Assembly: GCF_000153165.2 (NCBI RefSeq)
Contig: NC_014472.1
Coordinates: forward strand, 3,592,001-3,656,000
Length of the DNA stretch: 64,000 bases
Source: Maribacter sp. HTCC2170
Lineage (GTDB): Bacteria > Bacteroidota > Bacteroidia > Flavobacteriales > Flavobacteriaceae
Direction: 5' to 3'
The notes under the pieces are model-generated. The model had not been told where the DNA came from and searched no databases. It was given only the letters and a program-made list of their open reading frames with translations. The position numbers were made by a program, and so were the translations under genes. This document shows, piece after piece, positions 1 through 64,000 of the stretch; positions within the stretch are counted from its first letter, which is position 1; each line of letters begins with the position of its first letter.

Positions 1-512
1 AGAAATGTCCATTGCTCGCCGTCCATTTGATTTTCAATTGCAAAAGCCTTCAAACGTTTTGGAGTATCTGTTTCTGGATCAATACTAATTAAAACATATT
101 GCAAATCATCAGTATTATTTTCAGGAATCTGTTTTGATATGTTTCGCATATCTGCAACAAGTCTAGGACATGCTGCCTTACATGTGGTATAGATCATTAC
201 CATGACCAAGGGCTTTCCTTTCAAATCTTTTAATTCAATTGTTTTCCCCTCTTCGGTGTTCCATTTAGAGGTTAAATTGAATATTGATTCTTCAGAAATT
301 TCATCTGTATTGGCTAGTATTGGCTTGTTTTCCAATAAGACCAAATCCATTTTACAAACGGGGCAACTACCTTCAGATTCATAGGTCTTATCACCTTCGC
401 ACTCCATTGGGCAATGATAAGCCACCTGATCTTTATTTGTTTTTTTTGTATTGCATGATGCAAAAGACATGCAGGCTACAAAAAGGAATAATACATATTT
501 AGAGAAATTCAT
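1..512 (-). CDS. SCO1/SenC-family copper chaperone lipoprotein with heavy-metal-binding domain (3' end beyond window)
   Basis: Partial: the stop codon lies before base 1, leaving about 170 N-terminal residues. A lipoprotein signal ends at FASC (C20). A small heavy-metal-binding domain follows (C34-P-M-E-C38 and C50-P-V-C53), then a thioredoxin-like SCO domain with the Cu-binding motif C111-K-A-A-C115. SCO proteins deliver copper to, or reduce, cuproenzyme sites in the periplasm. It is the last visible gene of the norC-norB-nirK-nirV run, starting only 7 bp after nirV, so a role in maturing the copper nitrite reductase is a reasonable inference. Family assignment is firm; the client is not shown. 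Confidence 0.88.
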   Translation of the reverse strand, partial: MNFSKYVLFLFVACMSFASCNTKKTNKDQVAYHCPMECEGDKTYESEGSCPVCKMDLVLLENKPILANTDEISEESIFNLTSKWNTEEGKTIELKDLKGKPLVMVMIYTTCKAACPRLVADMRNISKQIPENNTDDLQYVLISIDPETDTPKRLKAFAIENQMDGEQWTF

Positions 513-519
513 TTTTTTA

Positions 520-1290
520 TTATTGGTTGTTATCCTTCACGCATCTAAAACCTAAGTTTTTCATTGTATACTTGGCTTTAACACTACCTCTAATGGCATA
601 CCTCATAAAAGCTGCATAATTCATAAGGTCCGTTGCACCTATTGCCGCACTTCCGCAGAATAGATTACTATCATTGTCAACATCTTTTCGTGACTCTCCT
701 GACACTAAAACTGAGTTGAAATCCAAAGTCCATTCCCAAACTAAACCATGTAAATCATATACACCCCAGTAATTCTTGAAGGTTGACCCAATTTCATTAT
801 TAAAAGTTTTTGGTTTTTCGTACCACGATAGTATATACTCATTATAGCCTTTTATCGTACGGGCATCTGGTAACTCTTCGTTTGCCATTGCTACATATTC
901 CCATTCGTCTACTGTAGGTAATCTTTTCCCCTGACATTCACAGTAGTCATTTGCCACAAACCAAGAAACATTGGTGACTGGAGCTTTAAGCGATTGGTTT
1001 TCACTGAGTGCTGTGTCCGACGACCAACTCATTAAATAATTATCGTCAGCAAAAAGTCTTTTCACATTAGATCTTCTCCATTTCGGAGTATCATCTAAAA
1101 ATTGTTGAAATTCTTTATTCGTTACAGGATATACATCCATATAAAAATCAGCAATGGTGACCTTCATAGAATCCCTGCCATACAACGGTATATAAGAGCC
1201 TCCTTCTATCGAAACCATTTTAGACTGACAATTCACATTGGTTATCCAACTAAACAGTATGCAAATCATCAGTCTTAAAACAGTATTCAT
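520..1290 (-). CDS. nirV: NirV-like SUMF1/formylglycine-generating-enzyme-family protein
   Basis: 256 aa with an N-terminal signal peptide (residues 1 to about 21) and a full SUMF1-like (FGE-sulfatase) fold: GGSY..., the DVYPVTNKEFQQF block, KRLPTVDEWEYVA, YDLHGLVWEWTLDF and the closing GFRCVKDN. It starts 19 bp after nirK. NirV is known as a SUMF1 homologue often found next to nirK; its biochemical role is unsettled. There is no sulfatase nearby, which argues against a formylglycine-generating role. It may help mature NirK, but that is inference. The symbol rests on fold plus position. Confidence 0.75.
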   Translation of the reverse strand: MNTVLRLMICILFSWITNVNCQSKMVSIEGGSYIPLYGRDSMKVTIADFYMDVYPVTNKEFQQFLDDTPKWRRSNVKRLFADDNYLMSWSSDTALSENQSLKAPVTNVSWFVANDYCECQGKRLPTVDEWEYVAMANEELPDARTIKGYNEYILSWYEKPKTFNNEIGSTFKNYWGVYDLHGLVWEWTLDFNSVLVSGESRKDVDNDSNLFCGSAAIGATDLMNYAAFMRYAIRGSVKAKYTMKNLGFRCVKDNNQ

Positions 1291-1309
1291 ATTAAATGTA
1301 TTTTAACTG

Positions 1310-2770
1310 TTAATGAGCACTTCTTCTTTGTGTAACTGTAGATGTACTTATGTTTGTTTTATTGTTACCCCATGAATTGTATACATAGGTCAACACGTCT
1401 GCAACTTCACTATCAGATAATGTTTGTTTGGTCATTACGCTATTATACTTAACACCGTTTACAGTGATTTCCCCTGTTTTACCATGTAATACAATGTCAA
1501 TGGCTCTATTAACATCCGCATTTAAATAATCAGATTTTGCCAATGGTGGGAAAGCACTAGCTATACCTTCACCATTTGCTTGGTGACAAGCAAAACAAGT
1601 ATTTGTATATAACTGCTTTCCAGATTCAATCTTTTGTGCAAGTGTTTTATTTGTGGCCACTGCTTTCTCAGTTTCGTCATTAGGCATGCTTTGTATTGCT
1701 CCGCCTTCAGGGTTATAAATTCCTTCTTGCATAACTCCGGAGTACAATTTCTTGTCTTCCTCACCATTTACTTTTAACATACCCAAAGCTCCTTTATTAA
1801 ATGCTCTGAAAATGGCGTGATCTACCAGAATGAATGTTCCGGGAACATCAACCTTGAAATCAACAATAGCAGCGCCACCAGCTGGGATTGATGTTGTTTG
1901 CACGTCCTTATTAATTATAGAACCTCCTTCTATATGCACGTTATCAAAAATTTCTCCAATAACATGAAAGGAAGAAGTTAAATTAGGCCCACCGTTACCA
2001 ACATATAATCGAACCGTTTCACCAACATTGGCAGTTATTGCATTGTCGCCTGTAAGTGCTCCTACTTTACCATTAAACACTACATAATCTGCGTCTTCAT
2101 CCACTGCTTTTTGCATATCAAAAGGTTGTAATCCAGATTCTCCATATTCCCCTTTGGTATAGAAATCACCTTGCATAATGTAATATTCCTTATCTACTTT
2201 TGGCAATCCACCTTCTGGCTCGACCAAAATTAAACCATACATTCCATTAGCAATGTGCATTCCGACAGGGGCTGTAGCACAGTGATACACGTACAATCCC
2301 GGATTCAATGTCTTAAATGAAAATGTTTTTTCATGCCCTGGTGCAACAAACGAAGAAGTTGCTCCACCGCCTGGTCCAGTTACTGCATGCAAATCAATAT
2401 TATGTGGTAATTTATTATCTGGGTGATTTGATAGCGTAAATTCTACCTCATCACCTACACGAGTTCTAATAAAACTTCCTGGCACAGATCCTCCAAATGT
2501 CCAATACACATACTCTACGCCATCAGTCATGGTTCCTACCTCTTCAAGAATCTCCATGTTTACTATCAACTTTTTTGCTGGACGATCTCCAACTGGAGCA
2601 GGTACAAAAGGTGGCGCTGTTAACTCTGCTTTCATGGTTCCCTTAATAGCTATTGTAGAAGCATCCTTTAAAGCCTTAGCCTCAGGGACACTTTCACTAC
2701 AACTAGCTATTAAAAGAGTACCCATTAGGGCAATACTTGCCCTATGGAAAATTGATTTCAAATTTCTCAT
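1310..2770 (-). CDS. nirK: Copper-containing nitrite reductase with C-terminal cytochrome c domain, lipoprotein
   Basis: 486 aa. Reduces nitrite to NO outside the inner membrane. Two cupredoxin domains: type 1 Cu ligands H123, C164, H172 and M177; type 2 ligands H128 and H163 plus a His in VDHAIFRAF; catalytic Asp D126 (HNIDLHAV); second catalytic His likely in SFHVIG. After a linker comes a cytochrome c domain with C392-F-A-C-H396. The signal peptide ends in a lipobox (LLIASC, C24), so the enzyme is probably membrane-anchored, like AniA. The fused heme domain likely accepts electrons directly for the type 1 copper. It lies 40 bp after norB in the same operon. No downstream nosZ is seen in the window. 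Confidence 0.95.
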
Positions 2771-2810
2771 ACTTTATTGATTTATTTGGTTGTTGTTTAT
2801 TATGTTAATA

Positions 2811-4151
2811 TTATTGATTTATTTCCAAAGCCTCGTCCGAAGGCTTACCATGTTTATAAAAATCAACAATGTACATGATTATTCCAGTTGTAAAGAGTGT
2901 AGCACATAATATGAGGACTACAAAATGTACCTTGGTTTCGTTTTGTACTTCCATAAACTCCATACCAAGTTTTCGTTCTAAATACACTTGTACAACACCA
3001 GCTACACCAAAAGCGACCGTCATACCTATCATACCAATGTTAGAAAGCCAGAACGCAGCTCTACCAGTAGAACTAGTGTATAATTTTCTACCGGTCATAT
3101 TAGGTAAACTATAGCTAATAATTGCCAAAACAATCATACCATAAGCTCCCCAGAAAGCTAAATGACCATGCATAGCAGTAACCAAAGTACCGTGTGTATA
3201 TAGGTTTGTTTGTGGTAACGTATGTGCAAATCCTAAAAGCCCTGCACCTACAAAAGATACAATCGCCGCACCAAGTGTCCAATACAGTGCCAGTTTATTT
3301 GGATGTTTCTTCTCTCCTTTTCTATACATGTTCACAGCGAACAATGCCATCGCCAAGAAAGCCAAAGGTTCCAAGGCAGAAAATATACCACCTACAATCA
3401 ACCAGATTTTGTTCACACCTATATAGTAGTAATGGTGACCTGTTCCTAATACTCCAGAAAGAAACGTTAGCCCAACAATAACATAAAGCCATTTCTCAAT
3501 AACCTCTCTATCTACACCCGTTAATTTAATCAATAGGAAAGAAAGAATACCTCCCATAATCAATTCCCAAACACCTTCAACCCATAGGTGAACAACCCAC
3601 CATCTGAAAAAGGAATCAGTCACTTGACTATCAAAAGGTAACATTCCAGGCAAATACAATAAAGCTGCAAACAACAATCCCATAGATAATACCAAAGCTG
3701 TGGTTGTTCGCCGCTTACCTTTGAACAGAGTAACCAGAATCAATCCTAGGAACAGTAAAACATTAACTACTACCAAGAAGTCCAATGGTCTAGGAATTTC
3801 TAAAAATTTACGCCCTTCCCAATAGTTAAAATGATAACCAACGACTGCAGCTACTCCAACAAGGGCCAAACTAATTAATTGTACATACGCCAATTTTACA
3901 TTTACCAACTCTCGTTGGGCCTCTTCGGGAATAATATAATATGCTGCGCCCATAAAACCAGAGAGCAACCAAACTACCAATAAATTAGTATGCACTGCAC
4001 GTGCAGTGTTAAAGGGAATACCAAATTCGTGTAAATTATCAAAGCCAATTCGGGCAAAACCCATTACAAAGCCATATACCAATTGCAGTACCAACAATAA
4101 CATTGATAAAGCAAAAAACCAATAGGCTACTTTTTGTGATTTATATTTCAT
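2811..4151 (-). CDS. norB: Nitric oxide reductase large subunit (cytochrome b subunit)
   Basis: 446 aa, about 12 transmembrane helices, the usual cNor length. The heme-copper oxidase-type histidines are present in ARAVHTNLLVVW, WWVVHLWVEGVWE, GTGHHYYYIG and AMHGHLAFWGAYG. The Glu residues of the VEGVWE segment fit the Fe_B site of NO reductases. It lacks the N-terminal extension of quinol-dependent qNor enzymes, and norC lies 18 bp upstream, so this is a cytochrome c-dependent NO reductase that turns NO into N2O in the inner membrane. Co-transcription with nirK lets the cell remove the NO that NirK makes. Confidence 0.95.
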   Translation of the reverse strand: MKYKSQKVAYWFFALSMLLLVLQLVYGFVMGFARIGFDNLHEFGIPFNTARAVHTNLLVVWLLSGFMGAAYYIIPEEAQRELVNVKLAYVQLISLALVGVAAVVGYHFNYWEGRKFLEIPRPLDFLVVVNVLLFLGLILVTLFKGKRRTTTALVLSMGLLFAALLYLPGMLPFDSQVTDSFFRWWVVHLWVEGVWELIMGGILSFLLIKLTGVDREVIEKWLYVIVGLTFLSGVLGTGHHYYYIGVNKIWLIVGGIFSALEPLAFLAMALFAVNMYRKGEKKHPNKLALYWTLGAAIVSFVGAGLLGFAHTLPQTNLYTHGTLVTAMHGHLAFWGAYGMIVLAIISYSLPNMTGRKLYTSSTGRAAFWLSNIGMIGMTVAFGVAGVVQVYLERKLGMEFMEVQNETKVHFVVLILCATLFTTGIIMYIVDFYKHGKPSDEALEINQ

Positions 4152-4169
4152 GATTTTTTAGTTTAGTTG

Positions 4170-4625
4170 TTAGTTGTCTTCTTTAGCCAATGGTGATACA
4201 ATTCGGTCAAATCCGTTTAAATCGATTTCTCCGATCCATTTAAAAAATTCAACCATATCTTCTGCTTCCTGCTCGGTCATCTCATAAGCAACCATTTTTC
4301 TTCCATTGGGTTGCCAGGGTACTGGAGACATTAAAATACTTTTGATTACTTCTTCGCCTTGACCGTCATATTTCATGTTCATACGGTCAACAACTTTTGT
4401 AAGTTCAGGGGCATAATATGCACCCTCACCTAAAATGGTATGGCAACCCATGCAATTATTGGATTCCCAGATGTTTTTGCCTCTCACTACAGCTTCTGTA
4501 ATGTTCTCATGGTTAGATTGATCATTTTCAACACTGAAAGAATAAATAGTAAGCCCTATAAAAACTAGAAAGGTTACTAATGTTCCTCCGAGAAAGAAAG
4601 CTCTTGCTTGTTTTTTGGATAACAT
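4170..4625 (-). CDS. norC: Nitric oxide reductase small subunit (cytochrome c)
   Basis: 151 aa from the ATG at 4625. One N-terminal transmembrane helix (about 11-31) is followed by a periplasmic cytochrome c domain with C58-M-G-C-H62 and a Met-rich C-terminal half (MKYDGQ, SPVPWQPNGRKM) for the distal ligand. It passes electrons to NorB. A start at 4688 is possible in frame but would place the first codons next to the -7 promoter box at 4686-4693, so the internal ATG is preferred. First gene of the norC-norB-nirK-nirV-SCO operon, driven by the operator/promoter at 4686-4729. Confidence 0.93.
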   Translation of the reverse strand: MLSKKQARAFFLGGTLVTFLVFIGLTIYSFSVENDQSNHENITEAVVRGKNIWESNNCMGCHTILGEGAYYAPELTKVVDRMNMKYDGQGEEVIKSILMSPVPWQPNGRKMVAYEMTEQEAEDMVEFFKWIGEIDLNGFDRIVSPLAKEDN

Positions 4626-4685
4626 TTTTTGTTGATTTAATTGGTTGTTAAAAAAGGATAAAAAGACATTTATATCTTTAATTGG

Positions 4686-4759
4686 CAAAACTATTGTTAA
4701 TGACCTCTTAAATTCATGATAAATGTCAGGTTTTAAACAAAATTTTGAGAATAGTTTTG
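4686..4759. promoter_or_regulatory. Symmetric divergent promoter pair with one central Crp/Fnr-type operator
   Basis: The operator ATGATAAATGTCAG (4716-4729) is an imperfect copy of ATGACA-AA-TGTCAT. Its centre is 4722.5. The same -7 box TAGTTTTG occurs on both sides: minus strand at 4693-4686 (toward norC) and plus strand at 4752-4759 (toward the copper receptor operon). Each begins exactly 29.5 bp from the dyad centre, which places the operator near -41 of both promoters, the class II activator position. The half-site resembles the TTGAC-N4-GTCAA sites of NO-responsive DNR/NNR regulators. Confidence 0.75.
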
Positions 4760-4763
4760 TGGC

Positions 4764-5141
4764 GTGAAAAAACAGAGTTTAATCATATCTATACTCTTTT
4801 TGGTTCTGACTTTGACCAGCAGTCTAAAAATTGCTGGAACCATAGGATATTATGCCCTATTCACAGATGATTTTGTAGAACGTTTTTGTGAAAATAAAGA
4901 GCGTCCAGAATTAAACTGTGACGGTAAATGTGAGCTCTCCAAAATATTGTTGCAGGAATCAAATGATGATACTCCACCGATAAATCTTGACTTTTTGAAA
5001 ACTGAAACGATTTTGTTCCTTGAATCAAGAGTGGACTATGACTTTTCGATAATTACTGAAAATATTAACACCATTAACCAGTACACTAACCTCTACAATT
5101 TTCATCTACTAGAGAAAGAGTTTCAGCCACCCAGGGTTTAG
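4764..5141 (+). CDS. Small membrane-anchored Cys-containing protein upstream of copper TonB receptor
   Basis: 125 aa from a GTG start; no in-frame ATG lies near. One hydrophobic N-terminal helix (about 5-33) is followed by a conserved-looking FCENKERPELNCDGKCELSK segment with C42, C52 and C56. Similar small proteins with a Cys-Asn-Gly-Lys-Cys motif are common beside metal TonB receptors in Bacteroidetes; the function is not known to me. The Cys trio suggests metal binding on the periplasmic side (inference). The GTG lies only 5 nt after the -7 box, so the transcript may be leaderless. It precedes the copper receptor gene by 78 bp and is probably co-transcribed with it. Confidence 0.7.
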   Translation: MKKQSLIISILFLVLTLTSSLKIAGTIGYYALFTDDFVERFCENKERPELNCDGKCELSKILLQESNDDTPPINLDFLKTETILFLESRVDYDFSIITENINTINQYTNLYNFHLLEKEFQPPRV

Positions 5142-5219
5142 TACATTTTAGATTTCCAAACTGAGTCAATGTTTTACTTTGATTCAATCCTACACTATTT
5201 ATAACTTAAAGATTCAATA

Positions 5220-7514
5220 ATGAATTTAAAACATCTTTTGGTGGCCGTATGCATATTTACCGGTCACTTAATAAACGCACAGAATTTTAAAGGTCAAGTT
5301 TTAGACCATGAAAACAATCCAATTGAAGAAGCGCATATTACTGTAAACAATAAGGCTACAACCTATACAGATTCTAACGGTAATTTTGATTTAACTATTC
5401 CTGAAAAAGGAGCAAGCATTGCCATATCATATCTTGGCTATAAGACTTTTGAAGATTTCATTACCCCTCAAACAGAAAGAGCTTCATTTGTACTTGATGA
5501 GGCACCCATCAATATTTCTGGGGTAATGGTCACCGGAAACTCAAAAACCGATCCTGTTTTCACTGTCGAAACCAATGACTATGTGAAAAAGATTGTGCAA
5601 CCCAGAAATGTCGCTGATCTTTTTAACGATGTCAACGGGTTTTCATTAATAAAACGGGGTAATTATGCCAATGACCCTAGTTTTAGGGCTTCACAATATG
5701 AGCAATTGAACGTGCAATTTGATGGTGGCACTAAAGCTATGCACGCTTGCCCAAATCGAATGGATCCCGTTACCACACATGTTATCCCTGAGGAAATTGA
5801 AAAAATCGAAATTATCAAAGGACCATACACAGTACGTTATGGTGCCACCTTTGGAGGCATTGTTAATATGGTGACACAAGTCCCCGATGCCAGTGATTAT
5901 GGAATTCATGGTAGTGTACATGTAGGATACGAAAGTAACGGTGGTTCATTGGTTTCAATGGCACGTTTACAACAAGCTACTGAAAAATACGATATTACAG
6001 GGAATGTAGGTTTAAGGGATTTCGGCAATTACGAAGATGGAGATGGTACAGAAGTCCCATCCTCTTTCCGAAGTTTGGATTATGGAGTTAAAGTAGGTCT
6101 CAATTTTACGCCGAACCAACGATTACAAGCACATTGGAGGCAATCTTTTGGACGAGATGTACTTCACGCAGGATTACCAATGGATACCGATTTAGATGAT
6201 AGTAGTATTCTATCTCTGGATTATAAATTGACCGGATTAAACGGTACACTTAAGAACATTGATGCAAAACTCTATTATAGTTATGTGGATCATGTAATGA
6301 GCAATGCCAAAAGACCTAGTTTTATGATGACCGATGCCGTTTCCGCGATTAATGCCACCACTGCAGGCGGGAAAATCGAATTCAAACTAAAACCTTCTGA
6401 AAATTTCACCCTCTTTACAGGTATAGATGCCATGCATATTGGCAGGGATGGTGAACGTACCCGATTGGTGAAACGCAATATGATGGGGCCCTTACCTACT
6501 CCTATGGAATTTACTGATAAGGTTTGGCAAGATTCTTATATAAATGATATCGGTCTTTTTGCAGAAAGTAAATATCCATTGACTGACCATACTATTTTGA
6601 CTACAGGATTGCGCTATGATTTGGTTACTTCGAAAATAAAGGATCCTGCAGCAGATTTTCTTGCTTTATATCCGGATTTAGATAAAACAACCGAGCATAA
6701 TTTTAGTGGTACAGCATCAATAAAATACGCTCCCTCTACTGAGTTTATGATGGAATTGGCCTATGGAAGAGGAGTACGCTCAGCAAATATGATAGAACGT
6801 GTTATCAACCATTTTACAGTTGGTCAGGATTCTTATGAATATATTGGCAACCCTAATTTGGATGCAGAGGTCAACAACCAATTTGAAATAGGGTTCAAGG
6901 GAAAACTACCGTTTACCGATACATCTTCTGACCGATTTATTTATAGCTCATCTTTCTATTATTCGTTCTATGAGAACTATATAGTGGCCGTGATTGATGA
7001 AACACAAACACGTAAGTTTATGCCAATGGCCCAACCCAGAAATCCCAAGGTTTTCAGAAATTTAGATAAAGCTTATAAAACCGGTTTTGAAGTTGCTGCT
7101 GGGGTCGATTTTCTCAACAATTTCAATTTCACGACAGAATTGGCCTATGTATATGCTAAAAATAAGGATTTGAATGAATCCTTACCATTGGTACCTCCTC
7201 TGACCACCAGGTTTAAACTAGGATTCGAAAAGGAAAAGTTTTGGGTAAACGCCAACTATACCTTAACCTCAAAACAGGATAATATTTCGGAATCGTTTGG
7301 CGAAACACAGACGGCAGGATATGAAGTAATGGATATTAGATTGGGGGTTGTGCCCATTAAAAATCTTACATTGGGAGTAGCGGCATTAAATGTGTTTGAT
7401 GAAACCTATCACAACCACTTGAATTTTTCATTTAAAAACCAAGCTAATTTTAAAGCTGTACCAATCAATGATCCTGGTAGAAATTTATCTGCTTTTGTAC
7501 AGTACAAATTCTAG
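5220..7514 (+). CDS. TonB-dependent copper receptor (OprC/NosA-like)
   Basis: 764 aa: signal peptide (1-20), a carboxypeptidase-like CNA-B domain (about 23-95), plug (about 110-225) and a 22-strand barrel ending in ...AFVQYKF. The plug contains AMHACPNRMDP, with C177-x3-M181, the Cys/Met pattern of the Cu site in OprC-type receptors; a possible partner His/Met lies in LHAGLPMD. These receptors import copper across the outer membrane, and NosA is known to supply N2O reductase. Here the likely customer is NirK, encoded divergently from the same operator. Copper as the substrate is strongly suggested by the motif but not proven. Confidence 0.88.
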   Translation: MNLKHLLVAVCIFTGHLINAQNFKGQVLDHENNPIEEAHITVNNKATTYTDSNGNFDLTIPEKGASIAISYLGYKTFEDFITPQTERASFVLDEAPINISGVMVTGNSKTDPVFTVETNDYVKKIVQPRNVADLFNDVNGFSLIKRGNYANDPSFRASQYEQLNVQFDGGTKAMHACPNRMDPVTTHVIPEEIEKIEIIKGPYTVRYGATFGGIVNMVTQVPDASDYGIHGSVHVGYESNGGSLVSMARLQQATEKYDITGNVGLRDFGNYEDGDGTEVPSSFRSLDYGVKVGLNFTPNQRLQAHWRQSFGRDVLHAGLPMDTDLDDSSILSLDYKLTGLNGTLKNIDAKLYYSYVDHVMSNAKRPSFMMTDAVSAINATTAGGKIEFKLKPSENFTLFTGIDAMHIGRDGERTRLVKRNMMGPLPTPMEFTDKVWQDSYINDIGLFAESKYPLTDHTILTTGLRYDLVTSKIKDPAADFLALYPDLDKTTEHNFSGTASIKYAPSTEFMMELAYGRGVRSANMIERVINHFTVGQDSYEYIGNPNLDAEVNNQFEIGFKGKLPFTDTSSDRFIYSSSFYYSFYENYIVAVIDETQTRKFMPMAQPRNPKVFRNLDKAYKTGFEVAAGVDFLNNFNFTTELAYVYAKNKDLNESLPLVPPLTTRFKLGFEKEKFWVNANYTLTSKQDNISESFGETQTAGYEVMDIRLGVVPIKNLTLGVAALNVFDETYHNHLNFSFKNQANFKAVPINDPGRNLSAFVQYKF

Positions 7515-7535
7515 AAAAAAACTATAAAACAAATA

Positions 7536-7555
7536 AAGGGGGCAATAGCCCCCTT
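7536..7555. terminator. Bidirectional intrinsic terminator
   Basis: GGGGGC (7538-7543), loop AATA, GCCCCC (7548-7553), flanked by A-rich and T-rich sequence. It lies between the convergent copper receptor and FadL-type genes and can serve both. Confidence 0.8.
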
Positions 7556-7581
7556 ATTTATTATATCAATACTTGAATTAA

Positions 7582-8967
7582 TTATTGATTAAAAGTATAA
7601 CCAATACCAACCATGATCATCGACGTAGTCATTTCGTAGGAAACCGATGACCCAGGAACTGCACCTAGAGGATTGTTCGGAGAAGTCATCATCGGATTTA
7701 AGATTTTTCCTTCCGTTGCTCCATTACTATCTCCATAATGATAGACAGCATCTAGTTTCCAAGTGTTATTTACTTCATAACTTAATCCAAATTGATATGC
7801 ATTTTTAATTATTGCAGTTGCTGGAATATTAAAAAATGTCACTTCTTCCGGAATAGGGTTTGAGCTATAGGTATAACCAAAACGTAATGGTAATTTGTTT
7901 ATTCCCTTATACTGAAGCCCCGCTGATAAAATAGATATATTTTTCCATCCAAATCCAGCTACAGAAGCTGTTGGAGTCCATCCAGTTTCAGAAAAACCCT
8001 CTGTGTTTTCATAATCCACTCTTCTAAAATCAAGTGCTAAATCAACATCTCCTGCTGAGTAACCAAATCCAAGAGATAAAATAGCGGGGTAATCCATTTG
8101 AAAATTGTTTTTAGCAGTACTATTATCCAAATAAGTATTATCAAATTCAAATTCCCCAAATTTTTGAGCTGTTTTATAGGATGCCCCTAATTTTAATCCT
8201 AATCCAGAATCATAGAATAATCCAAATTGAGCTCCAAAACCAATTGCCGAAGCTTTATCTGCGGTTGGATAACCTGCCATTGTTGGATTTGCTGTTGGAT
8301 TAGGTGCTAATTCCAGTGCAGCATAATTAATATTTGGTTGAATTCCAAAAGAAAACTTATCAGACAATTCATAAGCATAGGACAAACCTACTTGTAATAA
8401 CATGTAATCAGATTCAATATGTCCAAAACCATTTAAACTTTGTGGCCAGTTAATTGGATTGGAATCTGTTGGATTCCAATTTGGATTAGGGTTACCACTT
8501 GTGTCCATAGGCAAATTGGCTTCCTGTGGAAAAGTAACACCAAAGCCACTTATACCAAATGCAGAAGCTCCAAACGTATGCTTACTCCCCTCTTTTCCCC
8601 AAACCATTGCTAATGCCGGCATTGGTGACATTCCTCTGTCATCCATGGTTGTACCATTAACTGCTGGTGAACCAGGTGCCCCTGGGCCAAAATCACCAGG
8701 TTGCCATAACATATTTGGAGGTAGGCTTGAGCTTAACTCTGGTGAAGAAAAGAATAAACCTACATCGAGTTTAATACTTTTACTGTCAAAAACAGAAAGT
8801 GCTGCTGGGTTCCATTGCATTGCACCGGAAATATCAAGAGGTTGGGCAGTCGCCGCTCCTCCCATTGACATATTAACAGCCCCAACACCTTGCATAATAT
8901 GACCAGACTGAGCTAAGACCGTTGTTGCAAAAAATAGAAACGATAAATTAAGAATTGTTTTTCTCAT
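7582..8967 (-). CDS. FadL/OmpP1-family outer-membrane channel
   Basis: 461 aa. Signal peptide to about residue 19 (VLAQ), then the family's N-terminal plug sequence: GHIMQGVGAVNMSMGGAATAQP and GAMQWNPAAL. The rest is beta-strand alternation ending in ...MIMVGIGYTFNQ. FadL-type channels carry hydrophobic molecules across the outer membrane. The natural substrate is unknown. Its promoter carries a perfect ATGACA-AA-TGTCAT operator at the same spacing as norC, so it seems to belong to the same NO/anaerobic regulon; that link is inference. Confidence 0.88.
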   Translation of the reverse strand: MRKTILNLSFLFFATTVLAQSGHIMQGVGAVNMSMGGAATAQPLDISGAMQWNPAALSVFDSKSIKLDVGLFFSSPELSSSLPPNMLWQPGDFGPGAPGSPAVNGTTMDDRGMSPMPALAMVWGKEGSKHTFGASAFGISGFGVTFPQEANLPMDTSGNPNPNWNPTDSNPINWPQSLNGFGHIESDYMLLQVGLSYAYELSDKFSFGIQPNINYAALELAPNPTANPTMAGYPTADKASAIGFGAQFGLFYDSGLGLKLGASYKTAQKFGEFEFDNTYLDNSTAKNNFQMDYPAILSLGFGYSAGDVDLALDFRRVDYENTEGFSETGWTPTASVAGFGWKNISILSAGLQYKGINKLPLRFGYTYSSNPIPEEVTFFNIPATAIIKNAYQFGLSYEVNNTWKLDAVYHYGDSNGATEGKILNPMMTSPNNPLGAVPGSSVSYEMTTSMIMVGIGYTFNQ

Positions 8968-9052
8968 GATTATTGAGTTTTAGTATTTTCAGTAGCTCGC
9001 ACTTCTAAATATCACAAGCTTCCTGCATAATTCATTGATTGTTTAAACACCT

Positions 9053-9096
9053 CAAAATTATTCCTGAAAAAAGTGAAGTTTCATGACAAATGTCAT
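9053..9096 (-). promoter_or_regulatory. fadL-type gene promoter with ATGACA-AA-TGTCAT operator
   Basis: Operator ATGACAAATGTCAT at 9083-9096 (6-bp perfect arms). The minus-strand -7 box TAATTTTG (9060-9053) starts 29.5 bp from the dyad centre, as in norC and sqr. The predicted start of transcription is about 80 nt upstream of the ATG at 8967. Confidence 0.75.
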
Positions 9097-9205
9097 TGAA
9101 AGTATTTTACTAGATCATTATCGCCTAGTCAACCAGTATTTATTGGTTAATAGCGTGGTTTTATTTTTGTAAATACTTGTTTTTCAATATTTTAAAAAAA
9201 TGTTT

Positions 9206-9223
9206 TTGTAACTTTTGTTACAA
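9206..9223 (+). promoter_or_regulatory. Upstream TTGTAAC-N4-GTTACAA operator of sqr
   Basis: TTGTAACTTTTGTTACAA, 7-bp perfect arms around a TTTT spacer. Its centre is 32 bp (three helical turns) upstream of the second operator at 9238-9255. It has no -7 box of its own at the usual spacing, so it probably acts as a second site for the sqr promoter. Confidence 0.65.
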
Positions 9224-9237
9224 TAAAGCACCTGTCA

Positions 9238-9283
9238 TTATGACAAATGTCATAAAATACGCCCCTCTTGCTTAATAATTTTA
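9238..9283 (+). promoter_or_regulatory. sqr promoter with ATGACA-AA-TGTCAT operator
   Basis: TTATGACAAATGTCATAA (9238-9255, 8-bp perfect arms) followed by the -7 box TAATTTTA (9276-9283), beginning 29.5 bp from the dyad centre. This is the best-conserved operator of its type in the window and lies in a class II activator position. Confidence 0.75.
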
Positions 9284-9340
9284 CACCTGAATAATTGAAG
9301 AAATGTTTCACAACTTGGTTCAATTCCAATAATTAACAAA

Positions 9341-10585
9341 ATGAAAAACTTAGTAATATTAGGAGCGGGTACTTCAGGAACGATGATGGCAAACCATTTG
9401 GTTAAAAAACTACAAAAAAAAGATTGGAAAATCACCATAGTAGATCAATACAAAACCCATTATTACCAACCAGGTTTCCTTTTTCTACCTTTTGATACAT
9501 ATACAGAGGATCAAGTAAAAAAGAAAGGTGGTAAATTCATTCCAAAAGGAGTAAATTATATTCAAAAAAAAATAGAACAAATTTTTCCAGAAGATAATAA
9601 AGTTGAACTCTCTGATGAAACGCTTGAGTATGATATTTTGATAGTCGCTACTGGTTCTAAAATTGCACCCGATGAAACAGAAGGCTTATTAGGCCCCCTT
9701 TGGCAAAAAGACATTTTTGATTTCTATACTTATGAAGGTGCTTTATCTCTTCGAAATAAACTACGGGAATGGGAAGGTGGTAAATTAGTGATTCATTTAA
9801 CTGAGATGCCTATAAAATGTCCAGTAGCACCATTGGAATTTGCTTTTCTTGCCGATTCCTATTTCCGGAAAAAAGGAATGAGGGACAAGGTAGAAATTAC
9901 ATATGTGACACCACTTTCAGGTGCATTCACAAAACCAACTTGTACCAAAGCGCTCAATTATCTTTTGGAAGAAAAACAAATCAATATTGAGATTGATTTT
10001 GCCATAGAACGTGTGGATAATGATAACAAAATGATTATTGACTATGCAGATAAAGAAATCCCTTTTGATTTATTAGTCACTATTCCAACAAATATGGGTG
10101 ATGAGGTTATTGAACGCTCGGGAATGGGGGATGATTTAAATTTTATTCCAACACACAAACATAGTTTGCAGTCAAAAGCCCATAAAAATGTTTTTGTAAT
10201 TGGTGATGCCACAAATGTACCTGCATCTAAAGCAGGTTCTGTAGCCCATTTTCAAGCAGAGACCCTGACTGACAATATTCTCCTTTACACTAAGGGATAT
10301 AAACTAAAGGAAGAATTTGATGGTCATGCGAATTGTTTCATAGAAACAGGTAACAACAAGGCATTGCTGATTGACTTTAACTATGATCAGGAACCAGTTC
10401 ACGGGACATTCCCTTTTGCCGGTATTGGACCACTAAAGTTATTAAAGGAAAGCGTTTTCAACCATTGGGGGAAACTTGCCTTTAGATGGGTTTATTGGAA
10501 TATGCTATTGAAAGGCATTGCAATACCTTTTGTCTCAAGGAACATGAGTTTCAAGGGTAAAAAGTTTGATATAAAAGCAGAATAG
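9341..10585 (+). CDS. Sulfide:quinone oxidoreductase-like FAD/NAD(P) oxidoreductase
   Basis: 414 aa. N-terminal dinucleotide fold (VILGAGTSGTMMANHL, residues about 4-19), a second FAD segment (DILIVATGSK) and the C-terminal FAD motif FVIGDATNVPASKAGSVAHFQAE as two parts. Cys residues at C160 (IKCPVAP), C201 and C332; C160 and C332 fit the redox-active pair of SQR enzymes. SQR oxidises sulfide to persulfide or polysulfide at the membrane and reduces quinone. TusE-like and DsrE2 genes follow at once, and a persulfide dioxygenase lies nearby, which supports a sulfur role over an ordinary type II NADH dehydrogenase. The promoter carries both operator types. The exact SQR type cannot be fixed by eye. 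Confidence 0.82.
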   Translation: MKNLVILGAGTSGTMMANHLVKKLQKKDWKITIVDQYKTHYYQPGFLFLPFDTYTEDQVKKKGGKFIPKGVNYIQKKIEQIFPEDNKVELSDETLEYDILIVATGSKIAPDETEGLLGPLWQKDIFDFYTYEGALSLRNKLREWEGGKLVIHLTEMPIKCPVAPLEFAFLADSYFRKKGMRDKVEITYVTPLSGAFTKPTCTKALNYLLEEKQINIEIDFAIERVDNDNKMIIDYADKEIPFDLLVTIPTNMGDEVIERSGMGDDLNFIPTHKHSLQSKAHKNVFVIGDATNVPASKAGSVAHFQAETLTDNILLYTKGYKLKEEFDGHANCFIETGNNKALLIDFNYDQEPVHGTFPFAGIGPLKLLKESVFNHWGKLAFRWVYWNMLLKGIAIPFVSRNMSFKGKKFDIKAE

Positions 10586-10616
10586 GAATAATTAATAACA
10601 AATAATTCAATACATA

Positions 10617-10925
10617 ATGAAAAAAGTAATAGCACAAACCGAAATAGATGTTAATGAAGAGGGATATATGACCGAATTCTCACAATGGAGCAAAGAAATA
10701 TGTGTATGTCTAGCCGATGAGCAAGATATTTGCATGACGGAAAAACATTGGGAAGTCATAGAATACATACATGAAAAACACAACAATGAAGAACCACTTT
10801 CTATTAGGGGTATCAAAAAAAGTGGTGTAATAAACATAAAAGAGTTTTATAGCTTATTTCCAGGTGGCCCACTTAAAAAGTCAACTTTAATCGCTGGGAT
10901 ACCAAAACCCAAAAGCTGTATTTAA
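10617..10925 (+). CDS. TusE/DsrC-family sulfur carrier protein
   Basis: 102 aa. Family signature: MTEKHWEVIEYIHEKH, PLSIRGIKKSG, LFPGGPLKKSTLIAGIPKP and the mobile C-terminal arm ending SCI, with the penultimate C101 (Cys A). The second arm Cys (Cys B) of true DsrC, about ten residues earlier, is absent, so this is TusE-like: it can carry one persulfide but cannot form the DsrC trisulfide. No dsrAB or tusBCD lies in the window. Located 31 bp after the SQR-like gene, so it probably receives sulfur made there, or passes it through DsrE2 (inference). Confidence 0.85.
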   Translation: MKKVIAQTEIDVNEEGYMTEFSQWSKEICVCLADEQDICMTEKHWEVIEYIHEKHNNEEPLSIRGIKKSGVINIKEFYSLFPGGPLKKSTLIAGIPKPKSCI

Positions 10926-10957
10926 TAACATTAAAAATCTTCACTAAAAATAAAATC

Positions 10958-11434
10958 ATGGGAAAGACCAAAGTAAAAAAAATGCTTTTCATACTTTCAA
11001 AAGCAACCATTGAAAATGCATATGCGGCTTTTGTAATGGCCAACGGGGCACGAATGGAAGGGATTGAATCAGAAATATTCTTTACATTTTTTGGATTGGA
11101 AGCCATTCAAAAGAAAAAATTGAATCATTTGCACGTTGCAACAGTGGGAAACCCTGCTATGCATATGCCAACCATGTTGGGTGGACTGCCAGGAGTTGAA
11201 GCCTTGGCAACGAAAATGATGAAAAAAGAAATGGAGAAATTAGATATGCCACCAATAGGAGAATTTCTTGAAATTCTCTCTGATTCTGGATGCAAACTTT
11301 GGGGTTGTAAATTGGCAGTAGATATGTTCCATCTTAAAAGAGAAGACCTAATTGATGAACTCGATGACATAATTACTATTGGAGATTTCTATAGCCGTGC
11401 AGATCAAGAAGGCACACATCTTCTTTTTATCTAA
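10958..11434 (+). CDS. DsrE/DsrF-like family (DsrE2-type) sulfurtransferase
   Basis: 158 aa. Opens with the DsrE fold strand KKMLFILSKATIENAYAAFVMANGA and has a hydrophobic segment around the MPTMLGGLPG region typical of DsrE2. The redox Cys pair SGCKLWGCKLAVDMF matches the CxxxxC position of this family. DsrE2-type proteins move persulfide sulfur to carriers such as TusA or DsrC. Third gene of the sqr-tusE-dsrE2 run, 32 bp after tusE, closed by a terminator. A short soluble or membrane-associated protein; its partner is probably the TusE-like protein next door. Confidence 0.82.
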   Translation: MGKTKVKKMLFILSKATIENAYAAFVMANGARMEGIESEIFFTFFGLEAIQKKKLNHLHVATVGNPAMHMPTMLGGLPGVEALATKMMKKEMEKLDMPPIGEFLEILSDSGCKLWGCKLAVDMFHLKREDLIDELDDIITIGDFYSRADQEGTHLLFI

Positions 11435-11460
11435 CCATAAACTTGAATTATTTATATAGA

Positions 11461-11490
11461 AAGGGGACTTGAAAGGTTCCCTTTTTTTTA
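11461..11490 (+). terminator. Intrinsic terminator after dsrE2
   Basis: AAGGGGACT pairs with GGTTCCCTT (two G-T wobbles and no bulge), followed by an eight-T run. It ends the sqr-tusE-dsrE2 transcript. Confidence 0.75.
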
Positions 11491-11736
11491 TTTCAAAAAC
11501 ATCTTTTAAGCGCTAAACTGTTCTTTTATTTTACAGATATTCCATTTTAATAAAACTAGGATTCAATTGTATTCTTTATTTACGTTCATGATTAATTGCT
11601 TAGGTCCCAATTTTTTAGGCTTAATAACCAAAAAACTTTTGGCATGATATAAAAAGATGATTGGTTCGATGAATATATACTTTCAAAACAAGCATTATTT
11701 TAAGAAAAAGAAATAACGAATGGTATTTGGGAATAA

Positions 11737-11862
11737 ATTCAAATCCTAGCCGAGTTTAAAAACAATGATACCTATCATACTGCGAAAACGACTAATTATT
11801 TATCTTTAGGATTAAGTGTAACTTTTGTTACAGACCACAAAATCAAAAAATACTTATTTTAG
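11737..11862 (+). pseudogene. Possible C-terminal remnant of an outer-membrane beta-barrel gene
   Basis: An open frame of 41 codons without a start, ending TAG. It encodes ...AKTTNYLSLGLSVTF followed by a short basic tail. YLSLGLSVTF has the alternating pattern and final Phe of a last barrel strand. The same frame continues upstream as EITNGIWE before a TAA at 11734-11736. The rest of the gene is absent. Low confidence, since short AT-rich frames can look like this by chance. Confidence 0.3.
11817..11862 (+). promoter_or_regulatory. Sulfite dehydrogenase promoter with TGTAAC-N4-GTTACA operator
   Basis: TGTAACTTTTGTTACA at 11817-11832, the same core and spacer as the sqr upstream site. A weak -7 box TATTTTAG starts at 11855, 30.5 bp from the dyad centre, one base off the spacing seen elsewhere. 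The ATG is at 11888. Confidence 0.65.
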
Positions 11863-11887
11863 AAGATTATGAACTTCAACCCTTAAA

Positions 11888-13108
11888 ATGAAAAGACGAA
11901 ATTTTGTTAAAAAAGCAGTTTTAGGTACCATGACTTCTGTAATTGGTACCGAAATTGTTTTTGGAAATGTATTACCAAAAGGTTATCAACCATTGGCTCT
12001 ACAAGATCCTAACCCTTTCAAGATGTTCAATAAGGATGGGGAAATGGTTGTCTTAAATGACAAACCCTGGAATATTGAGGCCAAGGCCCATTTGCTGGAT
12101 GATAAAATTACTCCCAATAAATATATGTTCATACGAAACAATGGTATTATTCCGGAAGACATAGATGTGGATAATTGGACGTTGACTTTTGATGGTGAAT
12201 CTGTAAAACAATCTAAAAGTTATACCCTAAAAGAGCTTAAATCAAAATTCAAGCAACATACTTACCAATTAACTTTGGAATGTGGTGGCAATGGGCGGAG
12301 TGAATATGACCCACCTGCAAAAGGCAACCAATGGACCATTGGCGCTGTTTCTTGTGCGACTTGGACCGGTGTTAGATTACGTGATATTCTTGAGGATGTA
12401 GGTATAAAAAATGATGCAGTTTACATCGGATACCATGCAGCGGATGTTCATTTGAGTAGAGATCCCAAAAAAGAGCCAATTTCCCGTGGTGCCCCAATGG
12501 CAAAAATCATGCAAGATGAAACCTTAATTGCGTTTAAAATGAACGGTGAGGATATTCCATTGGCACATGGTTATCCACTACGATTGGTTGCAGGAGGATG
12601 GCCTGCCTCTGTTTCAGGAAAATGGGTCAATAGAATCAGTGTAAGAAATAAGGTTCATGATGGTACCAAAATGACAGGCACTGCATACAGAGTTCCATGT
12701 AATCCCGTAGCGCCAGGCGAAAAGGTAAAAGATGAAGATATGTGCATAATTGAATCTATGCCTGTAAAATCATTGATTACCTATCCAAAGACTGGAGCAA
12801 CTATTAAAGAAAATCAAAAATTGAATATTCGCGGTCATGCTTGGGCAGGTGAACTTGAAGTTTCTAATATGGAATACTCAATTGATTTTGGCTCTACTTG
12901 GACAAATTGTTCAATTGAAAAACCAAAGAACAGGCTAGCATGGCAACATTTTTCTGCTAGTATTTCATTTCCTAAAAAAGGATATTATGAAGTTTGGGCG
13001 AGAGCCACAGATTCGCAAGGAAAGAGTCAACCAATGCTCTTACCGGGTTGGAACCCTAAAGGGTACCTCAACAACGCTTGTCATCGAATTGCCATCAAGC
13101 TAGCATAA
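11888..13108 (+). CDS. Molybdopterin-dependent sulfite dehydrogenase catalytic subunit (SorA/SoxC-like)
   Basis: 406 aa. N-terminal twin-arginine-like signal (MKRRNFVKKAVLG), then the sulfite oxidase Moco domain with the Mo-ligating Cys C132 in TLECGGNGRSEY, followed by AVSCATWTGVRLRDIL and HGYPLRLVAGGWPASVSGKW. The C-terminal dimerisation domain (about 290-405) has the YSIDFGSTW and WARATDSQGKSQP strands. It oxidises sulfite to sulfate in the periplasm and hands electrons to the cytochrome gene that begins 2 bp after its stop codon. Its promoter has the TGTAAC operator. SorA versus SoxC cannot be told by eye; no soxYZ, soxAX or soxB is present, which favours SorA-type use. Confidence 0.9.
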   Translation: MKRRNFVKKAVLGTMTSVIGTEIVFGNVLPKGYQPLALQDPNPFKMFNKDGEMVVLNDKPWNIEAKAHLLDDKITPNKYMFIRNNGIIPEDIDVDNWTLTFDGESVKQSKSYTLKELKSKFKQHTYQLTLECGGNGRSEYDPPAKGNQWTIGAVSCATWTGVRLRDILEDVGIKNDAVYIGYHAADVHLSRDPKKEPISRGAPMAKIMQDETLIAFKMNGEDIPLAHGYPLRLVAGGWPASVSGKWVNRISVRNKVHDGTKMTGTAYRVPCNPVAPGEKVKDEDMCIIESMPVKSLITYPKTGATIKENQKLNIRGHAWAGELEVSNMEYSIDFGSTWTNCSIEKPKNRLAWQHFSASISFPKKGYYEVWARATDSQGKSQPMLLPGWNPKGYLNNACHRIAIKLA

Positions 13109-13110
13109 GT

Positions 13111-13587
13111 ATGGAAGATCATAGCAAATTCAAACAACAGGTCAAGGCAATTTATACAATGCTACTTGGTGTCTTTGGTCTTTTTGCCATCGCTGCCTTT
13201 ACCATTATATACCTAGTTTCAAATCCTGATGTATTTAAAAAATCAAAACCTGAAGTTGAATATGCTGCTGTTCCTATTGTAGAAGACAACTATGATAAAA
13301 TAGAAAACGGAATACACATTCGTACGGGTTTGGTTGAAGCCGAAGGCCTTATGGCCGTGGTTAACAATTGTACCAACTGCCATTCTGCAAAATTAGTCAC
13401 CCAAAATAGAATGAACAAAGAGCGATGGATAAGCACAATTCGTTGGATGCAAGAAACACAAAATCTTTGGGATTTAGGGCCAAATGAAGATATCATCGTA
13501 AACTATCTAGTTACCAATTATCCTGCAGCCAAAAAGGGACGCAGAGAAGTATTTAGAAATGTGGATTGGTATATACTCGAAGAATAG
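13111..13587 (+). CDS. Sulfite dehydrogenase cytochrome c subunit
   Basis: 158 aa from the ATG at 13111, just after the catalytic subunit's stop codon; a longer in-frame start at 13078 would overlap that gene by 31 bp and is not preferred. One N-terminal transmembrane helix (about 14-36) anchors a periplasmic domain with heme motif C87-T-N-C-H91. The short helical C-terminal half (WISTIRWMQETQNLWDLG) resembles SorB-type cytochromes. Its likely job is to take electrons from sulfite oxidation and pass them to the respiratory chain. Confidence 0.87.
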   Translation: MEDHSKFKQQVKAIYTMLLGVFGLFAIAAFTIIYLVSNPDVFKKSKPEVEYAAVPIVEDNYDKIENGIHIRTGLVEAEGLMAVVNNCTNCHSAKLVTQNRMNKERWISTIRWMQETQNLWDLGPNEDIIVNYLVTNYPAAKKGRREVFRNVDWYILEE

Positions 13588-13623
13588 AATAAATACATTT
13601 TTATAAATTTAAATCGTTTTGAA

Positions 13624-14505
13624 ATGGAAAAATATTTAGATGCTTTCGTCAACTCATTTATGGGTAGCGTGGACTGGACTTGGAAGTCAATACTTTTTGA
13701 TGTGCCGTGGTACACTAATTACTTCTGGGGGCTCACGGTCATTTCATTGATCGTATGGGGTCTTGAAATTGCCTTTCCTTGGAGAAAAAACCAATCCGTC
13801 TTTAGAAAGGATTTTTGGTTGGATGGTTTTTATATGTATTTCAACTTCTTCCTTTTTGCGATTGCCGTTAGTGGTTTCTACAAATTGTTGGGATTACTTT
13901 TCAATGATATAGGCATTTCTTCAAAGAGCCTTACCCTATTGGACCTTTCTTCTTTGCCGTCATGGGCCCAATTGGTAATTTTCTTTATTATTCTTGACTT
14001 TGTACAATGGTTTACCCATGTCTTGCTTCATAAGTATGCTTTCTTATGGAAATTTCATAAAGTACATCATTCTGTCAAAGAAATGGGGTTTGCAGCTCAT
14101 TTGCGTTATCACTGGATGGAAAACATCATCTATAAGCCACTAAAAACTTTGGGCGTAATGATTTTAGGCGGTTTTGAACCAGAACAGGCTTATATCGTTC
14201 ATTTTATTGCAATTTCAATCGGTCATTTAAACCATGCCAATATTAAATTGACCTGGGGACCTTTGAAGTATATTTTGAACAATCCCGTTATGCATTTGTA
14301 TCATCATGCATATGTGCTTCCTAAAGGATCCTACGGTATTAACTTCGGAATCAGTCTAAGTCTGTGGGATTACATATTTAAAACAAATCACGTACCTGAA
14401 GATAGTGGAACGATTGAACTTGGCTTTCCGGGTGATGATGATTTTCCGCAAGATTTTATCCATCAAAATATCTATGGATTTGGTAAATCTAAAAAGAACG
14501 GATAA
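13624..14505 (+). CDS. Sterol desaturase/fatty acid hydroxylase family membrane protein
   Basis: 293 aa with about four transmembrane segments. Di-iron His boxes: HVLLHKY, HKVHHS and HLYHHAY, plus HLRYH between them. The family uses O2 to hydroxylate or desaturate lipids. It follows the sulfite dehydrogenase cytochrome by 36 bp on the same strand and may be co-transcribed. Such proteins often occur beside sulfite oxidase-type genes in flavobacteria in my experience of annotation, but the lipid substrate is unknown and no sulfur role is shown. Confidence 0.87.
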   Translation: MEKYLDAFVNSFMGSVDWTWKSILFDVPWYTNYFWGLTVISLIVWGLEIAFPWRKNQSVFRKDFWLDGFYMYFNFFLFAIAVSGFYKLLGLLFNDIGISSKSLTLLDLSSLPSWAQLVIFFIILDFVQWFTHVLLHKYAFLWKFHKVHHSVKEMGFAAHLRYHWMENIIYKPLKTLGVMILGGFEPEQAYIVHFIAISIGHLNHANIKLTWGPLKYILNNPVMHLYHHAYVLPKGSYGINFGISLSLWDYIFKTNHVPEDSGTIELGFPGDDDFPQDFIHQNIYGFGKSKKNG

Positions 14506-14516
14506 ATTAAATAAGC

Positions 14517-15551
14517 TTATTCAATTGAGTTCTTGGCAAAATTAATGCTCCAAATACCACGAACTTGACCAACATCGTATCCTATTGCCTTATCTTTGGG
14601 GTACAACCTTCTTAAGGTCTCTAAAGTTGAAGTGCTGATTTGCTCTTTGGATGTTCCATGACACTGTAGACACATTGTATTTGTAGTTATGGGATAATAG
14701 AAATTGACATCTCCGTTTATTTCTTCCAAAATAGGTTCTATATCAGCACCAGCTTTTAGCATTGTTTTAAAAGCAGCAATATGACCTAACTCCTTGGTAT
14801 TTGCCTTGTTTAGTGGATTCCTTGGCTTATCTGACACCCTCTTAATTATAGCATTATGCATTACTGATATGCTATCCGTGAGTTTCATGGCCTCAATGTT
14901 GCAAAATTCGACAGCGCCATCGGGTCCTTTTTTATCTAATGCTCTTATGAGGTTTTTTCCAAGTTGTGCCTTTGTTGACAAAGCATATTTTAATCCAATG
15001 TCAGAATAATTGGCACTTGTTTTATTTTGCCCAATTCGCTGCTGTTTACCTTGACCTTTCCTTCTGCCCATTCCTTGTCCTTGGCCTTCTCCATGCTCTT
15101 TTCTATAATGTTCTTCAAACCATTCAGGTTTGGCAATTTCATTGTCGTACATATATTCCGCTATCAACTTGATTTTTTCCTCGGGAAAAGCTTGATATGG
15201 CATGACACCAAACTTACTTAATGCACCATACATTACGGCTTTTTCTTCGGTAGGGTCACTGACGAAATCCCACATTTGTTCCACAAATTCCTCCTTAGAG
15301 GTATTTGCAATGGTGTAACGAGTCTTAATGGCAATCATAGGGGGAGCAATCCGAGATTCCTCAGGAGTAGTTGCATCATGACAGATATAACACTCGGTTT
15401 CCATAATCTTCTTGCCAGGATGTTCTTCCGTAGTAACGATCTCCTGAGAATCTGCTTTATCTGAAGTAGAATATTCCGATTTTTTGGAGTCTTTACAACT
15501 TACTGTAACAAATAGAATTGTTAAAATGAAAGGAAATATTTTATTCATCAT
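14517..15551 (-). CDS. Cytochrome c lipoprotein with C-terminal DUF3365-like heme domain
   Basis: 344 aa. Lipoprotein signal (VTVSC, C19). N-terminal monoheme cytochrome c domain with C54-Y-I-C-H58 and Met residues in FGVMPYQAF. A Gly/Gln/Lys-rich linker (about 143-170) leads to a Tll0287/DUF3365-like domain with C294-L-Q-C-H298. So it is a diheme protein on the periplasmic side. It overlaps the HMA gene by 4 bp (ATGA) and is last in the cstB-rhodanese-HMA operon. It may be an electron acceptor or sensor for the sulfur pathway; the role is not known. Confidence 0.8.
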   Translation of the reverse strand: MMNKIFPFILTILFVTVSCKDSKKSEYSTSDKADSQEIVTTEEHPGKKIMETECYICHDATTPEESRIAPPMIAIKTRYTIANTSKEEFVEQMWDFVSDPTEEKAVMYGALSKFGVMPYQAFPEEKIKLIAEYMYDNEIAKPEWFEEHYRKEHGEGQGQGMGRRKGQGKQQRIGQNKTSANYSDIGLKYALSTKAQLGKNLIRALDKKGPDGAVEFCNIEAMKLTDSISVMHNAIIKRVSDKPRNPLNKANTKELGHIAAFKTMLKAGADIEPILEEINGDVNFYYPITTNTMCLQCHGTSKEQISTSTLETLRRLYPKDKAIGYDVGQVRGIWSINFAKNSIE

Positions 15552-15817
15552 TTTGACATTTTCCCAGTAGCACAGCTAACAAAAGATTTTGCTTTTGAGG
15601 CTATGGTATTCTTACTGTCAATAGATGGGTATCCAAGATCCTTTAACTTATCCTTTACCCTTATTGCATCACTTGAATCTTCGTATGCGAACGAAACTGT
15701 CGACGTGTTGGGAAAAACCTGAACATCAGAGATATTCTCTAGTTCAGATACTTTGTTCGTAATGGTCCTCGCGCAACCACCACACTTTAAGTTTTGTACA
15801 ATTATTGTAGCCTTCAT
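15548..15817 (-). CDS. Heavy-metal-associated (HMA) domain protein
   Basis: 89 aa, one HMA domain with C12-G-G-C15 near the N-terminus (NLKCGGCARTI) and a ferredoxin-like fold pattern. A short tail adds a third Cys (C82, SFVSCATGK). Copper-chaperone-like small proteins bind Cu(I) with this motif. The context, between a rhodanese and a diheme cytochrome, makes a link to persulfide handling or copper delivery equally possible. Overlaps the next gene by 4 bp. Confidence 0.83.
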   Translation of the reverse strand: MKATIIVQNLKCGGCARTITNKVSELENISDVQVFPNTSTVSFAYEDSSDAIRVKDKLKDLGYPSIDSKNTIASKAKSFVSCATGKMSK

Positions 15818-15862
15818 AAACTAATTCTTTTTCTTTAACCTTCTTTAGTTTTAATATCAACC

Positions 15863-16207
15863 TTAGGACCAAGCCATAAACCCTCCTTTGAGGTCATACA
15901 CCATTTCAAAGCCCATATCCAATATCTTTTGAGCAGCTTTTTTACTTCTGCTACCAGATCTGCAGTAAAGGTAAACTGGCTTATTTTTATCCAATTTTTC
16001 AAAAGCTTGCTTAAAACTACCACCTTGGAAAAAATCTATATTTATGGCCTTTCCAATGTGACCACCTTTATATTCTCTTGGTGTCCTAACATCAACCAAT
16101 TGAACTTTCTTTTGTTTAATCGCAGCCCTAAACGCCTCGGTATCCAGAATTTCGAATTTATCTGAATTAAGGGCGCTACCGCCAAAAAGTGAACTTAAAA
16201 ATGACAT
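15863..16207 (-). CDS. Single-domain rhodanese-like sulfurtransferase
   Basis: 114 aa, one rhodanese domain: LVDVRTPREYKGGHIGKAINI, active-site loop C82-R-S-G-S-R-S and the closing DLKGGFMAW. A short hydrophobic N-terminus (MSFLSSLFGG) is too weak to be a clear signal. Rhodaneses move a persulfide sulfur between thiols. It sits 97 bp after the persulfide dioxygenase gene and 46 bp before the HMA gene, probably in one operon. Confidence 0.9.
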   Translation of the reverse strand: MSFLSSLFGGSALNSDKFEILDTEAFRAAIKQKKVQLVDVRTPREYKGGHIGKAINIDFFQGGSFKQAFEKLDKNKPVYLYCRSGSRSKKAAQKILDMGFEMVYDLKGGFMAWS

Positions 16208-16303
16208 ATTTCTATATTTTAATTTTTGCTTGGTCTTTGGAGAACGGCCATTTTTTGAAAACAGTCGTTCCCCAAATATCCAAGTTAAACAACAACTCCT
16301 ACT

Positions 16304-17719
16304 TTATAACATCGTAGTAGGACAAACGTAATCTGTTCTATCTATATTGGTTTTGGAAATTCCTGCGTACCCTTCGGTTACATCAACAAAATCATCCCAG
16401 CCTCTTTGTTTTAATATAGAGGCAGCGATCATACTTCGGAAACCACCGGCGCAATAAACCACAAAAGGAACTTCTTTCGGAAATTCTTGTAAATGCTTAT
16501 TTATTTCATTTAAAGGAATATTGATAGAACCTTTTACATGTTCAGAATCATACTCACTTTTCTTTCGCACATCAAAGACCAAGGGCATTTCGGCATGATA
16601 CGCTTTTGCGTAAACATCTGAAGTAATCCTTGCAATCGTTTCAAACCTTTTTTTCGAGCCTTTCCAATTTTTAAAACCACCTTTTAAGAATCCTATCGTA
16701 TGATCATAACCTACCCTTGACAATCTTGTCATGGCCTCTTCTTCTTTATCAGGATAGGTAATAAGAAGTATTTCTTGTTTAACATCGGGTATCATTTCAC
16801 CAACCCATTGTGCGAAATTGCCGTTTAATCCTATATTAATGCTATTAGGGACATATCCTTTAGCAAAGTCATCGGGGTTTCGAGTATCCAACATCAAAGC
16901 ACCTGTTTCATTTGCAGCTATTTCAAAAGCTTCAGGAGACAGCGGTTTTTGGCCTCTTTCAATTATCGCATCCAAGCTTTCATAGCCAGATATATTCATC
17001 AACACATTTTGAGGAAAATAACCTGGAGGGGCTGTTAGGCCAGTAAGAAGTTCTTTTATGAACTCGTCCTTGGTCATATCTGCTCGCAAGGCATAATTCA
17101 CTTTTTTCTGATGCCCAAGTGTATCGGTGGTTTCCTTACTCATCATTTTTCCACAAGCAGAACCTGCGCCATGATTCGGATAAACAATCAACTTGTCATC
17201 CAATGGCATGATCTTGTTACGCAGCGAGTCGAACAAATGGCCAGCCAACTTTTCTTCCGTTAATTCAGAAACCACATGCTGTGCTAAATCTGGTCTACCC
17301 ACATCACCAATAAATAAGGTGTCACCTGTAATAATGCCATGCTGTTTATCATTCTCATCGATTAACAAATATGTTGTGCTCTCCATGGTATGACCAGGTG
17401 TATGCAGCACTTTTATTTTATAATCCCCTAGCTCAAATATTTGATTGTCCTCAGCAATAAGGGCATCATAATTTGGGTTAGCTGTTGGGCCGAATACTAT
17501 CTGAGCACCTGTTTTTTTCTTAAGATCCAGATGACCACTCACAAAATCAGCGTGAAAATGGGTTTCAAAAACGTATTTAACTTTGGCATTATCCTTATTG
17601 GCCCTATCAATATAAGGCTGAACCTCTCGTAATGGATCAAAGATGGCAGCTTCGCCTTTGCTCTCGATATAATAGGCTGCATGGGCCAAACATCCCGTAT
17701 ATATTTGTTCAATTCTCAT
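16304..17719 (-). CDS. Persulfide dioxygenase-rhodanese fusion (CstB-like)
   Basis: 471 aa from the ATG at 17719. N-terminal metallo-beta-lactamase domain (1 to about 235) with the ETHE1-like iron motif T-H54-F-H56-A-D58-F-V-S-G-H63, HTPGHT and GDTLFIGDVGRPDL. Then a rhodanese-like domain with no active Cys (LLITYPDKEEE at that place) and an active rhodanese (VVYC423AGGFRS). This MBL-pseudo-rhodanese-rhodanese order is that of CstB, which oxidises low-molecular-weight persulfides to thiosulfate or sulfite. A longer start at 17782 would run through the operator at 17775-17790, so it is rejected. First gene of a four-gene operon. Confidence 0.9.
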   Translation of the reverse strand: MRIEQIYTGCLAHAAYYIESKGEAAIFDPLREVQPYIDRANKDNAKVKYVFETHFHADFVSGHLDLKKKTGAQIVFGPTANPNYDALIAEDNQIFELGDYKIKVLHTPGHTMESTTYLLIDENDKQHGIITGDTLFIGDVGRPDLAQHVVSELTEEKLAGHLFDSLRNKIMPLDDKLIVYPNHGAGSACGKMMSKETTDTLGHQKKVNYALRADMTKDEFIKELLTGLTAPPGYFPQNVLMNISGYESLDAIIERGQKPLSPEAFEIAANETGALMLDTRNPDDFAKGYVPNSINIGLNGNFAQWVGEMIPDVKQEILLITYPDKEEEAMTRLSRVGYDHTIGFLKGGFKNWKGSKKRFETIARITSDVYAKAYHAEMPLVFDVRKKSEYDSEHVKGSINIPLNEINKHLQEFPKEVPFVVYCAGGFRSMIAASILKQRGWDDFVDVTEGYAGISKTNIDRTDYVCPTTML

Positions 17720-17745
17720 TGTAAAATGACTGTAAAATTTAACTG

Positions 17746-17790
17746 TAAAATTATGCTCGTTTTGGTTACCATAAAGTAACATTGGTTACA
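17746..17790 (-). promoter_or_regulatory. cstB operon promoter with GTAAC-N4-GTTAC operator
   Basis: AGTAACATTGGTTACA at 17775-17790 (arms GTAAC/GTTAC; the outer bases differ). The minus-strand -7 box TAATTTTA (17753-17746) begins 29.5 bp from the dyad centre and is identical to the sqr box. Confidence 0.72.
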
Positions 17791-17809
17791 AAGTTCAGCG
17801 TTTTACCAA

Positions 17810-17835
17810 CAAAAAAGACTGATAAATATCAGTCT
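17810..17835 (-). terminator. Intrinsic terminator of the Crp/Fnr gene
   Basis: AGACTGAT (17816-17823), AAAT, ATCAGTCT (17828-17835); on the minus strand it is followed by six T. It separates the regulator from the cstB operator. Confidence 0.8.
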
Positions 17836-17893
17836 CTTAGCTATTAAGTAGAATACACTATCAAAAATCTTTAAAATGCTGATTTATAGGTAA

Positions 17894-18526
17894 TTAATTT
17901 GCAATAAGTTTTATCTGGTTTCTATGCAGTTCTATCCTGCCTAAGTTCTCCAATTTCTTAAGTAATCGGGAGACTACAACTCTGGAGGTATGCAACTCAT
18001 AAGCTATATGTTGATGAGTAGTGGTAATAGTATTATCATTATTTACACGAGCTTTGTCTTTAAGGTATTTGAGGAGTCTTTCATCCATTTTCATAAATGC
18101 AATGCTATCAACGGTCTCCAACAATTCATTTAACCTATTGTGATAACTCTGTAAAACAAAATTTCGCCAGCTGCTATATTTGGCAAGCCATTCTTCCATT
18201 TTTTGAACAGGGACCATGATCAATTTGGTATCGGTTTCTGCCAAGGCCCTAATCTCACTTTTAGTGTGCCCCATACAACAGGTAAGCGTCATTGCACAGG
18301 TGTCCCCATGTTCAAGAAAATACAACAACAGCTCATCACCTTCACCATCTTCACGAAGTACTTTAATTACCCCCGAAATCAATAATGGCATCGACTTTAC
18401 ATAATCACCTATTTCCATAAGTTTATGCCCTTCATGAATCTCTTTAACGGTTCCTGTTTCAATTATTTCAGAAATCAATTCTTCCTCTAAAAGGTGTCCG
18501 TAATTCTCTTGTAATTCCTTTAGCAT
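17894..18526 (-). CDS. Crp/Fnr-family transcriptional regulator with Cys-rich effector region
   Basis: 210 aa from the ATG at 18526 (a TTG at 18538 is in frame). N-terminal cyclic-nucleotide-like beta-roll, dimer helix (about 115-140) and C-terminal winged helix with HTH THQHIAYELHTSRVVVSRLLKK. Three Cys, C77, C83 and C84 (DTCAMTLTCCMGH), lie where CRP has its effector-binding cassette, so a thiol, metal or persulfide signal is plausible instead of cAMP. No Fnr-type N-terminal Cys cluster. It is the only Crp/Fnr protein in the window and abuts the cstB operon, which makes it the best candidate for the TGTAAC-N4-GTTACA sites. A -7 box TACATTTG lies upstream. Confidence 0.9.
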   Translation of the reverse strand: MLKELQENYGHLLEEELISEIIETGTVKEIHEGHKLMEIGDYVKSMPLLISGVIKVLREDGEGDELLLYFLEHGDTCAMTLTCCMGHTKSEIRALAETDTKLIMVPVQKMEEWLAKYSSWRNFVLQSYHNRLNELLETVDSIAFMKMDERLLKYLKDKARVNNDNTITTTHQHIAYELHTSRVVVSRLLKKLENLGRIELHRNQIKLIAN

Positions 18527-18561
18527 AATAAGCGTCAATGTTGGTTGTAAGATATACTACT

Positions 18562-18571
18562 CAAATGTAAC
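18562..18571 (-). promoter_or_regulatory. -7 box of the Crp/Fnr gene overlapping a TGTAAC half-site
   Basis: On the minus strand TACATTTG (18569-18562) fits TAnnTTTG. A single TGTAAC half-site (plus strand 18566-18571) overlaps it; no second half-site is present, so autoregulation is only a possibility. Confidence 0.4.
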
Positions 18572-18687
18572 CCATTTTTAGTATAAAACCGATAAAGGTA
18601 ATTAGTTTTAAATCCTATTATTGTTTAGTTTTATTTCGTATTCCGTAGAATTGTAAGAACCAATCAAAATATTTTGTATTGAACAAT

Positions 18688-24860
<6,173 letters not shown>

Positions 24861-24861
24861 A

Positions 24862-26364
24862 TCAATCAACAAACCAGCTTTTGACCAACTGCTGCTCGTT
24901 AAAGTTACCATCAACGTGTTCAAACTCGTTCTTGATTATATTTTGATTATAATCCTTGCCCCACGCTTCAAAATTTGAAGCAACTTGTTTAATCGCATCA
25001 CAGATAAAATCAACTTCTTGATCTGTGGTTGTGGGGTGAATTGACATTCGCACCCACCCTGGTCTTTCCATTAAACAACCATCTAAAATCTTCTGCTCTA
25101 TTGCCTTTGAGGTCAGTTCATTCACGTGAAGTAAAAAATGTCCATAGGTCCCTGCGCATGAACAACCTCCCCTTGTTTGAATTCCAAAACGGTCATTCAA
25201 TAATTTAACCACAAGATTATAATGCGCATCATCAATATAAAAAGAAAAAATGCCCAATCTATTCTTGTGTTCTCCGGCCAGAATATGAAGATTTTTAATC
25301 TCGACAAGACTTTCAAAAACCCTTGTATTTATTTCATCCTCTCGATCATGAATGTTTTTCACGCCCATTTGTTCCTTGAGCTGTATGGCAAAGGCTGTTC
25401 GAATAGCTTGGATAAATCCAGGAGTACCACCATCTTCACGCGTTTCAATATCATCAATATAATCATGATTCCCCCATGGGTTCGTATACGTAACCGTGCC
25501 TCCACCAGGGTTATCGGGAACAAGGTTCTTATATAATTTTTTATTGAAAACCAAAACACCACAGGCACCGGGCCCTCCTAAAAACTTATGTGGAGAAAAG
25601 AAAATAGCATCTAGATATTCATCTTCATTTCCAGGGTGCATATCAATATTTACATAGGGTGCAGAACATGCAAAATCAACAAAACAAAGCCCGTTGTTTT
25701 GATGTATCATCTTGGCAATCCTATGGTAATCTGTTCTAATCCCAGTAACATTTGAACAAGCTGTAATTGAAGCTATTTTAATTGGACTGTCCTTATACTT
25801 GTCCAATAAGTTTTTGAAGCTTTTAAAACAAATCAATCCCGTTTCATCGCAAGGAATTACTTCAACTCTGGCAATGGTTTCTAACCATGAGGTTTGATTG
25901 GAGTGATGCTCCATATGTGATACAAAAACAATTGGTCTTAAATCTTCTGGTATTCTGGTATGTTCCTTTAGGTTTTCTGTGACCTTCAACCCCAAGATTC
26001 GTTGAAACTTGTTAACAGCACCGGTCATACCCGTACCAACAGTAATTAGCACATCGTCCTCGTTTGCATTTACATGTTCCTTTATCTTTTTTCTAGCTTT
26101 ATGATATGCCATGGTCATGGCAGAGCCAGTAAATGAAGTCTCAGTATGTGTATTGGCCACATAAGGACCTATCTCCTTTAATAATTTCTCTTCTATAGGT
26201 CCATATAATCTACCACTGGCGGTCCAATCGGCATATATAATATTTTGTTCTCCATAAGGAGATTTAAAAGTGTGATCAATACCAACAATATGCTTTCTAA
26301 ATTGCTCAAAATACAATTCCAATTCAGTTGCTTGTACTTTTCGATTAGATAATGATAATCCCAT
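24862..26364 (-). CDS. Class V aminotransferase / cysteine desulfurase-like protein
   Basis: 500 aa from the ATG at 26364 (a TTG at 26382 is also in frame). PLP fold type I: TGTGMTGAVNKFQ, VFVSHMEHHSNQTSW and the Lys of FFSPHKFLGGPGACG. A Cys-bearing loop RGGCSCAGTYGHF lies where cysteine desulfurases hold the active Cys. So a sulfur- or selenium-lyase reaction is possible, but many proteins of this length in the group have no assigned substrate. The stop codon abuts that of the beta-galactosidase on the other strand. Confidence 0.8.
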   Translation of the reverse strand: MGLSLSNRKVQATELELYFEQFRKHIVGIDHTFKSPYGEQNIIYADWTASGRLYGPIEEKLLKEIGPYVANTHTETSFTGSAMTMAYHKARKKIKEHVNANEDDVLITVGTGMTGAVNKFQRILGLKVTENLKEHTRIPEDLRPIVFVSHMEHHSNQTSWLETIARVEVIPCDETGLICFKSFKNLLDKYKDSPIKIASITACSNVTGIRTDYHRIAKMIHQNNGLCFVDFACSAPYVNIDMHPGNEDEYLDAIFFSPHKFLGGPGACGVLVFNKKLYKNLVPDNPGGGTVTYTNPWGNHDYIDDIETREDGGTPGFIQAIRTAFAIQLKEQMGVKNIHDREDEINTRVFESLVEIKNLHILAGEHKNRLGIFSFYIDDAHYNLVVKLLNDRFGIQTRGGCSCAGTYGHFLLHVNELTSKAIEQKILDGCLMERPGWVRMSIHPTTTDQEVDFICDAIKQVASNFEAWGKDYNQNIIKNEFEHVDGNFNEQQLVKSWFVD

Positions 26365-26551
26365 ACGACCTTTTGTTATCAATTAATTAAACCATTTTCA
26401 AATATAAATCAATGGTATTGAAATAAATATAATAAAACAGGATAATACCCATCTTAAGTCAAAATCTGGTCTTGCTAAAAGCTTTGCTATACCTAATATT
26501 ATCTCTCAATCTGATGTAAAAACGTGCTTATGAAGTGTTATGATTTTCCAG

Positions 26552-26596
26552 TGTAACAATTGTTACATAAAAAGAAATGGAATTCCTTTAATATTA
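26552..26596 (+). promoter_or_regulatory. Orphan membrane protein promoter with TGTAACAATTGTTACA operator
   Basis: TGTAACAATTGTTACA (26552-26567) is a perfect 16-bp palindrome. The -7 box TAATATTA (26589-26596) starts 29.5 bp from the dyad centre. The ATG is 51 bp after the operator. Confidence 0.68.
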
Positions 26597-26617
26597 GTGA
26601 AAACAAAACGAAGAATT

Positions 26618-27301
26618 ATGAAAAGAGATTTTGAAACAAAAATAATTGGATGGGCCTTTATTGTTTCTGCCATTTTGCTATGGGGAGGTTGGTTTTTTTC
26701 GCCACATCATTTAGGGGAATATATTGTCGCATCAGATTTCGATGCCGTCAATGAAAATTTATGGACATGGATTTGGATGTATCGCATTCACATCTTTGGT
26801 TGGGTAATAATGGGAATCGCTATGTTCGCATTAACATCAATAGCCACAAAAAAGCCATATCGCGTACTAATTTATCCTGGAACTGGTATGATTATCGTGG
26901 GCACCTTCACTTTGGCAATTGCCGCTGCGTTTTATTATACCTTCGGTGCTTGGGGTGTTGGAAAAACCGTAGGTAAATCCTCGGAAGAAGTACAACAAAT
27001 AATGGACGGTCTACAATTTACCAATCACTATGTTACTTGTTTTGTAAGGTTTGGGCGCGTATTTTCCGGAGTAGGGTTGGTAATTTTGGGTGCAGCATTT
27101 GTAAAATGGAATCTTGTTCCTAAAGCTTTAGGATGGCTGACCATTATTATGGGGTTTGCAGCCGGAGCTATAATCATGAGTATTCCTGATAACTTTGATA
27201 TTTATAAGCCCTTATTTCACGTAAAAGCAATATGGCTAGTGCTAATGGGGTTGACCTTTCTAAAAAACGGAATCAATTTGCCTGAAGCAGACAAGAATTG
27301 A
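26618..27301 (+). CDS. Six-helix integral membrane protein of unknown function, in the TGTAAC regulon
   Basis: 227 aa from the ATG at 26618; a longer frame from 26540 would read through the operator and is rejected. About six transmembrane segments: an N-terminal helix (WAFIVSAILLWGGWFF), helices near 60-80, 85-108, 155-175, 180-197 and 205-220. No catalytic motif that I recognise. I cannot assign a family. It shares operator and spacing with sqr, the sulfite dehydrogenase and cstB, so it is probably induced with the sulfur genes. A strong terminator follows. Confidence 0.8.
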   Translation: MKRDFETKIIGWAFIVSAILLWGGWFFSPHHLGEYIVASDFDAVNENLWTWIWMYRIHIFGWVIMGIAMFALTSIATKKPYRVLIYPGTGMIIVGTFTLAIAAAFYYTFGAWGVGKTVGKSSEEVQQIMDGLQFTNHYVTCFVRFGRVFSGVGLVILGAAFVKWNLVPKALGWLTIIMGFAAGAIIMSIPDNFDIYKPLFHVKAIWLVLMGLTFLKNGINLPEADKN

Positions 27302-27340
27302 ATGTAACTGAGTTAAATCAAAGGCAACAATCCAAATACA

Positions 27341-27368
27341 AAAAACCTCTGTTTTCACAGAGGTTTTT
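27341..27368. terminator. Bidirectional terminator
   Basis: AAAAACCTCTG and CAGAGGTTTTT around TTTTCA, between the convergent membrane protein gene and the LuxR-type regulator. Confidence 0.85.
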
Positions 27369-27491
27369 CAATTAATCACAGAAATTGGAACTTTTTTGCC
27401 ATAGCACAAGACATTAAAAGTTAAGAAGGGTTTATGTCCTCAATGTTGGATAATCAAAATTGTCCGAAATCAACCATCCGTATTTCTTAAC

Positions 27492-28118
27492 TTATAGTTC
27501 CATCTCCTGCAATTTTACAAGGGCTTCAGATTTGGAGTTTACATTCAGCTTTAAATAAATATTCTGGATATGAAAATTAATAGTACTGGTGGTCACAAAT
27601 AATTTTTCCGCCATGACTTTGTAGGTTGCTCCCTTGCACAGGTAATCGACGATTTGATTTTCCCGTTCAGAGAATGAAGTGTATGACTTAACATGAAAAT
27701 TAGATATGATTTTCTGTACAATATCCTGGCTCATTGCTGCCCCCTCGTATTTTATTGAATTCAAGGCACTGTGAATTCGTTTATTATCCAAAGGTTTGGT
27801 CAAATAACCATTCGCACCATTCTTAAAGGCATTTTTAATTATTTCAAAATCCGACTTGTCACTGATCATTAAAACCTTGACATGCCTATCCTTTTTCCGA
27901 AATAGTCTAATACTATGTATACCTCTAATATCTGAGGCACCAACTTCCGATAAAATAATATCGGGCTGAATAGCATCGTACTCATTTAAGGCTTCTTCTG
28001 TTGTCCCATATATTCCCTTTAAATCAAAATCTGGGAATTCTTTGAAATAGGCTCGGTAATCCTTGTGAAGTACAAAGTTATGGTCAACAATAATAATTTT
28101 TAGAATGTCTGTTTTCAT
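27492..28118 (-). CDS. LuxR-family response regulator with a degenerate receiver domain
   Basis: 208 aa. N-terminal receiver (1 to about 120) and C-terminal LuxR-type HTH (YTSFSERENQIVDYLCKGATYKVMAEKLF...). The usual phosphoacceptor Asp is replaced by Glu (E58 in PDIILSEVG). Of the acidic pair only D12 remains, next to His (IIIVDHN). The conserved Lys K108 is kept. This suggests a pseudo-receiver that works without, or mimics, phosphorylation. No histidine kinase is adjacent. Target unknown. Confidence 0.85.
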   Translation of the reverse strand: MKTDILKIIIVDHNFVLHKDYRAYFKEFPDFDLKGIYGTTEEALNEYDAIQPDIILSEVGASDIRGIHSIRLFRKKDRHVKVLMISDKSDFEIIKNAFKNGANGYLTKPLDNKRIHSALNSIKYEGAAMSQDIVQKIISNFHVKSYTSFSERENQIVDYLCKGATYKVMAEKLFVTTSTINFHIQNIYLKLNVNSKSEALVKLQEMEL

Positions 28119-28764
28119 AACATAAAGTATTTTAATTACATAGGTCTAATTGTTCATTTGGTTAACTAAAATTGTAAAACTTGGGGTGTTTAAATGTTAT
28201 CAAAATCATGTGCAGAAAACAACCATATAACTTCCAATCTGATCTTTAAGCAGCAGAGTAGTTATATGAAATATCCAGCAAATAAATTTTGGAACAATGT
28301 AGATTGGCTGTGAAAATGATAGACCATTTATTCACTTAACACCAATTACTATTGTTTAAATCAGAGATCACATTCTAAACGAGAATTAATACTAGAATGT
28401 TCCAATACCTGGTTAAGGCATTTTTTTAGATGTTTTTGGTTAAGTACGGTTTCCATTTTCATTGGGGGATTTGGAGGTTAATACTATTTGATTTAGGTTT
28501 TAATATGAAATAAATATAGAGAATTATTGCATGCCACTCTAAATTTCTTACATGTTTTCGTTGAAATGCACTAGTAAAACACAGGGTTGCCAAAGTTTTT
28601 CCAAAAATAACACCATATATATGGTATAAAAAAAAGGAAGGATATTCACCTTAATGGCTCATCCCTCCTTTTACCCAGTAATCAAACAACTCATTGGAAA
28701 CCTTTCCCAATATTTTAATAAGGTTTAACATAGCCTATCGCTACTACCTTCAGTATTATGTATA
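28119..28764. other. Intergenic region of 646 bp
   Basis: No gene, tRNA or repeat found on either strand. The only feature I can support is the terminator at 28632-28672 belonging to the downstream minus-strand gene. A short AT-rich palindrome (ACCATATATATGGT) lies at about 28611-28624. Confidence 0.6.
28632..28672 (-). terminator. Intrinsic terminator of the PorP/SprF-SPOR gene
   Basis: Stem of AAAAGGAAGGA against TCCCTCCTTTT with one mismatch; on the minus strand it runs into a nine-T tract. Confidence 0.65.
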
Positions 28765-30423
28765 TTAATTTGTATAAATATTCGCCGCAGTCGCATTGTT
28801 ATTATCTACTTGCATAATCCATTTTTCATCTTGATACTTTCCATTCAAATTGGAAACAAAAGCGGTTTGGGCATCTTTTTTATAGTTAAAATCTGCTAAA
28901 TAAACATAGTATAATCCATTCTCTTTGTTATAGAATTTTTTAGCCTCCAAACCCTGCTCTTTCAGCGAATCCATAAAGGCATTTAAGTACTTTTTACTCT
29001 TATAGACATTTGCGATAACATAGTATCCTGACTTTACACCAATGATATCTGATTGGTTCAATATTTTTATTGGAAGCTTTTCATATTTTTTCTTAATACT
29101 AGGGCTTGTTTTTTTAGGCAACTCTTTCACCGTATTACTTGCTACCAATATTTCTTTTTGCTTGTTATCGAACAGATTGGGGCTTGGTTCAATACTCTTT
29201 TTCAAATCATTTCGTAGTATGCGTACAATTGTCTCAAACCTTTTTTCAAAATCCTTGGACCTTGCCCTTTCAATAGAATCCTGTCTAAAAATAAGTTCAT
29301 CTAAAATTAATCTGTTTTCGAAAGCAAGTGCATTCGTAACATTTTCTTGTTGCACTTCTTTTTTATTTACTTTTTTTCTTTTTTCATTTTTCTTTTCGGT
29401 ATTCTCCGCTGTTAATCTTAAAATTTGCTCTTCATAATTACGTACAATGCGATCTATTTTTGCATCATTTGAACTGTCTGCATAACTGTTTGTATTATCG
29501 TCGTCATTTTTAAAAGTATAGGCCAAAGACAATTCATGGTTCCAACCAAGATCAGCTTCCTTTTCCTTAAAATCTTTCTCCATTAAATAACCCAATGACA
29601 TTTTCTTATTTAAGTTAAACCCCAACCCCATTGATATGCCATATTCATCATCTAGTGTAGATTGTAACCATCCATAGTTGGGCAAATCCAGTAAGACCGA
29701 ACCAAGATAGGCCAATGAGCCATCTTCATTTTTGCCCATTTGTACTAAAGGCATTAGTCTTGCATTCTCAAAGAGTCCTTTTGAATTACCAAAAGTATGT
29801 GTATACTGTAATGAAGCTCGGATACTCTTATCATTCAAATGTGTTAAAAACTCATTAGTGGTTTGGTTATATTTAAACAAGTCATGTGCATACAATCCAA
29901 AATCAAACCTGCCAACAGAAAGGGTAACCCCAGGCTGAATAGCAACCTTACTTTCCTTCTTGGCTTCACTAATCTCGGGGTCATTCTCTGCAACTATAAT
30001 TCGGTTTTTATCCAACCCTTCATTAAAATAAGTAACATTGGTTCCAAAGGTTAATTTGCTTTTATCACCCAACCGCACAGCAGTGGCATAATTGGCATTA
30101 AACCCAAACTCCTGAATTACACCAGACCATTGACTATAAACACCAATACCTAGTGCCGTATTCTCATTTAGTTTATTGCTAAATCCAAGAAAATAATTCT
30201 GATTATTATCTTCAAAAGTGGCGTACTGGTTCCTATGCAGGATATTTAGATAGGACTTATTCTCGCGAACCAAAGAAAATGTTGGGTTTATTAAGAACCT
30301 ATTAAAAAACAACTGATTGTGATATGTACTTTTTGAATTTAAGTTCGGGTTTACTTCTTGGCCATATGCCGTATACATATTTGCACCCAAGAATAATACC
30401 ATTAGCAAACCTATCTTCTTCAT
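28765..30423 (-). CDS. PorP/SprF-family outer-membrane protein with C-terminal SPOR-like domain
   Basis: 552 aa from the ATG at 30423. Signal peptide ending around AYGQ, then a PorP/SprF barrel (about 20-290: FFNRFLINPTFSL..., LGIGVYSQWSGVIQEFGFN). A charged, coiled-coil-like Lys/Glu-rich stretch (about 325-440) leads to a C-terminal SPOR-like domain of about 75 residues (GYYVIANVYKSKKYLNAFM ... YYVYLADFNYKKDAQ). PorP/SprF proteins help place large type IX secretion substrates on the cell surface. No giant adhesin is encoded nearby. The SPOR part could bind peptidoglycan. The preceding PD40 gene is on the same strand, 146 bp upstream. Confidence 0.82.
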   Translation of the reverse strand: MKKIGLLMVLFLGANMYTAYGQEVNPNLNSKSTYHNQLFFNRFLINPTFSLVRENKSYLNILHRNQYATFEDNNQNYFLGFSNKLNENTALGIGVYSQWSGVIQEFGFNANYATAVRLGDKSKLTFGTNVTYFNEGLDKNRIIVAENDPEISEAKKESKVAIQPGVTLSVGRFDFGLYAHDLFKYNQTTNEFLTHLNDKSIRASLQYTHTFGNSKGLFENARLMPLVQMGKNEDGSLAYLGSVLLDLPNYGWLQSTLDDEYGISMGLGFNLNKKMSLGYLMEKDFKEKEADLGWNHELSLAYTFKNDDDNTNSYADSSNDAKIDRIVRNYEEQILRLTAENTEKKNEKRKKVNKKEVQQENVTNALAFENRLILDELIFRQDSIERARSKDFEKRFETIVRILRNDLKKSIEPSPNLFDNKQKEILVASNTVKELPKKTSPSIKKKYEKLPIKILNQSDIIGVKSGYYVIANVYKSKKYLNAFMDSLKEQGLEAKKFYNKENGLYYVYLADFNYKKDAQTAFVSNLNGKYQDEKWIMQVDNNNATAANIYTN

Positions 30424-30568
30424 TATTTTGCTACAATTGGTCATGTTATAAGATTATAAGGGTTATGTCTTACTGTAAATCTTGTATAATTTCCTTTGTG
30501 AATGGAATTATATTTCAGTTTGTCAAATTATCATCTGTAAATGATATCATACAACTGTGATTCGATGC

Positions 30569-31840
30569 CTAGTCATCTTCGTAAACTGAAGTCGTGTAGT
30601 CTACGTCTGAATTGCTATTCAATACTTTTGCAAGATCAAATTCTCTTTTATCCAAGTATTTCTTATTTCTTTCATTTCCGAAAGAGAAAGCCACTTGATG
30701 TACCGATTCTTTGGTCTTTCCGCGATTAGACATAACATACCCCATACCATCATTGGACTTAAATCCTATTGAAAAATCATCTTCTTTACTATTGATTTGG
30801 CTACCAAGGTTAACGGCAAGTCCAACATTATTCCTTTCTACCTGCACCATGAAAACATCCAATCCGCCTTGACCTTGTCTTCCTTCGGATGCGAAGACCA
30901 GAGTATTTTGGTCGACCAAATTAGGATATAAGTCGTTTTTTTCAGTATTCACCTTTTTGCCAAGGTTTTTGGCAATACCTAAATGTCCATCACTACTTAC
31001 CTTTGCTACATAAATATCGTAGTCGCCTAAACTACCTGGCATATTTGAGGCAAAAAACAAGCGTTTACCATCATGGGAAACCGTAGGGTGCAATGCCGAA
31101 AAATACTTGGGGCACAAGGCAACCTCTTTGATGTTCTTCCACTCACCTTTTACTTTTCTTGCTTGATAAATCTTATGAACCAATTCTTTTTTAGAAAAAA
31201 TTCCATGAAGTGGCTTTTGATATACTGCCTTACTAAAATAGGCCGTATTTCCGTCAGAAGTTAAGGCTATGGGTGAATCGTAAACATTTTCCGGATTTAG
31301 TTTTTGTAAATTTAATGGGTAGTTCTTCTTTTTATCTCTAGATTGTTTATTTGAAAAATATTCAGTTTTCAGGGACATATTTCTTGACTTTCTATTTTCA
31401 GCAACATAATCCTGTGAACTATTCTCAAATGGGTTTCTCTCCAATTGGTAATCAGACTTCATCATCGTTAACCAATCCTGATGTTCGGGCATCGAAGAAA
31501 CTTCAATTCCCATGGCTTTTCTCAAAGCGTAACGATATCTTTTTTGATAGTTGCTTGAAAGTTGTCCGTTCGGACTATAGCCCTTCAACTTATCATACCA
31601 AAATAATGCATTGTCATAATTCTCAGATAGAAAATTTGCATTCCCTAAATCTTCAAAAATTTCTTTTTCTTCATAACCCATTTTTTTGAGTTTCAAATAA
31701 CTCTCAACTCTTTTTTGGGTTCGAAGCGCTTCGGAGTTTTCTTTGTTTGAGGTTTGAATAATTTGAGCCGTTAAAAAGCCAGAATTAAAAAAAACAATAC
31801 AAACAATAACAGCAGTACAGTAGGTAAAAGTATTTCTCAT
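30569..31840 (-). CDS. TolB-like PD40 repeat protein without OmpA domain
   Basis: 423 aa. Signal peptide (to about 25), a TPR-like helical segment (about 45-110: DLGNANFLSENYDNALFWYDKL) and a PD40/beta-propeller region (about 190-390) with ALTSDGNTAYFSK, HPTVSHDGKRLFFASNMPGSLGDYDIYVAK and VFASEGRQGQGGLDVFMVQ. Family members paired with PorP/SprF usually end in an OmpA-like peptidoglycan-binding domain; this one stops before it. The partner's SPOR domain may take that role (inference). Confidence 0.82.
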   Translation of the reverse strand: MRNTFTYCTAVIVCIVFFNSGFLTAQIIQTSNKENSEALRTQKRVESYLKLKKMGYEEKEIFEDLGNANFLSENYDNALFWYDKLKGYSPNGQLSSNYQKRYRYALRKAMGIEVSSMPEHQDWLTMMKSDYQLERNPFENSSQDYVAENRKSRNMSLKTEYFSNKQSRDKKKNYPLNLQKLNPENVYDSPIALTSDGNTAYFSKAVYQKPLHGIFSKKELVHKIYQARKVKGEWKNIKEVALCPKYFSALHPTVSHDGKRLFFASNMPGSLGDYDIYVAKVSSDGHLGIAKNLGKKVNTEKNDLYPNLVDQNTLVFASEGRQGQGGLDVFMVQVERNNVGLAVNLGSQINSKEDDFSIGFKSNDGMGYVMSNRGKTKESVHQVAFSFGNERNKKYLDKREFDLAKVLNSNSDVDYTTSVYEDD

Positions 31841-32223
31841 AGTGTAAAGATTTTGGGGTTCTTTATTGATTCAAAGGAAAGAAAATATTTCACTGGTACT
31901 CCTAGTAATAATTCATAGGTTTTAAAATTATGTCATATCCCAACCAACCATTTAAATTAAAAAAATATTTATAACACACTGCATTACAATCTTTTACAAA
32001 TCATTTGTTTATCCTTTTCAAAATCAGATAAAACTGTGATTGAATAGAAAAAATCACAGTAGAAGCCATAAATCGTATGGTTGTCTATGCACTTTATTAC
32101 CCTATTGTCGGATTGATTATGACTACTTTTATTCTGAATGCGACTAAAAAAGGTTTCATATCTTTAGATAGGTTCTTTTAAACCTCAGCCCTATGAAATT
32201 CTAGTTAGTAAAAACGGTCAATT
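31841..32223. other. Intergenic region of 383 bp between divergent genes
   Basis: Contains a perfect inverted repeat ACTGTGATT (32033-32041) / AATCACAGT (32052-32060) with a 10-nt loop, and a possible -7 box TATCTTTA (32159-32166) for the dienelactone hydrolase gene. No gene seen. Confidence 0.5.
32033..32060. repeat. Perfect 9-bp inverted repeat
   Basis: ACTGTGATT ... AATCACAGT, spacer 10 nt. Could be a protein-binding site or an RNA hairpin in the leader of the divergent gene; nothing distinguishes these. Confidence 0.5.
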
Positions 32224-33111
32224 ATGAAAAAAATCAAAAAAGAAAACATTAGTCAAGAGGTTTTTGACCTTTATGATGACTATGCCCATAATAGGGTAAG
32301 TAGAAGATTATTCATGGATAAACTATCGACTTATGCGGTAGGCGGACTCACTCTGCCATCTCTATTAAGTTTTATCTCACCTGACTATGTGAAAAAAATT
32401 CAAATAAAAAAAGATGACCCAAGGTTAAATTCAGGGTTTATAATTTATGATTCCCCTAAAGGAGGTGGAGAAATAAAAGGATTACTTTCTAGGCCTGCCA
32501 AAACCAAAAAAAAACTTCCGGGAATTGTGGTGGTACATGAAAACCGTGGATTGAATCCCCATATTGAAGATGTGGGGAGAAGAGCTGGCTTAGATGGTTT
32601 CATCTCATTGGCTCCAGATGCCTTAACCCCTTTAGGTGGTTATCCCGGAAATGATGATGATGGGCGAGAATTGCAACGGAAAAGGGATCGCAATGAGATG
32701 TTGGAAGATTTTATAGCAGCATATGAATATTTGAAAACACATCCTAAATGTTCCGGTAAAGTTGGGGTTGTAGGTTTCTGCTTTGGAGGATGGATATCGA
32801 ATATGATGGCGGTCAGAGTTCCTAATTTAGGAGCGGCAGTTCCCTTTTATGGAGGACAACCGAAAGAGGATATAGATAAAATCAATGCGCCTTTACTTCT
32901 TCATTTTGGAGAATTGGACAAACGTGTAAATGAAGGATGGCCTGCTTATGAAGCGGCACTAAAAGAAAATAAAAAAGAGTTTAAGGCATACATCTATAAA
33001 AACGCAAATCACGGTTTTCATAATGATACAACTCCTAGGTATGACCGGGAGGCCGCAGAATTGGCTTGGAAAAGAACCATTGAGTTTTTCAATGAAAAAC
33101 TCAATGGTTAA
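32224..33111 (+). CDS. Dienelactone hydrolase family protein
   Basis: 295 aa. The alpha/beta hydrolase triad is visible: C186 in VGFCFGGW, Asp in [12 protein letters not shown] and His in [10 protein letters not shown] hydrophobic stretch at about 35-50 after RRLFMDKL suggests a Tat-like or membrane signal. DLH enzymes open dienelactones; many relatives have broader esterase roles. Substrate unknown. A 16-bp perfect inverted repeat covers the last codons. Confidence 0.87.
33075..33109. terminator. Perfect 16-bp inverted repeat overlapping the DLH stop codon
   Basis: AACCATTGAGTTTTTC, loop AAT, GAAAAACTCAATGGTT. It encodes the last residues of the hydrolase ([11 protein letters not shown]) and ends inside the TAA. 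It probably acts as a transcript end between the two convergent genes, although no long T tract follows. Confidence 0.55.
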
Positions 33112-33145
33112 GTATTCTTGTTGGGATTAACTCGTATGGATTGAA

Positions 33146-34027
33146 TTATTCGAATCCGAATTTTTTCAAACCCTTGTGACTTACATTAATGGCTTCAAGT
33201 GGCTTCATAGTAAAAGTTCTGTCCTGTTCTACCATATAGTATTTCATACCTGATAATTTTTTGTTCGCAAGAATTCGTGCAAAATCAATTTGCCCGTTTC
33301 CTACCGGGGCAAACTTTCCTTCATTGTCCATATCTTTTACATGCCATATTATGAATCTACCTGGGTATTTATTAAAATAATCCACTGGATCAGCACCCGC
33401 TTTAGTAACCCAATACAAGTCCATTTGAAAATTCACATATGCTGGATTACAATTTTCCAATAGGTAATCAATAGGAACAACCCCATCAGTATCCTTTACA
33501 AATTCAAAATCATGATTATGATATAACAATTCAAGTCCTGCCTTTTTGGCTTTCTTACCTAGGGTATCCAATATACTCGCAAGGTTGGCAGCACCACCGG
33601 TCATTCCCAGTGTCCTGGTTTCAGGGTCAACCTTAAAAAGTCCCATTGGAGGTACGGGAATCACAAAATATTTGAATCCAGCAGCTTTAACATCGGCCAT
33701 CATATCATCAGCATTATCTAGGGTAACCGATCCCTGATGGGTGCTAATGGGTTTTAAACCAAGTTCTTTCAACAATGCTTTGAATTCTTTAGGTGGAAGG
33801 TTATAGAATTTACCATCGTTATACCCTGCAGCTTCAATATATTCATAACCTGCATCAGCTACAGATTGTAATGTTGCCTTTGCATCAGACCCCATATTGC
33901 CTCTTACCGTATAGAGTGCCAAACCGCCATATTTATCTTGAGCGCTACCGACTAATACACTCATTAAAAGTACAATAGACAAAAAAAGATTTGTATGTCT
34001 TCTTAAAACTGATTTTTTCATATTCAT
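33146..34027 (-). CDS. Secreted sugar phosphate isomerase/epimerase-like TIM barrel protein
   Basis: 293 aa with a cleavable signal (RRHTNLFLSIVLLMSVLVGSAQ). The xylose-isomerase-like barrel shows GYEYIEAAGYNDGKF, PISTHQGSV, LLYHNHDFEF, FQMDLYWVTKAG and IIWHVKDMD, which hold the metal-binding Glu, His and Asp residues. A periplasmic keto-sugar isomerase or dehydratase is plausible. It lies after eda and kdgK on the same strand but 121 bp away, so it may or may not share their transcript. Confidence 0.82.
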   Translation of the reverse strand: MNMKKSVLRRHTNLFLSIVLLMSVLVGSAQDKYGGLALYTVRGNMGSDAKATLQSVADAGYEYIEAAGYNDGKFYNLPPKEFKALLKELGLKPISTHQGSVTLDNADDMMADVKAAGFKYFVIPVPPMGLFKVDPETRTLGMTGGAANLASILDTLGKKAKKAGLELLYHNHDFEFVKDTDGVVPIDYLLENCNPAYVNFQMDLYWVTKAGADPVDYFNKYPGRFIIWHVKDMDNEGKFAPVGNGQIDFARILANKKLSGMKYYMVEQDRTFTMKPLEAINVSHKGLKKFGFE

Positions 34028-34148
34028 AGTTTAGGAATTATTACGTGATTTAGACCTATAAAGATACAGTGTAAAAACAATCTATCATATCACTTAGATA
34101 AAAACATATCTATTTATATTCAACCTTACTGATTTCAATATTAAGTGT

Positions 34149-34817
34149 TCAACCGCGAAGTTTAGCTATTAAAGCCAAAGTATCTTTTACCTTCTCCTCT
34201 AATTGGTTGTAATCCTTATTTTTCAAAATTTCCTTGCTTATGAGCTTTGATCCCATACCAACACAAGTTACTCCCGCATTGAACCATCCTTTCAAATTAG
34301 ACTCCTCAGTGCTTACTCCTCCTGTAGGCATAATGCTTGTCCAAGGTTGGGGTCCTTTTATTCCTTTAACAAATCCAGGCCCATAAATATCCCCAGGGAA
34401 TAGTTTAATAATCTCACACCCTAATTCCTCTGCCCTATTTATTTCTGTCAGAGAACCGCAGCCTGGAGACCACAACACTTTTCTTCTGTTGCAGACAATT
34501 GCTATATCTTCTCTCAACGATGGTGTAACTACAAAGTTTGCGCCCATCTGCATGAACATAGAGGCTGCTCCGGCATCTGTAATTGAACCCACTCCCATTA
34601 TCATTCCTGGCAATTCGCTAATTGCAAATTTATTGAGTTCGGCAAATACTTCGAAAGCGAAATCACCACGGGCCGTAAACTCCATTAATCTAGCCCCGCC
34701 TTTATAACATGCTTTTAAGACTTCTTTGCCAAGTTCGACATCGGGATGATAGAACAAAGGAATCATGCCTGTTTCTTTCATCACCTGCGCTACTTCAATT
34801 CTTGAATATTGAGCCAT
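34149..34817 (-). CDS. eda: 2-dehydro-3-deoxyphosphogluconate/4-hydroxy-2-oxoglutarate aldolase
   Basis: 222 aa, usual KDPG aldolase length. Motifs: GGARLMEFTARGDFA with the catalytic Glu position, MGVGSITDAGAASMFMQMGANFVVTPSL and EIIKLFPGDIYGPGFVKGIKGPQPW with the Schiff-base Lys (IIKLFPG), then MPTGGVSTEES. Splits KDPG into pyruvate and glyceraldehyde-3-phosphate. Located 44 bp after kdgK, so both form a KDG catabolic operon under the LacI-type regulator next door. Confidence 0.93.
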   Translation of the reverse strand: MAQYSRIEVAQVMKETGMIPLFYHPDVELGKEVLKACYKGGARLMEFTARGDFAFEVFAELNKFAISELPGMIMGVGSITDAGAASMFMQMGANFVVTPSLREDIAIVCNRRKVLWSPGCGSLTEINRAEELGCEIIKLFPGDIYGPGFVKGIKGPQPWTSIMPTGGVSTEESNLKGWFNAGVTCVGMGSKLISKEILKNKDYNQLEEKVKDTLALIAKLRG

Positions 34818-34861
34818 ACGTTTTATTTATTTTATATCTGTTAGTTAAATTTTAACGAGAG

Positions 34862-35902
34862 CTAGCGTGCAACTCTTCCAGAAGCATCACCACCCATCAA
34901 TTTTTCTACTTCGTCAACAGTAACTAAATTCGCATCACCTTTTATAGTATGTTTCAAACAAGAAGCTGCAACCGCAAAATCCAAAGCATTTTGATCATCT
35001 TCAGGGTATTTTAGTAATCCATATATCAATCCACCCATAAACGAATCACCACCACCTACTCTATCCACAATATCTGTAATTTGATATTGTTGGGTTTCGT
35101 ACATTTTAGATCTATCGTAAAGTACTCCTGCCCATGTATTGTGTGAAGCAGAAATTGAACCTCTTAAAGTTGTAATTACCTTCTTGGCCCTTGGAAATTT
35201 TCTCATCATTTGTTTACATACAGATAAAAAGGCTTCAGCTTTTACATCATGACCATGTTTATGAACATCCAATCCTTCAGGATGAATGTCAAAATGTTTT
35301 TCGGCATCTTCTTCATTTCCTAAAATGACATCACAATATGAAGTCAATTCGGTCATAATCGCTTCTCGATTCCCGCCATAGTTCCAAAGTTTTGCTCTAT
35401 AATTTAAGTCAGTCGAAATTGTTATACCTTTTGAACTAGCTGCTTTGACCGCCTCCAAACAAACATCCGCAGCACCTTGTGAAATTGCGGGTGTGATGCC
35501 TGTCCAATGAAACCATTCAACATCTTTGAACACATTATCCCAATCAATCATTCCTGACTTTATTTCAGAAATCGCTGAATGTGCTCTATCATAAACTACT
35601 TTACTACCTCTGCTTACGGCCCCCGTTTCTAAAAAATAAATCCCCAAGCGGTCACCACCGTAGACAATTTTGTCCACTCCTACTCCACGCTTTCTCATTT
35701 CCATCATAGCGCATTGCCCAATATCGTTTTTTGGTAAACGGGTCACAAAATCAACAGGCACACCGTAATTGGCAAGGGAAACAGCAACGTTTGATTCACC
35801 TCCACCATAGATAACATCGAAATTATTGGTCTGTGAAAATCTTAAAAATCCTGGAGGTGCCAACCTCAACATAATCTCTCCGAATGTTACTACTTTTTTC
35901 AT
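34862..35902 (-). CDS. kdgK: 2-keto-3-deoxygluconate kinase (PfkB family)
   Basis: 346 aa. PfkB fold: GGGESNVAVSLANYGVPVDFVTRLPKNDIG as two parts, substrate loops AGSTDLNYRAKLWNYGG-like ISTDLNYRAKLWN, and the C-terminal signature DIVDRVGGGDSFMGGLIYG with the catalytic Asp. Phosphorylates KDG to KDPG for the aldolase that follows. An operator palindrome lies 33 bp upstream of its ATG. Such pairs occur in pectin and alginate degraders; the source polymer is not shown here. Confidence 0.92.
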   Translation of the reverse strand: MKKVVTFGEIMLRLAPPGFLRFSQTNNFDVIYGGGESNVAVSLANYGVPVDFVTRLPKNDIGQCAMMEMRKRGVGVDKIVYGGDRLGIYFLETGAVSRGSKVVYDRAHSAISEIKSGMIDWDNVFKDVEWFHWTGITPAISQGAADVCLEAVKAASSKGITISTDLNYRAKLWNYGGNREAIMTELTSYCDVILGNEEDAEKHFDIHPEGLDVHKHGHDVKAEAFLSVCKQMMRKFPRAKKVITTLRGSISASHNTWAGVLYDRSKMYETQQYQITDIVDRVGGGDSFMGGLIYGLLKYPEDDQNALDFAVAASCLKHTIKGDANLVTVDEVEKLMGGDASGRVAR

Positions 35903-35934
35903 ACTAGTTAAGTTAAATTATTTTGTTTCTTTTT

Positions 35935-35954
35935 TTGTTCAATCGATTGAACAA
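35935..35954. promoter_or_regulatory. LacI-type operator upstream of kdgK
   Basis: TTGTTCAATCGATTGAACAA, a perfect 20-bp palindrome 33 bp before the kdgK start. Identical to the core of the second site at 36091-36114. Confidence 0.9.
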
Positions 35955-36090
35955 CATTTTTTTAAAAAATGGAATAGCATACTAATCTATTCCGATTAAA
36001 ACCTATTAAGTACTATTAAAGTACTGATTAACAACATTTTTAATTTAAAATCAATGGATTGAATATGAGCATTAATTTTAAAGTTCTTAT

Positions 36091-36114
36091 ATTTGTTCAA
36101 TCGATTGAACAAAT
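36091..36114. promoter_or_regulatory. LacI-type operator upstream of the regulator gene
   Basis: The same 20-bp core extended to a perfect 24-bp palindrome by AT on each side. It ends 12 bp before the TTG start of the regulator, which fits negative autoregulation. The two sites are 157.5 bp apart centre to centre, so looping is possible. Confidence 0.9.
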
Positions 36115-36126
36115 ATATTAAATAAT

Positions 36127-37170
36127 TTGGAACAACAAAAAAAAACAACTATAAAAGACATTGCCAATGTACTGGGTATTACACCATCTGCGGTATCTAA
36201 AGCCTTAAATAACCATCCAAGGATCAGCAATGAAACCAAATTGGCAGTAAAACAAATTGCCAAAAATCTAAACTATCAACCCAATCACTTGGCTTCTGCC
36301 CTACGCAAAGGCAAAAGTAATCTTGTCGGTGTTATTGTACCTCGGGCAAATAGTAATTTTTTTTCCTCCGTTCTTGAGAATATCGAAGAGGTTTTGAACA
36401 AGGAAGGTTATAATGTAATTATATCCCAATCCAATGAATCTTATGACAAAGAATGTAAAAGTATTGATACATTATTGCATACCCAAGTTGATGGAATCAT
36501 AGCATCCTTGGCCAATGAAACTGTAAATTTTGCTCATTTTGAAAAAATCAAGAGAAAAGGAATACCCTTAATTCTCTATGATAGAGGTGATAATGATATT
36601 GATGTTGATTACATCGGGATTGATGATTTTGATAGCAGTCACCGGGTTGTAAAACACCTTGTCAAGCAAAAATGTAAACGAATTGCCCATATTGGTGGTT
36701 ATCGACATACTCGAATATTTAAAAACAGGATATTAGGATTTATTGACGCATTGAACAAATATGGTTTACCCACCAACAATGAATTGATTTTAGAGGGTGA
36801 TCTTACTTTGGAAGATGGTCGAAAAAAAATGGAATCATTATTGAACCTTCCAGAGCCACCAGATGCAGTATATGCGGCCAGTGATTATGCGGCCCTTGGG
36901 GCATTACAAGTAATGCAAGAACACGGGATACAAGTGCCGGAAGAAATAGCTTTGGTAGGATTTAGTAATGAGCCATTTACTTCATTATTAAACCCATCAA
37001 TATCTACAGTCAACCAACATAGTGGTGATATCGGAAAAAGAGCCGCAGAGACATTCTTAAAAAGGGTACAACAGAAGAATTGGACACCAAAGCTTACCAA
37101 GAATATTCTTAAGTCTGAGTTGATAATCAGAGATTCTTCAAACAGAAAAGTTGGGATAAAGAAAAATTAG
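36127..37170 (+). CDS. LacI-family transcriptional regulator of the KDG genes
   Basis: 347 aa from a TTG start; there is no ATG before the DNA-binding domain. HTH: TIKDIANVLGITPSAVSKALNNHPRIS, hinge LASALRKGKSN with the Leu of the lac-type hinge, then a periplasmic-binding-like core (VGVIVPRANSNFFSSVLENIEE, GFSNEPFTSLLNPSISTVNQ). Divergent from kdgK-eda. The two identical palindromes fit its binding sites. The inducer is probably KDG or KDPG (inference). Confidence 0.92.
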   Translation: MEQQKKTTIKDIANVLGITPSAVSKALNNHPRISNETKLAVKQIAKNLNYQPNHLASALRKGKSNLVGVIVPRANSNFFSSVLENIEEVLNKEGYNVIISQSNESYDKECKSIDTLLHTQVDGIIASLANETVNFAHFEKIKRKGIPLILYDRGDNDIDVDYIGIDDFDSSHRVVKHLVKQKCKRIAHIGGYRHTRIFKNRILGFIDALNKYGLPTNNELILEGDLTLEDGRKKMESLLNLPEPPDAVYAASDYAALGALQVMQEHGIQVPEEIALVGFSNEPFTSLLNPSISTVNQHSGDIGKRAAETFLKRVQQKNWTPKLTKNILKSELIIRDSSNRKVGIKKN

Positions 37171-37480
37171 CCAAAGAGTTTTCCCTGCAAATAATTAACT
37201 TAATATAGTATTCAGCAAAACAAAAAAACCAGTTGAAAATGGCACAAAATGATGCAAATTTTATTCGTCTTCTGCAAAATCAAATTAAGAAATAAGCGCT
37301 AATTCCAAACCTAAAAAGAATCGATTTTGAGCAACTGATTTGATATGCTCACTTTCATCCGTCAGAGGGGGCATTTTGACCGCCCTAACCAGTTTTAACC
37401 AATAAGTTTCATAAAACCATTCGTCATTTTTTAATATATTTAAAGCTGAGTCTTAAGCTATTAAAAACATATTAAGGAAT
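37171..37480. other. Intergenic region of 310 bp
   Basis: No gene, operator or repeat that I can support. A short 18-codon frame at 37239-37295 starting MAQNDANF has no recognisable context and is not called. Confidence 0.6.
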
Positions 37481-39250
37481 ATGATAACCCTAAAACAGAC
37501 AAAAAGATGTATTGGTTTCCTCATTGTAGCAGGTTTTCTTATTCAATGTAAACAGAACAAAGAAATGCCTTTACCTCCAGGAGATCCAGATAATGGAGGA
37601 TTGATTCTACCTGAGGGATTTGAAGCTGTAGTTGTAGTTGATAGTATAGGTTCTGCCCGTCACCTCGCCGTGAATGACAACGGAGATATATACATAAAAA
37701 TGCGCTATGCCCACCCTGAAGGCGAAAACATAGGACTTAGGGATACTGACAATAACGGCAAGGCAGATATAATAAAACGATTTGGCGTATATGACCAAAA
37801 AGGATGGTATGGCACTGGGATGCGCATCTATAATGACTATTTATATTTCAGTACAGCAGGTGAGGTCTATCGACAAAAAATCACACCTGACAAGTTGGTT
37901 CCTGAGGCAAAAACTGAACTCATTCTCACCGATGATTTTAAAAATGCGCTCTATGGTTATTCGCATATAGCGAAGCCAATAACATTCGATAATGATGGCC
38001 ATATCTATATTCCATTTGGTTCTCCCAGTGATGTTTGTCAGCCGGGAGATCTTGATAGAAAACCAGGTGCATTGGGACAGTATCCCTGTCCAGAGCTTGA
38101 GTGGCATGCAGGAGTCTGGCAATTTGATGCTAACCGGACCAACCAATTACAGAAAGATGGTAAAAGATATGCCACAGGAATAAGGAGTATTGTAGGTATG
38201 GATTGGAATGATACTGACAATACGTTGTACGCTCTGCAACATGGAAGGGACAATATGAACCGTAATTGGCCAGATATTTATTCGCCCTGGCAAAGTGCCA
38301 TGCTGCCGGCCGAAGAATTTCTGCGAGTAAAAGAAGGTAGTGATGCTGGCTGGCCCTATTATTACTATGATCAAATACAGGGTAAAAAAGTCCTAAATCC
38401 AGAGTATGGCGGAGACGGAATTAAAGAAGGCAATGGCGCTGAGAACGTGCAGCCAATAATAGGTTTCCCAGGTCATTGGGCACCCAATGACCTTCATTTT
38501 TATAAGGGTGATCAATTTCCTAAACATTATAAGAATGGAGCTTTTATCGCTTTTCATGGGTCAACCATAAGGTCTCCATTCCCACAATCGGGGTATTTTG
38601 TTGGTTTTGTTCCCTTTAAGAATGGCAAAGCAGGGGATTGGGAAGTATTTGCTGATGGTTTTGTACAGGTAGATAAAATCGTCGATACCGATGAAGCTGG
38701 ATACCGACCAATGGGCATTGCCATGGGACCAGATGGATCATTGTATATAAGTGAAAGTGAGCATGGGAAGATTTGGCGTGTGATGTACAAAGGGGATAAA
38801 AAGAGTTTTGGCCCAGAGCAATTGGCCCAAATGGAAAAACGTAAGAAACAACCACATATCAGAACTCCAAATGAGACAACCGATGACCTTACACCAATGA
38901 GAGTTGAGTCTGGAGCTATACTTTATAACAAGTACTGTGGTTCATGTCATATGAGTAGCGGACAAGGAGACGGAATCCGGTTCCCGCCAATTGCTGGATC
39001 TAAATGGGTCAAAGGTGATCAAAAAAATCTTATTAATGTAGTTTTAAATGGCTTGCAAGGACCTATTGAGGTAAACGGCAAACCTTTTGATGGGATCATG
39101 CCTCCAATGGACTACCTTGAAGACAAGGAAATTGCCGAAATACTGACTTATGTCCGAAAGGAATTTGGCGATAATGCCACGCCCGTTAGTTCATTCTCCA
39201 TAAAATCGGGTAGATATTATGCCAAGAAAGCCAAAGAGGATATAAATTAG
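37481..39250 (+). CDS. Sorbosone/glucose-dehydrogenase-like beta-propeller lipoprotein with cytochrome c domain
   Basis: 589 aa. Lipoprotein signal (GFLIQCKQN). A six-bladed PQQ-type propeller (about 40-450) with GMDWNDTDNTLYALQHGRDN as two parts, WPYYYYDQ and PMGIAMGPDGSLYISESEHGKIWRV. C-terminal cytochrome c domain with C486-G-S-C-H490 and MPPMDYL for the axial Met. It may oxidise a sugar or aldose in the periplasm with PQQ and pass electrons through its own heme. The divergent KDG genes nearby suggest sugar acid metabolism, but no link is proven. Confidence 0.83.
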   Translation: MITLKQTKRCIGFLIVAGFLIQCKQNKEMPLPPGDPDNGGLILPEGFEAVVVVDSIGSARHLAVNDNGDIYIKMRYAHPEGENIGLRDTDNNGKADIIKRFGVYDQKGWYGTGMRIYNDYLYFSTAGEVYRQKITPDKLVPEAKTELILTDDFKNALYGYSHIAKPITFDNDGHIYIPFGSPSDVCQPGDLDRKPGALGQYPCPELEWHAGVWQFDANRTNQLQKDGKRYATGIRSIVGMDWNDTDNTLYALQHGRDNMNRNWPDIYSPWQSAMLPAEEFLRVKEGSDAGWPYYYYDQIQGKKVLNPEYGGDGIKEGNGAENVQPIIGFPGHWAPNDLHFYKGDQFPKHYKNGAFIAFHGSTIRSPFPQSGYFVGFVPFKNGKAGDWEVFADGFVQVDKIVDTDEAGYRPMGIAMGPDGSLYISESEHGKIWRVMYKGDKKSFGPEQLAQMEKRKKQPHIRTPNETTDDLTPMRVESGAILYNKYCGSCHMSSGQGDGIRFPPIAGSKWVKGDQKNLINVVLNGLQGPIEVNGKPFDGIMPPMDYLEDKEIAEILTYVRKEFGDNATPVSSFSIKSGRYYAKKAKEDIN

Positions 39251-39352
39251 TACCCTTATTGAATCATAGAATATTATTTTTTTATTTCTTTCAAGGGATA
39301 CTTTCAAGCAAATTATTTTTCAGTGATAATACATAAACAGAATAAAATGAAA

Positions 39353-39382
39353 AAACCTGCAAATCAATAGATTTGCAGGTTT
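39353..39382 (-). terminator. Terminator of the tRNA-Ser/tRNA-Pro transcript
   Basis: 13-bp perfect stem AAACCTGCAAATC (39353-39365), loop AATA, GATTTGCAGGTTT, followed on the minus strand by a T-rich tail. Confidence 0.85.
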
Positions 39383-39407
39383 CTAATACCACCTGAAAAG
39401 TGGTTCG

Positions 39408-39482
39408 TCGGGGTGGCAGGATTCGAACCTGCGACCTCCGCGTCCCAAACGCGGCGCGATAACCGGGCTACGCTACACCCCG
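39408..39482 (-). tRNA. tRNA-Pro (UGG)
   Basis: Cloverleaf on the minus strand: acceptor CGGGGTG/CACCCCG, discriminator A, anticodon stem CCGCG-TTTGGGA-CGCGG with TGG, and T loop GGTTCGAATCC. No encoded CCA. Confidence 0.95.
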
Positions 39483-39510
39483 ATAAAGGTTATCTTTTTC
39501 AAAAAAATTG

Positions 39511-39594
39511 CGGAGAGAATGGGACTCGAACCCATGCGACACTTGCGCGTCGACAGATTAGCAATCTGCTCCGTTACCACTCCGGCACCTCTCC
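39511..39594 (-). tRNA. tRNA-Ser (GCU)
   Basis: Acceptor GGAGAGG/TCTCTCC, anticodon stem AGATT-GCT-AATCT, a long variable arm (GTCGACGCGCAAGTGTCGC) typical of Ser, and T loop GGTTCGAGTCC. 28 bp upstream of tRNA-Pro, in one transcript. Confidence 0.95.
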
Positions 39595-39701
39595 TGAATA
39601 TTTTTAATGAACTTTGCTGTAAAGCGGTTGCAAATGTACATTTTTCCAAAGCTATAAAGCAACTATTTAATTGATTTTTTTTAATGAATTATGTAATTGC
39701 C

Positions 39702-41738
39702 CTATTCTGGGTATTCCACCCTCAAATGGTAGATGTTCGTGAGCTTTTGTTTAAATATTTTTTTGATGATCTCAATCTCCCTAAAAGTAATATTGGCGTT
39801 TAAAAATTGGTTCGCGCCCATTTGCCCTCCTATTATTTTATCAACAAACTCATCAATAATCAAAAAGGTAGGGTTCTTTAAACTTTTAGACGCAGCCTCA
39901 ACCGAATCAGCCATCATAAGAATTGCCGTTTCCTTAGAAAATGGTATAGGTCCAGGGTATCTAAAATCTTCGTCATTAACCTCTTCACCGGACTCTTGCT
40001 GCTTCTTGTAAAAATAATAGACCATAGTGGTGCCGTGATGCGATCTAATAAAATCAATGACCCTATCAGGTAAATTATTCCTTCGAGCGATTTCAATACC
40101 TTCAATCACATGGTTCACTATTATTCTTGCACTCTCGGTAGCTGGCAAGTCATCATGTGGGTTTACATTGGTTATCTGGTTCTCAGTAAAATAATTAGGG
40201 TTCCCCAACTTACCAATATCATGATAGAGTGCCCCAACACGGACCAACATCGCATTTGCCCCTATTTCATTAGCGGCTGCTTCTGCCAAATTCGCAACTT
40301 GCAATGAGTGGTTAAAGGTGCCTGGCGCCTTATTCGAAAGTTCTTTTAACAACTTGGAATTTGTATCCGACAACTCCAGCAAAGAAACATCAGAGACCAA
40401 TCCAAAAATCTTTTCATAAACGTAAATCAATGGTTGTACAAAAAGGGTTATCATTCCATTCAATAGAAACAACCCCAAAGTCAACCATACAATATTGTCC
40501 AGATTTCCTTCATGGATTATATGAAATGCCAAATAACCAACTACATAAATCAATGTTATCTGACCAACAGAAATAAACAGATTTGCCCTTTTATAAAGTT
40601 CTGATACCGTTAGAATCGTAACAATACCTGCGATAATTTGGATAAAAATATATTCAAAACTGTTTGGAACAACAAAACCTAAAATCAGCACTGTAAGTAC
40701 ATGCACAAATAACCCGAGTCTCGCATCAAAAAATGTCTTAAGAATCAAGGGTAGAATACATAAGGGTACTACGAATACATATGCCTCATTATATTTTACC
40801 ACTAAAGTTGTAATGAAAACCATCAATAGAATATTGATGAATATAAAAGTAACCTTGGTCCCGTTTTCAAAAATTTCAGGTCTATACTTTTTAAGAAAAA
40901 GAAAAAGCATCATCAAAACCAGTGCCACCAATACCGTATAGCCTGCCAATATGAAATAATAATTATTTGAGGCCCACAACTCAGACTCAAATTCATCCTT
41001 TAAGGATTCCAGAATATTATAATTATCCGCTTCTACAACCTCACCCTTAGCAATTATAAGTTTACCTTCGTCTATTGTTCCTCTTGTCAAGGAAATCTTA
41101 GAAAGCTCCTCCTCCATTGCTTTTTGAGAAAGGTCATTATCATAAGCCACATTCGGTTTCACCAAATCAAAGAAAAGCGATTGCAATGTGGCATTATATT
41201 CTCCCAATCGCTGCTCTCTAAGAGCACTTTCTGTTACGTTCTCAATGTCTTGGATTCTGTATAGGTCATCAAAACTGATTTGATCAGCTGCATTTTGCTT
41301 TATTAGATAAACTTGCTTTCCTTCTTCATTTTGATTGGGTTTAAGAAGAATTCCATTTTTATAAATTCTTTCGAGAACATCCAATCCAACACTTTTTAAA
41401 GCTGTAAGCTGAGATTGGTTTATTTGGCGATCTTTAAATATCTCAGAAAATTTAATTTCGAAATCGGCAAAAACCTCGTTTGATACACTTTCGTCATATC
41501 TATAATAATTAAACTGCCGTTCATTCACCTTTTGCCTTTCAGAAGCTATCTCATCAGATGATTTTTTTACTGAAAAGTCAAAAGGGGCATATAGGTTTTC
41601 ATACTGCCAAGGTTTCCCTTTTTGAAATTCATATTTGAATTTACCTCCTTTTGGGAAGAAAAAAACAATACAAAAAATGGATACAACGTATAAGAAGTAC
41701 TTGTAAATGAGTGATTGGTTTTTGTAAAGTTTTTCCAA
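39702..41738 (-). CDS. 7TM-HD phosphohydrolase (PgpH-like c-di-AMP phosphodiesterase)
   Basis: 678 aa. One N-terminal helix, an extracytoplasmic 7TMR-HDED domain (about 45-265), seven helices (about 270-465) and a cytoplasmic HD domain with NHSLQVANLAEAAANEIGANAM, GALYHDIGKLGNPNYF and IRSHHGTTMVYYFY, which supply the metal-binding His/Asp residues. Matches PgpH in order and length. PgpH hydrolyses c-di-AMP. No c-di-AMP cyclase is in the window. Confidence 0.9.
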   Translation of the reverse strand: MEKLYKNQSLIYKYFLYVVSIFCIVFFFPKGGKFKYEFQKGKPWQYENLYAPFDFSVKKSSDEIASERQKVNERQFNYYRYDESVSNEVFADFEIKFSEIFKDRQINQSQLTALKSVGLDVLERIYKNGILLKPNQNEEGKQVYLIKQNAADQISFDDLYRIQDIENVTESALREQRLGEYNATLQSLFFDLVKPNVAYDNDLSQKAMEEELSKISLTRGTIDEGKLIIAKGEVVEADNYNILESLKDEFESELWASNNYYFILAGYTVLVALVLMMLFLFLKKYRPEIFENGTKVTFIFINILLMVFITTLVVKYNEAYVFVVPLCILPLILKTFFDARLGLFVHVLTVLILGFVVPNSFEYIFIQIIAGIVTILTVSELYKRANLFISVGQITLIYVVGYLAFHIIHEGNLDNIVWLTLGLFLLNGMITLFVQPLIYVYEKIFGLVSDVSLLELSDTNSKLLKELSNKAPGTFNHSLQVANLAEAAANEIGANAMLVRVGALYHDIGKLGNPNYFTENQITNVNPHDDLPATESARIIVNHVIEGIEIARRNNLPDRVIDFIRSHHGTTMVYYFYKKQQESGEEVNDEDFRYPGPIPFSKETAILMMADSVEAASKSLKNPTFLIIDEFVDKIIGGQMGANQFLNANITFREIEIIKKIFKQKLTNIYHLRVEYPE

Positions 41739-41810
41739 TGCGTATTTATCTAATTCATTACTATCATCAAAAATAGAAAATATAATAGACCTTTTGCGGC
41801 AACATCCATT

Positions 41811-41838
41811 TTGATTGCACTTTAATTTATTAATTTTG
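41811..41838 (+). promoter_or_regulatory. Promoter of the thiolase gene
   Basis: TTG (41811-41813) and the -7 box TAATTTTG (41831-41838), 17 bp apart; the ATG is 20 bp later. Confidence 0.6.
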
Positions 41839-41858
41839 GGACATCAAAATATGTACAT

Positions 41859-43034
41859 ATGAAAGATGTTGTAATAGTTTCGGCGGTTAGAACGCCCATT
41901 GGCAGTTTCATGGGGTCACTTTCAACTATTCCCGCACCTAAATTAGGGGCGACGGCCATAAAAGGTGCGCTCGATAAAATTAACTTAGACCCAAAGCTTG
42001 TTGATGAAGTTCTTATGGGGAATGTTGTTCAAGCTGGCACAGGACAAGCCCCAGCTAGACAGGCGGCAATCTTCGCCGGAATACCCGATACTGTACCCTG
42101 TACCACAGTAAACAAAGTATGCGCTTCTGGAATGAAAGCCGTAATGCAAGCGGCGCAAGCAATCGCTCTAGGGGATATCTCGATTGCAGTTGCTGGTGGA
42201 ATGGAAAATATGAGCCTAATTCCCCATTATGTACACTTAAGAACTGGTCAAAAATTTGGTCCCACTTCTTTGATAGACGGAATGCAAAAAGATGGATTGG
42301 TCGATGTTTATGATCAAAACGCTATGGGTGTTTGTGCAGATGCTTGTGCCGTGGAACATAACTTCAGTCGAGAAGACCAAGATAATTTTGCTATACAATC
42401 TTATCAAAGATCGTCAGATGCCTGGAGTAAAGGCAAATTTGCTAATGAAGTTATTCCCGTAGAAGTGCCTCAAAGAAGAGGAGAACCCATTATTGTTTCT
42501 GAAGATGAGGAGTACAAGAATGTGAAAATTGAAAAAATACCAGCCCTTAGGCCCGCTTTCACTAAAGAAGGTACTGTAACGGCAGCAAATGCATCGACGA
42601 TAAACGATGGGGCAGCGGCAATAGTATTAATGAGTGCTGAAAAGGCCATAGAATTAAAACTGAAACCAATTGCTACAATAAAAAGTTACGCTGATGCGGC
42701 ACACGAACCTGAGTGGTTTACGACCGCTCCAGCCAAAGCTTTGCCAAAAGCTTTGGACAAAGCAGGAATTTCAATTAATGATGTTGATTATTTTGAATTT
42801 AACGAAGCTTTCTCAGTAGTAGGCCTAGCAAATATGAAATTGTTAGGATTAAATGATGCCAATGTAAATGTTAACGGAGGTGCGGTGTCTTTGGGTCATC
42901 CGTTGGGTTGTTCCGGAGCACGAATAATGATAACCCTTCTGAATGTTTTGGAACAAAATAATGCCAAAATAGGGGCGGCAGCAATTTGTAATGGAGGTGG
43001 TGGTGCATCTGCCATTATTTTGGAAAGAAACTAA
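41859..43034 (+). CDS. Acetyl-CoA C-acyltransferase (thiolase)
   Basis: 391 aa. Catalytic Cys in TTVNKVCASGMKA, His in NGGAVSLGHPLGCSGAR (as two parts), and second Cys in CNGGGGASA. Full thiolase length. Could be degradative or biosynthetic (AtoB/PhaA-like); the long MENMSLIPHYV and MQKDGLVDVYD stretches fit acetoacetyl-CoA thiolases. The NlpC/P60 gene follows after 20 bp. Confidence 0.93.
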   Translation: MKDVVIVSAVRTPIGSFMGSLSTIPAPKLGATAIKGALDKINLDPKLVDEVLMGNVVQAGTGQAPARQAAIFAGIPDTVPCTTVNKVCASGMKAVMQAAQAIALGDISIAVAGGMENMSLIPHYVHLRTGQKFGPTSLIDGMQKDGLVDVYDQNAMGVCADACAVEHNFSREDQDNFAIQSYQRSSDAWSKGKFANEVIPVEVPQRRGEPIIVSEDEEYKNVKIEKIPALRPAFTKEGTVTAANASTINDGAAAIVLMSAEKAIELKLKPIATIKSYADAAHEPEWFTTAPAKALPKALDKAGISINDVDYFEFNEAFSVVGLANMKLLGLNDANVNVNGGAVSLGHPLGCSGARIMITLLNVLEQNNAKIGAAAICNGGGGASAIILERN

Positions 43035-43054
43035 ACCGATCCTTCACAATATTT

Positions 43055-43801
43055 ATGCAATACGGTATTTGCCAATTAAGTATAGTCCCCATTAGATCTG
43101 TAGCAGAAGAAACTGCGGAGATGATTTCACAACTGTTATATGGTGAACATTTCAAAGTCCTAGAGGAACGGAAGCATTGGAGCAAAATAAGATCTACTTT
43201 TGACAAATGTGAAGGCTGGGTTCAAAACCTACAGATATTGTTGGTGGACGAAAGGGAGTTCAATAACCTAAACACTGATATTTCCCCCCAGTACACAATT
43301 GATCTGGTTTCTTTTGTTGAGATGGACAAGGGCAACCTCTTACCCATTGTTCTTGGATCAGTATTCCATAAGAATTCAAAACATATTCACGAAGGCAGTT
43401 TAGTTTCGTCCAAGCAGGAAAAAGATAATCTTATTAATACGGCACTCTTATATTTAAATGCACCCCACCTATGGGGAGGAAAGACCCCTTTTGGAGTAGA
43501 TGCTCCAGGTTTGACCCAAATGGTTTATAGGATTAATGGTCACAATCTACTTCGTGATTCAGCTGAACAGGCCACACAGGGAACCGCTTTGAGTTTTATT
43601 GAAGAATGTGAAGCTGGCGATTTGGCATTCTTTGACAATAAAGAAGGAATCATAGATCATGTTGGACTGATAATGGACAATAATTATATTATTCATGTTC
43701 ATGGCCATGTTAGGATAGACCGTATTGACCATACAGGAATTTTCAATAACGACACCAAAACATACACACATCAACTCCGGGTCTTAAAAAAGATTATATA
43801 A
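43055..43801 (+). CDS. NlpC/P60 (C40) family protein lacking the catalytic cysteine
   Basis: 248 aa. Two SH3-like parts (about 1-110) and a C-terminal NlpC/P60 domain (about 120-248). The active-site motif, normally GVDCSGL, reads FGVDAPGLTQMVYR: Cys is replaced by A150 and Ser by Pro. The His of the DHVGLIMDNNYIIHVHGH region is kept. So it is probably a non-catalytic peptidoglycan-binding relative. No signal peptide is evident. The terminator at 43801-43830 follows. Confidence 0.83.
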   Translation: MQYGICQLSIVPIRSVAEETAEMISQLLYGEHFKVLEERKHWSKIRSTFDKCEGWVQNLQILLVDEREFNNLNTDISPQYTIDLVSFVEMDKGNLLPIVLGSVFHKNSKHIHEGSLVSSKQEKDNLINTALLYLNAPHLWGGKTPFGVDAPGLTQMVYRINGHNLLRDSAEQATQGTALSFIEECEAGDLAFFDNKEGIIDHVGLIMDNNYIIHVHGHVRIDRIDHTGIFNNDTKTYTHQLRVLKKII

Positions 43802-43830
43802 AAAAACCTGACCATATGGCCAGGTTTTTT
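43801..43830. terminator. Bidirectional terminator
   Basis: AAAAAACCTG ... CAGGTTTTTT with an inner CCATATGG palindrome; lies between the convergent NlpC/P60 and TPR genes. Confidence 0.88.
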
Positions 43831-43849
43831 TATTCTTCTTAGAAATGGA

Positions 43850-45112
43850 TTACTCACCTAGAAGTTTTTTCAACCTCATAAAGTTTTCATTGTCACCCAT
43901 TGCACCATAAATGTTCTTCAATTGGGTAAGAATACCTTGGTTATCAGGATTTATCTTTAAAGCATCCTCCAAAACCATTGCACCTTCTTTGAACAAATTA
44001 TCCTTTTGCTGTTTCAATTCATCGTAACGTGCTATATCAGCTCTTGAATTTCCTAAAGAATTCATTTCATCAATAAGTCCGTTACCCTCGTTTACGTAGG
44101 TAGTAGAAAGGTTCAATTGAGCATTTGTATAACCTGGGTTTACTTCAAGAGCCTTGCGATAAGATGCCCTTGCATCTTCAATGTTACCCTGTTCCATATT
44201 GATTACACCAATGTTATAGTGCAAATCTGGATTATCAGGAGCAACTGATGCCGCCTCGGCCATTAAAGCCTTGAACTTTTCCTTATCACCCAATTTGTAG
44301 TGTAAATTTGCTTCATTCAAGATTAAATTCACATCTTTTGGATCATTAACCCTTGCTGCCTTATAGGCTTCCAAAGCTTTATCATCCTGTCCAAGCTGGG
44401 TATAAATCAAAGCGATGTTCTTAACAATTTCCGCAGTCTTAGAGGGAGTTTTTTCATCAAGTGGATCTTTATAAGTTCCCGATTTTACCATCAAATCTCT
44501 TTGGACTTTATCCATCACCTCAACTTCATCAGTAGAAACATTAGTGGCTTTGTACTCCATTCCTCCACCATCATAATTCAACTCTTTAAGCTCGTTATAA
44601 TAACCTAAGGCCTGATCATACTCCCCACCGTTAACAGCACTGCTAGCTGCATAATAAAGATAAATGGTGTCTTTTGGACTGAGTTTATAACTCATATAGA
44701 GTTTTTCTCCTGCCTCTTTGTATTTTTTTTCTCCGTTATCCTCGACAGCAGAATTTACCAAATCCCCAGCAAGAGTTGCCAAGTGCTCGGTAATTAGCTT
44801 ACCATATTTGGCCTTCCCACTGGTAGTTTCAATTTCGTCGGCTTTTTTGAAAGAAGTGATTGCAGTATCAAAAGCGCTGTTATCACCTTTTTTTGCTAAA
44901 TCAGCATAAATTCTACCACGTAGAAAATGGTATTGCGCCTGAACTTTGGCATCAGCTCCAGAAATCATTCCAGAAGCTGCCTCAAGTGAGGTTTTTGCTC
45001 CTGCAGAATCACCACCTTTAAGGGCCTTTTCAGCAGCTTTAATCTCATTCTTTTGCGAAAAGCCAATCATTGTGAAGGACATTGCCGCAAGTATTAAAAT
45101 TTTAGTTTTCAT
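43850..45112 (-). CDS. Periplasmic tetratricopeptide repeat protein
   Basis: 420 aa with a signal peptide (MKTKILILAAMSFTMIGFSQ). At least five TPR units, clear in EIVKNIALIYTQLGQDDKALEAYKAA, NEANLHYKLGDKEKFKALMA and PDLHYNIGVINMEQGNIEDARASYRKAL, each read in parts. Such a gene regularly sits beside gyrA in Flavobacteriaceae (from general knowledge). It is a scaffold with no assigned partner. It follows gyrA by 31 bp. Confidence 0.87.
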   Translation of the reverse strand: MKTKILILAAMSFTMIGFSQKNEIKAAEKALKGGDSAGAKTSLEAASGMISGADAKVQAQYHFLRGRIYADLAKKGDNSAFDTAITSFKKADEIETTSGKAKYGKLITEHLATLAGDLVNSAVEDNGEKKYKEAGEKLYMSYKLSPKDTIYLYYAASSAVNGGEYDQALGYYNELKELNYDGGGMEYKATNVSTDEVEVMDKVQRDLMVKSGTYKDPLDEKTPSKTAEIVKNIALIYTQLGQDDKALEAYKAARVNDPKDVNLILNEANLHYKLGDKEKFKALMAEAASVAPDNPDLHYNIGVINMEQGNIEDARASYRKALEVNPGYTNAQLNLSTTYVNEGNGLIDEMNSLGNSRADIARYDELKQQKDNLFKEGAMVLEDALKINPDNQGILTQLKNIYGAMGDNENFMRLKKLLGE

Positions 45113-45143
45113 TTCGATTTAATTAAAATATTAGTGTTATTGA

Positions 45144-47678
45144 TTATTCTTTTGTTTCGTCATTAGCATCATTATCAATAGCCGTGCCATCTTCCGTTTT
45201 CACCTCAATATCCATGATGTCAACTTCTTCTACCGCATCATCATCTTTCATCACTTTTGCTACAGCAGCAATACTATCGGCACCTTTAATGTTTATCAAC
45301 TTAACTCCTTGGGTAGCCCTACCCATAACCCTTAAATCTTCTACGCTCATTCTTATAGCGATACCAGATTTATTGATTATCATTAGGTCATCTGCATCTG
45401 AAACATTTTTGATTGATACCAAACCACCGGTCTTCTCAGTTATGGAAATGGTTTTAACTCCTTTTCCGCCCCTATTAGTTACGCGATAATCATCTATGTT
45501 GGATCTTTTGCCATACCCATTTTCTGACACCACAAGAATATTGTCCTCGAAGTTGTTAACAGACACCATTCCTATTACCTCGTCATTATCATCGGCAAGC
45601 CTAATTCCTCTAACACCTGAAGCATTTCTCCCCATTGGTCTAGTCTTACTTTCCTCAAAACGAATGGCCTTACCAGACTTTAAACCTAGGAAAATCTCAC
45701 TTGTACCTGTAGTTAGTTTTGCTTCTAGAAGTTCATCATTTTCACGAATACCAATGGCATTGATACCATTTTGACGTGGTCTTGAATATTGCTCCAAAGA
45801 AGTTTTCTTAACTGTACCTTTTTTAGTGGCCATTATCACAAAGTGATTATTTACATAATCCTCATCTTTAAGGTCTTGTGTACAGATAAATGCTTTCACC
45901 TTATCATCTTGTTCTATATTGATCAGGTTTTGAATCGCCCTACCTTTTGATGTTCTACTACCTTCGGGAATTTCATAAACCCGCATCCAGAAGCATTTAC
46001 CCTTCTGGGTAAAGAACAGCATATATTGATGATTGGTTCCCACAAACAAATGTTCTAGGAAATCTTCATTACGTGTTGACGATGCTTTTTGTCCAACTCC
46101 TCCTCTATTTTGGGTTTTGTACTCTGATAATGGTGTTCTTTTAATATAACCCGCATGTGAAATAGTAATAACTACCTGCTCATTCGGAATCATGTCCTCA
46201 ATACTCAAATCACCACCTGCAAAGTTTATCTCTGAACGTCTTTCATCGCCATATTTATCTTTAACCTCAAGAAGTTCATCTTTGATGATCTGCATTCTAC
46301 GCTCTTTTCTATCAAGGATATCTTTTAAATCGGCAATAGTCTTAATAACCTCTTCATATTCAGAACGCAACTTATCCTGTTCAAGACCAGTTAATTGACG
46401 CAATCGCATTTCAACTATGGCTTTGGCTTGAATTTCAGTCAATTTAAACCGCTCCATCAAATTCTCCCTTGCTTGATCTGCATTGGAAGAAGCTCTTATT
46501 ATCGCAATTACCTCATCAATATTATCCGATGCAATAATTAACCCTTCAAGTATATGCGCCCGATCTTCGGCCTTTTTAAGCTCGTACTTTGTTCTTCTTA
46601 CTACAACTTCATGTCTATGTTCCACAAAGTAATGGATCATCTCTTTTACATTCAACATTTGTGGTCTACCATTGACCAATGCAATGTTGTTTACACTGAA
46701 AGAAGATTGTAGCGCTGTATACTTGTACAGCATGTTCAGTACAATGTTAGGAATGGCGTCCCTTTTCAAAATATAGACAACACGCATTCCTTTTCTATCC
46801 GATTCATCGCGAATAGTTGAAATACCTTCAATTTTTTTATCATTGACCAAGTCAGCGGTCTTTTTAATCATATCCGCCTTATTGACCTGATAAGGTATCT
46901 CAGTTACGATAATACACTCTCGACCTTGAACTTCTTCTATAACGGCTTTCGCCCTCATTACTACTCTTCCTCTACCCGTATGAAAGGCTTCCTTAACACC
47001 ATCATACCCATAAATTATGCCTCCTGTTGGAAAATCTGGTGCTTTTATATGAGTAATAAGTTCATCAATTTCAATATCATTATTATCAATATAGGCAACA
47101 GTACCATCAACAACTTCAGAAAGGTTGTGTGGCGGCATATTAGTGGCCATACCTACTGCAATACCAGAAGCCCCATTCACTAATAAATTTGGAACCCGAG
47201 TCGGAAGTACCGTCGGTTCTTGTAAAGAATCATCAAAATTCAATTGATGGTCAACTGTATCTTTGTCAATATCCGCCAACATATCGTCAGCGATCTTTCG
47301 CATACGGGCCTCAGTATAACGCATGGCAGCCGGGCTATCACCATCAATAGATCCAAAGTTACCTTGCCCATCTACCAGCATATACCTTAAACTCCATTCT
47401 TGTGCCATACGCACCATGGAGTCGTAAACAGAAGTATCACCATGAGGGTGATATTTACCCAAAACCTCACCGACAATACGGGCAGATTTTTTGTGGGCAC
47501 TGTTTGAACGAACACCCAATTCATGCATACCGTAAAGAACCCTTCTGTGTACAGGTTTTAAACCATCCCTGACATCTGGCAAGGCACGTGACACAATGAC
47601 CGACATTGAATAATCAATGTAGGCAGACTTCATTTCGTCTTCTATGTTAATAGGAATCAATTTTTCTCCTTCTGCCAT
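45144..47678 (-). CDS. gyrA: DNA gyrase subunit A
   Basis: 844 aa. N-terminal cleavage domain with [31 protein letters not shown] as several parts, the catalytic Tyr in [11 protein letters not shown], and the GyrA-box [11 protein letters not shown]-terminal beta-pinwheel repeats ([27 protein letters not shown]). The acidic tail ([10 protein letters not shown]) is typical. Introduces negative supercoils with GyrB, which lies elsewhere. Confidence 0.97.
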
Positions 47679-47937
47679 TCTAATATTTTATCTATTTATT
47701 TTAGTTAAAAAAGCAAGGCAATATACGTAAATTCAAAGCTTTCAATGCACATATCAAATACTTTATCCAAGAATTTATTAACACCTTTTACAGTTCTTTT
47801 GGTTGATAATTTCAATGTTAATTATTTTGTAATTCGTGGCTTTTTTCGTCATTTAGGATATGTTTATCGATTATAGGTATGGTATTTGACCTAGATTGCT
47901 ATAGTTTTACTAATTTTATTGATGATAAGGAGAATAT

Positions 47938-50487
47938 ATGGATGATAATTTTTCACCAAGGGTAAAAGATGTAATTGCATACAGCAAAGAAGAGGCATTG
48001 CGATTGGGTCATGATTTTATTGGCACAGAGCATTTGATGCTTGGACTTTTACGTGATGGAAATGGAAAGGCAATAAGTATTCTAGACGCCTTGGAGGTTG
48101 ACTTGGACCACTTACGAAGAAAAGTGGAAATTTTGAGTCCTTCGAATCCCAACCCCAGTGGTGTTCAAAAAGATAAAAAGAACCTTCACTTGACAAGGCA
48201 GGCAGAACGTGCTCTTAAGACTACTTTTCTCGAAGCCAAGCTCTTTCAGAGTTCCTCAATAAATACAGCTCATTTGTTGTTGTGCATTCTCAGAAATGAA
48301 AATGACCCTACAACCAAATTGCTTCACAAACTTAAAGTTGATTATGATGGGGTAAAAGAACAGTTTAAATTTATGATCACAAGCGATGATGACATCGTTG
48401 ATTCTCCTACTTCTGAATCTTTTCCAAGTGATTCTGATGATACGAATGAAGGAAAAGAAAGTACTTTTGGTTCAACATCTGGACAAAAAGGAAATAAAAA
48501 ATCAAAGACCCCTGTTCTTGATAATTTTGGTAGGGATTTAACCATGATGGCAGAGGAGAACAAGTTAGATCCTGTCGTTGGTCGCGAAAAAGAAATCGAG
48601 AGGGTTTCTCAAATATTAAGTAGGCGTAAAAAAAACAATCCGTTATTAATTGGTGAGCCTGGAGTTGGTAAAAGTGCTATCGCTGAAGGTTTGGCGTTAC
48701 GTATTATCAACAAAAAGGTATCTAGGATTCTTTACAACAAACGTGTAGTTACGTTGGATTTGGCTTCTCTAGTTGCAGGAACAAAATATCGTGGGCAATT
48801 CGAGGAACGTATGAAAGCCGTCATGAACGAATTAGAAAAGAATGATGATGTTATTCTTTTCATTGATGAAATCCATACTATTGTTGGGGCTGGTGGAGCT
48901 ACCGGAAGTTTAGATGCGTCAAACATGTTCAAACCAGCTTTGGCCAGAGGTGAGATTCAATGTATTGGAGCTACTACCTTAGATGAATACAGACAATATA
49001 TAGAGAAAGATGGAGCTTTAGAACGTAGGTTCCAAAAGGTAATCGTAGAACCTACATCTGTAAGTGAGACGATTGAAATTCTCCAAAATATTAAAGGAAA
49101 ATATGAGGAGCATCATAATGTAGAGTACACAGATGATGCCATTGTTGCATGTGTAAAATTGACCAATAGATATATGACAGATAGATTTCTGCCAGACAAG
49201 GCCATCGATGCCTTGGATGAAGCAGGATCAAGAGTACATATAGTTAATATGGATGTTCCTAAACAGATTTTGGAGCTTGAAAAACAGCTCGAAGATGTAA
49301 AGGATCTAAAAAACAGCGTGGTCAAAAAACAGAAATATGAAGAGGCCGCGAAGCTGCGCGATGATGAAAAAAGAATAGAGAAAGAACTTGCTGTTGCCCA
49401 AGAAAAATGGGAAGAAGACAGTAAATTACATAAAGAGGTTGTTTCTGAGGATAATGTCGCCGATGTGGTTTCAATGATGAGTGGAATTCCTGTAAATAGA
49501 ATAGCACAAACCGAAAGTAACAAACTTGCAGAATTACCAGAACTTATTAAATCCAATGTTATTGGACAGGATGAAGCCGTGGCCAAAGTTGCCAAAGCCA
49601 TTCAACGTAACCGTGCCGGGCTAAAAGACCCAAACAAACCTATAGGTTCGTTTATTTTCCTCGGTCAAACCGGGGTTGGTAAAACACAACTTGCAAAAGT
49701 CTTGGCAAAAGAGCTTTTTGACTCTGAAGATGCACTTATTCGTATTGATATGAGTGAGTATATGGAGAAATTTGCGATTTCTAGATTGGTAGGAGCTCCT
49801 CCTGGATATGTTGGGTATGAAGAAGGCGGACAATTAACTGAAAAAGTAAGGCGCAAACCTTATTCGGTTATTCTGTTGGATGAAGTCGAAAAAGCGCATC
49901 CAGATGTCTTTAATATGATGCTTCAAGTATTGGATGACGGTTTCTTAACGGATAGTCTGGGTAGAAAAATTGATTTTAGAAATACGATTATCATTATGAC
50001 CTCAAATATTGGGGCAAGACAATTGAAAGATTTTGGCCAAGGAGTAGGTTTTGGTACCGCAGCCAAAAAATCACAGGCCGATAGTCATCAGAAAAGTGTA
50101 ATAGAGAATGCTTTGAAGAAAGCATTTGCACCTGAGTTTTTAAATAGAATTGATGATGTTATCGTATTCAACGCTTTAGAGCGAGAAGACATTCACAAAA
50201 TCATAGATATTGAGTTAGCAAAGCTTTTTGCCCGTATTAAGGATATAGGGTACAACCTGAGCCTAACTGATGAAGCCAAGGACTACATAGCTGAAAAAGG
50301 CTTTGATAAACAATATGGTGCTAGACCTTTGAAAAGAGCCATTCAAAAATATATTGAGGATGCTTTGGCAGAGGAAATCGTGAACTCAAAACTTGAAGAG
50401 GGAGATAGCATTTTTATGGAATTAGACAAAAAGAAAGAAGCCTTGACAATAAAAATAAAAAAAGCTAAAAAGCCTTCTAAAACATAG
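47938..50487 (+). CDS. clpC: ATP-dependent Clp protease ATP-binding subunit ClpC
   Basis: 849 aa. Clp N domain (1-150), first AAA with Walker [14 protein letters not shown] and [11 protein letters not shown], a UVR motif ([21 protein letters not shown] in two parts), second AAA with [13 protein letters not shown], and the C-terminal small domain. The UVR motif in the middle marks ClpC rather than ClpB or ClpA. Unusually for this group a good ribosome-binding site (AAGGAG, 47927-47932) precedes the ATG. Unfolds proteins for ClpP. Confidence 0.97.
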
Positions 50488-50509
50488 TAAACAGTAAGAA
50501 TATTAATAT

Positions 50510-50544
50510 AAGGGAGTCGTATTTGATCGACTCCCTTTTTTTAT
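50510..50544 (+). terminator. Intrinsic terminator of clpC
   Basis: AAGGGAGTCG, loop TATTTGAT, CGACTCCCTT, then a T run. Confidence 0.92.
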
Positions 50545-50687
50545 TGTCATTTTTCTCTATTCAATAAATTAATGCAATGTTCATTCAACTTTGGCAGTAT
50601 ATACGATATTTAGGCCTTTAATCTAATTTTTTATTATTTAGTACCACTTCCCATTACATTCGTTTCAGACACTATAACACAGATGAA

Positions 50688-51101
50688 ATGCACGTGGGAT
50701 CAACCAAGAAAACCATAATCGTCAGGGAATACCATTTAGAGATAGGTGTAGTACAAGTTTATAAAAATCATATGGTTGCTATTTTTGAGGAAGGAGCAAC
50801 TTTAACTCTTGAAAGAGCTTATCAAATTATTGGAATTTCAGAAATACATTTTAGAGATAGGCCTTTCGGATACATTAGTTTACGAAAAAGTTCATATGCT
50901 GTTGACCCAACAGTATATACATATCTCAGAGAACTTGAAAATATGAAGGCATTTGCCATTGTTTCCGTGAAGGAAATAGATATGCATAACTTCAAAATCG
51001 AGAAACTGTTCTACAAAAAACCAATGAAGTTCTTCATAGAATATGATAATGCATTGTCTTGGGTGAAAAAACGTGTTAAAGCCGCAAAAAAAGGTTCCTA
51101 G
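50688..51101 (+). CDS. Small uncharacterised protein of the STAS/SpoIIAA-like type
   Basis: 137 aa, no signal peptide. Alternating strands and helices: ...LEIGVVQVYKNHMVAIFEEGATL, GYISLRKSSYAVDPTVYTYL, AFAIVSVKEID, KIEKLFYKKPMKFF and a final basic helix (ALSWVKKRVKAAKKG). The layout recalls STAS/SpoIIAA-like proteins seen in many flavobacteria, but I recognise no conserved site. Function unknown. Confidence 0.6.
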   Translation: MHVGSTKKTIIVREYHLEIGVVQVYKNHMVAIFEEGATLTLERAYQIIGISEIHFRDRPFGYISLRKSSYAVDPTVYTYLRELENMKAFAIVSVKEIDMHNFKIEKLFYKKPMKFFIEYDNALSWVKKRVKAAKKGS

Positions 51102-51110
51102 ATAAAAAAA

Positions 51111-52658
51111 CTATTCTTTCTCCTGTGGAGTTTCCTCTACGGGTGGCTCAGGTACTTTGAACAAATCTATATACGCCATACCAATTGAATCAATCATTTT
51201 TGATGCTGTAAGCGCTTGATATCCTGTTTGCTCAACAGCAATGTCCCCTGCTACACCATGTAGATAAACACCAAAGATCGCGGCATTTAAAGCATCATAC
51301 CCTTGTGCTATTAAACCGGTAACAATTCCTGTTAGTACATCTCCGCTTCCCGCTGTAGCCATACCAGGGTTGCCTGTGGTATTTACATAGCCTTTATTTT
51401 CGTATATGGTTATGGTATGGGCTCCTTTAACAATTAGAATAACATCATATTTTTTTGAAAATGCCTTTGCCTTCCTTAACTTTTCAAAATCGCTCTTCCA
51501 TTTTCCAATCAAGCGTTCTAATTCCTTAGGGTGCGGTGTTAAAATCGTTTTTGAGGGTAGTTTCTTCAACAAACTTTTGTTAGCTGCAAGCAAATTCAAT
51601 CCGTCTGCATCAACAACCAATGACGTTTTTACCGCGTCCAGAAAAATGGAAAAAGCATCAGCAGTTTCCTTTTCAGTTCCAATACCAACACCAACACCGA
51701 TTACCGATGGCTCCATATCAAACTTGATTTCACTTATGATCTTTTCGTTCTTATCAGTTAAAACCATAGCTTCTGGTAAATAAGTCTGAATAGGTAAATA
51801 TCCACATTGAGGCACATACGTTGTAACCAATCCGCTTCCAATATTCAAACAGGCCTTAGCGCTCAAAGAAACTGCACCTATCTTTCCATAACTGCCTCCT
51901 ATAATCAAAGAATGACCAAAAGTGCCTTTATGAGAGAATTTTTCCCTAGGAATATACATTGGGAGCACTTCATTCTTCCCGATTAATTCATATTCCGCTT
52001 CTATCTTATTCAAAAACTCAGCATCCAAACCAATATCCAATACCTCCCACTGATTGCTATAAACGCCTGTTTCTGGTAAGAAAAAAACCAATTTAGGAGC
52101 TTGGAAACTCAGCACATGGTTTGCCTTTACCACCGCATCTTCATCCTCAACGGATTTATTCATGAAAACCCCTGATGGTATATCAACGGCAAGAACAAAC
52201 GCTCTTGAATCATTGATATGCTTCATTAGGTTGGCAACCCAAATATCGGGAGTCCTATTCAAACCAATTCCGAAAATGGCATCAACAATAATATCGTCTG
52301 GGCCAATCACTGGAAACTCACAATCACTCTCCAGAAAATGGGGCCAAATCTTACGATCTTTGAGCCTATCTAAATTAATTAAGAAGTCTTTGGATCGCTT
52401 ATCACTATAATTGACCACATTCACTTCAATATTATAACCATGATCCTTTAAATGCCTTGCCAGGGCCATTCCGTCCCCGCCATTATTGCCAATACCACAA
52501 AATAGATGGATTTTGACCTGCGCGCCTTGCATTCTCAAGTGCATCCAGTTAAATATCTGAACAGCAGCCCGCTCCATAAGTTCATTACTGGAAATCTGCT
52601 GTTTTTCAATTGTGAATTTGTCAGCAGCGTATATCTGATCCGAGGTAAAAAATTTCAT
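51111..52658 (-). CDS. nnr: Bifunctional NAD(P)H-hydrate repair enzyme (epimerase/dehydratase)
   Basis: 515 aa. N-terminal NAD(P)HX epimerase (YjeF_N, about 1-220): GIGNNGGDGMALARHLKDHG, DAIFGIGLNR. C-terminal ADP-dependent dehydratase (about 230-505): SLIIGGSYGKIGAVSLSAKA, TPHPKELERLIG, IVKGAHTITI and NTTGNPGMATAGSGDVLTGI in parts, with the GSGD loop. It repairs hydrated NADH and NADPH. Alone on this strand between two plus-strand units. Confidence 0.95.
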   Translation of the reverse strand: MKFFTSDQIYAADKFTIEKQQISSNELMERAAVQIFNWMHLRMQGAQVKIHLFCGIGNNGGDGMALARHLKDHGYNIEVNVVNYSDKRSKDFLINLDRLKDRKIWPHFLESDCEFPVIGPDDIIVDAIFGIGLNRTPDIWVANLMKHINDSRAFVLAVDIPSGVFMNKSVEDEDAVVKANHVLSFQAPKLVFFLPETGVYSNQWEVLDIGLDAEFLNKIEAEYELIGKNEVLPMYIPREKFSHKGTFGHSLIIGGSYGKIGAVSLSAKACLNIGSGLVTTYVPQCGYLPIQTYLPEAMVLTDKNEKIISEIKFDMEPSVIGVGVGIGTEKETADAFSIFLDAVKTSLVVDADGLNLLAANKSLLKKLPSKTILTPHPKELERLIGKWKSDFEKLRKAKAFSKKYDVILIVKGAHTITIYENKGYVNTTGNPGMATAGSGDVLTGIVTGLIAQGYDALNAAIFGVYLHGVAGDIAVEQTGYQALTASKMIDSIGMAYIDLFKVPEPPVEETPQEKE

Positions 52659-52711
52659 TCAGTAAGAATTATTGGCGAATTTTATCGATTCCGTAAAAAT
52701 CGAATGAAACG

Positions 52712-52742
52712 TTTGATTAGCAAGTCAAAAGTACTACTTTTG
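52712..52742 (+). promoter_or_regulatory. Promoter of the thr leader and operon
   Basis: TTTG (52712-52715), 19 bp, then TACTTTTG (52735-52742), an exact TAnnTTTG. The leader ATG at 52759 is 16 bp later, so the leader peptide sits at the very start of the transcript. Confidence 0.7.
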
Positions 52743-52758
52743 GTTCTTACAACGAAGC

Positions 52759-52851
52759 ATGCCTTTTAACAATTCGGACATATCAGCTTTATATTCTGCA
52801 TTTATCAATGGATGCAATACTACGATTACCCGTACAACCCCTTTGGGGTAA
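52759..52851 (+). CDS. thrL: thr operon leader peptide (Thr-rich)
   Basis: A 30-codon frame whose codons 21-27 read ACT-ACG-ATT-ACC-CGT-ACA-ACC, that is TTITRTT: five Thr and one Ile in seven codons. It ends TAA 75 bp before thrA. This mirrors the Thr/Ile run of the enteric thr leader. A hairpin ACCCC-TTT-GGGGT (52837-52849) overlaps its end. Ribosome stalling on charged Thr shortage would relieve attenuation of thrABC. A T run (52874-52878) lies downstream, but I cannot see a strong terminator stem. Confidence 0.68.
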   Translation: MPFNNSDISALYSAFINGCNTTITRTTPLG

Positions 52852-52926
52852 AACACTACATATAATCCGTCCGTTTTTGCAGTTTCCCGCAAAGAATCAC
52901 TCAGTTTCAGTTAATCAAGTTATATA

Positions 52927-55371
52927 ATGAAGGTTTTAAAATTCGGTGGCACTTCAGTTGCCAATGCCCAAAATATCAATCTAGTAAAAAACATTGTTTC
53001 TCTTTCAGATAGCGCTAAAACTGTAATAGTTGTATCGGCATTTGGTGGAGTAACTGATTTATTATTGAATACGGCCAACCTTGCGGCTTTACAGGATGAT
53101 TCATATAAATCTTTTTTGCAGGAGGTTGAAGAAAGGCATTTAAATACAATAAAGGAACTGATACCAATCAATTCCCAGAGCAGAGTTCTAAGTAAAGTTA
53201 AAAGTGAACTCAATACTTTGGAGACGCTTTTGGAAGGAGCTTTTTTAATAGGGGAAATTACTCCTAAGCTTTCTGATAAAATAGTAAGTTATGGTGAACT
53301 TTTGTCATCATATATTATAGGAGAGTTTTTCTCTGAATCTGGATTGGATGTAATTCAAAAAGACAGTAGGGAGCTAATCAAAACCAATGAAATAAATGGT
53401 AAAGCTGCGGTAAACTTTAAGCTCACGGACGAATTATGTAGAGATTTTATCTTTAAAACACCTCATAAAATAATTGTTCTTGCAGGCTTTATTGCGTCCT
53501 CAGAGAATGGAGGGTCGACAACATTAGGTCGTGGCGGGTCAGATTATACCGCAGCAATCATTGCAGCAGCTATAAACGCTGTATTATTGGAAATCTGGAC
53601 CGATGTCAGTGGAATGTATACTGCAAATCCAAGATTGGTAAAACAGGCGAAAGCTATACCTCATATTTCCTATGAGGAAGCGATGGAACTTTCCCACTTT
53701 GGAGCCAAAGTACTTTATCCGCCCACTATTCAACCTGTACTATCAAAAGGCATTTCAATCCAAATTAAAAATACTTTTGATCCTGAAAACGCAGGAACCA
53801 TAATTACTAAAAACAGAAACGAAGAAGGAAAAACAGTGCGCGGAATCACCCATGTGGAAAACATAGCACTACTTTCTCTTGAGGGTCCGGGAATGGTAGG
53901 TGTTCCAGGGATTTCCAAACGATTTTTCGAGGTGCTTTCCCAATCCAATATAAGTGTGGTCCTAATTACACAGGCTTCGTCTGAACATTCAATATGTGTT
54001 GGCGTCTCCGCAAATGATGTGGCAGAAGCTGAACAGAGTGTGAATGATGCATTCGCTTATGAAATTAGTGGTGGAAAAATAAAGCCTGTTATTGTTGAAT
54101 CCAATTTGGCAATTATAGCTTTGGTAGGAGATAACATGAAAAGTCATCAAGGGCTAAGCGGTAAAATGTTCAGTACTCTTGGCAGAAACAATGTGAATAT
54201 AAGAGCTATTGCACAAGGTGCTTCCGAACGTAATATTTCGGGAGTCATTAATAAAGAAGATGTAAAAAAAGCCTTGAATTCGCTGCATGAAGAGTTTTTT
54301 GAAGAAAACATAAAACAACTGAACCTTTTTGTTATGGGAGTTGGAAATGTTGGAGGCAAATTCCTTGACCAAATAAAACAACAGAAAAAATTCCTGAAAG
54401 AGAACTTAAAGTTAAATCCCCGGGTTATTGGCATATCTAACTCAAGGACCATGGTTTTTGATGAAGACGGGATATCCTTGAAAAATTGGGAATCACTTTT
54501 GTCTGAAGGCGAAAAAGCTGACAAGTCAAAATTCTTTGAAACCGTCAATAAACTGAATTATCGCAATAGTATTTTTGTTGATAATACTGCGAGTGAAGAA
54601 GTTTCTGAAACTTATAATTCGTATTTGGAAAATAGTATCTCTGTAGTCACTTGTAATAAAATAGCCTGTTCATCTAACTATTCAAATTATTTAGATCTTA
54701 AAGAATTGTCCAGGGAGTACAATGCACCGTTCCTATTCGAAACGAATGTTGGTGCAGGGTTACCAATAATTGACACCCTTAAACATCTTATTGCTTCAGG
54801 TGACAAAGTCCAGAAAATACAAGCTGTGCTTTCTGGCAGCTTAAATTTTGTCTTTAACAATTTTGATGATAAAACAACATTTCAGGATGTGGTTAAAAAG
54901 GCACAAGAAGAAGGTTATACGGAACCTGACCCAAAAATAGACCTTAGCGGTATCGATGTGATGCGGAAAATCCTGATTCTTGCGCGAGAGAGTGGAAATC
55001 AACTTGAAATCGATGATATTGAAAACAAATCATTCTTACCTCAAGAGAGTTTGGATACAAACAATAATGATGCCTTTTTTGTTTCGTTACAAAAACATGA
55101 AGCTTCGTTTCAGGAATTATATAAAAAGGCTCAGGAAGCGGATAGTAAGTTAAAATATGTGGCGCAATTTGAAGATGGAAAGGCCAGAGTAGGATTGCAA
55201 CAAATTCCAAAGGGTCACGATTTTTATAATCTTGAAGGCAGTGATAACATTGTCCTATTCTATACCGAACGCTATCCTAACCTACCTATGATTATCAAAG
55301 GGGCGGGAGCAGGAGCCGATGTTACGGCATCAGGAATTTTTGCTGATATTATTAGAATTGGTAACTTTTAG
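52927..55371 (+). CDS. thrA: Bifunctional aspartokinase / homoserine dehydrogenase
   Basis: 814 aa. Aspartokinase (MKVLKFGGTSVANAQNI at the start, GRGGSDYTAA, ISYEEAMELSHFGAKVLYPPT), two ACT domains (about 315-460) and homoserine dehydrogenase (about 470-810) with VMGVGNVGGKFLDQ, ETNVGAGLPIIDTL and the catalytic region EGYTEPDPKIDLSGIDVMRK. First step and third step of the Thr/Met/Lys branch. Fused as in enteric ThrA. Followed 3 bp later by thrB. Confidence 0.97.
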   Translation: MKVLKFGGTSVANAQNINLVKNIVSLSDSAKTVIVVSAFGGVTDLLLNTANLAALQDDSYKSFLQEVEERHLNTIKELIPINSQSRVLSKVKSELNTLETLLEGAFLIGEITPKLSDKIVSYGELLSSYIIGEFFSESGLDVIQKDSRELIKTNEINGKAAVNFKLTDELCRDFIFKTPHKIIVLAGFIASSENGGSTTLGRGGSDYTAAIIAAAINAVLLEIWTDVSGMYTANPRLVKQAKAIPHISYEEAMELSHFGAKVLYPPTIQPVLSKGISIQIKNTFDPENAGTIITKNRNEEGKTVRGITHVENIALLSLEGPGMVGVPGISKRFFEVLSQSNISVVLITQASSEHSICVGVSANDVAEAEQSVNDAFAYEISGGKIKPVIVESNLAIIALVGDNMKSHQGLSGKMFSTLGRNNVNIRAIAQGASERNISGVINKEDVKKALNSLHEEFFEENIKQLNLFVMGVGNVGGKFLDQIKQQKKFLKENLKLNPRVIGISNSRTMVFDEDGISLKNWESLLSEGEKADKSKFFETVNKLNYRNSIFVDNTASEEVSETYNSYLENSISVVTCNKIACSSNYSNYLDLKELSREYNAPFLFETNVGAGLPIIDTLKHLIASGDKVQKIQAVLSGSLNFVFNNFDDKTTFQDVVKKAQEEGYTEPDPKIDLSGIDVMRKILILARESGNQLEIDDIENKSFLPQESLDTNNNDAFFVSLQKHEASFQELYKKAQEADSKLKYVAQFEDGKARVGLQQIPKGHDFYNLEGSDNIVLFYTERYPNLPMIIKGAGAGADVTASGIFADIIRIGNF

Positions 55372-55374
55372 ATC

Positions 55375-56298
55375 ATGAAATCAATTAGAGTTTTTTGCCC
55401 AGCTACTATAGCCAATATTTCTTGTGGATTTGATGTCCTAGGTGTTGCCTTGGATACAGTTGGTGATGAAATGGTCATTCATAAAGTGGCAAAAAAAGGT
55501 ATTCGGATAACAAAATTGGTAGGACAGGATCTACCCTTAGAAACAGAAAAAAATGTTGCTGGTGTTGCTGGTATGGCTCTTTTAGAAGCTAGTGGATACG
55601 AAGGTGGTTTTGAAATTGAGATTTTTAAAAATATTAAAGCAGGTAGCGGAATTGGGAGCAGTGCAGCTAGTTCAACAGGTGCCGTTTGGGCAATGAACCA
55701 ATTATTGGATGAACCGTTCCCAACTTCTAAATTGGTAGAATTTGCTATGGAAGGAGAACAATTGGCCAGTGGCGTAGCCCATGCCGATAATGTAGCCCCT
55801 GCCCTATTTGGTGGGTTTACCTTAGTACGCAGCTATAACCCTTTAGATATTATTCCAATAAACAGCCCATCAGAACTATACGCAACGATTATTCACCCTC
55901 AAATTGAGGTGAAGACTTCTGATTCAAGAAAAATTTTAAAAACCAACATTTCGTTAAAAGATGGTATTAAACAATGGGGCAATGTAGGCGGGTTGATTGC
56001 CGGTCTGTTTACAGAGGACTATGATTTAATAGGACGCTCTTTGGTTGATCATATTGTTGAACCAATTCGCTCTATTCTGATACCAGGTTTTAATGAAGTT
56101 AAAACAAAATCTATGGAGGCAGGGGCTTTAGGGTGTGGTATTTCAGGTTCTGGCCCTTCAATTTTCGCTTTTAGCAAAGGAGAAAGTATTGCGCAAGAGG
56201 TAGCTCTGGCAATGTCTCGAGTTTATCAAAATATTCAGATAGACTATGATGTACACGTCTCTAAAATAAATACCCAAGGCATTAAAATATTAAACTAA
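55375..56298 (+). CDS. thrB: Homoserine kinase
   Basis: 307 aa GHMP kinase: PATIANISCGFDVLGVALD, the phosphate-binding GSGIGSSAASSTGAVWAM and GALGCGISGSGPSIFAF. Makes O-phosphohomoserine for ThrC. 3 bp after thrA and adjoining thrC without a gap. Confidence 0.96.
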   Translation: MKSIRVFCPATIANISCGFDVLGVALDTVGDEMVIHKVAKKGIRITKLVGQDLPLETEKNVAGVAGMALLEASGYEGGFEIEIFKNIKAGSGIGSSAASSTGAVWAMNQLLDEPFPTSKLVEFAMEGEQLASGVAHADNVAPALFGGFTLVRSYNPLDIIPINSPSELYATIIHPQIEVKTSDSRKILKTNISLKDGIKQWGNVGGLIAGLFTEDYDLIGRSLVDHIVEPIRSILIPGFNEVKTKSMEAGALGCGISGSGPSIFAFSKGESIAQEVALAMSRVYQNIQIDYDVHVSKINTQGIKILN

Positions 56299-57594
56299 AT
56301 GAACTTTTACAGTCTAAATAAAAAAGCACCTAACGTTTCTTTCAAAGATGCTGTTATAAAAGGAATAGCTCCTGATAAGGGACTTTATTTTCCTGAAAGC
56401 ATTACCCCTTTGTCCAGTTCTTTTTTTGAAAATATAGAATCGCTCTCTAATACTGAAATCGCATTTGAAGCCATTCGTCAATTCGTTTACGATGAGATTC
56501 CCGATGATGCTATAAAAGCAATTCTCAAAGAGGTATTGGATTTTGAATTTCCTCTTGTCCAAATTGAGGAAAATATTGCGACTCTAGAACTCTTTCACGG
56601 CCCAACAATGGCCTTCAAGGATGTTGGAGCCAGATTTATGGCCCAATGTTTAGGCCATTTTTCAAAAAGTATTAATAATGAGGTTACTGTGTTGGTTGCT
56701 ACTTCAGGAGATACAGGTGGGGCAGTTGCGAATGGTTTTCTTGGAGTTGCCGGGGTGAACGTAGTAATTCTATACCCCAGTGGAAAGGTAAGCGACATAC
56801 AGGAAAGACAGCTTACAACGCTTGGGAACAATATTACAGCCTTGGAGGTTGACGGCACTTTTGACGATTGCCAGAAAATGGTAAAAACAGCATTCATAGA
56901 TACGGATTTGCTTGATTATATGCAGTTGACTTCCGCAAACTCAATCAATGTTGCTCGTTGGCTACCCCAGTTGTTTTATTTTCTATTTGCTTACAAGCAA
57001 GTGAAGGCAGAATACAAAGAAATTGTTTTCTCCGTGCCAAGCGGAAATTTCGGAAATATCTGCGCAGGAATGGTAGCCCAACGTTTGGGCATGCCCGTAA
57101 AACACTTTGTAGCCTCCACCAATGTAAATGATACGGTTCCTGAGTTTATGAGGACTGGAACATATCATCCAAAACCCTCCACCGCAACAATTTCAAATGC
57201 CATGGATGTTGGTGACCCAAGTAATTTTATTAGAATCAGGCATTTGTTCAATGATGATTTTGAAGCACTTAACAAAAATCTCAGCTCTTATTCTTTTACA
57301 GATTTTGAGACCAAAGAAGCCATGAAACATATTAAGCAAACATCTGGTTATATAGCGGATCCTCATGGAGCTGTAGGCTATTTGGGTTTCAAACAATATC
57401 AAAAATCCCATCCAAACACTTTTGGTATCTTTTTAGAAACGGCCCATCCTGTTAAATTTTTGGATGTTGTGGAAGAAACAATCAATATTTCCCCAGCAAT
57501 ACCGCCCCAAATACAAAAGGTTATAGGTAAGGAAAAAAAATCTGTCAAAATCAGCGAGTATACTGAACTTAAACAGTTCTTGCTAAATCAATAA
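56299..57594 (+). CDS. thrC: Threonine synthase
   Basis: 431 aa. PLP Lys in FHGPTMAFKDVGARFMAQ, ATSGDTGGAVANGF for the phosphate of PLP, and SVPSGNFGNICAGMVA. Converts O-phosphohomoserine to Thr. Last gene of the thr operon. Confidence 0.96.
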   Translation: MNFYSLNKKAPNVSFKDAVIKGIAPDKGLYFPESITPLSSSFFENIESLSNTEIAFEAIRQFVYDEIPDDAIKAILKEVLDFEFPLVQIEENIATLELFHGPTMAFKDVGARFMAQCLGHFSKSINNEVTVLVATSGDTGGAVANGFLGVAGVNVVILYPSGKVSDIQERQLTTLGNNITALEVDGTFDDCQKMVKTAFIDTDLLDYMQLTSANSINVARWLPQLFYFLFAYKQVKAEYKEIVFSVPSGNFGNICAGMVAQRLGMPVKHFVASTNVNDTVPEFMRTGTYHPKPSTATISNAMDVGDPSNFIRIRHLFNDDFEALNKNLSSYSFTDFETKEAMKHIKQTSGYIADPHGAVGYLGFKQYQKSHPNTFGIFLETAHPVKFLDVVEETINISPAIPPQIQKVIGKEKKSVKISEYTELKQFLLNQ

Positions 57595-57689
57595 TAGAGC
57601 CCTTTTACTTCATTCCCAACTTTGATTAAAGAGGTATTGATCATCAAGTTTTTTTGAATACATTTGCTCAACTTTTAAAACAAGTTTTT

Positions 57690-58775
57690 ATGAAGAATAC
57701 AGCTTTATCCGAAACCCATGAAGCATTGGGAGCGAAAATGGTTCCGTTTGCAGGATATAATATGCCTGTCTCTTATGAAGGTGTAAACATTGAACATGAG
57801 ACTGTTAGAAATGGTGTTGGCGTTTTTGATGTTTCACATATGGGAGAGTTTTTGGTTGAAGGACCAAACGCTTTGGATTTGATTCAAAAGGTAACCTCAA
57901 ATGACGCTTCTAAATTAACCATAGGAAAAGCACAGTACAGCTGTTTACCCAATGAAACTGGAGGTATCATAGATGACTTAATCGTTTATAAAGTAAAAGA
58001 CGAAACATATCTCTTGGTTGTCAATGCATCAAATATCGAAAAAGATTGGAATCATATTTCAAAATATAACAATGAATTCAATGCGGAAATGAAGAATATC
58101 TCTGAAGGATATTCTTTATTGGCAATTCAAGGTCCAAAAGCTGTTGAAGCTATGCAGAGTATTACCTCAGTAGACTTAAGCGCTATAAAATTCTACAATT
58201 TTGTAGTTGCTGATTTTGCAGGGTTAGAGCATGTAATTATCTCAGCAACTGGATACACGGGTTCAGGCGGTTTTGAAATCTACTGTAAGAATAGTGAAGT
58301 AAAACAAGTATGGGACAAGATTTTCGAAGCGGGTGCTGATTTTGGAATAAAACCAATTGGCCTTGCTGCCAGGGATACATTACGGTTAGAAATGGGGTAT
58401 TGTCTTTACGGAAATGACATTTCTGATGAAACTTCACCATTTGAAGCGGGTCTTGGTTGGATAACCAAATTCACAAAAGATTTTGTAAACAGTGAAGCTC
58501 TGGCCAAGGAAAAAGAACATGGCGCCAAGCGCAAACTAATTGCATTTGAATTGGACGATCGCGGAATTCCACGTCAGGGTTATGATATTGTAGACGGACA
58601 AGGAAAGACCATTGGAGAAGTTACCTCAGGAACTATGTCACCCTCCTTGGGTAAAGGCATAGGCTTAGGATATGTGCCAAAGATATTTACAGAAGTTGGC
58701 AGTAAAATCAATATCCAAATACGAAAAAATGCTGTCCCTGCCTCGGTAATAAAACTACCATTTTACAAAGGCTAA
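57690..58775 (+). CDS. gcvT: Aminomethyltransferase (glycine cleavage T protein)
   Basis: 361 aa from the ATG at 57690; a TTG at 57654 in frame is not preferred. Motifs: [46 protein letters not shown] and [20 protein letters not shown]. Transfers the methylene group of the aminomethyl-lipoyl H protein to tetrahydrofolate. gcvH and gcvP lie elsewhere. The SDR gene follows after 28 bp. Confidence 0.95.
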
Positions 58776-58803
58776 ATCACAAATCAATAAGCATTATTGA
58801 TTA

Positions 58804-59631
58804 ATGGAGGAAGGCGGTAAGAAAATATTGATTTTAGGTGCTAGTGGCTTTATAGGCAATGCTATCTATAAAGAACTATGCTCCTATTTCGACACCTATG
58901 GCACCTATTATTCCGCTCGAAGATCTTTCGAGAATAATCAACAGTTTTTTAAATATGATTTGGAAGAAGATGATATTTTCGAATTATTGGAAAATATTCG
59001 GCCACAGATTATCATATCGGCCTTAAGAGGAAATTTTGCCGCTCAAATTCAAGCGCACCAACATCTGGTGGAGTATATTTCGGAAAATGATTGCAAATTA
59101 TTTTTTATATCATCAGCCAATGTTTTCGATGCGTATAGTAAATATCCTTCCTACGAGAATGACAAAACTTTGTCTGAAAGTATTTATGGTCGGTTTAAAA
59201 TCAAAATCGAAAATATGCTTTTACGGTTGCCAAGACAGAAAATGGCAATATTGAGGGTTCCGATGGTTTTTGGGAATTCATCACCAAGAATCAAAGAAAT
59301 AAAGAACCGCATATGGGATAATGAACCACTCGAAGTCTTTCCTAACCTAATCATGAATGTAACACATGATGATAAATTGACCCAACAAGTACATTACCTC
59401 ATCAACCAAAACAAAAGTGGTGTTTTTCATTTGGGTAGTAAAGACCTGGTTCATCACGAGGATTTTATTAAAGATGTTGTTGAACGTATTGGTAAATTCA
59501 ACCCAATCTTCAAAAGAATATATACAACCAATGATAATCATTATCTAGCCGTGCTTTCCAAAAGCAACAAACTCCCCATAAATCTTCAAACTTCGTATCA
59601 AGAAATAATTGACCATCATGTTTTGATTTAA
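58804..59631 (+). CDS. NAD-dependent epimerase/dehydratase (extended SDR, RmlD-like)
   Basis: 275 aa. Rossmann motif ILGASGFIGNAIY, and Tyr-x3-Lys in SIYGRFKIK preceded by FISSANVF. Looks like dTDP-4-dehydrorhamnose reductase-type or nucleotide-sugar enzymes, but without further sugar genes nearby I leave the substrate open. No signal peptide. Confidence 0.82.
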   Translation: MEEGGKKILILGASGFIGNAIYKELCSYFDTYGTYYSARRSFENNQQFFKYDLEEDDIFELLENIRPQIIISALRGNFAAQIQAHQHLVEYISENDCKLFFISSANVFDAYSKYPSYENDKTLSESIYGRFKIKIENMLLRLPRQKMAILRVPMVFGNSSPRIKEIKNRIWDNEPLEVFPNLIMNVTHDDKLTQQVHYLINQNKSGVFHLGSKDLVHHEDFIKDVVERIGKFNPIFKRIYTTNDNHYLAVLSKSNKLPINLQTSYQEIIDHHVLI

Positions 59632-59636
59632 TTTTG

Positions 59637-59668
59637 ACCTGCATAAGAATTTAGCTTTCTTAACTTTG
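59637..59668 (+). promoter_or_regulatory. Promoter of the pterin dehydratase gene
   Basis: TTG (59637-59639), 21 bp, TAACTTTG (59661-59668). The predicted transcript start is just before the ATG at 59683, which rules out the GTG at 59668. Confidence 0.6.
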
Positions 59669-59682
59669 TGAAAACAAAAATT

Positions 59683-59970
59683 ATGACAAAACTAAGCGAG
59701 GTGGAAATTGGACTACAACTGGAGATATTGGAAGGTTGGGAGTATGTTGATGGTGCAATAGAAACCACTTTTGAATTTAAAGATTTCAAAGAGGCATTTT
59801 CAATTATGACCAGAATTGCTTTTGAGTGTGAAGCGCAGAACCATCACCCCGATTGGAGTAATGTCTACAATACATTAAATATACGGTTGAATACCCATGA
59901 GGCGGAAGGTGTTACAATGAAAGATTTTGAATTGGCCCAAACCATTGAAGCATTAATAGAAAGTGACTAG
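59683..59970 (+). CDS. 4a-hydroxytetrahydrobiopterin dehydratase (pterin-4a-carbinolamine dehydratase)
   Basis: 95 aa. The PCD site is clear: FECEAQNHHPDWSNVYNTLNIRLNTHEAEGVTMKDFELA in parts, with the HHP...H signature residues. Regenerates the pterin after aromatic amino acid hydroxylases; a hydroxylase is not seen in the window. The ATG at 59683 is chosen because the upstream GTG is part of the -7 box. Confidence 0.93.
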   Translation: MTKLSEVEIGLQLEILEGWEYVDGAIETTFEFKDFKEAFSIMTRIAFECEAQNHHPDWSNVYNTLNIRLNTHEAEGVTMKDFELAQTIEALIESD

Positions 59971-59990
59971 CGTTAAGCATTGAATTAGAC

Positions 59991-60020
59991 TTGTCAAGGG
60001 GTTAAATTTTATTAAATTTG
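59991..60020 (+). promoter_or_regulatory. Promoter of yebC
   Basis: TTG (59991-59993), 19 bp, TAAATTTG (60013-60020) with a following C, the best consensus match in the window. Confidence 0.7.
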
Positions 60021-60047
60021 CTTTCATTGAAATAAACTAATAATAGA

Positions 60048-60758
60048 ATGGGAAGAGCTTTTGAATTTAGGAAGGCACGAAAGATGAAAAGATGGTCCGC
60101 CATGTCCAAAGCGTTTACACGCATTGGAAAGGACATTGTAATGGCGGTGAAAGAAGGTGGTCCTGACCCTAATTCCAACTCAAGACTAAGGGCTGTGATT
60201 CAAAACGCCAAATCTGTGAACATGCCCAAAGACAATGTTGAACGGGCAATTAAAAGGGCAACAGATAAAAGTCTAGGCGATTATAAAGAAGTATTGTTCG
60301 AAGGCTACGCTCCCCATGGTATTGCGATTTTGGTAGAAACCGCCACGGATAATAACACAAGAACTGTTGCCAATGTGAGAAGTTATTTTAACAAATGCAA
60401 TGGTAATTTGGGAACGTCTGGCTCTGTGGAATTCATGTTCGATCACACCTGTAATTTTCGAATTCCGGCGGAGGGCATTGACCCAGAGGAATTAGAACTT
60501 GAAATGATAGATTTTGGCGCCGAAGAAGTTTTTGTTGATGAAGATGGAATTCTGATCTATGCCCCATTTGAAAGTTTTGGAGCCATACAAAAAGAATTGG
60601 AAAAAAGGGAAATAGAAATTCTCTCCTCAGGTTTTGAAAGAATACCACAAGTAACTAAAAAACTTACTGAAGAAGAAACTACCGATGTCGAAAAACTATT
60701 GGAAAAAATCGAAGAAGATGATGATGTACAGAATGTGTATCATACAATGGAGGAGTAA
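60048..60758 (+). CDS. yebC: YebC/PmpR-family regulator or translation factor
   Basis: 236 aa. Starts MGRAFEFRKARKMKRW and carries AVKEGGPDPNSNSRLRAVIQNAKSVNMPKDNVERAIKRA in parts and GYAPHGIAILVETATDNNTRTVANVRSYF. Universal YebC layout. Recent work assigns some members to ribosome stalling at prolines; others act as DNA-binding regulators. Confidence 0.94.
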   Translation: MGRAFEFRKARKMKRWSAMSKAFTRIGKDIVMAVKEGGPDPNSNSRLRAVIQNAKSVNMPKDNVERAIKRATDKSLGDYKEVLFEGYAPHGIAILVETATDNNTRTVANVRSYFNKCNGNLGTSGSVEFMFDHTCNFRIPAEGIDPEELELEMIDFGAEEVFVDEDGILIYAPFESFGAIQKELEKREIEILSSGFERIPQVTKKLTEEETTDVEKLLEKIEEDDDVQNVYHTMEE

Positions 60759-60821
60759 TTAATATCCAAGAACAATAAAAATGAATCGTGGTTTTACTTG
60801 ATTCGTTATGATATAATCAAT

Positions 60822-61361
60822 TCAAATACCATACTCAGGTATTTTGCCCACCACCCCTTGGAAAAAAGAAATATACGTTTTATAATCCTCATTCAAATTT
60901 TTTGAAGGAATTTGTGGTTCAGAAAATTTAATCTGCTTATTACCATAATCGAAAGCTACAAGTACGATTGGTACGTTTGCAGTTTTTGCTATATAATAGA
61001 ATCCCGTCTTCCACTTATCAACCTTTTTACGAGTGCCTTCAGGTGATAATGCCAACCGAAATACTTTTTTCTCCTTGAATATATTGGCTATCGCAGTAAC
61101 TGTATCATTGCTTTTTGAACGATCGATCGGTGCTCCTCCCATCCACCTAAAAAACCAGCCAAAAGGGGGGGTAAAAAGACTTTTTTTGCCAATGAAATTT
61201 ATATCTTGATTAATTACACTACGAATTAACAATCCTAAAAAAAAATCGACCCAACTGGTATGTGGTACCACCGCAACAACACATTTATCCAATTTTGGAA
61301 ACTCACCTACTGTTTTCCAACCCAGTAATCTATAATAAATGAACTTCCCAAGTTTATGCAT
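60822..61361 (-). CDS. 1-acylglycerol-3-phosphate acyltransferase-like (PlsC family)
   Basis: 179 aa. Catalytic H-x4-D in VVPHTSWVDFFLG and the substrate motif SPEGTRKKVD. Shorter than full PlsC (about 240 aa), and no N-terminal helix, so it may act on a different acceptor, possibly lipid A-like. It adjoins kdnB by 9 bp. Confidence 0.85.
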   Translation of the reverse strand: MHKLGKFIYYRLLGWKTVGEFPKLDKCVVAVVPHTSWVDFFLGLLIRSVINQDINFIGKKSLFTPPFGWFFRWMGGAPIDRSKSNDTVTAIANIFKEKKVFRLALSPEGTRKKVDKWKTGFYYIAKTANVPIVLVAFDYGNKQIKFSEPQIPSKNLNEDYKTYISFFQGVVGKIPEYGI

Positions 61362-61370
61362 CCAATATTT

Positions 61371-62498
61371 CTAAATTTTTTGGTAGATTGATTTTAGCTT
61401 GGCAGGTGTAATTATTTTTTCCCAACCTTTACCCAAAGCATTCTCCCATAAAGGAATCATGCCCATAGATACAGAAATCATTGTATTGAATTCATCCTCC
61501 GATAAATTCTTACATAACCCTTCAGGTAATTGAATTTCGTGCTTTTCGCGCATTATCCTGAACAATGCCACACCTTCAGGATAAAACTCTTCTAAATGCT
61601 GGAAAACCAAGCAATTTCCAAGACCGTGCCTTACGCCTAAAAGGTATGATAACCCGTAACTCATAGCGTGTGCAACACCTACTTGTGAATAGGCTATACT
61701 CATGCCTCCATGCCAAGATGCCATCATTAATTTATCTCTTGATTCACAGGGGGTAAGGTCATCTAGAAACACTTCCTTACAAAGTTCAAAGGCCTTTTCA
61801 CCATAACTCTGACTAAATGCATTCAAAAAAGTACCATTTAGAGATTCAATACAGTGAATATAGCAATCCATTCCCGTATAAAACCATTGTTCTCTTGAAA
61901 CTCCTTTTGTTAAATCTGGATCCAATACGACCTGATCAAAAGTTGTATAATCTGAGTTAATTCCTAATTTTTTTTCAGGACCCAATAAAACTGTTGTCCT
62001 TGAGACCTCTGCACCAGTTCCACTTATTGTTGGTATTCCAACATGATATATTGATGGTTTATTGACTAAATCCCAACCCTGATAAAGAGAAGAACTACCT
62101 TCATTGTTCATCATAATGGCAACAGCCTTTGCCAAATCCATTATAGACCCGCCTCCTATTCCCACAATTCCAGAGGGAATCTCAGAGAAATCATTCCTTA
62201 TCTTTTGTACCAAAGCATCAACCTGGTGGGTTTTGGGTTCTTCCGCTGTTGAAACAAAAATAATTTGATCACAAAATATTGCAGGAATTCTTCGAGTTAA
62301 TTCATTTCCTTCAAAAACATCATCAACCAAAAAAATAAATGGAGAATCAGAATGCTTTCGTTTTGGCATTAATATTTCACCTAATTGATTGAAACTTCCT
62401 TTGCCAAAAACCACTCGAGGTACCATGGGAAAGTTTCTAAACTTCTCATTAACACCTGAGGATGTATTTTCAATACCTTTTTTATTCTTCAATTTCAT
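61371..62498 (-). CDS. kdnB: Iron-containing alcohol dehydrogenase, KdnB-like 3-deoxy-D-manno-octulosonate 8-oxidase
   Basis: 375 aa. Fe-ADH fold: GIGGGSIMDLAKAVAIMMN, GIPTISGTGAEVSRTTVLL, TTFDQVVLDPDL, GMDCYIHCIESLNGTFLNAF and metal His in VGVAHAMSYGLSYLLGVRHGLGN as parts. It closely recalls the KdnB of Shewanella, which oxidises Kdo at C8 before KdnA transaminates it to 8-amino-Kdo. The neighbouring kdsB supports this. kdnA is not visible in the window; it may lie beyond the right edge. Confidence 0.78.
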   Translation of the reverse strand: MKLKNKKGIENTSSGVNEKFRNFPMVPRVVFGKGSFNQLGEILMPKRKHSDSPFIFLVDDVFEGNELTRRIPAIFCDQIIFVSTAEEPKTHQVDALVQKIRNDFSEIPSGIVGIGGGSIMDLAKAVAIMMNNEGSSSLYQGWDLVNKPSIYHVGIPTISGTGAEVSRTTVLLGPEKKLGINSDYTTFDQVVLDPDLTKGVSREQWFYTGMDCYIHCIESLNGTFLNAFSQSYGEKAFELCKEVFLDDLTPCESRDKLMMASWHGGMSIAYSQVGVAHAMSYGLSYLLGVRHGLGNCLVFQHLEEFYPEGVALFRIMREKHEIQLPEGLCKNLSEDEFNTMISVSMGMIPLWENALGKGWEKIITPAKLKSIYQKI

Positions 62499-62502
62499 AG
62501 CA

Positions 62503-63204
62503 TTAATTCAAATAGTCCAAGACATCCTTTAAACTATTTATTTTGAGATAATCATAATCTTCGTCCTCAAATGATACCTGTTCGTGTTGCCACGTGGTAT
62601 GAAAAGGAACATGGACAGCCTTGGCCCCAATATTTATAATAGGCAACACGTCGGATTTTAGGGAATTACCAATCATTAAAAACTCATCAACCTCTATTTC
62701 AAGATGTTCTAATAGGTTTTTATAATTCTCTTCTTTTTTATCGCTCAGCACTTCTACATGATGAAAATAATTTGATAAACTGGATCTTTCGAGCTTTCGT
62801 TCCTGATCTAACAAATCACCTTTGGTCAGAACAATCAAACGATATTTATCACCCAGTTCTTTTAGTACTTCTTTGACCCCATCTAACAATTCGACAGGAT
62901 GGGCAATCATTCTCTTTCCAAGATTCAATATTTCCTGAATAGTTGCTTGCGAAACTTTGTTATTTGACAATTCAAGAGAGGATTCAATCATAGAAAGCAT
63001 AAATCCTTTTATACCGTAACCGTATAATTCCAAATTGTCCATTTCTTTTTTGAACAATTCTTGATCAATTTTATTCTTGGTCTCAAAACCTTCTAACAAG
63101 TTCGCAAATTGCTCCTCGGTTTCTCTAAAATAAGTCTCATTTACCCAAAGCGTATCATCAGCATCAAAACCAATTACTTTGATGTTGCTAAAATCTACTT
63201 CCAT
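62503..63204 (-). CDS. HAD-superfamily hydrolase (type I cap)
   Basis: 233 aa. Motif [14 protein letters not shown] with the nucleophilic Asp, motif II LTKGD and motif [17 protein letters not shown] helical cap lies between motifs I and II, so it is not the small tetrameric KdsC type. It overlaps kdsB by 10 bp and precedes kdnB by 4 bp. A sugar-phosphate phosphatase role in Kdo or core synthesis is possible. Confidence 0.88.
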
Positions 63205-63923
63205 GCGTCTTGAGCTCTTTTTAAATCTTCAGGGGTATCAATTTCAATTCCGCTAACAACAGTTTCTACCATTTTAATTTTCTTGCCATACTCCAAATAC
63301 CTGATAGCTTCAATTTTTTCTTTGGCCTCTAAAGGCAACATAGGCAATCGCTGAAAATCCATCAGAGCACGTTTTCTAAAAGCATAAATACCTTTGTGCT
63401 TGTAATAAATATTCTCTATATCCTCATCTCTCGGATAAGGAATTGGAGATCTTGAAAAATAGAGTGCGAAATTACGATTATCAACAATAACCTTTACAGT
63501 ATTAGGGTTGTTTATTTCCTCCCAATCATTAATCCTTACCATAAGTGAAGCTAAGTCTATCTCCTCGGTATGATCTTCTTTAAAAACCTTAAGAACACTT
63601 GCCAAACTTTCGCGATCGGTAAAAGGTTCATCACCTTGTACGTTCACAATAATGTCAACATTCATATTCATAACAGCCTCAGCAATACGGTCACTACCGC
63701 AGTCATGCTCTTTAATGCTCATAATGGCGTTACCACCAGCCTCTACAATTGTCTCATATATGATATCACTATCGGTAACCACATAAACCTCATGAAATAA
63801 TCTTGTACTGACAGCAGCCTCATAGGTTCTAAGAATTACCGGTTTTCCAGAAAGGTCCTGCATTAATTTTGCTGGAAATCTGGAAGCCGCATAACGGGCA
63901 GGAATCATGGCAATAATCTTCAC
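63195..63923 (-). CDS. kdsB: 3-deoxy-manno-octulosonate cytidylyltransferase (CMP-Kdo synthetase)
   Basis: 242 aa. Signature [15 protein letters not shown] at the N-terminus, [12 protein letters not shown] and VNVQGDEPF. Activates Kdo, or 8-amino-Kdo, to CMP-Kdo for lipid A-core synthesis. First of the three genes kdsB-HAD-kdnB, each with an overlap or short gap. Confidence 0.94.
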
Positions 63924-63946
63924 TTATTTCTCTTTTGATTGATTAA

Positions 63947-64000
63947 TTACTTTTCGCCTTTGGTCTTAATCTTCGATATATCATAAATACGAATACCAAA
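63947..64000 (-). CDS. C-terminal fragment of an upstream minus-strand gene
   Basis: Open to the window edge; encodes FGIRIYDISKIKTKGEK then TAA, 23 bp before kdsB. Same strand and close spacing suggest it belongs to the same operon. Too short to identify. Confidence 0.4.
   Translation of the reverse strand, partial: FGIRIYDISKIKTKGEK

Follow-up and report, generated by a model that had tools for sequence, protein, structure and literature searches.

Marine sediments and blooms are rich in flavobacteria, yet a described regulator for their sulfide oxidation was not found in searches of the open-licence PMC literature. The stretch analysed here (the window, 64,000 nucleotides of the Maribacter sp. 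HTCC2170 genome) holds norC-norB-nirK together with genes for sulfide, persulfide and sulfite handling. The earlier note on this DNA had described seven promoters with two related dyads at a fixed distance from a promoter box, and this description is borne out by the window, the genome and the relatives. As that note had seen, the dyads differ at half-site positions −7 and −5, which are positions 3 and 5 of the 18-mer, the seventh and fifth bases from its centre. A-type dyads belong to an ATGAC class and G-type dyads to a GTAAC class. To judge from sequence, these sister sites probably have separate readers, one a regulator of anaerobiosis and the other of sulfur genes.

Dyads are given here in window coordinates without a strand. 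The A-type dyad TCATGATAAATGTCAGGT (4714..4731) is common to two divergent promoters, serving norC-norB-nirK on the minus strand and ORF 4764, followed by a TonB copper-type receptor, on the plus strand. It has only 9 of 14 consensus letters; the upstream sequence of one relative (L184) shows a matching divergent layout. Perfect TAnnTTT boxes, both TAGTTTTG, lie 29.5 bp from its centre, the −7-like box of norC at 4686..4693 (−) and that of the divergent promoter at 4752..4759 (+), with a predicted +1 at 4764. The FadL/OMPP1 gene (7582-8967) has an A-type dyad at 9081..9098 and a perfect box, TAATTTTG, at 9053..9060 (−), again at 29.5 bp. The sqr operon (9341..11434, +), encoding a type III sulfide:quinone reductase and dsrC/tusE-like and dsrE2-like products, carries one dyad of each class, both exact matches: the upstream G-type TTGTAACTTTTGTTACAA at 9206..9223 and the proximal A-type TTATGACAAATGTCATAA at 9238..9255. 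A perfect box, TAATTTTA (9276..9283, +), stands 29.5 bp from the A-type centre; the G-type dyad is 32 bp further upstream and thus 61.5 bp from the box.

The remaining promoters have G-type dyads. That of the sulfite dehydrogenase gene sorA (11888-13108) is GTGTAACTTTTGTTACAG at 11816..11833, and its box may be read with one mismatch either at 29.5 bp (TTATTTT) or at 30.5 bp (TATTTTA). A possible extra A-type dyad upstream of sorA, ATGATACCTATCAT (11765..11778), with TATCTTTA at 29.5 bp (11801-11808), was absent from the earlier list and is uncertain, since no counterpart is visible in the sorA upstream sequences of four relatives. The gene for a CstB-like persulfide dioxygenase-rhodanese (16304-17719) has TTGTAACCAATGTTACTT, in the minus-strand reading, at 17774..17791, with a perfect box, TAATTTTA, at 17746..17753 (−) and 29.5 bp. 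The Crp/Fnr regulator P0002 is encoded at 17894..18526 (−). Finally, the gene for an orphan DUF4386-like membrane protein (26619-27301) is preceded by GTGTAACAATTGTTACAT (26551..26568) and, at 29.5 bp, by the box TAATATTA (TAATATT; 26589..26596, +), which has one mismatch.

The distance from the dyad centre to the first T of the box is therefore 29.5 bp in seven of seven window promoters, with a perfect box in five and one mismatch at sorA and the orphan gene. Six promoters had been placed at 29.5 bp earlier and the seventh, sorA, at 30.5 bp; the first value fits all seven, and the 30.5 register was dropped because it is not kept in relatives. In the four relatives whose sorA upstream sequence was inspected the box is not kept, though the G-type dyad is, 61–63 bp before the start codon in all four.

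Motif statistics within the window alone were rejected as evidence: with up to two mismatches allowed, the 18-mer has 7 sites against 4.39 expected, and at least 7 were found in 14 of 100 shuffles, which is not significant. The exact 18-mer, on the other hand, occurs at only two places in 3.87 Mb, both inside the sqr promoter. That the window dyads stand above chance rests on this genome-wide rarity, on the box register and on the relatives. Raw genome counts of palindromic patterns are less useful, as the reversed-pattern control differs in composition and often outnumbers the real pattern (195 real vs 506 control, 313 vs 571 and 65 vs 169; 10 vs 25 for GTAACN4GTTAC), with ATGAYN4RTCAT going the opposite way (55 vs 18); reliance was therefore placed on the register. 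When 53 of the 55 ATGAYN4RTCAT places were examined, a perfect TAnnTTT at exactly 29.5 bp was found in 16 of 31 intergenic sites and in none of 22 intragenic ones. Counted by strand, 18 intergenic site-strands have such a box at 29.5, compared to 0.26 per other offset. The chance-level scatter that the earlier note had named as a refutation of its motif-plus-box proposal did not occur. The perfect box at 29.5 bp is missing in 14 of 30 intergenic ATGAC sites (site 372255 uncounted); at nrdJ and cardiolipin synthase it lies at 30.5 bp instead, and the PEPCK site and the ccoI/FNR intergenic site have an imperfect box only. GTAACN4GTTAC is found at 10 places in 3.87 Mb, only three of them with a perfect box at 29.5 bp.

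Conservation of the sqr promoter was examined in 79 of 80 relatives' loci, one with an upstream region below 150 bases being left out. A site in register is kept in 70 of the 79, against a mean of 1.67 and a maximum of 5 in 100 shuffles, and this promoter plan is common to nearly all sqr-bearing genomes examined. G-type sites of at least 11 letters are present in 67, A-type sites with the box at 29.5 bp in 60, and one dyad of each class in 50; the distance between upstream and proximal dyads varies (22, 26–28, 31–32 or 35–38 bp). Permuted motifs gave means of 3.8 and 3.6 loci, with some permutations reaching 42, 33 and 30; since these high-scoring permutations resemble the motifs, no formal p is drawn from this control. 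Elsewhere, 15 of 29 relatives have, upstream of fadL, an A-type site of at least 11 letters and a perfect box 29.5 bp from it; a G-type site with such a box is found upstream of cstB in 7 of 10, and the orphan dyad with a box-like sequence at 29.5 bp in the upstream regions of all 13 homologues. Sites, register and enrichment in genome and relatives, like the helices described below, are computed observations.

The spacing itself needs no special explanation. According to excerpts of a study of Flavobacterium psychrophilum (PMC9723704), the flavobacterial box lies at −12 to −5, which would place the dyad centre at −41.5, the class II position of Crp/Fnr proteins. A Crp-type inverted repeat at the fixed distance equivalent to −41.5 is what the window promoters and the genome-wide peak at 29.5 bp display, and the architecture is ordinary class II.

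The two classes differ in the genes that they adjoin. ATGAC-class sites are found at nir/nor, nap, cbb3, Usp/HPF, PPDK and 2-oxoacid oxidoreductase promoters, and this regulon is broader than NO. Six of the ten genomic GTAAC sites are beside sulfur genes, and these candidate targets support the sulfur role suggested earlier for this class. The earlier idea of one shared Crp/Fnr regulon holds for the Crp/Fnr type and the two operators; there are two regulons that overlap on some promoters, rather than one.

That two paralogous regulators are involved, as the earlier note had supposed, is supported by recognition helices that differ at the residues expected to read the bases in which the dyads differ. 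The helix of P0002 is HTSRVVVSRLL, and TSRVV[IV]SR is found in P0002 and 30 of 30 homologues. This R-V..R, NtcA-like form, which P0002 shares with two paralogues encoded at 2859967-2860587 and 2875369-2875986 of the genome, fits GTAAC, and P0002 is a candidate reader of that class. A T-E..R helix fitting ATGAC is present in an FNR-like protein encoded beside ccoI-ccoNO and in a receiver-Crp hybrid. Equivalents of E181 and R185 are found in 22 of 22 FNR-like homologues, and T180 in 21. In the published code for the Crp/Fnr family, as excerpted from PMC1274295, R180 goes with G as the third base and E181 is lost with GTAAC. The FNR-like protein is the likely reader of the ATGAC class, with the hybrid as a second candidate.

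The scheme that we consider probable has two Crp/Fnr-type activators, each acting on its own dyad centred 41.5 bp upstream of the start by class II activation. P0002 and its two R-V..R paralogues would recognise GTAAC-N4-GTTAC and activate the genes that deal with sulfide, persulfide and sulfite, namely sqr, cstB, sorA, rhodaneses and a molybdopterin oxidoreductase cluster. For the T-E..R regulators, the FNR-like protein and/or the hybrid, the binding site would be ATGAC-N4-GTCAT and the genes activated would be those for low oxygen, including nir/nor, nap, cbb3 and Usp. At sqr and a few other promoters carrying both operators, the ATGAC site at −41.5 would drive the promoter and a GTAAC site 22–38 bp further up would add sulfur control. 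The pairing of proteins with sites, the activation and the signals are all inferred from sequence.

A single regulator reading both dyads, with the classes as mere affinity variants, would account for their common TT-T-AC flanks and equal register and for promoters that hold both, but we hold it to be very improbable: GTAAC sites are few and biased towards sulfur genes whereas ATGAC sites have a broad range of targets, the genome encodes helices of both classes that match the two differing bases, and a single reader would not need the one dyad of each class kept at sqr in those 50 relatives. Nearly as improbable is that the GTAAC sites make up an HcpR-type regulon for NO/nitrite instead of sulfur. 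The HcpR2 consensus published in PMC1274295, GTAACnnnnGTTAC, equals the GTAAC operator letter for letter, and one of the ten sites is at nap; against this, the excerpted text gives HcpR2 proteins Pro at 181, where Val is found here in 31 of 31, six of the ten sites adjoin sulfur genes, and the nir-nor promoter is without a GTAAC site. It is unlikely, too, that the upstream GTAAC dyad at sqr acts by repression or competition and adds no activation. Its distance from the proximal site varies and does not hold to a single helical phase, unusual for class I activation, but at cstB and at G-only sqr promoters the same dyad, together with a perfect box, stands where a class II activator would act.

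Somewhat less doubtful, though still on the unlikely side, is that the receiver-Crp hybrid, phosphorylated by a neighbouring PAS histidine kinase, is the main reader of ATGAC in place of the FNR-like protein. The hybrid (3494103 region of G000) adjoins such a kinase, has the helix ATET-IR, and is surrounded by ATGAC sites at 3494057, 3496484, 3498752 and 3504591, beside Usp, HPF and DnaJ genes. In three relatives without an FNR-like protein (L141, L145 and L167) the A-type sqr site is kept and hybrids with ATES-IR are present. The Salinimicrobium/Salegentibacter group, however, has hybrids (ASET-IR) and yet a G-type sqr site, and the FNR-like gene itself is preceded by an ATGAC site in this genome, as are 13 of its 22 homologues. 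The dyad in the sqr register is A-type in 20 and G-type in none of 22 genomes with an FNR-like protein, and A-type in 4 and G-type in 6 of 10 without one, a comparison confounded by shared ancestry since most G cases form one group. Genome counts of ATGACN4GTCAT separate the sets only weakly (78 vs 34 for the control in ten genomes with the FNR-like protein, 54 vs 38 in ten without).

Beyond the two-activator scheme, we tentatively put forward a wider reading, which is possible though not the way we would lean. A dedicated Crp/Fnr subfamily acting on GTAN8TAC may be the master sulfane-sulfur switch of the Flavobacteriaceae, with the invariant Cys81 and another cysteine close by as its persulfide sensor; in P0002 the cysteines are Cys81 and Cys88. 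It would be wired with an FNR-like oxygen switch, with its rearranged cysteine set, at dual-operator promoters, and, where a lineage lost the FNR-like protein, the sulfur operator would have taken over the activating −41.5 slot of sqr from the oxygen operator. If the overall picture is right, the operators could be read by a two-letter code, and the genome-wide sites would amount to a list of low-oxygen and sulfur targets for a phylum in which few regulons are known. It would also offer a candidate sulfur sensor of the Crp/Fnr type, and one promoter would be seen to have passed, in nature, from one paralogous activator to another. The promoter layout is textbook, while the sulfur switch looks new, as does its pairing with an anaerobiosis switch; apparently also new are the Crp group of sulfur genes in which one cysteine is invariant, the presence of both operators in sqr promoters, and the clade in which the proximal sqr operator switched class.

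Among known systems, SqrR, CstR and FisR likewise control sqr and persulfide dioxygenase genes. These sulfide/persulfide regulators belong to protein families other than Crp/Fnr, and the phrase Crp Fnr was not found in the literature on them among the matches listed. Class II Crp/Fnr promoters such as those of NtcA, which in excerpts of PMC3898017 have GTAN8TAC, then 22 nt, then a TA-type box, are alike in that the dyad centre here would be at −41.5; they differ in that the box here is the TAnnTTT of Bacteroidota, the targets are sulfur and anaerobic genes, and the starts are predicted. The R-V-x-V-(S/T)-R helix of cyanobacterial NtcA aligns with that of P0002 and the operator is alike, but P0002 has conserved cysteines and sulfur genes as candidate targets, and it scores 39.4 bits against a family cut-off of 244.95, so that membership was rejected. 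The HcpR2 branch of Clostridia, Bacteroides and others shares the operator consensus but has hcp as its target, whereas GTAAC sites here adjoin sqr/cstB/sor/rhodanese; P0002 was rejected as a member on the Val that replaces the common HcpR2 Pro, and among the 48 sequences of solved structures matched up to E 10 no chain is named HcpR. With DNR/NnrR the ATGAC class shares denitrification genes, and the earlier note had proposed an NNR/DNR-like reader for NO. This was not upheld, since the targets reach well beyond nir/nor and denitrification, and the FNR-like protein L098 is closer to FNR (1.8e-23) than to DNR (1.3e-8) among PDB sequences. Its alignment with FNR runs over its length and the low-oxygen targets are alike. 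Of the FNR ligand set C-x2-C-x5-C plus a later Cys, C9, C12 and C111 align and the third is Asn, and a further cysteine, C58, is invariant in 23 of 23 FNR-like proteins. The FNR operator half-site is TTGAT, where the operator here is ATGAC; the Glu and Arg of the FNR helix are present in all 22 homologues and in the genome's own FNR-like protein, in which the Val of FNR is Thr.

The window (3592001-3656000) sits on a single flavobacterial contig of 3,868,304 bases. From the left, its genes encode a Cu-type nirK, a norB-like COX1 protein, a norC-like cytochrome, a small ORF, a TonB copper-type receptor, a FadL/OMPP1 protein, sqr-dsrC-dsrE2, sorA-sorB, a cytochrome c/Tll0287 protein, a rhodanese, a CstB-like metallo-beta-lactamase/rhodanese protein, a Crp/Fnr regulator (P0002) and an orphan DUF4386-like membrane protein. 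P0002 is 86% identical to its Maribacter arenosus counterpart, and the SQR 92% identical to that of a Maribacter MAG. The SQR (9341-10585) clears the NCBIfam model of the type III SQR selenoprotein subtype, yet its frame is open and has no TGA.

An earlier note claimed one fixed spacing for seven promoters, and this is borne out: in norC, the divergent plus-strand promoter, fadL, sqr, sorA, cstB and the orphan, the dyad centre lies 29.5 bp before a TAnnTTT-like box in 7/7. The boxes are perfect in five, with one mismatch in sorA and in the orphan. A common dyad serves norC and the divergent promoter, 29.5 bp from the box each way. By itself, the dyad motif is not rarer than chance within the 64-kb window. 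In Flavobacterium psychrophilum, a TAnnTTTG box is placed at -12 to -5 (PMC9723704). With the first T at -12, we infer that the dyad centre falls at -41.5, the class II position. On the same assumption the plus-strand transcript (4752-4766) is predicted to start on the GTG of ORF 4764-5141, and its message would therefore be leaderless.

Over the genome, the chance-level scatter of motif and box pairs that the note had named as refuting did not occur; a peak stands at 29.5 bp. The A-type pattern ATGAYN4RTCAT is found at 55 places, 53 of which were examined, 52 in the register count and one separately. In the register count a perfect TAnnTTT lies at exactly 29.5 bp from 16 of 30 intergenic sites and from 0 of 22 intragenic sites (inside an ORF of 110 aa or more). 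The intergenic sites give 18 site-strands at 29.5 bp vs. a mean of 0.26 at 47 other offsets (Poisson tail 4e-27). At sites 1110274 and 2345304, as at the norC dyad, a perfect box lies 29.5 bp away in either direction. Sites in register belong to nap (1101388), PPDK (2573717), methylmalonyl-CoA epimerase/carboxyltransferase (2429920), a 2-oxoacid oxidoreductase (2054027), an Rrf2 regulator with cytochrome c (1110274), a Usp gene (3494057) and an HPF gene (3504591). The box is at 30.5 bp in nrdJ (1802465) and cardiolipin synthase (3482267), and only imperfect boxes are found at PEPCK (941360) and the FNR/ccoI intergenic site (1084521).

The G-type sequence GTAACN4GTTAC occurs at 10 places, four of them in the window (sqr, sorA, cstB, orphan). 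Perfect boxes accompany site 3583568, at an outer-membrane efflux gene 8 kb left of the window, and site 2153342, upstream of a periplasmic-looking rhodanese gene and scored intragenic because a 120-aa frame overlaps. The others lie at a double rhodanese (2859787), a molybdopterin oxidoreductase/NrfD cluster with rhodaneses and a sulfur transporter (2866877), nap (1101451) and PPDK (2573745); a Crp paralogue sits between 2859787 and 2866877. A second sulfur cluster (L062, 6596-16836) holds genes for a porin, four rhodanese-type proteins, a Crp paralogue, NrfD, a YeeE-type sulfur transporter and a molybdopterin oxidoreductase; GTAAC sites lie within it and at its edge. Four promoters carry both classes, spaced 32 bp apart at sqr and at 2866845/2866877, 28 bp at PPDK (2573717/2573745) and 63 bp at nap. 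The exact 18-mer TTRTRACN4GTYAYAA is found at two places genome-wide, both inside the sqr promoter.

From 564 relatives found, 80 sqr loci were taken from named genomes and 79 upstream regions compared. Sites of at least 11/14 letters were A-type in 39/79 and G-type in 67/79, and of the 46 perfect boxes that follow A-type sites downstream, 35 lay at 29.5 bp. A looser score (9 plus a perfect box at 29.5 bp) gave 60 A, 10 G and 9 with none; 100 mononucleotide shuffles gave a mean of 1.67 and a maximum of 5 loci. Among the 55 regions with both classes, the G-type lies upstream of the A-type by 22 bp in 23, 26-28 in 15, 31-32 in 9, 35-38 in 3 and elsewhere in 5. The register recurs in fadL relatives (A-type of 11 or more letters with perfect box, 15/29) and cstB relatives (G-type with perfect box, 7/10); sorA relatives keep the G-type dyad (4/4) without a perfect box at 29.5 bp. 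Orphan homologues, found in 13 of 32 genomes searched, all have a G-type dyad of 11 or more letters and a box-like sequence exactly at 29.5 bp, perfect TAnnTTT in one and TAnnTTG in ten. The latter resemble TAnnTTGY, the box of the SM5 promoter class described in F. psychrophilum (PMC9723704), so these promoters (L306-L318) may combine a Crp/Fnr site with a non-standard sigma form.

Five proteins in the genome score above the HTH_Crp_2 cut-off. P0002 (17894-18526, minus strand) and its two paralogues (49% and 41% identity) have recognition helices TSRVVVSR, TSRVCVSR and TSRVVVTR; an FNR-like protein (L098) has TATESAIR and a receiver-cNMP-HTH hybrid MATETLIR. Rodionov et al. (2005) report that R180 and E181 track the bases recognised, that the third-position G is lost along with R180, and that HcpR2 carrying Pro at 181 recognises GTAACnnnnGTTAC (PMC1274295). 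By this rule an R-V helix gives GTAAC and a T-E helix gives not-G then G, i.e., ATGAC, so that the R-V proteins are the predicted readers of GTAAC and the T-E proteins of ATGAC. The P0002 helix is kept in 30/30 fetched homologues, 11/30 of whose loci have a G-type site with perfect 29.5 box within 1.5 kb, outside ORFs. The FNR-like gene lies divergently to those of a ccoI-type ATPase and a ccoNO fusion. Of 32 genomes, 22 have a homologue (E below 1e-60); helix E and R are kept in 22/22 and T in 21, and ATGAYN4RTCAT is nearby in 13/22. The gene of the 353-aa hybrid (L204 8094-10396, 3494103 region) comes after one for a PAS histidine kinase, in surroundings with many Usp genes and ATGAC sites; most of the 32 relatives have homologues of ~350 aa among their matches.

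Where the FNR-like protein is present, the sqr-register site is A-type in 20/22 and G-type in 0/22 genomes; where absent, A in 4/10 and G in 6/10 (Fisher 0.005, ignoring shared ancestry). Salinimicrobium, Salegentibacter and Christiangramia relatives account for five of these six; the remaining genome, Gillisia limnaea, carries a weaker A-type site as well. Genome-wide counts distinguish the two sets weakly.

In the P0002 group Cys81 is found in 31/31 and Cys88 in 26/31, and both are present in the two paralogues. From these cysteines and the sulfur targets, we would guess at a putative thiol-based persulfide sensor. Lutibacter homologues (L263-L266) keep Cys81, with Cys87/88 replaced by a nearby cysteine (NGKC).

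Promoter architecture and helix code are already known; what appears new is the sqr promoter with both operators, the Crp group at sulfur genes and the switch of operator class at -41.5. Among the open-licence PMC papers listed by the searches, several of which were narrow, none was found to describe these operators or a sulfur regulator of the Crp/Fnr type in Flavobacteriia. In the FNR-like protein and its homologues (L276-L297) C9, C12, C58 and C111 are invariant (23/23). Three of these, the C-x2-C pair and C111, align with ligand cysteines of FNR, which makes a predicted iron-sulfur oxygen sensor likely; in contrast to FNR, the third N-terminal cysteine is Asn, and C58 lies elsewhere. The recognition helix of NtcA aligns with that of P0002, and in NtcA promoters GTAN8TAC is at -41.5 with 22 nt to the box (PMC3898017), the same gap as from the dyad TAC to the box here.
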